Assembly: GCF_009905375.1 (NCBI RefSeq)
Contig: NC_133650.1
Span: forward strand, 303,649,203 to 303,713,202
Length of the DNA stretch: 64,000 nt
Direction of reading: 5' to 3'
Source: Apium graveolens
Lineage: Eukaryota; Streptophyta; Magnoliopsida; Apiales; Apiaceae
This document shows positions 1 through 64,000 of this stretch, piece by piece; the first letter of the stretch is position 1; the number at the start of each line of letters is the position of its first letter. Position numbers and translations under genes: made by a program. The notes under the pieces were generated by a model that was not told the origin of the DNA, searched no databases, and saw nothing but the letters and a program-made list of their open reading frames with translations.

Positions 1-1
1 T

Positions 2-1124
2 AGAGTAACGGCCATGGCCGAAATTCCTTCTCCATTCTCTGTAGCAGTAAGAAAAGCTCAGTTGCCGGCCGAATATCGTAACACTACTAGCGATCTCCGT
101 TTTCATGGAAGTTCGGATCTTATGGAATTCTTGGGCCGATTCAATATAGAGATGGACGTGTATCAAGTCCCAGACTTGGCTCGATGTCGGCTCTTGGCGG
201 CGACTTTTAGGAAGAGCGCCCAACAATTATTTCAGAAGCTCGGACCGGGGGTGATCACTTCCTGGGACCAAATGAAGACGCTGTTCTTGACCAAGTTCCA
301 AGCCGCTGTGAGATATGCTTCGTCCATCACAACTCTTTCCAACGTCAAGCAACAACGCTGAGTCCACCAGCGTAAAAGGTGCTTCGGACGAAGCTTTGAA
401 AAGTTTTTTGATAGCAGGGTTGAGGGTCAGCTCGTATTTCTGGAAGCATTTACAGGGAAAAGACCCAGCTACTCTGGCAGATGTTTTTGCTTTGGCAGAA
501 TCATTTAAGGTCATAGAAAAATCTCTGGCAGAGGTACATCCAACTTTGCAAACAAGCCAGAAAGGTAGAGCGACGAAGAGAGACAGATCTCCAAGCCCAA
601 GATATCGAAGGAGTAGTCGAAGCCTGAATCGGGTAAATGCTACGACCACAAGGAGGGAATGGAGCCCTCCCTCGAGTTATGACAACAGAACGATCAGATA
701 CACGCCTTTGGCCGCATCTATTGAACACATCTTTGAGGTAAACAAGAACATGGGGCTGTTTAAAAAACATGAGGCTCTATCATCTTGGTAAAGCAAAAAT
801 AAGAAGAAATATTGTGAATACCACAAGTCATCCGGACACAACACACATGAGCGTCGGCAACTGAAGGATGAGATCGAAGCTCTTATCAAGGAAGGATATC
901 TTGGCGAATGGGTGGTGAAGGAAGTAAGGAGACATAAAGATGGTGCCGACGGGGTAGAGGAAGAAGGAGGTCGTGCCCCTCAGGGGTCTAACAACGAAAT
1001 TCTGGAAGAAAATAAGTTCGTCAGGGATGGTAGCATCCGAGAAATCTACATGGAGATCCTGGGATGGAATGCAGTAACAGAGCCTTGGCAAGGTATGCAA
1101 GGGAAGCCCGATTCAGACATCTAA
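2..1124 (+). pseudogene. gag: Tat element gag, broken, 5' truncated by window edge
   Basis: The frame is open from the window edge; the first ATG is at 14 but the true start is probably upstream. The opening part matches the retrotransposon Gag (capsid) domain, with the LPAEYRNT and LRFHGSSDLMEFL stretches and the Trp-containing SWDQMKTLFLTKF helix. The frame shifts near 340-361 into the frame that runs to a TAA at 789-791. The same frame continues after this stop with a Cys/His segment (CEYHKSSGHNTHERRQLKDEI), the usual C-terminal gag signature of this lineage, and ends at 1124. One frameshift and one internal stop make it non-functional. It would form the virus-like particle of the element in the cytoplasm. 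Confidence 0.8.
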
Positions 1125-1604
1125 CCGACATTCACAGGGTGGAGACTCGGCCACCCAAAGTATTTAAGGGCAAATCCATAGATATCACCTTCAGGGAAGC
1201 AGATGCCCGGTGGGTGCACCACCCTCACAATGATGCACTGGGTTATTTCCATCCAAATCGGAACCAAGAATGTCCATAGAGCCTTCGTAGACAATGGAAG
1301 CTCGGAAAACATCCTCTACTACAACACTTTTAAGAAGATGGGGTTACCTGATCGGGACATGTCAGGAGAAGATTTTTGGGTCTACGGTTTCTCTGGTGAA
1401 GGAGTTAGAGTCATGAGATCAATTCGATTGCCGTGTACCTTGGCGGAAAGTCCGTTGTCCGTAACAAAGATGCTCGAGTTCAAGGTTCTAAATCAGGTTT
1501 CATCCCACAACGTGCTGCTAGGACGACCTTTTCTTAGGGAAATGAGGGTCATCACTTTAATCCACCATCTTACCATCAAGTTTCCAACCCAAAAACGGAG
1601 TTGA
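1125..1604 (+). pseudogene. Tat element aspartic protease, frameshifted
   Basis: A conserved lead-in (ITFREADARWVHHPHNDAL) lies in one frame around 1180-1240. The catalytic part is in another frame from about 1240 and holds DNGSS (normally D-S/T-G-S-S) followed by the ILYYNTFKKMGL helix and the second-half LLGRPFLREM strand. The protease would cut the Gag-Pol polyprotein. A one-base frame change separates the lead-in from the active site, and the second residue of the active-site triad is Asn, so activity is unlikely. A stop at 1602-1604 ends it. Confidence 0.75.
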
Positions 1605-1788
1605 AAGCATAAAGGGCTCTCAATATGACTCTCGAGAATGTTACAGGCAAGCTATAAGGGGCTTTAGGAGAAAGGATGTCTGAAACGAAGATGCATCAAA
1701 TGATGAACGAGAAAGAAGTATCGAACAACCGATCGAGGAAATTCGGGTCCATTACTATGTTGAGCGAGAAAATGAATGTCCCTCTGAA

Positions 1789-2112
1789 TTGCCTCCGACG
1801 ACGTTATTCTTAGAAGACACAATCAGGATTGAAATGTTGGAAGAAGAAGAGCCCCCAAATGACATAATCCAAGCAAATTTCAACAGGGAACGGCTCGAAG
1901 GAAGATTTGATGTCTTACAGTGTCTTGGACAAGATATGTATAAGGTAGATGCCCCTCTCCATGAGGGCGCGCCCTTATCCTCAAGAAATCCAAAGGAAGT
2001 GGATGCCCCTATGACACAGGGCGCGCCTTCTGGGCAGAAGAAGTTGATGCTCCTCTCCAAGAGGATGCGCCTTCTATGCAAAATGATGAGGATCATAATC
2101 AGCTCGACTTAG
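1789..2112 (+). other. Protease-RT linker of Tat element with three VDAP...GAP repeats
   Basis: This linker encodes an acidic segment and then three diverged units of the form VDAP(L/M)-x-x-(G/D)AP, about 54 bases apart. Two of the three units contain perfect GGCGCGCC (1966-1973 and 2020-2027), and the third has a decayed copy near 2064. The motif is read as Gly-Ala-Pro here. The frame differs from the following RT frame, so an indel lies near 2080. Confidence 0.6.
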
Positions 2113-3542
2113 ATCCATGGATACCAATGCCAACGGAAAAGATAGGGCCAGTGGAAGACACGATTGAAACCCATGTCGATAAAAAGGATCCAAGCAAAGT
2201 CTTGAGAATTGGATCTCAGTTGGCTCCGAGATTGAAAGAAGGGCTTTCAATATTTCTCTTGGCAAACCTTGATGTATTTGCGTGGAGCCATTCAGATATG
2301 GTGGGAATTGACCCAAAGGTCATGTGCCATCGATTGAACATTGATTCCAAACGCAAAGGGGTCCGACAAAAGCGCAGGGTCGTAAGTGGGGAAAGGGCTG
2401 TTGCCTTGACAGAAGAAGTAGATAGACTCTTAGATGTCGGACTAATCAAAGAATCTTTTTACCCAGATTGGTTGACAAATCCGGTGTTAGTGAAAAAACC
2501 TATCGGCAAGTGGGGAACATGTGTGGACTTCACCGATCTAAACAAAGCGTATCCAAAGGATAGCTTCCCTTTGCCAAGAATTGACCAGTTGGTCAATGCT
2601 ACGGCAGGACATGCCCTGCTGAGCTTCATGGACGCATACTCTAGCTATAACCAAATCCCCATGTATGGTCCTAACCAAGAACACACTTCTTTCATTACTG
2701 ATAGGGGGCTCCATTGCTATATTGGGACGCCGTTTTGTTTAATTAACGTTGGGGCAACTTATCAAAGGTTGGTAAACAAAATGTTCAAGGGACAAATCAG
2801 AAAGACAATGGAGGTGTACGTGGATGATATGCTTGTGAAATCTAAAAGAGCGGAGGATCATATAGCGGACTTGGCTGAGATGTTCCACATTTTGAGAAAA
2901 TATAGAATGAAGATGAATTCCCAGAAGTGTATATTTGGTGTGGGATCAGGGAAATTCTTGGGGTTCATGGTTAACCACCAAGAAATCAAAGCCAATCCTG
3001 CAAAGATCAAGGCCCTGCTGGACATGAAATCTCCCACCAACATTAAGCAAGTGCAGAGTTTAACCGGAAGGATTGCGGCGCTAAATCGATTTGTATCAAA
3101 GTCCTCAGATATATGCAAAGAATTCTTTAAAGCAATTAAAGGAATGGGAAAAGACTTCGTGTGGACCTCGGAATGTGAGGAGTCCTTTCAAAAAATCAAA
3201 GAACAATTGGGAAACCCTCCCATGTTGGCCAAGCCAGAGGATGGAGAGACATTGATCATTTATTTGGCAGTCTCAGAGTATTCGATCAGCGCGACATTGG
3301 TAAAAGAAGCAGAAGGTTGACAGTCGCTGATATACTATGTCAGTAAGAGGTTATTGGATGCAGAGACTAGATATACCAGCATGGAGAAATTAGTGTACGC
3401 CCTTATCCTTGCGGCACGGAAGTTAAGGCCATATTTCCAAGCTCACCGAATAGAGGTCCGCACTGCTTATCCTCTCCGGCATATTCTACATAAATCAGAA
3501 TCATCAGGAAGAATGCTAAAATGGGCGATAGAGTTGGGATAA
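2076..3542 (+). pseudogene. pol: Tat element reverse transcriptase and RNase H
   Basis: A 414-codon open stretch contains a full gypsy-type reverse transcriptase: LIKESFYPDWLTNPVLVKK, CVDFTDLNKAYPKDSFPLP, the FMDAYSSYNQI palm segment and the catalytic YVDDM box, then the thumb (KFLGFMVN, SLTGRIAALNRF). It ends at a TGA (3318-3320) inside the first RNase H; the same frame continues (YYVSKRLLDAETRYTSMEKL) to a TAA at 3540-3542, then resumes. RT copies the element RNA into DNA in the particle and RNase H removes the template. Two in-frame stops disable this copy, but the domain itself is nearly complete. Confidence 0.92.
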
Positions 3543-3548
3543 TTTGAT

Positions 3549-4235
3549 TTGGAATATTGCCCTCGTAAAGCAATCAAGGGACAAGCGTTGGCTGATTTCA
3601 TACTTGAGTTTGACTCTGAAGTTGACGATAAGGCTATAGTGTTGGCAGAACCTTCCTCACAAGAGAATCCTCCTAATAACATGAGAGAAGAGTTCCCGCA
3701 CCCTTGGTGGATCTTGCATGTCGATGGGGCCGTAAACAATAATGGAGCAGGAGCCGTGATTATTTTGATCACCCCGGAAGGGCATCGTCTGATGAGTGCC
3801 ATTCACTTCAAGTTTTACGTCACTAACAACGATGTTGAGTATGAAGCATTAATCAATGGTTTGAAGATAGCTCTGAAAGTGTGGGTTGTGAACTTGATCG
3901 CTCGAAGTGACTCAGAGTTAGTAGTGAACCAAGTCAACGGAGGTTTCCAGGCCCGAGGACCTCGGACAGAGCTATATATGAGATGTGTGCAGCGTCTACT
4001 GGAAAGGTTTGGAAGTGTTAGGCTAAAAGGTGTACCGAGGGAAGAAAATAGCAATGCAGATGCTTTGGCAAAGATGGGGTCGCAAATGGACAGCGTTCAA
4101 CTTGGGCAAATCCCTTTGGGGATCCAAGAAATCCCGAGTATTCCAGAGGTAGGGGTGTTCCAGACACAGGAGATCCCACATGAAAATTGGATGACTCCCA
4201 TTCATGACTATATTCGAATGGGAACTTTGCCATAA
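3549..4235 (+). pseudogene. Second (archaeal-type) RNase H of Tat pol
   Basis: It lies in the same frame as RT and follows it directly. The core is WWILHVDGAVNNNGAGA, then VEYEALINGL, RSDSELVVNQVNG and ENSNADALAKMGS, which supply the D-E-D-D acidic set of an RNase HI fold. Plant Tat-lineage elements carry this extra RNase H after the original one, so it is a good lineage marker. The frame ends with TAA at 4233-4235 ahead of integrase. Confidence 0.85.
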
Positions 4236-4295
4236 GACAAGTTACAGGCTCGATGCCTTCGCTACCAGGCTGCGAAGTACGTTGAATATGATGGA

Positions 4296-5418
4296 GTGTT
4301 GTATAAGAGGGGGTTTAACCAACCACTGTTACATTGTGTAGATCTAGAAGAATGGAATTATATTCTTAGGAAGGTACACGAAGGTATTTGTGGCAATCAC
4401 TCGCGGGGTGGTTCGTTGGCGATGAAAGTCCTCAGACAAGGATATTACTGGTCAACCATAAAAGAAGATGTCTTCAAGTTTGTTAGGGCATGTGATCGCT
4501 GCCAACGATTCGCTAATTATTCCAATGCCCCGTCGGCATCTATCACTTCGCTGGCAAGTCCTTGGCCTTTTACCATGTGGGGGATTGATCTCATTGGGGA
4601 ATTTCTCAAGGCCAAAGGGGTTGTGAAGTTTGTTGTGGTGGCTGTTGATTATTTCACAAAATGGGCGGAAACTATGCCACTGGCCACGATCACGGCAAAG
4701 AAAATCAAAGACTTTGTCTTCAACTCCATAGTCTGCAGGTTCAGTATCCCATATAAACTCATATCAGATAATGGAAAACAGTTTGATAGTAAAGAGCTAA
4801 AGAAGCTTTGTGAAGAATTGAACATCAAGAAAGATTTTGCTGCGGTTTACCACACACAAAGCAATGGTCAGATAGAAGCCATAAATAAGATTATCAAACA
4901 CACTTTAAAGGCTAAGCTGGAAGAAAAGAAAGGAGATTGAGGAGATGCCCATGGTCCTTTGGTCTTACAACACAACTCCTAGATCGACCACGGGAGAGTC
5001 CCCTTTTTTGCTAACTTACGGATATGAGGCTATGGTCCCCGTAGAGGTAGGAGATGGATCTCTACGAAGGAATTTGTTTGTTGAGGAAGATGCGAAAGTT
5101 AACCAAAGGCTCCACCTAGATTTTCTGGACGAAGCCAGAATGAACTCTCAGTTGAAGCTTGCTGCATATCAGCAGAGAATTGTAAGGTATTTTAATAAGA
5201 AGGTGAAGTCTGTGCCTTACAAGGTGGGAGATCTTGTGTTGCGAAAAGTCATGCCGAATAATATAATAGCTCAATATGGGGTGCTTGGAGTTAACTGGGA
5301 AGGACCATACAAGGTCAAAGCTATATTTTGGAAGGGAACCTATCGTTTAGAGGATTTGGATGACAAGCTTATTCCCCGGGCTTGGAATGCAGAGCACTTG
5401 CGGAAGTACAATCAGTAG
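4296..5418 (+). pseudogene. Tat element integrase, frameshifted before C-terminal domain
   Basis: The first part (4296-4940) has the zinc-binding HHCC domain (HEGICGNHSRGG...CDRCQRF) and the DDE core: Asp in WGIDLIGEF, Asp in LISDNGKQF, Glu in SNGQIEAINK. A TGA at 4938-4940 and a one-base shift separate it from 4945-5418, which encodes the end of the core (WSYNTTPRSTTGESPF) and the GPYKV/LR..V C-terminal domain, finishing at HLRKYNQ. Integrase inserts the cDNA in the nucleus. Broken but clearly recognisable; this completes the PR-RT-RH-aRH-INT order of gypsy elements. Confidence 0.9.
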
Positions 5419-6205
5419 GGTGTGGTTTCAGCACCCTCGTTCTTATAACTGATTTTTATGTAATAGACTAGTAGCAAATAAATTCCTCCTAGTCTAGGGG
5501 GATAGTATACATGGTTACGAACCTTGGAATTAGCTGAAGGATAAAATTTTCAAATAATTTCCCCACAGAGCATAGTAGTCATGGGACTGGTGTAATTTGT
5601 ACACTAGAGCGCATTATCAGTAAAAGAAAAAAGTTGCTTCAAATTGCTTTATATGCTTGGTTTATATAAGAGAAAGTTAGGGCGCGCCCTCAGTAAAGAG
5701 CCCCTTAATGATAAAGGAAAAGTTATTTGTAATACACAAACAAAAGATATCCATGACATCTAAGGAATATGTACTAAGAAACAATTTTCTCTAAATCAGA
5801 AATTGTAAGGCCTCATATCTAAGAATATCTGATTTGGAAGAATATTATGTTCTATGTCCACCCATGGTTAAAATATCAAGGCGCGCCTTTATTGTAAGAC
5901 GCGCCTCAAACTTCCGTATACTTATCAAATCTTGTCAAAGCAAAAATAGAAGTGTATGATTGTCTAGAAAAAACTAAGACAAAACCCTGTATAAAATAAG
6001 GCGCTCCCTAATGATAGAGGCGCCTTGACAAATTTTATATGCATACTGAAAGAAACAAAGTTAAATGAAACCTTACGATAGTCATAATGCAAATTAAAGA
6101 GTAGCAAAACATACAGTCATACAAATTTGCACAACATCAAAAGAGGGCTGGAACCTCAATGTATATAAAAAACCAGGATTAAAAGGACAAGACTAAACAA
6201 GAAGA
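5419..6205 (+). other. Tat post-integrase spacer, non-coding
   Basis: I see no gene here. It holds perfect GGCGCGCC at 5681-5688 and 5880-5887 and decayed forms (GACGCGCC near 5899, GGCGCTCC and GGCGCC near 5999-6025). It separates the sense integrase from the 3' end of the antisense gene. Confidence 0.6.
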
Positions 6206-8961
6206 TTAGGGCGCGCCCTCGGCATTCTCAGTTGGGGGAATCGACTGAAGAGGAATTGTAGGGTCGACTTCAAGCGCGTCCTTAGAAGCCTCATCAGTGG
6301 GTGCGCCTTCAGCTTCTTCCTCCTCCAACCCAAGCTCTACCCTTTTTGCTTTGATCTCTGTAGCATACTCCTTTTTGAACTCCACCATCTCAGCCACCAT
6401 CTCTTCCCCAAACTTCTCAAATGTATAATCAGGATCGTTAGCCACAAAACCAATCCTGTAGAAGTGGAAACCATTGGAAAAAGTCTCATCAGTGACATCC
6501 ATCTTCTCCTCAGGCCACCCATTCTTTTGCTGCACTTCAAGGTACTCAATCCTCATGTTGGATCCTCCCAGCTCAGTGTGAAGAGAGGTAGCCTTCTTAT
6601 TGGCAATCTCAAGTTGGGAGGTCAGATTAGCCACCTCATCTTTGAGGAAGGAAATTTCAGAGTCCTTGGATTTGATATCCTTGGCATGAAGAAAATCTTT
6701 GTCCTTCAAAGTGTTCTGCAAAATGTTGTTGTCACCTTGCAGCCTTTCCAGGCGCGCCTTTTCTCCCAAAAGTTTATCCACTACTTGATTAGAGTGGATA
6801 AATAGCTGGCAAGAAGCCTTGATAGAAGCCTTGGTAGCATCCTCTAAACTCGTACCTTGCCACTGTTCCACTTCCTCGTCTGTCACATGGAGAGAACCCA
6901 ATGGGCCTGGACAGGGCAGTAGAGGATCCGGAAGGCGCGCCATCAGCCCTTGGTCTCTTAGACGTGCCCTGTTTTTTAGTCAGATCAATGATTGGCCTCT
7001 TTAGAACCGGGACAGGTTGAGGAACAGGGATTGGAGTGAGAGTAGGTATTTGAGTCATGGTAGCATCTTTCTTTGGCTTTGCCTTGGGTTTTTCGCCAGT
7101 ACGAGATCCAAATGATTTAGGGATCTTGGGAGGAGCCATTTCTGCACAAAAAAACATATGGAAAGACATCAGGAATAAAAAGTTGAGGCGAGCCTGAAAG
7201 CAGGGCGCGCCCTGAATTTTTAAATATAACAGGATAAATATGTCATTAAGCACATGAATGCAAGAATGTATGACATAAGTAAGGAATGATAAGAAAATAG
7301 CGTGTACAGAACAGTATACTAAACAGGATAAGTAAACACTTAGATCACTATATAAAAGTGCATAAGATAAAGTCAATGTATAGAAGACGCGCCACAAGAA
7401 TTACAAGGCGCTCCCTCCTAAATGCTTGGGTTATCCAAACCTAGGGGAGGTTCTAGTGGGGCGGTACTGTCCTCATATTCATCTTCATCCCCTTCTTCGT
7501 CACTATCAATCTCCATGACGCGATTTATAGGGACGCCCTTCCTAAACTCCATATATTTGCATTTGGTTCCAACACGATCTGACATGATCCCAACCCTCAT
7601 TAAGTTGGACCTAGTGACTAATGTCTTCAAGTTCCATCTTTCTGCAACAATTTTAAGTATTGAATCAGCACACTCCTTGGGCGCGCCCTCAAGTTCGTAC
7701 ACAGAAGGTTTTTCTGTTATAATAAAAAGAAAGAATATGAGAATAGGTAAAAAAGACAAAAGGCAGCGAGGATAAAGGCGCGCCCTTACTTGGTTCCCTG
7801 TTAAATTGAATTCTGATCCTGGGCACATCATACAGATAAAAGAAATTCTCTTTCCACTCCTTTTTATGGCTGACTTTCCCTGAGGATAAGCCTTTCTTGT
7901 TGTGTTGTTTGTCCACAACTAAGTAATAATATCCATGATCAGATTTCCTAAGGCTGAAGAAATGACTCACCTCATTCATAGTGGGAGCTGGGAAACCCAT
8001 GTCCATATATAAGATGTATAGAGCCAGAACAAACTTATCGCTGTTAGGAGACAGTTGGAGTGGCGCCAAGTCATACATCTCGATCACATCCCTCAAAAAA
8101 TGATGGAGAGGCGCGCCCACTCACAGGGACACCAGCTTTGGGCTTGTAACCATCCTAGGAATCCTGAAATTTCTGCCATAATTAAAGAGATGGGGGCGCA
8201 TCATGCTTAGAGGGCGCACCCATATCCTCTCCATATCATAATATTCCATCAGCCATTCTAATTGCTCATCTGAAGAATTAGAGGAGAGCCCCACACAAAA
8301 TAACTTCCCTTGCTCTTTTCTGAAATGTTTCTTCACAGCCTCTATGCAGACCTCATACTTGCTCCAGTCGAAGTCCAGCTCACTATCAGAAACCTCATAA
8401 TGCTCAAATGGAATGGGGGAAGGCTCAGGGGAATTAGAGACCTGTAAGGTGTCTTCATCAAAGAAATTCGATTCTTCCTTAAGCTCAGGAGACATATCAT
8501 CAGACGCGCCATCTGGAGTAGGAGGAGTGGGCGCGCCCTGATGTTGTTGTAGGGAAATGCTTGGAGAAATAGCCCTGTAGGAAACCTTAAATGGTCCTTC
8601 CCCAACGTTTACTCCAATTTCGATGCCCATGTATCTATCTGCATTCAAGGACTCCAACCAATCATCATCGTCGAATTCTGTCTCGATAGGAGCAGGAGAG
8701 TCTCATTTTGGACTAGTTTTTGTTTGCCACATCTACGAGATAGAGGGATGTGGTCCATAGATGAACTGTTAGAGGAATCGGCCATCAAGTTGCCTTCTTT
8801 GGAATCTTTGACAAGGCGCGCCGCCCGGTTTAAAAACTCAGGAGTATGGTGGGCATTCAGAGGTTGAGGTTTAAAGTAAGTGTTAGGAGGAGAGTAGATT
8901 CCAAGGTTCGAAATCAATTCCTTGAAGGGGTGGAAAAGCGAAGAAGCGCCCTCGTCTTTCA
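6206..8961 (-). pseudogene. Antisense extra gene of Tat element (putative gypsy-type transposon protein), spliced, broken
   Basis: Inferred three coding exons on the minus strand: 8961/8785 to 7790, 7713-7441 and 7141-6206. Both introns have GT/AG ends, pyrimidine-rich acceptors and matching phase 1, which supports the model. A start at 8785 (MADSSNSSS) fits. Residues encoded at 8120-7800 (LRDVIEMYDLAPLQLSPNS...) match the Pfam family for putative gypsy-type transposon proteins (PF04195, Transposase_28). The last exon begins with a basic Pro/Lys region and encodes a coiled coil (about 6780-6540) and an acidic tail. Frame errors lie near 8698 and 6930, and a TGA at 8121-8123. Its function is unknown; antisense ORFs at this place are known in Grande-like elements. 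Many GGCGCGCC copies fall in it. Confidence 0.7.
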
Positions 8962-9691
8962 GCTGCCAAAAGAAAAAGCAAACATCATTGAGGGCGTGTC
9001 TAGTTAAAAAAAAAGAAGAAAAGAAGAAGAAAAGAGAAGGATAATAGAAGGCAAGTGTTGGAAAGGTAGCATGCCCCATTATAAGGAGGGTAAACAAGCA
9101 TTTATCAATTTATCAGACGTGCCCTACACTAAGAAGGCGCGCCCCATGAGAATTATATTTATTACAGCACAGGAAAAATTATTTAAAAGGAAAGGCACAC
9201 CCTATAAAGGAATAAGGCGCGTCTAAATCTGATATCTTTGCTGATGGATAAAAGAAAGGGCTCACTTTAAGTTGTTGGCAAACCTAAAATGGGTACAGTG
9301 ATATACGCATTCTGATCCCAAATTAGGCATAAAAAATAATAACAGTTGAAATTCTTAAAATCATGAATTTGAATTTCAGAACCCAAACATTTTAGATTAA
9401 AGCCACTAAAATTTGAATACATATGATATATACATACAAAAATATACATATTCAAGAATAGAAGATGAACAGTTTATATGTCATGCATGATGATTTAATT
9501 GATGAAATTCAGAAATATAAAAAGCTTTATGTACCTTTTTGATCGGAGAAGAAGATTGACCGAAAAAATTGAAGAAATGGTGGAGAATAAGGCCGGTTCT
9601 GAACAAATATGTCTCCCGTCGGTGTGGTGTTTTTGAGAGAAAAGTAAAGTAAGAGAGGGGTAATGAAGTAAAAGGGTAAAAAGTAATTACT

Positions 9692-9701
9692 TGTATTTAT
9701 A
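9692..9701 (-). promoter_or_regulatory. Probable TATA box of the antisense gene
   Basis: The minus strand reads CTATAAATAC, followed by a pyrimidine-rich stretch rich in CTCTCTTACTTT, as in many plant start regions. It lies about 0.9 kb upstream of the proposed ATG at 8785 and points toward the antisense gene. Inferred only from sequence. Confidence 0.45.
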
Positions 9702-9988
9702 GGTAAAAATGACAGTTGTCGGTCCCATCAATCATGTCCATCACGTCTATCACGATTCCCGAAATAAAAGGGACCATTTTAAAAACCGTTCGAATTACAA
9801 GAATACGTTTTCAAGAAGGCGCGCCCTGTCCGGCTGCAGCAATTTGAAATTTTGAATAAAAAAAATTGGAAATTCAAAGGGGGCGCCATGTTGAAGGCGC
9901 GCCTTGTAAAAAAGTATTGATAAATAAGTTTATATAAATTTTGATAAAGATAAGTAAAAATTCCAATCCCATTTCCAATGACATATGG

Positions 9989-10002
9989 AATTTGGGGGTA
10001 GT
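9989..10002 (+). promoter_or_regulatory. Polypurine tract of Tat element
   Basis: The run AATTTGGGGGTAGT lies directly before the LTR start TGTTATGCC at 10003. This is the expected second-strand primer position. Confidence 0.75.
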
Positions 10003-10520
10003 TGTTATGCCTGAAATTTGGTATAAACCCTACTTTGGGTCAAAGTCAAATAATGTGGCTAAAATAAAGATATGAATGCCTAGAATTAAGGAGAGAACGA
10101 GGCAAGTTTCCTTCCTAAAAAGGGAAGAGGCGCGCCCTTTGAATTAAGGAAGGGCGCGTCATGTGTTTTTGAAGGATTATTGCTTTGATGCACTTCGTAA
10201 ACATCGAAGGTGCACCCTCATGAGAAGAGGGAGGTGCGCCCTGTTGATTAAGAAGGAGGTTTTAGTTAATACCTTCGATTTGATTCCTTACCGGTGGAAA
10301 ATGCCCAGGGCGCGTCCTAAAGTAGTAAAGATGATTTGATGAGATATTAGTTTGGCTGAGTTTTCAAGAGGATTCAAGGAAGACAGAGATGATTATTACT
10401 AACGTATTTGTTGCAGGTACTGTATTGAAGAACTTTTTCCTATAGTACATCTACAGGAAGACGGTGTCCGTGGTCAGAGACCTCCAGGGGTATGCCTGGA
10501 CGGAAGGCCTCCTCCTGTAG

Positions 10521-10610
10521 TCTATGAGTGTCCTCATTGGGGATGTGGGGTAAATTCTGGTGTGTGCTTTGGGAGATTTGTCTCTGTAGTCAACGAGTGT
10601 CCTCGTTGGG
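10521..10610 (+). other. Pair of covarying hairpins in Tat LTR
   Basis: A direct repeat of about 25 bases contains two small hairpins with the same TGTC loop: ATGAG-TGTC-CTCAT (10524-10537) and CAACGAG-TGTC-CTCGTTG (10591-10608). The stems differ but both stay paired. Confidence 0.55.
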
Positions 10611-10975
10611 AGACTTCGGAGTATCCTGCACTTTGCACCCAAAAGTTTGGGATCACTTGTCCTGTAATCTGGTAGGGGCTCCTTACCGGGGGACAAGGAT
10701 GCGTCCAACATTTGGGGTGAACCACGGCTATACCTGCGTCCACGGACTAGAGAAACCGCTGGTAGCGGATGGTTATCCTTGGCCAGGGAGATGCCTTATC
10801 TGTGAAGTCTCGAAGCCGCGGACGAGCCTTGGGCCTTTGTGGTTGGGCTCCATCGGTGGACATTCCTAAAGCTAGTAGAAGACAGTTTCCAGTGGGTTTT
10901 CCACTAGACCTCGGAACAAGAGGTATAGGCCCATTAGGTTTCTTATTCTCCAAGAACTACGTTGGCTTGATTCCG

Positions 10976-10984
10976 TATAAATAG
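10976..10984 (+). promoter_or_regulatory. TATA box of Tat LTR
   Basis: TATAAATAG followed by GGATAC, about 95 bases before the copia-B insertion. It is the best core promoter in the LTR and would place the transcript start near 11010. Confidence 0.65.
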
Positions 10985-11072
10985 GGATACATAGGCAAAT
11001 TTTAATGGGTCAGAAGCGAGAGCATAAAGGAGCCACCACTAACCCTAAGCAATCTCAGCCACCAATAACCAC

Positions 11073-12022
11073 TGTTGTGCATATGTTGTGTACTTGATGA
11101 TTTCATAAACAAAACATCTGAGTAGATTTTACTTAGTGAAATAATGTAGCACTCGACGGATAAGAATTATAGTCCCGACGGATAACTCATTATAGTCCCG
11201 ATGGATGTTAATTTATTATCCATCGAGTGAGTAGCTTATGTAATAATAAGTCTGTAGCACAGTTCTGTATACATCTTTGTATAGATTCTGTAGTAGCCTA
11301 TAAGTCATGTTGACTTTAACTAGATATGCAGAATAGGTTGATTAATTGTATATAAATGATGTCTTGTAATTCTGCATAAGTGAAATGAAGTCAAGTGCCA
11401 AAATAGCTACCGACGGATGATTAACAAAGCCATCGACGGATGATCAAATGACTATCAACGGATGTTTAATATAGCAAGAGACGGATGATCAACTAAGCCA
11501 ACAACGGATGTTCAGAAAGTCGACGGATGATCATATATCGAACGGATATTCATAAAGTCCAACGGATGATCATATAAAGAATTCAAACAGCAGTTGAACA
11601 GTAAAAACTGAGCACAGCCGTCGAGATGTATACAAATCTACTGTGGAAGCCCATTAACTGGGTAAAAGAGGACGAAAAGCAGCAAAGCTTAAGACTGATA
11701 GTTTTTATATTTTTTAGTCTTTTTGACTTTGAAATCTTGGTAATATATAAACCAAGAACGTAGCAAATAAAATGATATAGCTGAGATACGAAAAACAGAG
11801 AAATCTTTGAAAGCAGAATCTTTAGCATTTCCCTATATTCTCAGTAGTTCGATTTGTAAGCAGCTATGAGCATTCTTGCACACAGAGTCTTCTCGATATA
11901 TAATATATATCTCTGGTGGAATTGTTTAAATCCACCAGAAAGTTTTTAAAGACTCTTGTTTTTAATTACTTATGTTTTGATTCAATTAAGTTTCTATTCC
12001 GCATTGTGCTAATCAAAACACT
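11073..12022 (+). repeat. Copia-B 5' LTR, first part
   Basis: Interrupted by copia-A after 12022; it continues at 25119-25221, giving 1053 bases against 1054 in the 3' LTR. A TATATAAA box at 11744-11751 is shared with copia-A. A hairpin of CTGGTGGA (11913-11920) with TCCACCAG (11931-11938) lies downstream of it. Confidence 0.9.
11153..11568 (+). repeat. Copia-B U3 array of CGACGGAT-type motifs
   Basis: A first group at 11153-11226 includes TCGACGGAT, two CCGAYGGAT copies and an inverted ATCCATCGA. A second group at 11410-11568 has eight copies about 20 bases apart (consensus NNNACGGATG). The array ends about 175 bases upstream of the TATA box. The 3' LTR repeats it at 43783-44200. Confidence 0.88.
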
Positions 12023-12097
12023 TGTTAGGAATATATGTGCATTTGTTTGATGATATGTTTAACAAGACACTTAAGTAGAAATCTAGTGTTTGTAGCC

Positions 12098-12479
12098 TCA
12101 ACGGATAAGACCACTTTGGCTATCCGTTGATGGTGTAGCTTTACTTAGAAATAAGTCTAGTGTTGTAGCACATTTCAGTCTCTGAATTTGAGATTTAATT
12201 CTTAAATGTTGAGGGAAATTATAAGTCATGTTGACTACTAAAGGATATGCAGATAGGAAGGCCAATTGTAAATATTTCATGCCTTGTAATTTTGTATAAA
12301 TGAAATGGTGTCAACGGATAACTTAAAGACCTTCAACGGATGAGAAACAAAGCTTCAACGGATGTCTCTAAAGCTTCAACGAATAACATCCTTCAACGGA
12401 TGAGTGCATCAACGGATAGAGCTTCAACTGCTAACACATCAACGGATAAAGCCATCAACGGATGAAGGCTTCAACGGAT
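12098..12479 (+). repeat. Copia-A U3 array of TCAACGGAT
   Basis: Perfect copies start at 12098, 12311, 12333, 12355, 12393, 12409, 12439, 12455 and 12471, with an inverted copy ATCCGTTGA at 12122 and two decayed copies at 12376 and 12424. From 12311 on the spacing is 22, 22, 21, 17, 16, 15, 15, 16 and 16 bases. The array lies 240-410 bases upstream of the TATA box. The 3' LTR has the same array at 24132-24513. Confidence 0.93.
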
Positions 12480-13021
12480 GTTCTGTTAAATAGCAGTTGA
12501 CAAGTGGTAGTTGTACCTACAAACAGAGGCACATGGGTTGACAGAGACAACTGAGATGTGGTAGCCTATTTCAGGAACATCAGAAAAAGCAGCCGTTCTA
12601 CTCTAGTATAAAGAGGCAATAGTCAACAATGCACTGGAGTAAAATGGAGAAGAAACAAGTGGAGAACTTATTTTATTATTGTACTTTTTATCTTTGTCTT
12701 CACTTGTAAACTTAGTGTTATATAAACCAAGTAGCAGCTAGTAATTAGAATAGAATTTTTCCAGAGCTGTTTAGAAAAATCTTGAGAAAAATTATCTAGT
12801 TTGTACTAGGATGCAGCTGTGATCAACTTCTTGAATCACAGATTTTCTGAAATACCATCTCTGGTGGAACAACAAATCCACCAGAAAAGTTTTTAAGGTC
12901 TGTTGTGTTCTGTACTTTTGTGCTTGAATATATATCTGTCTGTATTAGCTTAAAGCAATTCACACACTTGTTTATCTTAAACACACAGCCTTTGAAACTG
13001 CTCAAAACTTGAAAAAGTTTT

Positions 13022-13055
13022 GAGATTTACATTCAACCCCCCTTCTGTAAATCTC
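13022..13055 (+). other. U5 hairpin with conserved C-rich loop (copia-A)
   Basis: Arms GAGATTTACA and TGTAAATCTC are perfectly complementary around the 14-base loop TTCAACCCCCCTTC. The same loop with different but still complementary arms occurs in copia-B (25164-25199) and in copia-C on the minus strand (28048-28077). Confidence 0.75.
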
Positions 13056-13081
13056 ATTGTTAGTTCAATAGGAATAACAAT

Positions 13082-13093
13082 TGGTATCAGAGC
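13082..13093 (+). promoter_or_regulatory. Copia-A primer binding site
   Basis: TGGTATCAGAGC, three bases after the LTR end, matches the 3' end complement of plant initiator methionine tRNA, the usual primer of Ty1/copia elements. Confidence 0.9.
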
Positions 13094-13140
13094 AGGCTCT
13101 TGACATACAAAGAGTTTAAAGTTCTTGGAAACTAACAAAG

Positions 13141-15554
13141 ATGAGTAAGAAGGATATTGGAGTAAAAATCCCAGTTCTTGACAAAGACAGTTATCACCAT
13201 TGGAAGGTGAAAATGCACCTTCATCTACTCTCCCAAGTGAAGGTTATGTAAACTGCATTGAGAATGGTCCTCACATTCCCCACAAAGTAGCCACAGTTGC
13301 TACAGCCACAATTGTTGTTGGTCAATCCATTCCAAAACCTAGAGCAGAATGGACAATGGAAGACACAGAAGAAGTCCACAAGGATAAGAAGGCTATGAAC
13401 ATTTTGTTTAATGGTCTTGACAAGGATATGTTTGATAATGTGATAAATTGCACAACTGCCAAAGAGGTTTGGGACACAGTTCAGCTACTGTGTGAAGGTA
13501 CAGAACAAGTAAAAGAAAACAAAATGCAGCTTCTCATTCAACAGTATGAGTATTTTCATTTTGAAGAAAATGAATCCTTAAATGACACATTCAATAGATT
13601 CCAAAAGCTGTTGAATGGACTGAAGCTGTATGGTAGAGTATACCAGGTGAAGGATTCAAATCTTAAATTTTTAAGATCCTTGCCAAAGGAATGGAAACCC
13701 GTGACAGTCTCCTTGAGAAACTCTCAAGATTATAAGGACTTCACTCTTGAAAGATTATATGGAATCTTGAAGACTTATGAACTAGAGCTGGAACATGATG
13801 AGGTATTGGAGAAGGGAAGAAAGAAAGGAGGTTCAGTTGCCTTGGTAGCTGAAAATGAGAAAGAATGCAGACAAGAAACTGTGAGATCAACATTAAACTC
13901 CAAAGATGGCACAAGCAAATAAGAATCAAGCAAGGGGAAGGAGCAAGTTGCTGAGAATGAAGACAACTCCAGCCAAGATGACTCTGATGGTATTGATGAG
14001 CATCTTGCATTTCTGTCCAGAAGATTTGCAAAGATGAAATTTAAGAAAAACACTAGAGCCACTAAACCTCATAAGAACATGGTGGACAAATCCAAGTTCA
14101 AGTGTTTCAATTGTGGTATAAGTGGACACTTTGCAAGTGAGTGCAGAAAGCCAACTACTGAAAAGAAGAAATTTGACCAAGTAGATTACAAAAAGAAATA
14201 TTTTGATCTGCTCAAGCAAAAGGAGAAGGCTTTCATTACTCAAGAAAAAGACTGGGCAGCTGATGGAGAAGAAGAGGATGAAGATGTGGAATATGTCAAC
14301 TTGGCTCTCATGGCTGATTCTGAGGAAAATGAAGTTAGTTCATCAAGCAACCTGGTAATCACTACTGATTTAACACAGCTAACTAAAGAAGAGTGCAATG
14401 ATGCTTTTAATGACATGTCTACTGAATTGTATCACTTGCGTGTGTCTCTTAAATCTCTTGCTAAAGAAAATAGTAGGATTAAAGAGAACAATCTGTTTTT
14501 AAGTAATAGAAATGTTGTGTTAGAAGATAAGTTGATTGACCTAGAGAAAACTAAGCTACATTGTATATCTGTTGAAAATGAACTAGCTGAATCTGTTAAG
14601 AAAGTAGAAATACTTTCTAATCAATTAGAGAGAGAGCAAGAGGTGATTAAAGCCTGGAAGACATCTAGGGATGTTAGTGCTCAAATTGTCAAGGTCCAAG
14701 GAATTGAATCATTTTGTGAGACTGCCTGGGATAAAAACAAAAAGAAAATGGAATTAATTGATGGGCTGTCAACGGATGTGGAATCAACGGATGATGAAAG
14801 TTATCCGTTGAAGGAAGAAAAGGAGCATCCGTTGAAGGTTCCTCAATTAAAATAGGCAGATGTTTCTAACAGTGAAAATCTAAAGAAACTCAACAAAAAG
14901 TTTGGTTTAACTTCCAAGAACTTTGTCAAAGAAGAAGCAAGCACATCCAAAGATTTCAGTAAGGTGAATATAGGACACATGACCTTAGAACAGTTAAAGA
15001 ATAGGCTCAAAGTGGTTGAGGATAAAAAGGAAACTAAAAGGAAATCTAATAGAAATGGGATGGTAGGGGTTAACAAATATAACAATTACACACCTGATAA
15101 GTATGCTCCTAGAAAAAGCTGTGTGCATTGTAATAGTGTTAATCATCTATCTGCTAATTGCAAATCTATTAAGAAATCTCCCATATATGTACCCTCTTCC
15201 ATGCCTAATATGTCTGCATCACCTCTGCATGCTATGCCTGTTATGTCTCAACAGAATCCTTATGCACATTTTGCAAACATGCCATATTTTAACAATCCTT
15301 ATCTTGCTGCATTTAGTATGCCTCAAATGCCATACAATATGCCTATGTGGAATAACATGTTTGCACAATCCATGCCTTATCAAATTCCAAATGTGCTAAA
15401 TGATTCTGTGACTAACCCTACACCTCAACCAACTACATCTAAGATCAAGGTTGACTCAAAGTTACCTAAGTCTAAAGATGCAGAAGGAATGAAGTCTAGG
15501 AGAAAGGCTAACATGAATGGACCCAAGGAAACTTGGGTACCAAAATCAACTTGA
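13141..15554 (+). pseudogene. gag: Copia-A gag
   Basis: The ATG at 13141 opens MSKKDIGVKIPVLDKD. Compared with copia-B, a one-base deletion near 13233 shifts the frame, which then runs on with stops at 13920-13922 (TAA) and 14853-14855 (TAG) to the final TGA at 15552-15554. It has the copia Gag domain (KKAMNILFNGLDKDMFDNV, EVWDTVQLL, LLIQQYEYF), a coiled coil and two zinc knuckles: CFNCGISGHFASEC and CVHCNSVNHLSANC. A Met/Pro-rich tail follows. Four copies of the element's motif (14769-14835) sit in an acidic linker. It would build the virus-like particle; the breaks make it non-functional. Confidence 0.9.
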
Positions 15555-15558
15555 TTGA

Positions 15559-18500
15559 TTTTATGGTGTGCAGGGAAACAAAAGAAATCTATGGTACTTG
15601 GACAGTGGCTGTTCAAGACACATGACAGGAGATTTCTCCCTGCTCACAGAGTTTAAGGAGAGAGCTGGCCCTAGCATAACCTTTGGAGATGACAGCAAAG
15701 GGTTTACTATGGGATATGGCTTGATTTCAACAAGGAATGTCATCATTGATGAAGTTGCATTAGTTGATGGTCTCAAGCACAACTTACTGAGCATCAGTCA
15801 ACTATGTGATAGAGGGAATACAATTTCCTTCAATTCTGAAGCCTGTGTTGTCACCAGTAAGAAAGACAACAAAGTGGTTCTAACTGGAGTTAGAAAAGGA
15901 AATGTGTACTTAGCTGACTTCAACTCTACTGATGCAGAATCTATTACTTGTCTCTTCAGCAAAGCAAGTCCAGTTGAAAGTTGGCTATGGCACAAGAAGC
16001 TATCCCATTTGAATTTCAAGACAATGAATGATCTAGTCAAAAAGGACTTAGTTAGAGGAATTCCTCTTGTTGAATTCTCAAGGGATGGTTTGTGTGATGC
16101 TTGTCAGAAAGGCAAACAAAGGAAAGCATCATTCAAAAAGAAGCTTGAAACAACAATTGATGAACCATTACAGCTGCTACATATGGATTTGTTTGGACCA
16201 GTCAATGTATTGTCAATTGCAAGAAAAAGATATTGCTTAGTGATTGTAGATGATTTCTCAAAGTTTTCATGGGTCTATTTTCTTGGATCAAAGGATGAAG
16301 CAAGTGAAATCATTATCAATCACATCAGGCAAGTCAATAATCATCCTGACTTGAAGGTTAGGAATATCAGGAGTGACAATGGAACTGAGTTCAAGAATTT
16401 GACAATGAGGCTGTTCTGTGAAGAAAATGGAATCATGCATGAGTTCTCAGCTCCAAGAACACCTCAGCAAAATGGGGTAGTTGAAAGAAAGAACAGATCT
16501 TTAATTGAGGCTGCTAGAACAATGCTTGAAGAATCAAAGTTACCAACATATTTCTGGGCTGAAGCTGTTAATTGTGCCTGCTACACTCAGAATATTTCTT
16601 TGATCAATCAAGCTAAAGGCATGACTCCTTATCAGTTGTTCAAGAGAAGAAAACCAACTCTAAACTTTCTTCATGTCTTTGGATGTAAATGCTTTATACT
16701 GAGAAATCAATCTGATCATAAAGGGAAGTTTGATGCAAAGGCTGATGAAGGGATATTTGTTGGTTACTCAGCTGGAAAATCTTATAGGGTCTACAATCTA
16801 AGAACCAACATTGTTATGGAATCTGTGCATGTTGTGTTTGATGATAAAAAGATTGATGGACTAACAGATGAGCGACACCATGAGAGACTCAAATTTGACA
16901 ACATTGAGATATATTATGATGATAGTGAAGAGGAGACTGATGGAGATGACACTTCAAAAGGGATTCAAAACATGCCCTTGGATAATGCACAAAATTCTGC
17001 ATCCGTTGATAGAGGCAATGCAGTATCCGTTGAAAGACATAGTGCATCATCCGTTGAAGTACAAAATGAAGCATCCGTTGATCATAGTTCATCAACGGAT
17101 AATCGATTTATATCATCAGTTGATAGAACTCCAAGTTCCCTGCAAAGGACCAACAACTCAGGGGGAGTTTCAACTAATCAACACTCTGTCTCACATCATG
17201 ACAATACTGAGGTCACCTCATCTAGAGTATATCTTCCACCTCAAAGGAAATGGACCAAGAATCATCCCTTTGAACTGATCATTGGTGATGCATCATCTAA
17301 AGTACAAACAAGAAAAGCTACTCAAGATGAATGTCTGTATAGTAGTTTTCTATCTCAGGAGGAACCTAAGAAAGTGGAAGAAACTTTATTGGATCCAGAT
17401 TGGATATTAGCTATGCAGGAAGAGCTGAACCAATTTGAGAGAAACAAAGTTTGGAAGCTGGTACCCAAACCAAAGAACAAGGTCCTATTGACACAAAATG
17501 GGTATTCAGAAACAAGATGGATGAAAATGGCATTGTCATAAGGAATAAAGCCAGATTGGTTGCTAAAGGCTATTCTCAACAAGAGGGAATAGATTTTGAT
17601 GAGACATATGCTCCTGTTGCAAGACTTGAAGCCATCAGATTTTTTCTAGCCTATGCAGCTCATGCCAATTTCAAAGTCTATCAAATGGATGTCAAGAGTG
17701 CATTTCTAAATGGGAAATTGGAGGAAGAAGTTTATGTAAGTCAACCCCCAGGGTTTGAAGATCCAAATTTTCCAGACTATGTGTATTATCTGTTGAAAGC
17801 ACTCTATGGACTGAAGCAAGCACCTAGAGCCTGGTATGAAACCTTATCAAAATTCCTTTTGGAGAATCACTTCACTAGAGGTACTGTTGATAAAACTCTC
17901 TTCTTTAGGAATGTTAATGGCTCTAGTATACTTGTTCAAATTTATGTAGATGACATAATATTTGGATCTACAGATGATAAGCTTTGTAAAAAGTTTGCTA
18001 AGCTAATGCAAAGTAATTATGAAATGAGCCTAATGGGAGAACTAACCTATTTTCTTGGTTTACAAGTTAAACAAGTTAGTGATGGAATTTTCATTAGTCA
18101 AACTAAATATATTTATGATCTTTTAAAGAAGTTTGACTTAATAGAATGTTCATCTGCAAAAACTCCCATGGCCACTGCCACCAAACTTGAATTAAATAAG
18201 ACTGAAAGGTCTGTGGACATTACAAGTTATAGAGGCATGGTTGGTTCACTTTTATATTTAACTGCCAGTAGACCAGATATAATGTTTTCTACATGTCTCT
18301 GTGCTAGATTTCAAGCTGACCCTAAAGAATCTCACTTAGTAGCTATTAAAAGAATTTTCAGATATCTCAAGGGGACTCCAAATCTAGGAATTTGGTACCC
18401 TAGAGAGTCTGGTTTTGATCTAATTGGCTACTCAGATGCAAACTATGCAGGTTGCAAAATAGACAGGAAAAGTACAACAGGCTCCTGCCAATTCCTGGGA

Positions 18501-18887
18501 AACAAGCTTGTATCGTGGTTTAGCAAAAAGCAAAATTCAGTCTCTACTTCTACAGCTGAGGCTGAATACATTGCTGCTGGAAGTTGCTGCTCTCAAGTGT
18601 TATGGATGAGGAATCAACTCCTTGATTATGGACTACATGTTGATAGAATTCCTATTTTTTGTGACAACACAAGTGCCATAGCCATAACAGAGAATCCTGT
18701 GCAGCACTCAAGGACCAAGCACATTGATATCAAGTACCACTTCATTAGGGAACATGTGATGAAAGGTACAGTGGAACTTCATTTTGTTCCAAGTGAACAA
18801 CAAATTGCAGACATATTTACCAAGCCACTTGATGAATCAACATTCACAAGATTGGTAAGTGAGCTAGGTATGCTTAATTACTCTTAA
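15559..18887 (+). pseudogene. pol: Copia-A pol (protease, integrase, RT, RNase H), one frameshift
   Basis: In order: protease WYLDSGCSRHMTGD; GAG-pre-integrase zinc region (WHKKLSHLN...CDACQKGKQRKA); integrase core with Asp in LLHMDLFGP, Asp in IRSDNGTEF and Glu in NGVVERKNRS; a linker with five motif copies (17001-17100); RT with YVDDI at 17943; RNase H with [17 protein letters not shown] and CDNTSAIA. It ends ELGMLNYS. The integrase-first order defines Ty1/copia. A one-base deletion near 17480, by comparison with copia-B, shifts the frame between linker and RT. All catalytic residues I checked are present. Confidence 0.93.
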
Positions 18888-19445
18888 AATTCATGTCCTT
18901 ATTGCAATTTGAATTGAAGCCTGAAATGTATTAGCTGCAAGAACAAGTTTGATTTTTAACATAGATTATTCCATCAACGGATATTCCCTATCCGTTGAAA
19001 GTCAAAATTGTTCTATCAACGGATTTTCATTATCCGTTGAAAGTCATATACATTTCTGGAATTTTTATCCGTCAACGGATAAAACTGAAGTGCTCTTCAA
19101 CGGATGACAGTTTACCTTATCCGTTGAAATATCACATCAGTCGATTCAAGTATTTCACAGCCGTTGATTCTATTGTCTTAACCGTTGATACTCATACATA
19201 CAGCTGTATGTATTTGTTTTAAAGGTAGTTTTTAGAATACTTACAGTTTATTCTTAAACGGCTGAAATTCACTTACACATATTTATTGTTTAATCTCTTA
19301 TTTATGTTTTTTTTTTAATTTGAGAAAGTATATAAGCCCTTCTGATTTTTCATTTTTACTTTACGCTTTCTTGAAATTTCAAAGCTTTTACCATTTTCTC
19401 TCTGCAAAACCTTCAAGTTATTCTCTGCAATTTCTACTCACAACA
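18888..19445 (+). repeat. Copia-A pol-ORF3 spacer with motif hairpins
   Basis: TCAACGGAT occurs at 18974, 19016, 19072 and 19097, and the inverse ATCCGTTGA at 18990, 19032 and 19119. They pair into hairpins, for example 18974-18983 with 18989-18998 (10-bp stem, 5-base loop) and 19016-19024 with 19032-19040. Two half-copies (CCGTTGAT) follow. There is no coding sequence here. Confidence 0.88.
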
Positions 19446-22400
19446 ATGGCACCAGTAGTAAAGATTATGTCTCAATCTGGGTTCATCTATGAGAAGAACA
19501 ATTTCATAGCTTTGGTAGAAAAGAATGAAGCCCACTCAGATTATCACAAAATGATGGACTTCATCAAAAACTATAAACTTAGCTATGCAATGCTGGAAGC
19601 CCCAACGATTTACTGTGAAGTAGTTGAGGAGATTTGGACAACTGCTGAGTTCAACTCCATAGATATGACTATCTCCTTCACTCTCAAAGGTAAAAATCAC
19701 TGTGTTAACTGTGATGACTTACTAGCATGTTTTAAATTACCTGAGAACAATGCCATGACACCACACACTGATAATGATGTATCCAGCATGTTAGATTCCA
19801 TAGGTTATTCTCTTAACTCTGCTAGTTTAGGGAGTATTAAAAGAAAAGGCCTTAGGAAAGAATGGAGTTTTCTTGGGGATGCCTTTATCAAGGTTTTCTC
19901 TGGGAAAATTAGCAATTTTGATGCCATAACTTCATCTCTTGTTAATATGCTCTATATGCTTGTTTCTGATAGGTATTTTAATTTTAGCAACTATGTTATG
20001 CTAGAATTGGGTACTAGATTAGGTAACAAAGCTAATAGACCTAATAACATCTATTATGCTAGATTCTTTATGTTATTGGCTAACCATGTTGCTGAAGGTT
20101 TGGTCATTACGAATGAGAATAATAAACTCAAGTGTTGGGCACAAGAGAAAAGAGTTCTTGCAGATTTATTGAGAATGGATCTCAACAGCAGTGTACCATT
20201 GGTATATTTACCAATCATGAATGCACCTCAGGTAGGTGAGGTAATTGCTTCTACAACTCCTACTTCTTCCAACCCCTCTATTTCTTTATCTTCTAGTGTG
20301 GCCATGGAATCTGTGACAATGCCCCAACAGATTCCTACCAAGGTCACCAAAACTAAACTTTCAAAATCAAAGACAAAGAAAACTACCTCTGTTGTCTCTC
20401 AAAAGACAACAGTTGTAACACCTACCATTAACCCTGAGGGGAGTGAACAAGGTGTGAGTGGTGAGGGGAGGGGTGAACATCAAAGAAACCCCCAGGATAA
20501 GGAAGGAGAGAAAAGTGCTTCCCAAGCTAGCCAAGCCACAGTTTCTCAAAAAGCTGTGGTGGTTGAAAAGGTTACTAGCATATCCCTAGCTGCATCCTCC
20601 CAAAAGGATGTAACTATTGAAAATAGTTCCCAACCAGGAACACACAAACGAGGGAGGGACACTAAAGCCAAACACTCACCAACAAAAGCCTTTATTAGAA
20701 GAAAGAGAGCTAGAACCCAATCTTCTACACAGGGTGCACACACTGCACAGATACATCCATCTGTATCTATGCCTTCTCAAACTCAGTTTGATGTGGCTCC
20801 AACAAATGTGGAGTCACAGCCCCATTCTCTCACAATTAACACACATCAATCACCACACACTTCTTCACCATCTCTAGATGTGGATATGTTATTCCCATCA
20901 ATTCCTGATTCTCCCTCTTTACAACTCAGGGAGGAGCCCCACTCAAATACAGGTGATCATCATCTTTTAGATGATTTGTTGGATCACCCGCAAATTCTTT
21001 CAGATATAATTGAAGGATCTGTGTCACCAAAACTCATATCAATCTACACAGATTCAACAGTTATATCACTTTCAATTTCTACTTCTTTTTCTTCTTCAAC
21101 GGATATCACTCATCCGTTGACAAGTGGTTGTTCTTCAACGGATAAGCTTAACAGCAGTTATCCGTTGATACCATCAGTTTCACCTTCAACGGCTATTCCT
21201 CATCCGTTGATAGTCTCTACACACACAACTGAAACAATTCCAAGTGTAGAAGACTTGATTACTGTACAATCACTTCTAGGACTGAGGGAAGGGAGTGACA
21301 ATTTGAGTGAGAGGCTGGGTTGCTCCCAGGCAAAAGGAGAGATTGAGAGCTCAAATATGCATGCTATTTCTTCCAGCATGGCAAAAGTAAGTGAGAGGAG
21401 TACCACCTTAGTAGGTGAAGGTGAGGGAGTGAGTTGTGTGAGCCAGGGGGAGCCCCTGATGCAAGAACATAGAGAAAATGAGAGAAAGGCAGGTACAGCA
21501 GATATAAGGATGGATCCAGCCATTGCTAGTGAGTCAATGATTGTGAATGATGCTGAAAAGGAAAGACAATTTCAGCAACATTACAAAGCTGTAATTGATA
21601 ACATTTCCTTGGATGCTGACACTTTTACTCATCCTGTTTCAGCCTATCAAGTATTGGCTGCACAGGGCAATGTGGAGGCAGAAAAGACACTACATCTAGT
21701 ACATACAACAGCATCTCTTCAAAGGGACAAAACTGCTATTAACAAGATGCCTTCAACAGCTGGTGAGTCATTTGAAGAATTTGGAGTAAATTCTGATGAT
21801 GATGACTTTGTTTCTTCTGATGGAAGCATGAACTTAGAGGGAGATGAAGGCCCTAGTTCTATTCCAAATCTACCTGAATGGGCCTTCACAAAGGAGTCTA
21901 CAACAGGGCAATTCAATGTCTCCTTAGTCAAACAAATCAGTACTATCAAACAGGCCATTCAGAAAACTTCTCATGCTGGTACAAAGGCTATCCTTACAGC
22001 TCACTTGGACTCACTGCATCTCATGAAGTTGCAGCAAGTAAGACAGAATCTGAGTGTGGATGAACTCAGAAAGGATATTGCTGACTTGAAATCATACAAT
22101 TCTGAAAAATTGGATTCAGTCATGCCCTTTGGTACAATGCAGGACATTTTGTTGAGATTGAAAAAGGAATCACATACTGAAAAGAGGCTGGCCAAATTGG
22201 AAGACAGAGTTCAAGTTATTGAAGATTCTGTGGCCACCATTCTTCACAACCAACAATCTCAAACAAATCTACTTTTGCAGCTGGCAAAAGCACAGGGCTT
22301 GACCCCTCTCCTTGATGATAACAAAAAGGGGGAGAGTAAAAGGGAAGGGGAAGGAGAGCCATCTACAAAAATCCAAATATCTAAAGTGCTAGTTCCTGCC

Positions 22401-23870
22401 ATCACTACTTCTCCAATCATTCAAATCAAAGGAAAGCCTGATGGAATTGATTTAATCCAGCTAGCAGCAGCTGAAATTCAAGTGAAAGATCAAAGGAGGA
22501 GAATTGATGAAAGAATGCAACAGTTGTTTGGCTCAACACAAGATAAATCAATATTTGTGAAACATAGCACAAAGGTTGAACCAATCAATATGGAGCACAA
22601 GCCAAAAAGGAGAAATAAGGTTGGAGAGACTTCTTTCAAGAATCTAAAACCTATGGTTCTCAAGCCCAACACCAGATCCAGCAAGGACTCCACAAAGAAC
22701 CCTCTAGACTTTGCTCAGATGAAAGAAGTGGATTTTCCTCTTCCAAAGCCTGATGAAGACAAAGTTTTGGGTACAAGCATCATAAAACACAAGGAGACCA
22801 TGGATGAGGTAGTAAGGAGAAACATGGCTATTATCTTTAGAGAGGGAAAGAGCATATGTATGATGCAAGGACATCCCAAATTCTCAATAGCCAAGAGGGA
22901 AGAAACCAAAAGGTTAAAGAAAGAAGCTGAAAAACTCAAGGCTGACAAAAGAGCACAAGCAAAGCTTGAACAAAAGCTAAAGTCAAGTCTAGTTGAAAAT
23001 GAGAAAGGAATTGAAGTCAGGGGTGAAGACAAGATTGCAAACTTAGATGAGGTTTTTGGGAGTATATTTGGTGAAAGCATGGAGGAAAAAGAGGAATGGC
23101 AGAAGGGAAACAGAAGAAAGGCCAAGGCACATAGAAGGAGTGAAGGCAACACTGAAGAAACTAAATCTCTACCTTCCATACCTGAACCCTTTGTTGCTGA
23201 TCCCACTATAAACATCCATGGTGAACCAATCATCCCAAAAGAGGAACCTATTGATTGGGACACCATCAATTTGCCTACCTTTTTAACCACTCTTCCACTA
23301 CCAAAGAAACAGAAAAGAAAATCCAAATCTACACCTCCCCTAAACTCTAAGAAATTCACTCAAAAACATAAACCTAACCCTAAGCCACCCATTTCTAAAG
23401 ATGATTATGTTCACATATGTGACATAAAAGAAATTTCAGACATTGAACTCTATCTGGATGAGCTGGAGGATGTAAGGGGAATTGCTGCTTACAGACAGCT
23501 ACCAGAGAGATTGGTGTTCAGATACAAAGGAGCTGGGGAAAGAACATGGCCTCTCTACAGGATTCTGAATGAAGGCTACTCTACCTTGATCAGAGTCTTT
23601 TCAGCCATACAAAAGGATTCTGGCTTTACCAGGACTGCCAAGACTGAAATTCTCAACAAGATTGTCAACATAAGGAAAACTTGGAGGGAGCCCAATGCTT
23701 TGCCCAGAACCTTACTCATTCAAGAAAGGGGAACTCTCAAAGAAATGCAATCTAAGTTGGATATCAGTGATGAAGATGAAGCTGAATTCTTCAGACAACT
23801 CCAACTCCAAATTGAGGAAAATGACAAAGGGCTAGGAAAGAAAACCAGGGATCAAAGAAGAAAAAGATGA
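19446..23870 (+). CDS. Copia-A third ORF (env-like position of SIRE elements), intact
   Basis: 1474 codons, starting ATG GCA CCA GTA; the copia-B copy starts at the matching place (39055), which supports this start. The N-terminal about 240 residues form a conserved region (SGFIYEKNNF...FFMLLANHV). A long Ser/Thr/Pro-rich stretch follows, with five motif copies at residues about 551-589, then a coiled coil near 866-950 (LAKLEDRVQVIEDSVATIL), a Lys-rich region and a conserved C-terminal domain (YVHICDIKEISDIELYLDELEDVRGI). SIRE elements have an ORF here called env-like from its position. I see no clear signal peptide or fusion segment, so an envelope role is unproven. Confidence 0.85.
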   Translation: MAPVVKIMSQSGFIYEKNNFIALVEKNEAHSDYHKMMDFIKNYKLSYAMLEAPTIYCEVVEEIWTTAEFNSIDMTISFTLKGKNHCVNCDDLLACFKLPENNAMTPHTDNDVSSMLDSIGYSLNSASLGSIKRKGLRKEWSFLGDAFIKVFSGKISNFDAITSSLVNMLYMLVSDRYFNFSNYVMLELGTRLGNKANRPNNIYYARFFMLLANHVAEGLVITNENNKLKCWAQEKRVLADLLRMDLNSSVPLVYLPIMNAPQVGEVIASTTPTSSNPSISLSSSVAMESVTMPQQIPTKVTKTKLSKSKTKKTTSVVSQKTTVVTPTINPEGSEQGVSGEGRGEHQRNPQDKEGEKSASQASQATVSQKAVVVEKVTSISLAASSQKDVTIENSSQPGTHKRGRDTKAKHSPTKAFIRRKRARTQSSTQGAHTAQIHPSVSMPSQTQFDVAPTNVESQPHSLTINTHQSPHTSSPSLDVDMLFPSIPDSPSLQLREEPHSNTGDHHLLDDLLDHPQILSDIIEGSVSPKLISIYTDSTVISLSISTSFSSSTDITHPLTSGCSSTDKLNSSYPLIPSVSPSTAIPHPLIVSTHTTETIPSVEDLITVQSLLGLREGSDNLSERLGCSQAKGEIESSNMHAISSSMAKVSERSTTLVGEGEGVSCVSQGEPLMQEHRENERKAGTADIRMDPAIASESMIVNDAEKERQFQQHYKAVIDNISLDADTFTHPVSAYQVLAAQGNVEAEKTLHLVHTTASLQRDKTAINKMPSTAGESFEEFGVNSDDDDFVSSDGSMNLEGDEGPSSIPNLPEWAFTKESTTGQFNVSLVKQISTIKQAIQKTSHAGTKAILTAHLDSLHLMKLQQVRQNLSVDELRKDIADLKSYNSEKLDSVMPFGTMQDILLRLKKESHTEKRLAKLEDRVQVIEDSVATILHNQQSQTNLLLQLAKAQGLTPLLDDNKKGESKREGEGEPSTKIQISKVLVPAITTSPIIQIKGKPDGIDLIQLAAAEIQVKDQRRRIDERMQQLFGSTQDKSIFVKHSTKVEPINMEHKPKRRNKVGETSFKNLKPMVLKPNTRSSKDSTKNPLDFAQMKEVDFPLPKPDEDKVLGTSIIKHKETMDEVVRRNMAIIFREGKSICMMQGHPKFSIAKREETKRLKKEAEKLKADKRAQAKLEQKLKSSLVENEKGIEVRGEDKIANLDEVFGSIFGESMEEKEEWQKGNRRKAKAHRRSEGNTEETKSLPSIPEPFVADPTINIHGEPIIPKEEPIDWDTINLPTFLTTLPLPKKQKRKSKSTPPLNSKKFTQKHKPNPKPPISKDDYVHICDIKEISDIELYLDELEDVRGIAAYRQLPERLVFRYKGAGERTWPLYRILNEGYSTLIRVFSAIQKDSGFTRTAKTEILNKIVNIRKTWREPNALPRTLLIQERGTLKEMQSKLDISDEDEAEFFRQLQLQIEENDKGLGKKTRDQRRKR

Positions 23871-24046
23871 TTTGCTCAGGCTAGAGGGGCACCCTTGGAA
23901 ACACTGTAAATCTTCAATTACCTTCTAGTACATACACTTTTGCAGCACTTTTAAATTTCTACTTAGTTTTAGTTCATATATTTGTTAAGTGTTTTGTTAT
24001 CATCAAGTTAACCTTGAATTTATGTCTACAATTCTTATAGACATAA

Positions 24047-24058
24047 ATAGGGGGAGAT
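24047..24058 (+). promoter_or_regulatory. Copia-A polypurine tract
   Basis: ATAGGGGGAGAT lies directly before the 3' LTR start, the normal plus-strand primer site. The matching site in copia-B is at 43691-43703. Confidence 0.88.
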
Positions 24059-25113
24059 TGTTAGGAATATATGTGCATTTGTTTGATGATATGTTTAACA
24101 AAACACTTAAGTAGAAATCGTGTTTGTAGCCTCAACGGATAAGACCACTTTGGCTATCCGTTGATGGTGTAGCTTTACTTAGAAATAAGTCTAGTGTTAT
24201 AGCACATTTCAGTCTCTGAATTTGAGATATAATTCTTAAATGTTGAGGGAAATTATAAGTCATGTTGACTACTAAAGGATATGCAGATAGGAAGGCCAAT
24301 TGTAAATATTTCATGCCTTGTAATTTTGTATAAATGAAATGGTGTCAACGGATAACTTAAAGACCTTCAACGGATGAGAAACAAAGCTTCAACGGATGTC
24401 TCTAAAGCTTCAACGAATAACATCCTTCAACGGATGAGTGCATCAACGGATAGAGCTTTAACTGCTAACACATCAACGGATAAAGCCATCAACGGATGAA
24501 GGCTTCAACGGATGTTCTGTTAAATAGCAGTTGACAAGTGGTAGTTGTACCTACAAACAGAGGCACATGGGTTGACAGAGACAACTGAGATGTGGTAGCC
24601 TATTTCAGGAACATCTATAAAAGCAGCCGTTCTACTCTAGTATAAAGAGGCAATAGTCAACAATGCACTGGAGTAAAATGGAGAAGAAACAAGTGGAGAA
24701 CTTATTTTATTATTGTACTTTTTATCTTTGTCTTCACTTGTAAACTTGGTGTTATATAAACCAAGTAGCAGCTAGTAATTAGAATAGAATTTTTCCAGAG
24801 CTGTTTAGAAAAATCTTGAGAAAAATTATCTAGTTTGTACTAGGATGCAGCTGTGATCAACTTTTTGAATCACAGATTTTCTGAAATACCATCTCTGGTG
24901 GAACAACAAATCCACCAGAAAAGTTTTTAAGGTCTGTTGTGTTCTGTACTTTTGTGCTTGAATATATATCTGTCTGTATTAGCTTAAAGCAATTCACACA
25001 CTTGTTTATCTTAAACACACAGCCTTTGAAACTGCTCAAAACTTGAAAAAGTTTTGAGATTTACATTCAACCCCCATTCTGTAAATCTCATTGTTAGTTC
25101 ACTAGGAATAACA
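24059..25113 (+). repeat. Copia-A 3' LTR
   Basis: 1055 bases, nearly identical to 12023-13079. It repeats the motif array (perfect copies from 24132 to 24513). Visible differences include loss of TA near 24119 and a C-to-A change inside the C-rich U5 loop. Confidence 0.93.
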
Positions 25114-25118
25114 ACACT

Positions 25119-25221
25119 TATATCTATATTCGAGTTGAACATTTTTATTTCGAGAAAAAGGTTCAAGAATTCCATTCAACCCCCCTTCTGTAATTCTTGC
25201 TATATTTTTAAGGGACTAACA
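25119..25221 (+). repeat. Copia-B 5' LTR, last part
   Basis: Continues the LTR after copia-A and ends GGGACTAACA. It holds the U5 hairpin: arms 25164-25174 and 25189-25199 (one mismatch) around the loop TTCAACCCCCCTTC (25175-25188). Confidence 0.9.
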
Positions 25222-25223
25222 AT

Positions 25224-25235
25224 TGGTATCAGAGC
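25224..25235 (+). promoter_or_regulatory. Copia-B primer binding site
   Basis: TGGTATCAGAGC, complementary to initiator methionine tRNA, just after the LTR. Confidence 0.9.
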
Positions 25236-25282
25236 AAGCTCTTAATCTACAAAGAGTTTAAAGATCAAAACAATTCAGCAAG

Positions 25283-27681
25283 ATGAACAAGAAAGACGTT
25301 GGAGTCAAAATTCATTTTCTAGATAAAGATAATTACCATAATTGGAAGGTAAAGATGCATCTTCATATGCTTTCTCAAGATGAGGCCTATGTGGACTGCA
25401 TAGAAAGAGGCCCTCATGTTCCAATGAGAGCTGCAACAGGAAACGAGCCATCAGTTCCCAAGCCAAGGCACGAATGGTCTGATCCTGACATTGAACAAGT
25501 CAGGAAGGATAAAAAGGCCATGAACATTATGTTCAATGGAGTTGATGTAGACATGTTTGACAACATTATCAACTACAAAACTGCCAAGGAAGTCTGGGAT
25601 ACTATACAAATAATCCGTGATGGCACTGAGCAAGTTAGAGAAAATAAGATGCAGCTCTTGATTCAACAATATGAGCATTTTCACAATGAGGAAAGTGAGT
25701 CACTCACTGACATTTTTAGTAGATTTCAAAAACTACTAAATGCTCTTAAGTTGCATGGAAGAGTCTATCAGACCAAATACTCTAATCTGAAATTCCTTAG
25801 ATCTCTTTCAAAGGAATGGAAATCAATGACAGTCTCATTAAGAAACTCACAAGATTATAAAGAGTTTACTTTGGAGAGACTGTATGGCATCCTGAAGACC
25901 TATGAGCTTGAGATAGAGCAGGATGAAATGATGGAGAGAGGAAAGAAGAAAGGAGGATCCATTGCACTAGTTGCTGATTTGGAAAAGGAGAAGGAAGTGA
26001 AGATGGAAGCTGTTGAGTCAACTTCTAAGGTCTGTGAGAACAAGGGCAAGGGGCTTGCAGTAGAAAGTGAAGATTCATTGAGCCAAGATGACATGGAGGA
26101 CATTGATGAGCACCTAGCATTTCTATCCAGGAGATTTGCCAAGCTCAAGTTTAAGAAGAACTTTGGAGCAGTCAAGCCAAATAGAAACATGGTGGATAAG
26201 TCAAAATTCAAATGTTTCAAATGTGGCTTGGAGGGCATTTTGCAAATGAGTGTAGAAAGTCAGATTCTAGTAAGAAAAGGTTTGAGTCTGTGGATTATAA
26301 GCAAAAATAATTTGATCTAACCAAACAAAAGGAAAGGGCTTTTATTATACAAGAGAATGACTGGGCAGCAGATGGTTTGGATGAAGATGAAGATGTCAGC
26401 TATGTCAATCTAGCCCTAATGGCCAAGTTTGATGAAAGAGAGACAAGTTCCTCAAGCAATCAGGTAATTACTACAAACCTTGCACATTTATCTAAAGCTG
26501 AGTGTAATGATGTCATAAATGACATGTCTACAGAATTATATCATTTGCGTGTTACACTTAAGTCTCTTACTAAAGAAAATGCTAAAATAAAAGAAAACAA
26601 CTTATTTTTAAGTGAGAGGAATAATGTGCTTGAGTCTCAGTTTGTTGATTTTGAGAAACTAAGATTTGAGTGTAAGATTGCCAAGGAGGAATTAACTGAG
26701 TCCTTGAAAAAGGAAGAGATTTTAAAGAAGCAGCTCGAGCGTGAACAAGAGGTGATTAAAGCATGGAAAACATCCAGGGATATTCATGCTCAAATTACCA
26801 AAGTTAAAGGAATTGAGTCTTTTTGTGATGAAGCCTGGAAGAAGAGTAAAGAGAAACTAGAACCTAATTTGGTAGATGGTTTGCTGACAGATGTAGACTC
26901 GACGGATGATGAGAACTATTTGTCGGATAACAAGAAGTGTTATCCGTCGAAAGATGAAAATCCTCATCCGTCGGCTGTGAGCAAGCCCGTTAGCAAAGCC
27001 AAACTAATCGAGCTGAATGAGAAGTATGGGTCTATTTCCAAGAACTTTGTTTCAGGAGAGTCAAGTCAAGTTAAGAAAGGAAAAATGGCTAATGTTGGTC
27101 ACATGACTGTCAAACAGTTAAGTGACAGACTTGAATAAATTGAGATAAAAACAGAGACTAAAAGGAAAAACAACAGGAATGGTAAAGTAGGGATTAACAA
27201 ACACAATAACTACACACCTGATAAATATGCTCCTAGAAAAATCTGTGTCAAGTATGGTAGTATAAATTATTTGTCTGTTAATTGCAAATTTGCCATGCCT
27301 ACTCCCATGTCTGTTCAGTCTCAATTTCCTAACATGAATGCCATGCCTCCCATGCCTGTTAATGCTATGCCTACACAGAACATGAATGCACAATTTGCTA
27401 ATATGCCATTTGCACCTAATCCATATTATGTTGCATACAGTATGCCTCAAATGCCATTTAGCATGCCTTACTGGAATAACATGTTTACACCAAGCATGCC
27501 ATTTCCTGTTAGCCATAATATGCATGATAATTCTGTTGCGTTAAATGGTTTCAAAGGTCCAACCCAAATGACTAAGGAAGAATCTGAAATTCCTAAGTTA
27601 GATGAATTAAGACCTAAGAAACAGAAGAAGAAAGCTAACAAGGCAGGACCCAAGGAAACTTGGGTACCAAAATCAACTTGA
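25283..27681 (+). pseudogene. gag: Copia-B gag
   Basis: Starts MNKKDVGVKIHFLDKDNYHNW. The copia Gag domain is intact (KAMNIMFNGVDVDMFDNI, LLIQQYEHF, LERLYGILKTYELE). The frame is lost inside the zinc knuckle (CFKCGLEG, about 26230), resumes in another frame at about 26377 with the coiled coil, stops at 27136-27138, and runs on through a Met/Pro-rich tail to TGA at 27679-27681. The second knuckle is degenerate (CVKYGS...NC), unlike copia-A. Motif copies (TCGACGGAT at 26899, ATCCGTCGA at 26942, variants at 26921 and 26966) sit in the same linker as in copia-A. Confidence 0.88.
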
Positions 27682-27686
27682 TTTGA

Positions 27687-28032
27687 TTTTGATGTGTGCA
27701 GGGAAACAGAAGGAATCTTTGGTACTTGGACAGTGGTTGTTCAAGACACATGACTGGTGATTCTACCCTGCTCACAGAGTTTAAGGAGAGAGCTGGCCCA
27801 AGTATTACTTTTGGAGATGACAACAAGGGTTATACTGTGGGATATGCCTTGATTTCAAAGGACAATGTCATCATCGAGGAGGTTGCCTTAGTGGATGGTC
27901 TCAAACACAATCTGTTGAGTATCAGCCAGCTTTGTGACAAAGGCAATTCAGTTACCTTCAACAAAGAAGCCTGTGTTGTGACTAATAATCAAAGCAACAA
28001 AGTGGTTCTCACTGGTGTGAGAAGAGGAAATG
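27687..28032 (+). pseudogene. pol: Copia-B pol, first part (protease), cut by copia-C
   Basis: Encodes WYLDSGCSRHMTGDSTLL and the following protease residues to GVRRGNV. Copia-C is inserted after 28032; AAATG (28028-28032) is duplicated at 35515-35519, and pol resumes at 35520 with the expected next residues YLADFNST. Confidence 0.92.
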
Positions 28033-29402
28033 TGTTAGGTCCCAATGCGTTTGTAGAAGGGGGGTTGAATACAAACGGTACCGAATAATCGAATTAAATA
28101 CGGAATAAAAATATGAAACAAAATTCAAGTTAAATAAGAATATTATTAAACTTGAAATGTGTTACAACAACTGTATCAATTACAAGGAATTAATCTTAAA
28201 TTAATTATCACAAATTTAGAATAAATTCGACATGAACTTTTTCTATTTTTGCAATAATTAGAATCAAATGCTAAACGCGATTTGAGATTAAGTTCTAGGG
28301 ATTTTGATCCGCTAGATTGTTACACAAGAACAAGATAAATATTTCTAGTTTATTGGATTTAACTTTACAATCTAGAAATTGATCTTGAAGTTTTGCAGAG
28401 AAGATGAAATATTGTTCTGCTTCTTTTTCTTTTGTTCTCGGGTTCTGTATTGTTGATTGAATAATAATTGAATGAACTGCTTCTGCTTCTTTTAATCAAT
28501 CAACCGAATAGAATTGAACTGACAAGACAATCCTGAGCTCAGCAAGACAATCGGTAGGACTATCCTTAGAACTAGCAAGACAATCAGAATGAACTAGCAA
28601 GACTTTCGGTATGACAATCAATTGTCATACCGATTGTCATAGTAGTTCAAACAGATTGTTTTTGCTGAAAATAAATAGATTTAAATCCTATAAAAATTCT
28701 GGTAAGACAATCCTTTTGAATTAGCATGACTTTCGGTATGACTATTGATTGTCATACCGATTGTCATACTAATACAATCAGTTGTCTTGTTGAATTAAAA
28801 CAGATTTTTAAACCAATTTAAATTCTGAAAATTCTTAATATTAATTCAGAATTAATTAATCAATTAATTTAATTAATCAAATAAATTAATCTTTTGCAGA
28901 TATAATTTAATTTCTTAATTAAATTATATGACTTAATTAATTAATAGATAATTAATACTAATCTTGAGCAGCATCTATTCTTCTATATATCTTCTGAAAA
29001 TCACTGAAATATATGAATCAATTCCACCACTTCAATGTTGACACTCGATGTACTGTCTGGTTCATGAGTGACTAACTTCCGTGACGTTTCTTCATGTCTT
29101 GACTTTGACACTTTGATTTTCTTCAGATTAAATCCTTGTAATTAATCATACTCTGACGAGATCTCTGTCACTTGATTAAATCCACGATCTTGATTTATAT
29201 CACTGAGGCTTGATCAATTTCTTGAACTTCTTCCAGTGAATTAACTCCTCAAGTCTGTAGATGAACCTTGTTTCTGAATCCTCCGACAGATGTTACTTTG
29301 CGAGATCTCTCTAACGGTAGATCCACTATTTACTTATTACATTCTTATTTGAGTTGAGTTGAATCCTCGAATATACAAATAGGCTATGACATATGACTTA
29401 CA
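28033..29402 (-). repeat. Copia-C LTR (3' LTR on its own strand)
   Basis: Plus-strand ends are TGTTAGGTCCC and ATGACTTACA. The C-rich hairpin is at 28048-28077: arms CGTTTGTA and TACAAACG around a 14-base loop that on the minus strand is TTCAACCCCCCTTC. GACAATC or its inverse occurs about eight times in 28523-28790, with a 12-bp palindrome CGGTATGACAAT (28607-28618 and 28621-28632). Confidence 0.92.
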
Positions 29403-31565
29403 ATCTCCCCCTATTTATTTGTTAGACAATAACACACAAATACCTAGAGGATAACTCAACTAACAAATAAGAAAAAGATATAAAAAGAAATGCAAAGTAA
29501 ATAGTAGAAAAGTTCTGGATGACATTTAACATTTTCCAGATTCCAAGTAGATGTTCCTCTAGACTGAACATATCTTCAAGTAGTTTCATCTTCATTTGTA
29601 CAACCATATTTCCTGTTGAGAAGCACATATCTCTCTTGCTTCTCCCCCTATGAGAATCAACTAATTAAAGAAGATCACCTTCGTTTACCACCTCTCCCGT
29701 ATAATAGGATCCGCAGATAAAAACCAATGGTACTCCCCTAACAGCTTCTTCCCTTACTAGAAAATCACCTTGTGTTTACCACCTCTCCCGTACAATAGGA
29801 TCCGTAGTTACAAACAACAATGGTGTGGTGTAGTGTACATATGCTTCATCTTTTTCTTCCTCCCTGCTATTTCTCCCCCTTAGTTGAGGAATCCTCCAAA
29901 CTATTACTTAAGCTTTTATCTCCCCCTTAAAGAAGGAATGTATGCCGTCGTCTGAAGGAGTTCTCATATTTCACTTGGTTGGAAAAGAAATAACAAGTAG
30001 TTTCTCTTTCTTTCTCACTGTGAGTGTGTGATTCTGTTTTAGTGTACCTCACATGTGTTTCACTCTTCTCTCCACTCGTGTTTACACTCATTCTCACAAA
30101 TGTATCACTCCTCTCATAGCTCCAACATTCAGCTGTACCTACAAGGCAAATCACCTTAGCCATCCTTAAGGAGGTCACAGGTGGTGCAATGGGAGTTCGC
30201 AAATCCCCATCCTTGTTAAACTCGTCAGATGAATTTGAGTCATAATTTACAAGTTGCTAGTTTCCCTTTTAGGGTTCCAGATTTGAATTCTGGGAAGGTA
30301 AACAATGATCCAAAGAATTTAGCATAAAGATCAAGGTTCCCTTCTAATGTCTATGAAGACATTTCCTTGTGACTCATCAGGTAATATCTGAATCATTGTC
30401 AACAAGTTGTTGATCTGCACCTATGTCAGATCCACTATCCGCAGATGCATCCAGGGGATTTAAGCCTGGGGAGGTAGACACTGACCACTGACATATGGCT
30501 TTTGGATCAGTATCATCTCCTAACACCTGTAAAGGCAATTGGTCCATTAACGAACCTTGAACAATCGAATCTGACCTTAAAATGGTCGAAACTCTTGTTT
30601 CCGTCAACTCATCCTTTGTGTGTGTAACCTCTCCTTGTGCATCAAATTTTTTTATGTTTGAAGTGGTGACATTACATCGGATACCTTGGCCGACAGGCAA
30701 ATTTCAATAGACGCACCCTGTTAAGAGAATGAATCTAGTAACTGTTTTTGTGCCTTTTCAGCCATTACATCTTTTTGAGAAGATGTATGGGGGCTAGCAG
30801 TTGTCTCGGTTTAAATACTACTCATCTATGTAGGAGACAGAGCTACTGGGTTGACTACAGAACCTTCCTTATGTGGTGCACTAAGGCACTATCTCCCTCA
30901 CGCTCATTTATACTATATTTAGTGGTAAGAGAGTGTTGGTTAGTTTTGTTTCTGTGTTTGTCTTTACAGTCTGGGATAAATGTTTTGGGTTTTCAACCTC
31001 ATGACTCTCAATGAAAGAAAGTCATTGGAGACTGACCTTGTATCACAGAACATAGGGCAATATAGAGAGATAAAATATACTTAAGATCTATAATGAATGA
31101 AAATTATACATTTAATCTTTTGAGAGTAATGATGTACAATAGTGATTTCAAAAGATTTTACATGAAATAAGAAATAACTAATGTAGAAAGAAGTTTGATT
31201 TACTCCTAAAACTTACTGCACATATAAAACAATATGATTGTGCCTAGTGATTAGAGAGTTATAAATATGACGACTCTACTAGTTCATATAAAATTATAAC
31301 TTCAGTTAGAGTGCCATACCATGTCCTTGACGATTGCTTGAGTAGTACACTAGTTCATACCAACCTGAAGTGAGATTGTGAAGAAGAGATTGCATAGTCC
31401 AATAGATCTGCAGCTGCAAAGTTCATGAACTGTGGTGCATTGACTTCCTCTTTTGACTCACCAACCAGGAGTACACTTGTACACATCTTACTAGAGTCCA
31501 ATTCCAAGTGTAATGTGCAGCAGGTGCCTGATATGTCGTAATATTCTCAAGTCTCGTCACTGGTG
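29403..31565 (-). other. Copia-C 3' internal region, no recognised gene
   Basis: The polypurine tract is next to the LTR (plus strand ATCTCCCCCTATTT at 29403-29416). Three further TCTCCCCCT-like boxes lie near 29641, 29872 and 29920. A direct repeat of about 60 bases occurs at 29673-29730 and 29763-29823 (both contain TTTACCACCTCTCCCGTA). A minus-strand frame at 30377-30700 (107 codons) has no family I know. The region may derive from a third ORF, but I cannot show it. Confidence 0.5.
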
Positions 31566-31811
31566 CTATATGTTAGATACTGCTTCCTGATAATAACCTA
31601 GCACAATATACAAATTTACAATGATAACATTCCCAGCTTGCAAACAGCCATATCCCTCAGATAAACCTTTGCTGTTATCTCCAAAGGTAACCAAGGGGCC
31701 AGCTTTCTCAACCACATTTGTTAGCAGGGCTCTATCTCCGGTCATATGTCTTGATGATCCACTGTCAAGAATCCACACTACCGGTTACACCTGTTTAATG
31801 CCCTGCAACAC
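31566..31811 (-). pseudogene. Copia-C protease remnant
   Basis: On the minus strand it encodes WILDSGSSRHMTGDRALL and the following PLVTFGDNSKG and GNVII segments. The homology then stops abruptly near 31610, where copia-A and copia-B continue with the GLKHNLLSISQLCD segment. This marks the left edge of the large pol deletion. Confidence 0.85.
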
Positions 31812-31818
31812 AAATGGA

Positions 31819-34047
31819 TTAACCCTTCTTCGGAACCCAAACTTGGTTGGGCCCGGCATTCTTGTAGAACTGTCCTTTGTCAGGCAAAACAATATTTTTA
31901 ATTTTAATTGTCTCAACTTTCTCAATGACTGAACATTTGACCTTGTAAACAGCCTTAACAAATTTCTGTTTAAGCTTAGGCACAAATGTCTCCTTTCTAG
32001 CCTTAGAAGGACTAGCAGTCTTAGACCTATCATACTTCTTGTTATTCACATGCTGACGAGGAGTAGTCTTATCATTAGAAACATGCTTACCATTAAAATA
32101 AGCATACATTATATTAAAAGTACAAGACATACAATTAGAAACACCACATGCTTTATGAGAGTGATTAATAGCAGGCAATTTATGCATGGCAGATATGGTA
32201 TTTTTGTTATCCAACTCATGTGTGTCTGAGTTAGTCTCAGTCGCTTTCACAACTTTGACTGGAACTTTCGACACACTTGACTTGGAAACAACCTTCTCAT
32301 TAGCATGATCTTCAGCACGTATTTCTTCCTGAATAACAGAAGAGGTCGCATCAAATGGTTCAGCAATTAATGGTTTATAGAGGGGTTCATCAACACCCTT
32401 AAGCACATGTGGTACTTCCCTCCCTTTAGCACAGACATGAGGAGGGGAGTTTATGCCTAATTCTCCAATAGCAGCATTGTAATCATAACCTATTCCAGAT
32501 GTTCGATTAACAGCTTGCTTACTGTAGAACTCTTTAGCCTTCGAACAAGAATTGAAGTAGGCTCTAACCTTAGTCTCAAGACCGGTGATCTTGTCTTTGA
32601 GAATAGTTTCGAGTTTTCTGTAACAGTCAACTCTATTCTCTAGAAAAGATACTTGTTCTTTTAATTTGTCTTGATTAATATGCACAAGTCTTAAATCATT
32701 GACCTCTTTCTCAAGGTCTTTGATCAGTAAACTTAACAGTTCATTATCACGACGTGCATTATTTAAGTTGCCTCTTAGATGATAAACCATTTCAGCATCA
32801 GAAAGTTTTACCTCTATTCTTGACGATGAAGCTTTTCCATCAATAGCCATAAGAGCAAGATTTCCTTCTTCTTCATCTTCACTGTCAGTATCATCCCAGC
32901 TTCTTCCCTTTGCCAGATAAGCCCTTTCAGAGTTCTTTCTTACTTGCTTTGGCTTCCTACATTCTGTGGCAAAGTGTCCCAACTCATTGCAGTTATAGCA
33001 TCTGATGGTGCTCCGATCAACCATCCATGTTTTGTATCCACCACTGCTGGTGTTAGAGGATGAAGATCCACCTTTCTGGAATTTGTTGTAGTTGGACTTG
33101 TACTTAAGCTTGGGATTCCTCTTGAATCTGACATGGGAGAATCTCCTGACAATTTGGGCCATTGACTCGTCTTCCAATTGCTCCAGCTCTTCCAAGGAAT
33201 AAAAATCTTCACTTGATTGATTTGTAGTAGGAGGATCATATTCTGCTACTAACATATTTTCCTCAGCCTTGGAACACTGTACCATTCTCTCCAATTATTG
33301 AGATTGTTGTTGTTGACCTTCAGCTACAAGTGCAGTAGATGTGCTGACCATTCTATCCTTCCCGTAGACTTCCTTCTGTTGAATCTGCTCCAACTCATAG
33401 GTTTTTGACACTCCATAGAGCCTGTCCAAAGAAATCTCACTCAGATCTCTAGCTTCTCTAATGGCAGTGATTCTATGTTCAAGATGAGTTGGCAGTGTTA
33501 AAAGGAGCTTTTTGTTGACCTCCCTGATTGAATAAAATTTTCCATTGATGTTCAAGTTGTTGATCAACGCATTGTACCTCTCAAACACTTTAGTAATTCC
33601 TTCTCCTGGATTTGATTTAAAATGTTCATATTCAGAGGTTAGGATCTCCAACTTGTTCTCCCTAACTTCCTCTGTGTCTTCATTGATCACCTCAATAGTT
33701 TCCCACATGTGTTTGGAATTTTTACAGTTCATCACATGTCTGTTCATCAAGGGATCAAGGGAATCAATTAAAATTAATTGAAAGCTGGCATCCAAGGAGG
33801 CTTCTTCCTTTTCATCAGGAGTAAAATCTTCAGGATCTTTAGGATAGGTTCTGGCTTTGGTGATCACAACATCATCTACTATCACCTCCGGTTCAATAAC
33901 CATCGGAGTTTTTATCCCCTTCTTTAACAAGTTTGAATATTTGGGATTTGCCACTTGTAAAAACAAGAGCATCTTCTTCTTCCACATAATATAATTCTCT
34001 TTATCAAATTGTGGAATTTTAACGGTTCCAACTTTTTGTGAAGTCAT
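31819..34047 (-). pseudogene. gag: Copia-C gag, one in-frame stop
   Basis: The ATG at 34047 gives MTSQKVGTVKIPQFDKENY. The frame is open for 743 codons except one TAA at 33295-33297. It has a copia Gag domain (SLDPLMNRHVMNCKNSKHMWETIE, LEILTSEYEHF, LDRLYGVSKTYELE), one zinc knuckle (CYNCNELGHFATECRK), a coiled coil near 32700-32540 and a basic tail ending NQVWVPKKG. It is more distant from the A and B gags than those are from each other. A near-intact gag in an element without pol fits a non-autonomous element that keeps its packaging protein. Confidence 0.88.
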
Positions 34048-34129
34048 TATGAATTTTTGAATGAATAAAAATTCAAGGAGTTGAAAAATCACAAAAGTCT
34101 AGGATCTTGATTTGTTCGTTAATTAGAAG

Positions 34130-34141
34130 GCTCTGATACCA
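34130..34141 (-). promoter_or_regulatory. Copia-C primer binding site
   Basis: The minus strand reads TGGTATCAGAGC next to the LTR at 34144-35514, which fixes the element orientation. Confidence 0.9.
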
Positions 34142-34143
34142 AT

Positions 34144-35514
34144 TGTTAGGTCCCAATGCGTTTGTAGAAGGGGGGGTTGAATACAAACGGTACCGAATAA
34201 TCGAATTAAATGCGGAATAAAAATATGAAACAAAATTCAAGTTAAATAAGAATATTATTAAACTTGAAAGGTGTTACAACAACTGTATCGATTACAAGGA
34301 ATTAATCTCAAATTAATTATCACAAATTTAGAATAAATTCGACATGAACTTTTTCTATTTTTGCAATAATTAGAATCAAATGCTAAACGCGATTTGAGAT
34401 TAAGTTCTAGGGATTTTGATCCGCTAGATTGTTATACAAGAACAAGATAAAGATTTCTAGTTTATTAGATTTAACTTTACAATCTAGAAATTGATCTTGA
34501 AGTTTTGCAGAGAAGATGAAATATTGTTCTGCTTCTTTTTCTTTTGTTCTCGGGTTCTGTATTGTTGATTGAATAATAATTGAATGAACTGCTTCTGCTT
34601 CTTTTAATCAATCAACCGAATAGAATTGAACTGACAAGACAATCCTGAGCTCAGCAAGACAATCGGTAGGACTATCCTTAGAACTAGCAAGACAATCAGA
34701 ATGAACTAGCAAGACTTTCGGTATGACAATAAATTGTCATACCGATTGTCATAGTAGTTCAAACAGATTGTTTTTGCTGAAAATAAATAGATTTAAATTC
34801 TATAAAAATTCTGGTAAGACAATCCTTTTGAATTAGCATGACTTTCGGTATGACTAATGATTGTCATACCGATTGTCATACTAATACAATCAGTTGTCTT
34901 GTTGAATTAAAACAGATTTTTAAACCAATTTAAATTCTGAAAATTCTTAATATTAATTCAGAATTAATTAATCAATTAATTTAATTAATCAAATAAATTA
35001 ATCTTTTGCAGATATAATTTATTTTCTTAATTAAATTATATGACTTAATTAATTAATAGAGAATTAATACTAATCTTGAGCAGCATCTATTCTTCTGTAT
35101 ATCTTCTGAAAATCACTGAAATATATGAATCAATTCCACCACTTCAATGTTGACATTCGATGTACTGTCTAGTTCATGAGTGACTAACTTCCGTGACGTT
35201 TCTTCATGTCTTGACTTTGACACTTTGATTTTCTTCAGATTAAATCCTTGTAATTAATGATACTCTGACGAGATCTCTGTCACTTGATTAAATCCACGAT
35301 CTTGATTTATATCACTGAGGCTTGATCAATTTCTTGAACTTCTTCTAGTGAATTAACTCCTCAAGTCTGTAGATGAACCTTGTTTCTGAATCCTCTGACA
35401 GATGTTACTTTGCGAGATCTCTCTGACGGTAGATCCACTATTTACTTATTACATTCTTATTTGAGTTGAGTTGAATCCTCGAATATACAAATAGGCTATG
35501 ACATATGACTTACA
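34144..35514 (-). repeat. Copia-C LTR (5' LTR on its own strand)
   Basis: Near-identical to 28033-29402, with the same GACAATC cluster and palindromes at 34640-34900. Confidence 0.92.
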
Positions 35515-35519
35515 AAATG

Positions 35520-38500
35520 TGTACCTAGCTGATTTCAACTCAACTAAAGCAGAATCTATAACTTGTCTTCTCAATAAAGCAAGTCAGGATGAAAGTTGGC
35601 TATGGCACAAGAAGCTATCTCATTTAAACTTCAAGACCATGAATGAGCTGATAAAGAAAGAATTGGTAAGAGGTATTACTCTAGTGGAGTTTTCAAAGGA
35701 TGGACTCTGTGATGCCTGCCAAAAAGCGAAGCAGATCAAAGCATCATTCAGGAAGAAACTTGATTCAACAATTGAAGAGCCTTTACAACTGCTTCACATG
35801 GATTTGTTTGGACCAGTCAATGTATTGTCCATCTCAAGGAAAATATTTTGCCTAGTAATTGTAGATGATTTCTCAAAGTTCTCTTGGACATATTTTCTAA
35901 AGTCTAAAGATGAGGCTAGTAAAATCATCATCAATCATATAAGGCAAGTCAACAATCATCCTGATTTCAAAGTTAGAAGAATCAGGAGTGACAATGGAAC
36001 TGAATTCAAGAATTCTGTCATGAGAGCATTTTGTGAAGAAAATGGGATACTGCGTGAGTTTTCAGCAGCAAGGACTCCACAACAGAATGGAATAGTAGAA
36101 AAGAAGAACAGATCACTTATTGAAGCTGCAAGGACAATGCTTGAAGAATCTAAACTACCAACATATTTCTGGGCCGCAGCTGTAAATATTGCATGCTACA
36201 CTCAGAACATTTCTCTGATTAATCAAGCAAGATGCATGACTCCCTATCAATTGTTCAAAAACAAGAAACCAACTCTAAACTTTCTTCATGTCTTTGGCTG
36301 CAAATGCTATATCCTGAGAAATCAAACTGATCAAAATGGGAAGTTTGATGCTAAAGCAGATGAAGGAATTTTTGTTGGATATGCTATTGGTAAAGCATAT
36401 AGAGTCTACAATCTAAGAACCAACATTGTTGTGGAATCTATACATGTTGTGTTTGATGATAAAAAGATTGAAGGACTAAAAGATGGAGATTACCATGAGA
36501 GCCTCAAATTCGACAATGTGGAGATGGTTAGTGATGACAGTGATGATGAGAGTGATCAAGAAATAGTGTCTAAAGATAATGCACACAAATCTACCACCAA
36601 TGAAGCACAAAACTCAACATTCGTCGAGCTGCATAATGCTTCATCCGTCGGAAGGCAATCTGTGTTATCCGTCGAAAGACAACCTGCCTCATCCATCGGT
36701 ACTCAAAATTTACCATCCATTGGGTTATCAAAAGAAGCAGGAGGTCAAGACAGATCACCTATAGAAAATTCTCCTTTCTCAAATCAAAGATCCACAAACT
36801 CAGGGGAAGTTTCTAGCAATCAAAACTCAATTACACTTCAAGACAATCATGAGGTATCTTCATCTAGAGCTAATCTACCTCAACAAAGGAAATGGACAAA
36901 AGATTACCCCTTTGAGCTTATCATTGGTGATGTTTCTTCTAGAGTTCAAACAAGAAGAGCAACTCAGGAAGAATGTCTATACAACAGCTTTCTGTCAAAG
37001 GAAGAACCAAAAAAGGTAGAAGAAGCTTTGTTGGATCCTGATTGAATTTTAGCTATACAGGAGGAGCTAAACCAATTTGAAAAGAATAATGTATGGAAGC
37101 TGGTACCCAAGCCTAAAGGAAAGAATCCAATAGACACCAAGTGGGTATTCAGAAACAAGATGGATGAAAATGGCATAATAATCAGGAATAAAGCTAGATT
37201 GGTTGCTAAGGGTTATTGTCAGCAAGAAGGAATAGGTTTTGATGAAACTTTTGCTCATGTTGCAAGACTTGATGCCATCATAATCTTCTTAGCCTATGTT
37301 GCTCATGCCAATTTCAAAGTCTATCAAATGGATATCAAAAGTGCCTTTCTAAATGGAGATTTGGAGGAAGAAGTGTATGTTAGTCAACCTCCTAGTTTTG
37401 AAGATCCAAATTTTCCAGAATATGTCTATTATCTTCTGAAAGCACTTTATGGACTGAAGCAAGCACCTAGAGCCCGGTATGACACTTTATCAAAGTTCCT
37501 TTTGGAAAATCATTTCACAAGAGGTACTATAGATAAAACTTTATTTTTCAGAAATGTTAATGGCTCTAGTATACTTGTTCAAATTTATGTAGATGATATT
37601 ATTTTTGGCTCTACAGATGAGAAACTTTGCAAAAAGTTTGCCAAATTGATGGAAAGTAAGTATGAAATGAGCATGATGGGAGAACTAACTTACTTTCTTG
37701 GTTTGCAAGTTAAGTAAGTTAGTGATGGAATATTCATTAGTCAAACTAAATATATTTTTGATCTTTTAAAAAAGTTTGATCTAATGAATTGTACATCTGC
37801 AAAAACTCTCATGGCCACTGCAACTAAGCTTGAACTAAACACTACTGAAAAGTCTGTAGATATTTCAAGTTATAGAGGCATGGTTGACTCACTTCTGTAC
37901 TTAACAGCTAGTAGACCAGATATAATGTTTGCTACATGTTTATGTGCTAGATTTCAGGATGATCCTAGAGAATCTCACTTGATAGCTATTAAGAGAATTT
38001 TCAGATATCTCAAGGGAACACCAAAACTTGGCATTTGGTACCCTAGAGATTCTGGTTTTAATCTAACTGGTTATTCAGATGCAGATTATGCAGGTTGTAG
38101 AATTGATAGAAAGAGCACAACAGGAACCTGTCAATTTCTAGGAAACAAACTTGTGTCCTGGTTCAGTAAAAAGCAAAATTCAGTTTCTACTTCTATAGCT
38201 GAAGCTAAATATATTGCTGATGGTAGTTGCTGTGCTCATATTTTATGGATGAAGAATCAATTGCTAGACTATGGTTTGCAAGTTGAAAGGATTCCTATTT
38301 TTTGTGATAACACAAGTGCAATTGCCATCACTGAAAATCCAGTGCAACATTCAAGGACAAAGCACATAGACATCAAGTACCATTTCATAAGGGAACATGT
38401 GATGAATGGTACTGTGGAATTACATTTTGTTCCAAGTGAGAAGCAACTTGCAGATATCTTTACCAAGCCACTGGATGAATCCACCTTTTCAAGGTTGGTA

Positions 38501-38530
38501 AGTGAGTTAGGTATGCTTAATTACTCTTAA
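35520..38530 (+). pseudogene. pol: Copia-B pol, second part (integrase, RT, RNase H)
   Basis: One frame throughout, with two nonsense changes relative to copia-A: TGG to TGA at 37043-37045 and CAA to TAA at 37715-37717. It holds the zinc region (CDACQKAKQIKA), the integrase core (LLHMDLFGP, IRSDNGTEF, NGIVEKKNRS), a linker with ATCCGTCGA/ATCCGTCGG copies (36643-36699), RT with YVDDI, and RNase H. In RNase H the conserved AEAEY is AEAKY, which removes a catalytic acid. It ends ELGMLNYS as in copia-A. All these changes are C-to-T or G-to-A, as expected from decay of methylated DNA. Confidence 0.93.
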
Positions 38531-39054
38531 ATTTATCTGAGTTATTTTGCAAGTTGTAATGAAGCCAGAAATTTAGTTAATCTTTTAATCTTGGATGAAA
38601 TTTTGGCTAAGTCAAAATTTGCATCTCGACGGATAACCCTTATCCGTCGAGTTTAGTCATCCGTCGATATACTACTTGCTAATAAAAGTCAATTATTTTT
38701 CTGGAATACTTTATGTCTCGACGGATATCAGTTTATCCTCATCCGTCGAATTGTCTAAATCTCAGCCATTAATTCCCTGAACATTATCCATCGAGTATAC
38801 TTACAGTTTGTAAGCATTACACGACGGATAATGGGTGGAATTTTTACAGATTTATTTTAAAACGGCTATTTTAGGCAATTTCTATTGGTTAATTTACTTT
38901 ACTTTATTAATTTTTTTTCCAGTTATTTTTGAGATAGTATAAAAGCTTATTTCATAGCAATTGTTTTCTTTTATCATTCTCAAATTCAACTGCTTTTATT
39001 TCATTCTCTCTCAAGCAAATATTCTCCTTCTCTTCAAGCTTTCATTCTCTAACA
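38531..39054 (+). repeat. Copia-B pol-ORF3 spacer with motif hairpins
   Basis: TCGACGGAT occurs at 38626 and 38718, and ATCCGTCGA at 38642, 38659 and 38741, with variants to 38830. Positions 38626-38636 and 38640-38650 form an 11-bp stem with a 3-base loop. It corresponds to the copia-A spacer 18888-19445. Confidence 0.88.
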
Positions 39055-42000
39055 ATGGCTCCTGTAGTAAAGATTATGCCTCAAACTGGGTTCATTTATG
39101 AGAAGAATAACTTCACTACTTTGGTCAATAAGGGTTTTCAGCAATCAGAGGACTATCACAAGATAATAGACTTTGTGAAGAATTACAAGCTAAATTATGC
39201 CATGCTGGAGTCACCCACAATAGTGATGTAATAAAAGCATGTTTCAAAATTCCTGATAATAATGTGACTTCATCACACAATGACACTGATATTATCAATA
39301 TGCTTAATTCCATTCACTATGCACTTTCCACTTCTAAAATGAGTGATATTAGGAGAATGGCTCTTAGGAAGGAATGGAGTTTCATGTGTGATGTAGTTAC
39401 TAAGGTCTTCTCTGGAAAAATCAGTAATTTTGATTCAGTGAATATTTCCATGCTTAACATGCTATACATGGTAGTTACAGATAAATTTTACAACTTCAGT
39501 GACCTTATCATGTTTGAGTTAGGATACAAATTAGGAGAGCTAAATAAAAGAGGGAAGAATGTTTATTATGCCAGATTTTTTATGTTATTGGCTAACCACC
39601 TCTGTGAAGAAATAGTTCTTGAGAACCCTAACAACAAACTGGATTGTTGGGTTCAAAAGAGGAGGATCATTGCAGATCTGAACAGGGCCAACCATCACAG
39701 GGATGTGCCAATGTTCTACTTTCCTGTAATGCAGGCACCTCAGGTAAGTGAGGTAAGTTCATCCATCCCAACAACTATTCCAACCTCCACTATTTCTTTG
39801 ACTTCAGAAGTAGCTATGACAACTGTGCCAATGACCAAACAGTTGCCTACCAAAGCCTCCAAACCCTCTACAATTTCCAAATCTAAATCAGAGAAAACCC
39901 CCTCTAGTATCTCTCAAAAGATACCAGTTGTAAAATCCACAAAAGCAAAAGAGGGGAGTGTGAAGGAGGGAAAGTCAGGTGAGGGAAGGGGTGAACATCA
40001 AAGAAACCCCAAGAATAAGGATGGAGAGTTGAGTGAATCCCAGCCTAGCCACACTGCAATTTCCCAACAAACTGCAGTGCTTAAAAAGGATAAAAGCTCA
40101 CTTCTAGCTACATCCTCCCAAAAGGATGCAATTATTGAACAAAGCTCTCAGCCAAGAGCACATGCCAAAAGGGTTAGGGACACAAGCTCACCCCAAACTT
40201 ATACAAGAAAGAAGAAATCTAAGACCTTTGGGGATGCACAGGGCACACACACAGTGCAAACTGGTGCTAAAGACACAGTCCCTGCACTCTCTCAAATTCA
40301 GTTTGATGTGGCTCCAATAAATGTGGAGTCACAGCCAAAATCTCTAACAATAGAAGCATCAGAAACACCATACTCACCAACAAACCCTCTGGAAGTGGAT
40401 ATGATAAACACTTCAATTCCTGATTCCCCTTCTTTAACTCTGTCGGGGAAGCCAAAATCTAGTGCAAGTGAGTATCATCTTTTAGATAATTTGTTGGCTC
40501 ACTTGCCAATTCTTTCAGATTCTATTGTGACATCTGTGCCCCAAATATCTTCAATCAACACAGAGTCAACAATAGTTTCTCTTCCCACCTCATTCATTTT
40601 TACTCTCTCGATGGATATTGCTCATCCGTCGACTAGTGATTGTATCCCGACGGATAAACCTAACAGCAGTTATCCGTCGGATAGCCTTACCACTCATTCG
40701 ACGGATATCACTAATCCGTCGAGTATCTCTGCACAACTTCAAACTTCAATTGTTTCAAGTGCAGAAGATTTAGTGGTTGTACAGTTACTCTTAGGACTGA
40801 GAGAGGAGAGTGTATTGAGTGAGAGGTTGGGTTGCTCCCAGGCAAAAGGAGAGGAAAAGAGTGAAAATCAGCAATCCATTTATTCAGGATTGGCAAAAGT
40901 GAGTGAGAGGAGTCCCACCTTAGTAGGTGAAGGTGAGGGTGTGAGGGTGGGGAGCCAGGGTGAGACCCTGATGCAACAAAAGAGAGATTATGAGAGAAAA
41001 GCAGGTACCGAAGCTATAAGGGTGGATCCAGCCATTGCTAGTGAGTCAATGATTGTGGATGATGCTGAAAAGGAAAGACAATTTCAGCAACATTATAAAG
41101 CTGTAATTGATAACATTTCCTTGGATGCTGACACTTTTACTCACCCTGTGTTAGCCTATCAACTGTTGGCTGCTCAGGGCAATGTGGAGGCAGAACAGAC
41201 TTTGAACTTAGTACACACTTCAGAATCTCTTCAGAGAGATAAAGCTGCCGTCAATAGGATGCCTTCTCAAGCTGGTGAGTCATCTGAAGAATTTGAAGTA
41301 AATTCTAATGATGATGACTCTGTTTCTTTGGATGGAAGCATGAACTTAGGGGGAGATGAAGGCCCAAGTTTTGTTCCAAATTTACCTGAATGGGCATGGA
41401 CAAAGGAATCTACACCAGGACAATTTGGTGTATCTTTGGTTAAGCAGTTTCTGGCAATTCAAAAGCCCTTCAGGAAACTTCAGATGCTGGTACCAAGGCT
41501 ATTCTTCAAGCTCACATAGACTCTCTACATCTCATGAAGATACAACAATTAAGACAGAATCTGAGTGTGGATGAACTCAAGAAGGATATAGCTGACTTGA
41601 AGACCTACAATTCTGAGAAGCTGGATTCAGTCATGCCATATGGTACCATGCAGGAATCATTACTGAGACTGAAGAGCGAATCAGATTCTGAAAAGAAGCT
41701 GGCCAAGCTGGAAGATAGAGTTCAAGTTATTGAGAATTCAGTGGCCACCCTTCTTCAAAATCAACAGTCTCAGACAAATCTTCTCATGCAACTGGCTAAT
41801 GCACAAGGCCTAACTCCTCAACCTGGTGATAACAAAAAGGGGGAGAGAGAATCAAGTAAAGGGGAGAAAGGACCAAGTGAGGGGGAGAAACTTCAAGTTC
41901 AAATCAGCAAAGTAATTGTACCTTCAATTACTGTCTCCAAGCCACCAGTTGTAGATGGTATAGATCTTATTAAAGCAGCAGCAATAAATTTGAAAGTTGT

Positions 42001-43516
42001 TGAGAAAGTAAAGTTGAGTTTGATCAACTGGGATAAGATTGATGAAGAGATACAGAAAAAGTTTGAACTTGTCAAGGAGCCAGTTAAGTCAGTCATCCAT
42101 CACTCTCAAGTCAAGCAAATCAGTGTGAATCAGATAAGCATGAATTATCTGGAAAGAGGACAATCTTCCTGCATCAAGTCTACAAAGGCTGAAATAATTC
42201 TTAAACCAAGGGCAAACTATCCAAAATCATCATTGAAGAACCCCTTGGACACTGTGTATGAGACACCCAAGCCTGATGAGAAGAAGCTTCTGTCAAGATC
42301 AATTGTCTTCTAAAGATCCAGCTGATTCAGCTTCAAAAAGAAGAATTGCTAAGATATTCAGAAATGGAAAGGAAATTTGTGTGGTAGCTGGACATCCACA
42401 ATTTGCTCAAGCAAAGAGAGAAGAAAAAGCCAGATTAAAGCAGGAAAAGAAGCAAGCTGCTCTAGATGTAAAGAAGACTAAACAAAAGAAAGAGCAGATT
42501 GCTATCTTGGCCAAACTACAGGCTGTGAATTCATCTCAAAAATCCCATATCAACCATCTGAAGCTGCTGAATCAAAGAAGAAAATTGAAGAACAGAAGAA
42601 ATCTCCAAGAAAGAAAGAATTGGCTAGAAGAACAAAAAGGAAACTGGATATTGTTGACAAAGGATTGGAAGATCAATTTCCTAAGGTACCCACACCAGTT
42701 ACAACTCAAGCATCAAAGCCCTCTGTGGTATTTGAAGATATAAGGGTGGTGGATCCCTACAGGAATATTCATGGTGAACCTATTGTGCCCAAGGATGAGC
42801 CAATAGAGTGGGATAAAATACCAATTCCTGACTTCAGTTTACCAATCCTTAGCAAGCCAAAAAGAACAAAGTCAGGGGCAGTCAAGAAAGTGAAGCTGTC
42901 ACCTCTCAAATCCAAATCAGTAGTTAAAGTTCAACCCAAAATTGACAGGGGAGACTACTTGTACTTGTGTGACATCAAAGAATTTTCTGATCTAAACCTA
43001 TATCTGGATGAACTAGATGAAGTGAGGGGAATTGATGCATACAGAAACCTACCTGAAAGGTTAGTGTTCAAGTAGAAAGGAGGAAAGGAGATTGTGTGGC
43101 CACTTCACAGGATTCTTCAAGAAAGCCAAGCTGTACTGATTAAAGTGTATTCATCCTTCAAGAAAAACTTTGGGTTCAATGTAACTGCAAGAAGACTAGT
43201 ATTGAAGAAGATTGAAGAACTAAGGAGTATTAGAGCTAAAGATGCACTCCCAAAGACTCTAATCATCCCATACACAGGGAGAAGAGTGCATCTAAGGCCC
43301 TACTGGCTGATGGAGTTCATAGATGACAAATGTGTGAGAAGATTCTTCAGGTTAGAAGACCAGTTGAGTATCTCTAGCAATGAGACTCTCTTGGAAATTC
43401 AAGAAAAGCTAGATCTCTCAGAATCTGATGAACTGGAATTCCACAGGCAGCTCCAAAATCAGATTGATGAAAATAACAGGAAGCTTGGAAGAAGATCCAG
43501 ACCTTCAAGAAACTAG
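39055..43516 (+). pseudogene. Copia-B third ORF (env-like position), broken
   Basis: Starts ATGGCTCCTGTAGTA like copia-A. Relative to copia-A, about 0.1 kb is deleted near 39215, further frame changes lie near 41450-41520, 42300 and 42600, and an in-frame TAG is at 43073-43075. Open segments are 39264-41519, 41534-42313, 42258-42743, 42620-43075 and 43094-43516. The conserved N-terminal, coiled-coil and C-terminal (YLCDIKEFSDLNLYLDELDEV) parts are all recognisable. Motif copies at 40608-40721 lie in the Ser/Thr-rich linker, as in copia-A but with the CGACGGAT form. Confidence 0.85.
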
Positions 43517-43690
43517 AAAAATCTGCTCAGACTAGAGGAGCATCTTGAAATGACTGTGAGCCAAACTTTGTACATTTTGATTAATTGAAGCTCTTTCAGT
43601 ATTATCTGCTTATCTTTAAAGCTGTATGATTAGGATGTTTTGTTATCATCAAGTATCTCTTAATTTATGGCTACAATTCCAGTAGACATA

Positions 43691-43703
43691 AATTGGGGGA
43701 GAT
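43691..43703 (+). promoter_or_regulatory. Copia-B polypurine tract
   Basis: AATTGGGGGAGAT lies directly before the 3' LTR. Confidence 0.88.
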
Positions 43704-44757
43704 TGTTGTGCATATGTTGTGTACATGATGATTTCATAAACAAAATATCTAAGTAGATTTTACTTAGTGAAATAATGTAGCACTCGACGGATAAGAATTA
43801 TAGTCCCGACGGATAACTCATTATAGTCCCGACGGATGTTAACTTATTATCCATCGAGTGAGTAGCTTATGTAATAATAAGTCTGTAGCACAATTCTGTA
43901 TACATCTTTGTATAGATTCTGTAGTAGCCTATAAGTCATGTTGACTTTAACTAGATATGCAGAATAGGTTGATTAATTGTATATAAATGATGTCTTGTAA
44001 TATTGCATAAGTGAAATGAAGTCAAGTGCCAAAATAGCTACCGACTAATGATTAACAAAGCCATCGACGGATGATCAAATGACTATCAAAAGATGTTTAA
44101 TATAGTAGTCGACGGATGATCAACTAAGTCATCAACGGATGTTCAGAAAGTCGACGGATGATCATATATCCAACGGATATTCATAAAGTCCAACGGATGA
44201 TCATATAAAGAATTCAAACAACAGTTGAACAATGAAAACTGAGCACAACCGTCGAGATGTATACAAATCTACTATGGAAGCCTATTAACTGGGTAAAAGA
44301 GGACGAAAAGCAGCAAAGCTTAAGACTGATAGTTTTTATATGTATTTAGTCTTTTTGACTTTGTAATCTTGGTAATATATAAACCAAGAACGTATCAAAT
44401 AAAATGATATAGCTGAGATACGAAAAACAGAGAAATCTTTGAAAGCAGAATCTTTAGCATTTCCTTGTATTCTCAGTAGTTCGATTTGTAAGCAGCTGTG
44501 AGCATTCTTGCACACAGAGTCTTCTCGATATATAATATATATCTCTGGTGGAATTGTTTAAATCCACCAAAAAGTTTTGAAAGACTCTTGTTTTTAATTA
44601 CTTATATTTTGATTCAATTAAGTTTCTATTCCGCATTGTGTTAATTAAAACACTTATATCTATATTCGAGTTGAACATTTTTATTTCGAAAAAAAGGTTC
44701 AAGAATTCCATTCAGCCCCCCTTCTGTAATTCTTGTTATATTATTAAGGGACTAACA
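43704..44757 (+). repeat. Copia-B 3' LTR, intact
   Basis: 1054 bases, TGTTGTG...ACTAACA, with the motif array at 43783-44200. Followed by the ACCAC duplication and the rest of the Tat LTR. Confidence 0.93.
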
Positions 44758-44762
44758 ACCAC

Positions 44763-44912
44763 CACCACCAAACACTGTTCATATTTTCCGACGAACATTG
44801 TTCATCAAATCCACCGATTACTGTTCACGTTTCCGACGAAGAACCACCATCACAGATCTTATTTCCGGCTACGAACCTCAGACTTTGTTACTCCCAAATT
44901 CCTCCGTCAACA
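44763..44912 (+). repeat. Tat 3' LTR, last part
   Basis: It resumes the LTR after copia-B and seems to end at CAACA (44912), which pairs with the TGTTATG start. The exact end is inferred because the 5' LTR is not in the window. Confidence 0.6.
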
Positions 44913-46005
44913 CTCGTTTTGCCATTTGGATTACTAGAATGACTTAATGAGAATAAAATACTCTGTACAGTAAAAAAAATTATTTTTTTATTTATTTAGG
45001 AGCCATTTGGCTTATGAGATATTATTTTTATATTCACTTAGAGCATCTTCAATGGTTGACACCTTTGGAGGGATGCCAACTTTGTCACATAATAAAAAAT
45101 ATTATTTTTAATTGTCTCTTTTTTCCACATTAATTTTGGCACTCTTTTTCACAAAACTCTCCAATAGTTGGTAGTCATAGATATCAACTTCACTAAAATT
45201 ACAAAAAAATGTATAATACAAACAAATTAAAAATATAATAAATTATTCATTATTGTGACCACAAACGAAATTGTCATAATAATTTATTCACCATTAGGAT
45301 CACAAATGAAGTTGACACGTTATGGGATGCCAATTTTTGGCACCCCAAATTGGCAGCCTATATCACCTCACTTAGCATTCCACAACATCTCAATAATTTT
45401 CAATGAAGTGCTAACAAGGTGCCCACATGGCGTTGACAGCACGACACCCCCCATTGGAGTTGTGGTTGATAACCTTTGCATCATAAGTTTTCGATCATGT
45501 TAACAGGAAACGAGAATGAGATATTTTTTATCATAAAAAAACCATTTGAGCTGCAATTGATTACCTTTGCATCATAAGTTTTCAATCATGTTAACAGGGA
45601 ATGAGAGTGAGATATTTTTTATCAAAAAAAAGGAGAACTAGGAAGCTGGATGTAAAAGAAATACGGTAAATGGCAGTAATCATTTTCATTAGTGGGACCA
45701 AATTTTTTTGCAATGTGCGCCTTCCAATTTTCTTTTAATATCTAAATGTATATTGTTCAAAGGAATTAAACTTAGGGGTTTTTTTTCACAAATACCCAAG
45801 TTTTACAAAAATTTTGTAAAAATACTGTCATTTTTTAAAACAAATTGCAAAAATACTATTTTTCAAAAAAAAATTGCAAAAATACGGAGGTTGCATTTGC
45901 AACTATATCTGCAACTGCTAGCAACCATATATGCAACCACAAATTTGAAAAAATCTGTTGAAAATTACATTTAGTTGTAAAATAAGTTGCCCAAGTGGTT
46001 GCAAA
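44913..46005. other. Intergenic DNA with small repeats
   Basis: No gene seen. 45041-45465 looks like a decayed Tourist-like MITE (listed separately). A 91-base unit is duplicated in tandem at about 45451-45541 and 45542-45632. 45780-45960 is A/T-rich with many TTGCAAAAATAC-like words. Confidence 0.5.
45041..45465. mobile_element. Possible Tourist-like MITE, decayed
   Basis: The left end GAGCATCTTCAATGG follows TTA, the usual Harbinger/Tourist target. The right end (CCATTGGAGTTG) is only partly complementary, and no clear right duplication is left. The right end also resembles part of the adjoining 91-base repeat, so the call is weak. Confidence 0.4.
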
Positions 46006-46201
46006 CAGTGTTACAGATTTCGAAAATCGGACTTATTCGGTTGAGACACCGATTTGCGATTTATCGGACGATTTTTAAAAAAAAATCAGATGATTTATCG
46101 GCGATTTATCAGAAATCGGTCAAATCGGACAAATATTTTTGACCGATTTTTGAGCGATTTATCGGCGATTTTTGAAAAATCGGCCGATTTCTATAACAGA
46201 G
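46006..46201. mobile_element. hAT-type MITE, 196 bp
   Basis: An exact 8-bp duplication GTTGCAAA lies at 45998-46005 and 46202-46209. Ends are CAGTGTTA and TAACAGAG (imperfect inverted repeats). The interior is full of ATCGG/CCGAT words. An 8-bp target is typical of the hAT superfamily. Confidence 0.72.
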
Positions 46202-46345
46202 GTTGCAAATAGCGAAAAATGAGTGTCCCTGCGGGACCAAAAGTAATATAAAGAACAATTAAAATTTGTAAGTAGTGACATCCAGATTCAAAGACCTTCC
46301 ACATAATTCCAAATACACCTTCTCAGCATCATCGACCATATCATG

Positions 46346-47110
46346 TAGGGGAGAGTATGGGTCGGTTCGGCTCGGCTCGGTTTCCGGATAAAACCAGAAC
46401 CGTAACCATATATCTTCGGTTTTTAAAATTGAAAATGGTAACCGTCGGTTCAGATTCGGTTTCAGTTCAAAAATCTCTGGTTCGGTTATAATCGGTTCGG
46501 TTTCGGTTATAAAATCGGATGAAATTAAAATTAGAAAATGAAAATACAATTATAAATAGAAAAATATATTTAATTCAAAATTTATTTCAACATTTTTAGT
46601 TTTACACAATGTACCAAATTTACACAGACTTGGTTGAGAGATAAGAAACATGAACTCCAAATATATTAGCAAATGTAGTAGTAATACTAATAGTTCAACA
46701 CAATATAATTTTTTTACAAAAAAAGTGACAAACAAGGCCTCCGGATTGACATTTCAATGCATTTATGCTTGGTTAACAGGGAAAACTAATATATCCAGGT
46801 AAACAAAACAAAGTTCTAGTTTTAGATCTTAGGCCAAATGAATTAATTCTGGTTCGAATGATAAAATCTTAGATATTTAAAATTGTTTAAGAATTCATAA
46901 AATTTATATAAATTATATATAAATAATATATTTATTTAATTATTTAAATATTCGGTTCGGTTCGGTTTTTTCAGTTCGGTTTTAACCAATAACCGGAACC
47001 ATGGAGTCGGTTCGGTTTTCAATTTTTCAGATTCGGCTCAGTTTTTTCCGGATCGGTTTTTACCGATTTTTAGCGGTTTCAGTTCGGTTTCGGTTTTTTG
47101 CTCAGCCCTA
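46346..47110. mobile_element. hAT-type MITE with CGGTTCGG subterminal repeats, 765 bp
   Basis: Ends TAGGG...CCCTA; 8-bp duplication ATATCATG (46338-46345) and ATGTCATG (47111-47118), one mismatch. Many TTCGGTT/CGGTTCGG words lie near both ends and the middle is AT-rich. No transposase. Confidence 0.68.
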
Positions 47111-47118
47111 ATGTCATG

Positions 47119-47464
47119 TTCAAAATATCTCAGAATTATATTATTATTATTGGACACAGTCATGAAGGGAAGGACGGGAACCAACGAGAGCAGAAGTGGA
47201 GTATATTTGCAAATAAATATCCAAAAGTTAGTATATTTTTCAAATTCCCTTAAACTTATTATTTTGGAAAATCCGATATATTCAGATTTATATATCTAAA
47301 AAGGCAGTACTAAATAAAAGAGTAATGGAAAATTTTTAAAAAACATTAAGGCCCGTTGACTAATCTAACTAGATTTCAAGCCTGCACAAATTTTCACCTA
47401 CACCTAAATTGTATTATAAATAAATTTTCTTTACATTATGGATATTAAATCTATATTAATCATA
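47119..47464. other. Intergenic, nothing recognised
   Basis: AT-rich, between two MITEs. Small reading frames here look like chance. Confidence 0.5.
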
Positions 47465-47472
47465 CACAAGCA

Positions 47473-48045
47473 TAGAGCATGCAATTCATGTCGTTCGTAT
47501 ACTTTCGTATCGTGTACTTTCGTGTTTCGTGTAGTGAAGGGTTACATATCTGACTCATTTATCATTCGTGTACTTAAGGGTAAACACATATCCGTAACTC
47601 ATCGTTTCGTGTACATTTCTTGTATAAAATAAATAAATAAATAAATAAATATATAAAATATTACATAGTTGGATATAATTTTACATATATAATTTTACAT
47701 ATATATTAAAAATATATATTTACATATAATGGTATATTTTTGGATATATTTTTATAAATATACATGAATTTTATGTATATATACATATAATATTAGAGTA
47801 ATATGTATATTTATATAAATGAATATATAAATATTAAAAAAATTATTAATAAATTTATTATTTCGTATACTTTAGTGTCGTTTCGTGTATTCAAGGGTAA
47901 ACACATATCCGTACCCGTTTAGATTTCGTGTTCTTTCGTGTTGTGTACTTTCGTGTTCGTGTACCAAAAAGTTGAACACATATTCATTTATATCGTATCG
48001 CTCTCATATCGTTTTATCGTGTCATATACTAAATTGTCAGCTCTA
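47473..48045. mobile_element. hAT-type MITE with TTCGTGT subterminal repeats, 573 bp
   Basis: Ends TAGAGCATGCAATT and AATTGTCAGCTCTA are inverted repeats with three mismatches. Flanks CACAAGCA (47465-47472) and CACAAATA (48046-48053) match at six of eight bases. CTTTCGTGT-like words crowd both ends. The middle holds an (AAAT)n run near 47627-47650. Confidence 0.62.
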
Positions 48046-48121
48046 CACAAATATATGCTCATGCAAATATTTCTTACCACTCACTGAAATGTTTTTAGGT
48101 ATAAAATACACAAAAAAGCCC

Positions 48122-48198
48122 AGGCCCATTAAGTAGCACTAACCATTTGGGCCGACCCAAAAAACCCTAAACTCTGGTTTTCTAGGGTTTTATAAAAG
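48122..48198 (+). promoter_or_regulatory. RPL13 promoter: site II, telo-box, TATA
   Basis: Contains AGGCCCATT (48122) and TGGGCC (48148), both site II elements; the telo-box AAACCCTAA (48162-48170) and its inverse TAGGGTTT (48183); and TATAAAAG at 48191-48198. Site II plus telo-box is the known plant ribosomal-protein promoter combination, and it sits just upstream of the RPL13 leader. Confidence 0.8.
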
Positions 48199-48935
48199 CT
48201 CATGAGTCGCCTCACAATACTAGCCCTTGCACAAACACTACGAGGCTCAGCTCTCACCGGAAATTCACCGCCGCCGTCACATCCCTCAGGTATCTATTAC
48301 ATATATACACTTATAGCTTAACAAATTGTATCTATTTGTTTTAAATAGCTTGATTTTATTTACATTTATTCATTGTTTATTTGAAATGCGTATGTAATTT
48401 GTGTTGAAGAGATAAGAGGTTGTTGTGTATCGAATTGAAGCTTATGAGTGATTTCAATTGTTTTGTATGTATATTGTGTGTATGTCATTTTTTTATCGTG
48501 TTGTTATTGTTTTGATATATTTGGTTAACTGATTCGGAACTTTGATTTGTTTCGTGTCGATTATTTTACGGAAAGTGTAGATTTAGGCTTATGAATTGTT
48601 AAAATGTATTATATAGTGGTGAGATTTTGGTTATTTAGTTTCGGAATGTTAATTTGTTTAGTGTCGATGTTTTTACGGAGAGTGTAGAATTAGGCTTATG
48701 AATAGTTAAAATGTATTCTATAGTCGTGAGATGTTAGTTTTATTTTGTTGTTTTGATGGAAAATGTGGATTTAGGATTAAGAAGGTGAATGAGATGTATC
48801 GTGTATGGTTATTAGATGTTGATTTGTTGTTTGTTGTATTTAGGTGTCGATGAATTTGTTATAGAATTTGGTTGTGTTGTGTAGTTGAAGGAGTTTAAGT
48901 TTAAGTTATTAATGTTTTTATCTTGTAGGTAAGAG

Positions 48936-50447
<1,512 letters not shown>

Positions 50448-51119
50448 AGTGTTCTGCTATTCTAGTCACTTGTGTCATTCCTCAGTGGATTTGTCATCCC
50501 CTATTTTGAATTTGAATATGCTATTAGAACATAATTTTACATCATCAGTAATGAAGTTTGTGAGGATTTGTTTTTTCATGCAATTAAAGATTTTTATTGC
50601 TAGAATGATAATTTTCGTTGTCGATATTTAGCTACAGTTTCTGTACTAGTTTGCGACTTGTCTTGCTACTAATTTTAAAATTTGTTTTTTGCCATACTGT
50701 CAAAATAGCAGAGTAGAAAAACATGGGACTTTTTTCTGTGTTAACATTCCTACATTGCTTGTATTATTTCTAATATCATAAGAAATCGTTAAATTATGAT
50801 TTATAGAAAGTTTTCTGAACATTTTATTTATTTCCTAAATTTAAAATCATACTTATTTACTATGTGATTTTAATAAAGCTAGTTTGATAGTCAAGGCTTT
50901 AATAAGATAAAATCACAAGTTTAGCATGAGAGTTGTGTTAACTCTGTGATGTGTAAAAGATTTCTGGTTTCTACGTCCACTGTCAACCATAATATTACCC
51001 AAATTTCCAGGAGGATTTAGTCCCATTCTGATCCCTGTTCTTCTCTCTTTTGTACATGTAACATACATATCTCTCTGTGTTCAGAACATTATATTATTAC
51101 ATAGTAGCTTAACAGAAAA
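50448..51119 (+). other. RPL13 3' end and ALMT upstream region
   Basis: No gene seen. The first part is probably the RPL13 3' UTR; the last 100-200 bases should hold the ALMT promoter and leader, but I see no clear TATA box. Confidence 0.45.
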
Positions 51120-54100
51120 ATGTCAGGTAATATTGGATCATTTAGTTTTGCAAGAACGCCTCGAGAAAAATTGCTTGTATCAAGAAAGAACTATTCTGAA
51201 TTAGGGTATGTGGAAGATGACTGTGATGAAGATGAAAGTTCTTGGTCAAGGTTTCAGAAAAAATTCGTTAAATTTAAATTCGATGTTGAAGGTTGCCTCT
51301 CTAAAGCATATAAAATGGGTCGATCCGATCCTAGGAAAGTTGTTTTTGCAGCTAAAATGGGATTGGCTCTGGTGATTGTATCACTTCTAATATTCTTTAG
51401 AGAGCCATTGTCTTATATTGGGCAACAGTCAATCTGGGCAATCCTTACTGTCGTCGTCGTGTTTGAGTTTAGTATAGGTATAGAAATATTCGTGTTAAAT
51501 TCTATTGTTATCTTTGTCTCCTCTGGATTCACTTGATTTGTTTGTGTCTGTAGGAGCTACACTTAGTAAGGGATTTAATCGTGCTGTGGGAACGCTTTTA
51601 GCTGGAGCATTGGCTCTCTGTAATGCGCAGCTATCTCAGATGGCTGGAAAGTTTCAAGAAGTTGTGATTGTAACTAGCATATTCATTGCAGGTCTGGCTT
51701 TCTTCTAGTACAATACAGTGTTTGTTTTAAAGGCGTAAGATTAGGATAGAGCTACCTGCTCTAGCTTTAGAGCATCCACAGCGCTCATGGTCACTTTCTT
51801 ATTTTTTTAGACCCCACCCACATTCCATCTAAGGAAAAGTGGGATTAGAAAACAAACTGGCCAAATCGCTACAGTCATGCGACCATTTCACAGTTCTCGA
51901 TATTTTTCATTATACTAAACTTAAGTTGTGTAGATTTTGATAACATAAAATTTTAACGTTGCTTTGTCAAACTTTAACATTTAAGTAAATAAAATACTAA
52001 AGTGGGACAGAACCTCCAAACTGGGACTGCCCACTTTGTTTGAGTTTGCTCCAACGGTTGAGAGTCTCTTTTTTTCATTTGGAAACCATTTCACGTGGCC
52101 CTATGCATGAATTGGGTCCGCGCCGTGGATGCTCTTATCCAATGGCCTATTCAACAAGATCCTTTAGATAACCCCGTTCACTATTTTCATCACATTACAG
52201 TACATTTGCGAGACTACTGGGATTACTAAACCTTCATGAAATGAACTTTACAAGTCGATAACATAAAATTATAAAGTAACTTGAAAGAATAGAGTTTGAG
52301 ACTACATAGCCCCTTGTAGTGTGAAAAAAGTGCAGGTGATCGTATCCTAAGCTAAATCATTTCAAACAAACATATCAACAAAATAGCCAAAAGTAATCAA
52401 ATTCGAATCACAATGTCCTTTTGAATAACCGTGTCTTTTGCATGTTGGTTTTTCAGGTTTCTCTGCAAGCTATTTGAAACAGCATCCTGCAATGAAGCAA
52501 TATGAATATGGATTTCGTTGTTTCTTGTTGACGTATTGCATTGTTCTGGTATCCGGGATGTCACATTTTGTTAAAACAGCGTTTTCAAGATTGTTGTTAA
52601 TTTCCGTTGGAGCAGGTGTCTGTATGCTAGTAAATATATGCATTTACCCCATTTGGTCAGGCGAGGATTTGCACAAACTGGTTGTGAAAAACTTTAGAGG
52701 AGTTGCCCACTCCTTGGAAGGTCAGAATCCTTTCTATTCTAGATTTCCTTAGCATGTACTCAAATACTTAGCATGTACTCAAATACTCTTTTCTACAGGC
52801 TGCGTTAGTAAGTACCTGGAATGTGTCGAATATGAAAGAATTCCTTCAAAAATTCTTGTATATCAAGCTTCTGATGATCCATTGTACAGCGGATATAGAA
52901 CTGCTGTACAGTCTACTAGCCAAGAGGAAACTTTGGTATACTCCATGCTTCATTGTATAGCTTGAATCCTAGACCTGACTAAGGAATGATATGACCGTGT
53001 AAGATTTATTTCATCGCTTCTGCAGTTAGGTTTTGCTGAATGGGAACCTCCTCATGGCCGTTACAAAATATTTAACTATCCTTGGAGTACTTATGTCAAA
53101 GTTAGCGGTGCATTAAGGCATTGCGCGTTTACTATCATGGCTATGCATGGATGTATACTTGGCGAGATCCAGGTAAACTAACTTATCAGTAACTCCCAAA
53201 TAATATCTAAGTTTCTAAGTCTGTTCTTGATTAAACTTTGCTGCAATAATTTCTTGTGTAAACAATCAATCTTTCAAAATTTCATGCCCTTCTAATATAC
53301 GAGTGATTTGCATAGAATTATTGCTGGGATTGAACTTGTACCAGTTGTTATTCTTGCTCTTCATCTCCGTTATGAACTCCTGGCAACTAAGAGCAACATC
53401 ATTGACATTGTTATACAACCACTCTTCTACTGGCTTTAGCAAGTACAGGCACAGATGCTCCATTCTGATTATAAATTTATAATTTAACACTTATAGGCAA
53501 CAGCTGAGTTGCGCCAGGTTTTTAGCAGCGAGATTCAGAAAGTTGGCACAGCAGGTGCAAAAGTTTTACTTGAGGTTGGAGCGAAGGTTGAAAGGATGGA
53601 AAAATTAAGCCCAGGAGATTTGCTGGCAGAAGTGCACGATGCTGCTGAAGAGTTGCAACTGGCAATTGACAAAAAATCATACCTTCTAATTAATGCTGAC
53701 AGTTGGGCAAGTACCAGAATGCCACAGGAATCTGAGGACCCTAACAATATACAAGAATTGAAGGATTCTGAAAACAAGAATTTGCTTATACGCTCCCTCA
53801 GTCAAGTAGCGGGTCATTTAAGATCAATGCACACACCAAGGAACCCAAACAACATGAGCCAAGCTCTTTCTTTTGGACTAGGTTCATCTGAAGATATGTC
53901 CAGGCAGCAACAATGGCCTTCACGGCTATCTATGCTTGGAGACACCGTTCTTAATGAACGTGAGGTACATACATATGAAAGTGCAAGCGCACTTTCATTA
54001 GCTACCTTTACCTCATTGTTGATGGAGTTTGTTGCAAGGCTTCAAAACCTAGTTATTTCATTCGAGGAGCTCAGCGAGAAGGCAAAATTTACAGATCCTT

Positions 54101-54129
54101 CATTAAACACAGATGTATTTGTTGAGTAG
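51120..54129 (+). CDS. ALMT: Aluminum-activated malate transporter (ALMT) family channel
   Basis: Six exons: 51120-51477, 51554-51691, 52457-52720, 52799-52935, 53026-53172, 53497-54129; 1677 bases, 558 residues, in frame at all GT-AG junctions. The N-terminal half has about six membrane segments ([58 protein letters not shown] and others), with the family blocks [14 protein letters not shown] and [15 protein letters not shown]. The C-terminal half is cytosolic and has the WEP motif ([11 protein letters not shown]) and [14 protein letters not shown]. ALMTs are anion/malate channels. The long acidic N-terminus and sequence resemble the vacuolar ALMT4/ALMT9 type; this placement is inferred. Intron 2 carries a MITE. 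Confidence 0.93.
51770..52134. mobile_element. Tourist-like MITE in ALMT intron 2
   Basis: Terminal inverted repeats GAGCATCCACAGCG and CGCCGTGGATGCTC (one mismatch) with TTA target duplications at 51767-51769 and 52135-52137, typical of PIF/Harbinger elements. 365 bases, no coding capacity. Confidence 0.82.
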
Positions 54130-55978
54130 GTCACTGGAGCAGGCAACAGGATTCATGCTCTTTCTTAATCATCACTCAACTCTGCGTGATCCTTCTGGCC
54201 AAGTTGCATAAAAAAGATGGCTACACTGGATTTAAATTGGTTCAATGGTTCATCTTGTGCTTGGAGTTTCACAACGGAACCAATTACATTTCCAGCACAC
54301 ATGGTTTCAATGGTTGTAATCATCAGCTTGCCTGATTCTTCTGGTCTGTCGAGAGCACGGATGCTGTGGAAAGGGAGAAGAGGCAGGATGAAGTAAATAA
54401 GTTACAAATACAGATTTCTGTTTGTTGTGGAAATGTTTGTGATAAATCTTTCTCTTTCCAATGGCGTAGGATACTAAGACATTTAAAGGATTGCTTTATA
54501 AACACTCAGAGTACAGATTTTTAGTGTAACTTAAAAACTTATCCCTCTTATGTTAATTTCACTTTACCTTCTCCATATGCATGTTATGTTATTCAACTGC
54601 AGTGACTAAAGAATGTCCAGTGGCAGATTGATTGCTAACTTCGATACATTTATGTACCTGAAAACACCTGCGATCTATGTTATACGGTCTCGGCTAGAAG
54701 TATCTCTCAGGAATGAGCGTCCAAGTCTGAATAATGTTTGATTTGTATTTTGCATAACCTAAAAGATTATGAATGAACAATTTCCTATCTAAATTTGTAT
54801 GAAAATTTAGAGATAGCATTCTTCAGATTTCATAGTATTTTATACTACACTTTAAAAATCTGAGCATTGCTGTCTACTCATACCATGCAATGCATCCAAA
54901 TTAGTTAGTTACCATTTTTTTTGATAATTTGTTTTCAGCTGTGTAATCCAAGTCGCCTTCTTGTAATGTAATCGTATTCTTTATAATGAAACAGTACAGA
55001 AAAGGGAATCTATATATGTAATTGTTACCGGAGTGCATTCAATCAGTAATCAATAAAGAAGGGGGTTGATTTAGGAGAAATCAAAATCAGGAAACAGTCT
55101 TTGATATCAACAAGAAAAGTACAAGACATACAGGTCAAAATGAAAACAGATGGGTCACATTTAATCTAAAACTTGAGGAGCTTACCTTGAACTTCAAGAA
55201 CAAGCAACTGAGAGGAGCTCTACCAACTTCAAAGAAATATATAATTTACCCTATACTCTAAGAATAACCCTTCAACCCTTCCGCAAACAAGGCTACAAAC
55301 TTTATGAAGGAAAAAGGAGATCAGGGTCTCAGGAATGCTTGCTGTTTCCTTGAAAACTATCAAGGGCGAAATCAAGCCAGTTACTGCTTCACTGAGGACA
55401 AGATGCGATGAAACAGATGATACCAGCCATTTTCAATTTACTGTTCTAGCAGTCTCACATCGATACTAATACAATATATAAGTAACTTGAATGTCCCAGA
55501 CCAAACAATCAAAATATATTTCAGGAGTACAAATAACATGAAACTGAAAACAAATCAGCAACATATTTGAGACTGGCAAAACTTCTTTACCAGGAAGCAA
55601 AGCGCAAGAACTGCATGAAGGAAGATAACACAGTTTATGATTAAGAAAAAGAACCTCAGCAAATATATGCAAGGAGTGATCACCAATACATTTGAGGATA
55701 CTCTATAAAGAAAGAATACAAAAATGCCTCATACTATTGCTACCCTTTCTCAACTTCATTAACAAAAGTTACGATATTTTACTGATTGACAAAACCACAT
55801 AGATGCTAAAACTCCTATAGCCAGTAACAACACGAGCAAATATTACATGCTACCTCCCAACAAAAGTATATATGTCATGGTATACTATAGTAGAACTTTT
55901 TGTTCTCTCATTTTCCTAAACACTCTTTTTTCCATCTTGCATCTATGCAATTCAGGAAATATATTCTTAAATCAGCGG
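54130..55978. other. Region between convergent ALMT and zinc-ribbon genes
   Basis: The left part is probably the ALMT 3' UTR; the right part should hold the 3' UTR of the minus-strand gene. No further gene, repeat or RNA gene recognised. Confidence 0.45.
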
Positions 55979-58900
55979 TCACTTCTCTTCAAATTCAACA
56001 TCAATGATCTCCGGTTTCGAGCTTGAGGAACTTGATTTGCCCCCTTTCGGCTGCCACACAGTGTTACGACAGCCTAAACAGCGGACTACTCGGGCTTTGA
56101 GTCCCACAAACGGCCTCTGGCAGGCAGGACAAGACCCCTATGATAAAATTGACAAAACCAATCAGTACAGAGCTATATATATATATATCTGGAAAATATC
56201 TATATTAATCACATTTAAACTGACTAGGATACTTTAACATCTATATTAATCACATTTAAACATGAGGAATAATTCTAAAAAGCATATATGAACCATCTAA
56301 CAGTGAAAAAGAATAAGCTTGCTACTAAACCAAACCCAGAAAGGTAGTTCCCATTATACCCTCGATTGTGCAGCAGATGATAAAATTTTCAAATGTGAAA
56401 AAAATCTTGTAGAACTTTTTTCAAACTATAAGATGAAATTTCAAATCTGGCATTTTCTTGGTTCTACTCTTTTTCGCTAGCTGACTGAATCTTGTGTGCT
56501 GAGCTATATCGCACTTTCGTTTTGGGTTCGGGTAAACAAGGACCCAAGCCGGTTGGTTCGTGTATATTATTTCAACCCGTTTTGAGTTCGGTCCGGGTTA
56601 AAAATAGGAAACGGGCACAGCCAACCCAACATGAACCCAACCTATTACCTGAAACTGCCACCCGCACTCAAATGAATTCAAGAACAAGTGATTATCTTTT
56701 TAGGAAAATTTGAAATAGTGTAGTGCAGCTCAATTTAACATAAATCTTTCTTTCTAACTTGGACCCCGTCACAATCTAGCATACTGCTCACAGAGAATCA
56801 AATCTTTCGACTTAAAACTAGAAAGTAGTCTATTCATTTCAATACGCCTCTACACTTTTGAAGGAAGACAATCAATGAAAAGTGGCAAACTTTTGGAGAA
56901 GTATAATTTGACTCAGTGTTGCATGGTTCGTGGGTCGGCCTATGGATCCGTGAACTGGTTCGTTCGCACCGGAACATGGGTCAACTTCAATCCAGATCAC
57001 CATAGTTCACGCACCAGTTCGCCATCTTCGGCGAACCCCGCCTGATCTATTCCGGGTACTGTAAATAAACGAAAAAGGACGATAAGGGATGATGGGTTGT
57101 ATATATAGGGTATATATCGATGACGACCTGGTGCTGCTTTTTGGGATAAGATGGACTACAGCTGTCTTATACAAATTTATTGTTATATATGTATTTTGTC
57201 CTCTGTTTGACTATCTCACTAAGTTGTCTTTATCATAATATAAATTGATTAATTATACTTATATTATTACTTGAAAAGAAAAATATTGTCTTTCCTATAA
57301 CTAGTATAAAAATAAATTAAATTACATAAATAAAAAAGGATCCTTATATCGACCCGACCCAATTCACAATTTATCGTACCGATCCAAACAAACTAAAGTT
57401 TCACGTGACTATTGACCTGTTGTCTAAAGCAAACTGGTAAAATTCTACATGATAGATATTAGTAGTTTCTGGAAAAAATCAAATATTAGAGGCAAATAAT
57501 ACTAATGACACAACTGTTTTTAAGTCATCATGTTGTAATAATAATCTGATTTTATGTGACATGCGTATGAAATAGGATCAATATCATGCAATGATAAGAT
57601 CAGTCTACTGCCCCAATAATAGCCATATGCAAGCACTTTATTATCAATTATCGCAATAGTAATCGTACAATAAATTTTAACATCAACTGCAACCAGATTT
57701 TACCTTCACAATGAAAAAATTACCAAAAGCCGCCATGAGGATAGGACTAACAACAGGTACGAACCATACGAAGATAACTATACACCGAATTAACCATCCA
57801 GATAGAAAGAACCACAAGAAGAAGATCATCTACATGTACCAACATAAACTAATTAGGCATAATGGCATACATTAGTTTTCATATAGTTGTGTACCTACAG
57901 TAAGAGGATGCTTAACAGAAAAAGCAACGGGGCTACTGTTTCTTATATTCGATAACTAACAAAACACCTGATGTATCATACTAACAATAACATTCCCTGT
58001 ATTTAAGATTTTAAATTTGTGAAGGAACATCTAGAAAAGTATCCCACTCTCCTTATATCTATAGAAGTGGGAGTGCGTATTAGTATTAAAGATTCTATAT
58101 TTTCCACAATACAACCATAAAATAAAGGGATAAACTGACAGTGACATCATAGTTGGTAAGCTGTAATCTTAATTTTTATTGTATTCATCAGACAGGAAGA
58201 TAAACTTTGTATTTGTACAGCATTAAAGCCATGACAAAATTTAGCCCAACAAGGTAATTTACTTGAATGTTATACTACACATTTGATGGACCAACTAATG
58301 AGAAGTCACCGACATTCTGTTGCCAGAACAATTTAGAAATTTAAATAGTTGCATCTAAAAACAGTTAACAGGGGTGTTCGGTTGTCTTATTTACAAGATG
58401 AAAATTTATAAATTAAAAATATAAATTTTTTGCATGTTTAATAATACTAAAATGCTAAGGAAAAGAATATGCACTACACAAATTTATGGAGACTAGCCGG
58501 ATCATTACTATTGTTGGTATCATTCCTTGTTTTTTCTGTATCTTCATAAATATATATAACAAGAGATAAGCTGTTTAACATTTTTCCACGATTCAAAAAT
58601 AGACGACAATACATACCATGATTGTTTGTCCCAGAGTTGAATTGAAAAAGTCAGTAATCCGCTCCCTGTACTGCAACAATAACGAACAAATATGAATATC
58701 TATCTAATACGTCACCATAACCAATCACTTGCTTAAATAAGCATGAAATCAAACACAACACTAATCGACAACTCCCACCATTGGTTATCATATACATAAT
58801 TATAACCAATCATTTCACATAACGTAACCTAAAATCAAACACACTCAAATTTATAGATACATATGTCAGCTGATCTTATCAATACACAATATATTTCAAT

Positions 58901-59936
58901 AAGAAACCTAGAATCATTTCACATATATATACACGTCTATCAATCAAATCTATCAATACCCAATCATTTCACAAAACTTAACCTAAAATACACGCAACAT
59001 TAATTAAACTGAATCGCACTGATAACTCACACCGAAGGCCAATTTCTACTTAAATCAATTCATGTATAAATACACTTATTAACACGAAATAATTTCTCAT
59101 AAATTAACCTAAAATCAAACACAACATTACTCAAACCTAACCGATAAGTGATAACTGAAACCGAAGGCCAATATCTACTAAAGTCATTTCACATATAAAC
59201 ACACTAATTTCAAATAAACTTATCAATACACAATCATTTCATGCAAATTCACCTAAAATCAAACACAACATAAACTGAACCGAACAGAACCAATAGCTCT
59301 CCAGTTTCTACTAAAATCATTTCACAGATATAAATACAATAATTTTCAAATTCACTTATCAATGCACAATCATTTCGCGCAAATTCAGCTATATTCAAAC
59401 ACAGCATTAATTGAACCGAACCGATAGCTCTCCAATTTCAGCTAAAATTATTTCACATATAAATACAGTTATATCAATTAAACCAATCAAAACACAATCA
59501 TTTCATATAAACTAATCAAACACTTAAACATTAATCGAACCGAAAAAACTCTCACCAAAGGAAAGTAAATATTAAAATCAAAGCAAAAGATCCTCCACTT
59601 CTCCGAAATCCTCAAATCACGATCAATCTCCTTAGCGCGATACTTCGCCGACTCAGCCACGTCACCAAACCGCCGCGAAACATTGAATTTCCGGTCGATT
59701 TTCTCGGAAATTTTCTGAGTTTCGTAAACGAACTGTTCGAAGCCTTCGTTCGCAGTTCGCCAGAAGTCACGCCAGAGCTGGCCGGAGTGGAAACGGCTGG
59801 AGAAGTCGTCGAAGTTGCTGCGGCGAGACGCGTGGAGAGAAGTGGAGTGGCGCGTGGAGAGAAGATGAGAGTGGTGGAAATGGAGGTGTTGTGACCTGGA
59901 AGGGAGAGAGGTGCGCCATGGAAGGCTTGTCGCCAT
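55979..59936 (-). CDS. Putative organelle-targeted membrane protein with C-terminal zinc ribbon
   Basis: Four exons on the minus strand: 59936-59556, 58670-58617, 57829-57704 and 56137-55979. They have GT-AG ends, are all in phase 0, and give 239 residues. The N-terminus (MATSLPWRTSLPSRSQHLHFHHSHLL) is rich in Ser, His and Arg without acids, like a plastid or mitochondrial targeting peptide. An amphipathic helical region follows (FEQFVYETQKISEKIDRKF), then one or two membrane spans in exon 3 (FFLWFFLSGWLIRCIVIFVW) and a zinc ribbon with two CxxC pairs (CPAC and CLGC) ending KPEIIDVEFEEK. I recognise the pattern as a conserved plant protein of unknown function. The start is the first ATG with a targeting peptide. 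Confidence 0.85.
56138..57703. other. Intron 3 of zinc-ribbon gene with transposon scraps
   Basis: 56510-56670 has GGGTTCGGGT-like words and 56918-57070 begins CAGTGTTGCATGG and is rich in GGTTCG words. Both look like fragments of non-autonomous DNA transposons, but I could not define ends. Confidence 0.35.
58722..59530. repeat. Tandem repeat in intron 1 of zinc-ribbon gene
   Basis: Six or more diverged units of about 130-150 bases. The anchor word CAATCATTTC or a variant begins at 58807, 58961, 59087, 59231, 59366 and 59495, followed by AACCTAAAATCAAACACAACA-like sequence. It is on the host-gene side and unrelated to the retrotransposon motifs. Confidence 0.75.
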
Positions 59937-60829
59937 GGATATTTTGTGAGGTGCTTGTGTGTAGAGGTTTGGGGAAGTTTCACGTACTTTATGTTCGGTG
60001 CTCGGGTGTATGTGTTAATTTTTTATGTTTTTGTTTCGTAAAATATTTGAATTTTGATTTTTTTTCATGAATAAGTTATTATTTCACCATAAAGTATTTG
60101 AAATGAGATTTATCCGTATTTTAAAATAGGTACTATAGAATATTTTAATTAAATTTCGTACTAATTATGTACTTAGGTAACGTAAAAAAATATAAAATAT
60201 ATTTGTATATAAATGTATGTTGGATATTTTCATAAGATGATGATTGTGAATGTGTCGATTTTCATAAATATTGCGAGTAGTTGAATATATATATACTATC
60301 ATCAACTATAGTTTTCGAGATTGGATGTTCTTTTTTATCCATAATGGTTTTAGATTTATACTGGGAAAAAAATAAGAATAGTGTTTATCATTAATTGCCC
60401 AACAATCAGATAATTTCTCCAAATTCAAGGATCAGGCTTTTATGAAGAGTTAGTTTCTAGGGTTTAAAATTTTTATCGACTCTGTTTTGGTGAGGAGGAT
60501 CATCGATGATCGTTCTAGGTATTGTATAAATTTTTATTTATTCTATTTATATATTTTGTTATATTTGATTAGTCTCAGATACATTAATATTTTTGTACTC
60601 GGTCGATTCATTTGTGCGAGAAAGACCTTCAACGATCGTTCATGGATAAGTTTTGTGTGAAAAAAATATTGAGTTCAGATTTTTCACATATACACATGTA
60701 TTTTATTTATAAGTCGAAGATATTAACAAGAATAACCTATTTATTTTTTGAAATACATATTAACCTTAATACAGGAAGTATGTTTGATTTGATTTGGTTA
60801 AATCAGAATCCATAACCTGGACGAAGGAA
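59937..60829. other. Intergenic, upstream of zinc-ribbon gene
   Basis: AT-rich. The first about 200 bases should hold the promoter of the minus-strand gene. No gene recognised. Confidence 0.4.
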
Positions 60830-61128
60830 TGGAGGTAGCGTCGACATATATTTGAGTGTGATGCGAAAGTATTGCTAGATGCTGTTAATGGAGATCGGTG
60901 AAATACATATTTTTATATCAATGGAGATCGAGGAAATACATATTTTTATATGATTGCAGAAGATTGTAAGCAAATTTGATGAAGTGGTAGTATGTCATGT
61001 TTATAGACATGCGAATAGCGTGGCTCACAATTTAGTACAAACAATATATTTTATATCAGGTGTTACGGAGTGGACTGTTTCTGTTCCGAATTTTATTAGT
61101 TATATGATTGATTCTAAAATTTTTTAAT
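60830..61128 (+). pseudogene. Fragment of LINE-type RNase H-like domain
   Basis: Short stretches match the plant RNase H-like domain found at the end of LINE-type ORFs (RVT_3 family): FECDAKVLLDAVNG near 60850-60892, and HVYRHANSVAHNL near 60991-61032 followed by SGVTEWTVSVPNFI. Frames are interrupted and no reverse transcriptase lies nearby. It could also come from a captured host fragment. Confidence 0.5.
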
Positions 61129-62178
61129 GCAAGTGCGTTTTTGTCAAAATAAACAAAATAAATATGTATTGTTAAGCGGCATTTTTCTTCTTTTTTTTGA
61201 CAAATATGGCTTATATTTGTCAAAAAAAAAAGAAGAAAAAAAAGGAGAAGTTTTAAAGAAGGAATTGTCCAGTGAAGAAATATTTTTTAGGCCCAGTGAA
61301 GAATTTTAAGAAAAGCAGGTGGAGTGCAAGTAAAAGGTTTTCCTGAAAAACAAATGTAACTATTTTCTAAAGTGGAACCAATTTGGTGACCCTGATATTT
61401 TCCTTTTCGAAAATATAATTATAGTAGCCCAACAGACCAACATTTGGGCCTAGCCTTTGCACAACCAATTAACAAGTCACGTCTAAAAACATATGTATAT
61501 TACAGGCCAACTCTGGAGAAGTTGCAAATTGCAAACTTAACAAATTTATTTGCTACAAGTGTACAAGTTCACTAGTGTTGTGTTTGGTTGGGGAGAATGG
61601 AATGAGTAAAAAATACTTGAAACTTATAAAGATAAGAAGAAAGTTTTGAAAAAAATTAAGGAGTGCAAAATTGTACATATATGGGCCGAAAATTAAGGAG
61701 TTCTAGTAGAGAACTCTCTTAATATGTTCTCTTAACAAATTAAGTTTAGAGAACATATTACGAGACCGATACAGGATAACAAAACACAAAAGAAACATAA
61801 ATTTATTTAAAAACCACTAATCTATCCCGAAAGATATTTGCTAATCTACGAAATATGGGTCAGGAAACTATGTACAAGAGCTTATTTAACAATGTATCTG
61901 CTGGTTTCTGGGAGAGTATAATTTACCGGCCAACAGATGGCTATAAGTGCCAGTCTGGAAAACTTAAATTTCACAGCAAATTATTTGATCTTCTCAGCAA
62001 TCTTGAGAGTCATCTACACTTGTAGTTTTAGAAAGATCAGGGAAGTACATAAAGAGACTGAGAGTACGATTACAAGTTCAACAAAAACAAGTAATAGAAA
62101 TTTATCAGAAAAAGGTTCACATCTCTCACAAGAAGACTTGCTAGTCTGTAAAATATGAGCCAAGGAGCTAGTCATGTA
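61129..62178. other. Intergenic with an imperfect inverted repeat
   Basis: 61185-61207 and 61213-61237 form an arm pair of about 23 bases (TTCTTC-T8-GACAAATAT) around a 5-base loop, with two extra A in the right arm. Nothing else recognised. Confidence 0.45.
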
Positions 62179-63805
62179 TCAGAAGGATGTCCATCCTGGT
62201 TCCGTTCCTAGAGTCTCTGGCAGAGTGACAACTGAACTTGATTGGAAGACGCCAAACTTCTCCAGGAACATATTGATCAGGTCACCAGCAGCATAAGAAG
62301 CGCCTGAGGTCATCAGCGCAGTAACAACATAGTACGCTACAGTTTTTACATACGATCTTGGTGCCCTTTGAACATATGCCTTTCCAGCGGCTAGAATAAT
62401 GATGCCCAGCAGTGAAACTGTTGCAGCAGCTAAAAGCTTGAGGTCCCGGTTGTCGCTCTTTTGGAAAGAGAAGCCGTAGACAACAGGAGGTAATAAGCCG
62501 AATATAAGGTATGATAAAATAGCCAAGACTGCATGAAGCAGAAAGTTCCTTCTTTGGCCCAGTAGTTCATGGTACTTGTCTATTTGCTTATCTGATTGAT
62601 CGGATGCCTCAGTCTTCTGATCATTTTTCAGATCCAAAAGCTGTAAAGGATTACATTTTCGTTAAAAATGCAGAAACTCTGACTACATGCATAACAAGAC
62701 CGTGACGCTGAATGATTCCCTAAAAGGTTATCTATGTATAAAAAAAAATACTATAAGAATATCCTGAAAATTGTTTTTCTGCTGACAAGTTCACGTCTAA
62801 CTTTAATAGCTACTGAACATTCTCTTCTTTTTCTAATAGTCTTTAATAAAAAAAATGCAATTTCTCAAATCCTGTATGGACTTGTAGGTATTGCAGAACA
62901 TAGATAATGTTCTGAATCGTATAGTATTACTTGTATATCAAATTATTAGTCTACTGAAATCGAATAACAACATGAACGATTAGGATTATCAAATTGACAA
63001 TCTATATCTACTAGCATTCATTTTGCATTTATTTATTCTTCAATGGAAACATATACTAACGTTGTGCCCGATGATGAATAGTCCTCCGATAAGATTAGCC
63101 AGTCCCAAAGCGAAAACATTCACTGCAACAAAAGACATATTAGTACCTCTCTGATTATGACACCAGATTTAGCATATTCGACTCTAAAAATTCAGAATTA
63201 TGAAGTACTAAATGTGCAAAAACCTTGACGTAATTCATATATGTAAGGTGGCCGTTTTCACATTGCATGATACTGATCTATTTCTGACTGAAACAGCATA
63301 ACATTTAGCGGAACATTAATGACAGTGTTACTGTTAGCCATTGAATCAACCTAGAAACCACTCATGGAGTGAGATCCATGTTTTTTACATATCTCTGTGT
63401 GTATTTACTTAAAGGTCTTTACCAAATATTTTGCCTTTTTTACTAGAATTAATCAAACTTTGATCCACTGTACGTACACGAGACTACAAAGAAATGGAAT
63501 GCAAGACATCAGAAATACAATTACAGTTCACATTCTAAAAAACTTACGTGTAGTGACTTTAGAGCTAGCCGCAGATGACACAACACCAAGGCTTGTTACT
63601 GATTCTACTAGCCCTCCATATACAATGCTTTTAATTATCTCCACTCCTTGAATTCCTTCTGTAGATGTGCCTCTTTGTTCATTTATTTGGATTCGAGTCT
63701 CAAGATTTTGCAAATTTCCAGATTCTGCTGGTTCTGTTAAATCCTGTACTCTTTGAGCAGCAAGCTGTTCAACTTGACAGGTTTCAACAGTTATCTCATC
63801 ACCGA
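62179..63805 (-). CDS. Membrane protein of ER body-like (VIT1/CCC1-type metal transporter), 5' part outside window
   Basis: Three exons on the minus strand, 63805-63548, 63122-63061 and 62640-62179, with GT-AG borders and matching phases; earlier exons lie beyond the window. In order: an acidic/Gln-rich stretch, VEIIKSIVYGGLVESVTSLGVVSSAAS (membrane span 1), VFALGLANLIGGLFIIGHN (span 2), then QRRNFLLHAVLAILSYLIFGLLPPVVYGF, AAATVSLLGIIILAAGKAYV and VKTVAYYVVTALMTSGASYAAGD (spans 3-5), ending GTEPGWTSF. Five spans of this type are the VIT1/CCC1 fold. MEB proteins, iron/manganese transporters of ER membranes, are the closest family by the pattern I recognise; the substrate is inferred. Confidence 0.85.
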
Positions 63806-64000
63806 CTGCATTACATTAAAAGAAAATATGTAAACCAATGCATTTTCAAGTTAAACAACTTATAAGATGTAAACAATGCATTTGCTATAACTTTTATTTG
63901 GCAGTTTCACATTGCCCTTGCGGTCTGCTGAAGTCCTTGATGATTAAAGTTATCATATGTTCGAATGTGATCTCTCTGTCGGTATAAAATTATATTATGA
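63806..64000 (-). other. Intron or upstream part of the MEB-like gene
   Basis: The acceptor at 63806-63808 shows that the gene continues to the right. I could not identify a further exon before the window ends. Confidence 0.4.

Follow-up and report, generated by a model that had tools for sequence, protein, structure and literature searches.

Repeated words of nested Sireviruses in Apium graveolens and a possible VANC-like reader

Related systems and the nested elements of the window

Sireviruses account for about 21% of the maize genome (PMC3599292, available excerpt), and in the excerpts at hand the role of their ENV-like protein is termed unproven and controversial. According to the available text of Bousios et al. 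2010 (PMC2829016), they carry family-specific, high-copy 'repeated motif' (RM) boxes with a CGG-CCG core, located in the LTRs and upstream of ENV. In the LTR these boxes precede the promoter, and most of their PLACE matches are stress-factor sites. In Osr10 and HOPIE the extra copies are found only at the ENV start, and in four Sireviruses that have boxes but lack ENV the linker boxes are absent. DNA-binding factors were proposed for the boxes, and the same text names none.

A second related system is VANDAL/VANC, for which sequence-specific anti-silencing is described (Hosaka et al. 2017, PMC5735166; Sasaki et al. 2023, PMC10398659). As far as the accessible parts of these articles go, VANDALs are DNA transposons with a DUF1985 domain and with targets in non-coding regions; the words of VANC are 8-9 bases long and differ between relatives. 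Finally, a sunflower study (PMC11728184) describes in its available text accessory ORFs next to pol, with a predicted nuclear location for some additional ORFs and Transposase_32 in an Athila aORF. It proposes modulation of RNA silencing, based on a likeness to dsRNA-binding proteins, mentions VANDAL merely as an example and, unlike the reading given below, ties no DNA word to an ORF in that text.

The window, i. e. the whole analysed stretch of 64,000 nucleotides, contains four retrotransposons, of which copia-B lies in a Ty3 element that we take to be Tat-like (the lineage name follows the original prediction), copia-A in the 5' LTR of copia-B and copia-C in the interior of copia-B:

1..11072, plus strand: Tat-like Ty3 element, cut by the window start, with RVT_1, RNase H and integrase domains
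11073-44757, plus strand: copia-B overall, inserted in the Tat-like element, target duplication ACCAC
11073..12022, plus strand: copia-B 5' LTR, first part (remainder at 25119-25221)
12023..25113, plus strand: copia-A, assigned to the Sireviruses, inside the copia-B 5' LTR, target duplication ACACT
25119..28027, plus strand: copia-B 5' LTR remainder, gag and gag-PR linker
28033..35514, minus strand: copia-C, assigned to the Sireviruses, inserted in copia-B, target duplication AAATG
28033-29402 and 34144-35514, minus strand: copia-C LTRs
35520..44757, plus strand: copia-B from integrase through the 3' LTR (43704-44757)

The LTR divergence (K2P) of copia-A (0.0105) and copia-C (0.014) is lower than that of copia-B (about 0.04), which is consistent with the insertion order deduced from the nesting. 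In copia-C gag is present and a pol ORF of at least 130 codons is absent. The right flank of the window holds tandem repeats at 48533-48739 and 58951-59544, with periods of 107 and about 129-136.

The Sirevirus placement of copia-A, -B and -C is based on the Pfam copia domains found in them together with sequence marks. The terminal polypurine tract (PPT) AGGGGGAG, followed by the AT/TG junction, reads AGGGGGAGAT and then TG in A and C, and TGGGGGAGAT and then TG, one base off, in B. GGGGGAG is present in four copies in each of three regions (A interior, C interior and right part of the B interior), in line with about four PPTs per element; three of the four A copies are within the last 2.7 kb. 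Boxes with a CGG-CCG core are represented in the LTRs of A and B by arrays with an ACGGAT core, and both elements have boxes upstream of the ENV-like gene (A 18974-19127, B 38626-38829). The copia-C word has no CGG core and is in this respect like the exception Tnd-1, whose box ACAATCGATTGT, given in the accessible part of the description, it resembles. PPT, AT/TG junction and the ENV-like gene likewise correspond to what the available text describes for Sireviruses, as do the family specificity, the high copy number and the location in LTRs and upstream of ENV. Judged by these marks, A, B and C are Sireviruses and their words are RM boxes, hence already known. The original prediction took LTR retrotransposons to lack any known dispersed DNA word, which is wrong for these three elements, RM boxes having been published in 2010 (PMC2829016). 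Two features differ from the boxes as described in the available part of that paper: here the coding parts of gag-PR, IN-RT and mid-ENV contain words too, a location that it does not report, and many copies are half-sites rather than palindromes. New here are the coding clusters, the concerted swap of one base between families and the predicted VANC21-like domain of the ENV-like protein.

Places of the copia-A and copia-B words

As had been predicted, private repeated words do exist; the strongest one is GGCGCGCC in the Tat-like element, TCAACGGAT in copia-A and (T/C)CGACGGAT in copia-B. TCAACGGAT occurs 43 times in the window, 41 times in copia-A and once in each copia-B LTR (11455 and 44132), where two A-type copies per LTR had been claimed. 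Counting one LTR plus the interior, 31 copies were seen in A versus 0.074 expected (Markov-2). TCGACGGAT is found 18 times in the window, only in copia-B (14 seen versus 0.005 expected, Markov-2, one LTR plus the interior pieces). Copia-B also carries CCGACGGAT, and the form of its word is (T/C)CGACGGAT. The words are arranged as follows:

12098..12479, plus strand: A 5' LTR array, 10 copies of TCAACGGAT (9 plus, 1 minus)
14769..14835, plus strand: A cluster in the gag-PR coding linker, 4 copies; STD (plus), YPL/HPL (minus)
17001..17100, plus strand: A cluster in the integrase-RT coding linker, 5 copies; SVD/SVE (minus), STD (plus)
18974..19127, plus strand: A cluster in the linker upstream of ENV, 7 copies; the published place of Sirevirus RM boxes
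21096..21210, plus strand: A cluster inside the ENV-like ORF, 5 copies; STD and HPL/YPL
24132..24513, plus strand: A 3' LTR array, 10 copies of TCAACGGAT
11153-11576, plus strand: B 5' LTR array of (T/C)CGACGGAT and variants
26899-26974, plus strand: B cluster in the gag-PR linker
36643-36675, 38626-38829, 40624-40722 and 43784-44159, plus strand: further B clusters

Fourteen of the 21 exact interior A words are in open frames, where they encode STD (5), HPL or YPL (5) and SVD or SVE (4). Peptide repeats were rejected as the selected unit, since the identical DNA word is read in three phases. A constant nucleotide word in both orientations with a varying peptide points to double-stranded DNA, and not protein or single-stranded RNA, as the thing that is read.

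The B clusters occupy places homologous to the A clusters. For a comparison base by base, the three coding linkers were aligned, with the window element and L007 representing A. For B, the window element and L024 were used in all three linkers, L006 in two and L018 and L021 in gag-PR only; L008, L023 and the pre-ENV linker were left out. Three B cells facing an A word contained gaps and were excluded, which left 43 for scoring. Base 3 was G in 37 of them and A in 6. The A base was kept in 41 cells each at bases 4 and 7, in 40 each at bases 8 and 9, and in 34, 35 and 32 cells at bases 2, 5 and 6; base 1 was kept in only 17, mostly being C instead. These counts include as misses a fifth IN-RT site, at which B has no word. 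Outside the words, A and B are 53% identical. The same difference is seen in the ACGGAT cores, which are of the TCA type in 41 of 42 cases in A and in all 26 in L007; in B, which is less pure than A, 26 of 36 are TCG or CCG and two are TCA. CpG decay would turn TCG into TCA, and the change may therefore have arisen by mutation. However, the A copies all retain the second CpG of the word, and CpG decay alone thus leaves the uniform new state without explanation.

It is improbable that the words have no function and simply spread by slippage, template switching or gene conversion, being homogenised within a family. Such a process would fit the tandem periods of 16-24 bases in the LTR and IN-RT arrays, the occurrence of mixed palindromes (see below) and the frequent changes of B copies at bases 5 and 6, where the word has its CpG (6 C>T and 8 G>A among the 43 cells). 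Yet the copies are kilobases apart, have different flanks and occur in either orientation and in three reading phases, and the word is common to A and B where the flanks share only about 53% identity, whereas conversion tracts would have brought the flanks along.

The boxes could also work as DNA or RNA hairpins (as a source of siRNAs, in methylation, packaging or dimerisation) and not as words for a protein, which we regard as equally improbable. In copia-A the gag-PR, pre-ENV and mid-ENV clusters do fold far above shuffled sequences (z -6.9, -5.9 and -6.7), and inverted pairs with a 7-base spacer number 22,187 in the genome. LTR palindromes of maize Sireviruses have reportedly been linked to siRNAs in a paper of 2016. 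But no clear excess of folding over shuffles was seen for the IN-RT cluster (z -1.7) or for 150 bases of the LTR array (z +1.7), and a hairpin as the common feature was rejected for these two by the RNA fold z. Their copies are mostly direct repeats and nevertheless keep the exact word, while a hairpin requires only complementary arms and not the identical nine letters everywhere. As some clusters fold and others do not, it is the word and not the hairpin that is common to all.

A further explanation, unlikely but less so than these two, was proposed in the description of RM boxes: host transcription factors would use the boxes as cis sites, the families differing because they use different host factors, with the ENV-like protein being unrelated. 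The A LTR array is the largest cluster in the window, and the available text of PMC2829016, with boxes upstream of the LTR promoter and mostly stress-factor sites among the PLACE matches, speaks for it as well. This explanation does not account easily for clusters every 2-3 kb in gag-PR, IN-RT and mid-ENV, distant from the LTR promoter, or for the joint difference of A and B in base 3 at most of these places. In addition, the missing linker boxes of the four ENV-lacking Sireviruses, as described in the same text, tie the boxes to ENV rather than to the host.

The words in other loci and in the genome

The primer-site pattern ACAATTGGTATCAGAGC occurs 35,066 times in the genome (17,661 + 17,405), and the first 20 loci in genome order among 100 such places listed were taken as a sample. 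By gag/RT likeness and word, they comprise one A, six B, six C and two loci of a further family, D; one (L015) is unclear and four have no word. In each of the 13 A, B and C loci the LTR stretch contains 2-12 copies of the family's own word. TCAACGGAT is absent from the 19 non-A loci. Among the 14 non-B loci, (T/C)CGACGGAT was found in L010 only, with five copies at 7900-8201, which probably belong to the LTR of a second element whose B-like gag (68% at 8989) lies just downstream. A few other loci contain one or two copies of the C or D pattern, near chance frequency.

In the whole genome of 3.33 Gb, the A/A palindrome TCAACGGAT-N7-ATCCGTTGA has 22,187 sites; the same count with the reversed pattern gave none. 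B/B palindromes (TCGACGGAT form) number 1,622 and palindromes with one A and one B arm 1,619, where independent arms would predict about 4,400 mixed and 230 pure B palindromes. The arms match above chance, and the privacy of the A and B words is strong but not absolute. Strict privacy of these two words was rejected on account of the mixed palindromes.

The copia-C word is the weakest of the four. The arrays are:

28526..28765, strand not specified: copia-C LTR array, 8 GACAATC with GGTATGACAAT palindromes
34638-34877, strand not specified: array of the second copia-C LTR, 7 GACAATC with GGTATGACAAT palindromes

GACAATC occurs 21 times in the window, 15 times in these LTRs; the 6 other copies are about at the chance level (1.6 per 10 kb in the model). 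GGTATGACAAT occurs six times, only in the C LTRs, and the best copia-C 9-mer, CGGTATGAC, has 4 copies versus 0.008 expected (one LTR plus the interior). The copia-C word is located in the LTRs and outside the coding linkers. Four C-type loci that show no RT match (L009, L013, L016, L017) carry the same word as L020, an element with IN and RT and with an ENV-like match of 28.6% over 147 residues. In these four and in copia-C, the C word is in the LTR, and a second array follows about 6 kb on.

Family D (L005, L019) has its own word, AGT(A/T)CTGAT, and a gag 40-41% identical to that of A. Its word lies in the gag frame, in the IN-RT linker and downstream of RT, and in L019 before an ENV-like match; the stretch of L005 contains no ENV match. 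The LTR has the word in L005 and not in L019. In the IN-RT coding linker three copies are spaced 15 bases.

The B word, from a family with best gag matches 55-71% identical to A, differs from the A word by one or two bases, and the words of C and D (gag 35-41% identical to A) are entirely different. The families thus share the places of the words while the words diverge with gag distance; this is the pattern of four families, without a statistic.

For L015 a word AATACTGAT was considered and is uncertain; its stretch overlaps L016. In L014, GCGTTACA was set aside as a family word, being a single local cluster: six copies in both orientations within 140 bases, at 9615-9753 in element orientation. 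These are perhaps subterminal repeats of another transposon.

The ENV-like protein as a possible reader, and the Tat-like element

The ENV-like gene of copia-A has the following features:

19266..23870, plus strand: ENV-like open frame of 1534 codons, homologous start ATG at 19446
19446..20180, plus strand: N-terminal folded domain, its predicted shape resembling the DNA-bound domain of VANC21

The likeness to VANC21 appeared again in the predicted structure of the relative P0024, and a VANC21-like fold is weakly suggested by these models. From the ATG on, every 19-residue segment has a mean hydropathy of at most 1.26, and no transmembrane segment is found in such windows; four of 13 ENV-like proteins exceed 1.6 in one window. 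By sequence, neither DUF1985 nor another Pfam domain was credible in the copia-A protein, and DUF1985 is not among the Pfam families shown for 28 relatives, four of which match Transposase_32 weakly, a faint counterpart to the Athila aORF in the available text of PMC11728184. An hhalign comparison of ENV and DUF1985 gave a probability of 0.2%, with shallow profiles. A DUF1985 protein of the same genome (L031, the sole one tried) does reach VANC21 by sequence (E 1.4e-5); the ENV-like sequence found no credible match among solved structures (best E 0.089 and 8.2).

The named relatives among 40 proteins listed come from Apium, Heracleum and Daucus and none from beyond Apiaceae, with only the candidates sharing most words having been scored. 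In the mid-ENV box region P0007 and P0010 read STD and HPL/YPL, as does A. The carrot protein P0011 (Daucus carota) has STD three times, HQL three times and HPL never. As HQL and STD are encoded by TCAACTGAT in its two orientations, the carrot family should carry TCAACTGAT, a prediction made from the protein.

A possible interpretation, which we favour tentatively, is that the RM boxes of A, B and C are binding sites of the element's own VANC-like ENV-like protein, which lifts silencing from its family. The product of the gene would then be a nuclear protein, not an envelope, that binds DNA sequence-specifically and has a VANC-like domain at its N-terminus. Each occurrence of the word, in the LTR and every 2-3 kb along the body, would be a site for it, and it would release only its own family; words and reader domains would diverge in step. 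The likeness to the VANC system, as far as its available descriptions go, lies in the arrays of short family-specific words within A, B and C; a candidate likeness is the element-encoded protein, whose N-terminal domain has VANC21 with its target DNA as its predicted structural match. Unlike VANDALs in those descriptions, these are copia retrotransposons with boxes also in coding regions, and a similarity to DUF1985 was not found by sequence. The address label with a family-specific factor, as originally proposed, thus survives as a DNA-binding reading, which best fits the base swap, the three phases, both orientations, the shared places and the modelled domain; its premise of no known dispersed word falls for A, B and C. 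In the open-access literature searched, no paper was found that ties ENV-like proteins to VANC or to RM boxes.

If the ENV-like protein is the reader of the RM boxes, the purpose of the boxes and that of an 'envelope' in walled cells would have one answer, and sequence-specific anti-silencing would no longer be limited to a few DNA transposons but include an abundant class of retrotransposons in plants. More broadly, and to be held more loosely still, the Sirevirus 'envelope' may be an anti-silencing DNA-binder of the VANC superfamily, with RM boxes as its private landing sites and word and reader coevolving per family. LTR retrotransposons would then share the address-label system of VANDAL, and non-autonomous relatives would keep the address for release in trans. 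Elements with Transposase_28/32, for example the Tat-like element with GGCGCGCC, may do likewise. The latter has these features:

1965-4940, plus strand: domain matches to RVT_1, RNase H and integrase
1966..10136, strand not specified: GGCGCGCC sites, dispersed over the coding region, the antisense ORF region and the LTR
about 6206-9109, minus strand: antisense accessory ORFs, 3' of the Ty3-type pol
7689-8120, minus strand: PF04195 Transposase_28 (E 8.2e-6; 26.4 bits, cut-off 26.2)

An antisense ORF with a plant transposon domain is thus present 3' of the Ty3-type pol; the 3' LTR probably starts at about 10005, judging from the letters. All 17 exact copies of GGCGCGCC in the window are within 1966-10136, versus 0.129 expected (Markov-2 of the region), and it tops the list of enriched words there. 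With 13 further one-mismatch copies there are 30 sites, reaching 10316, versus about 1 expected (Markov-1), and a single site within one mismatch in the remaining 52.9 kb. The word is a real and strong CpG-rich palindrome beside the antisense Transposase_28 ORF, known from this one copy, and the logic of an address label may extend to it. Nine of the 13 one-mismatch copies differ by C>T or G>A, three of these at a CpG.
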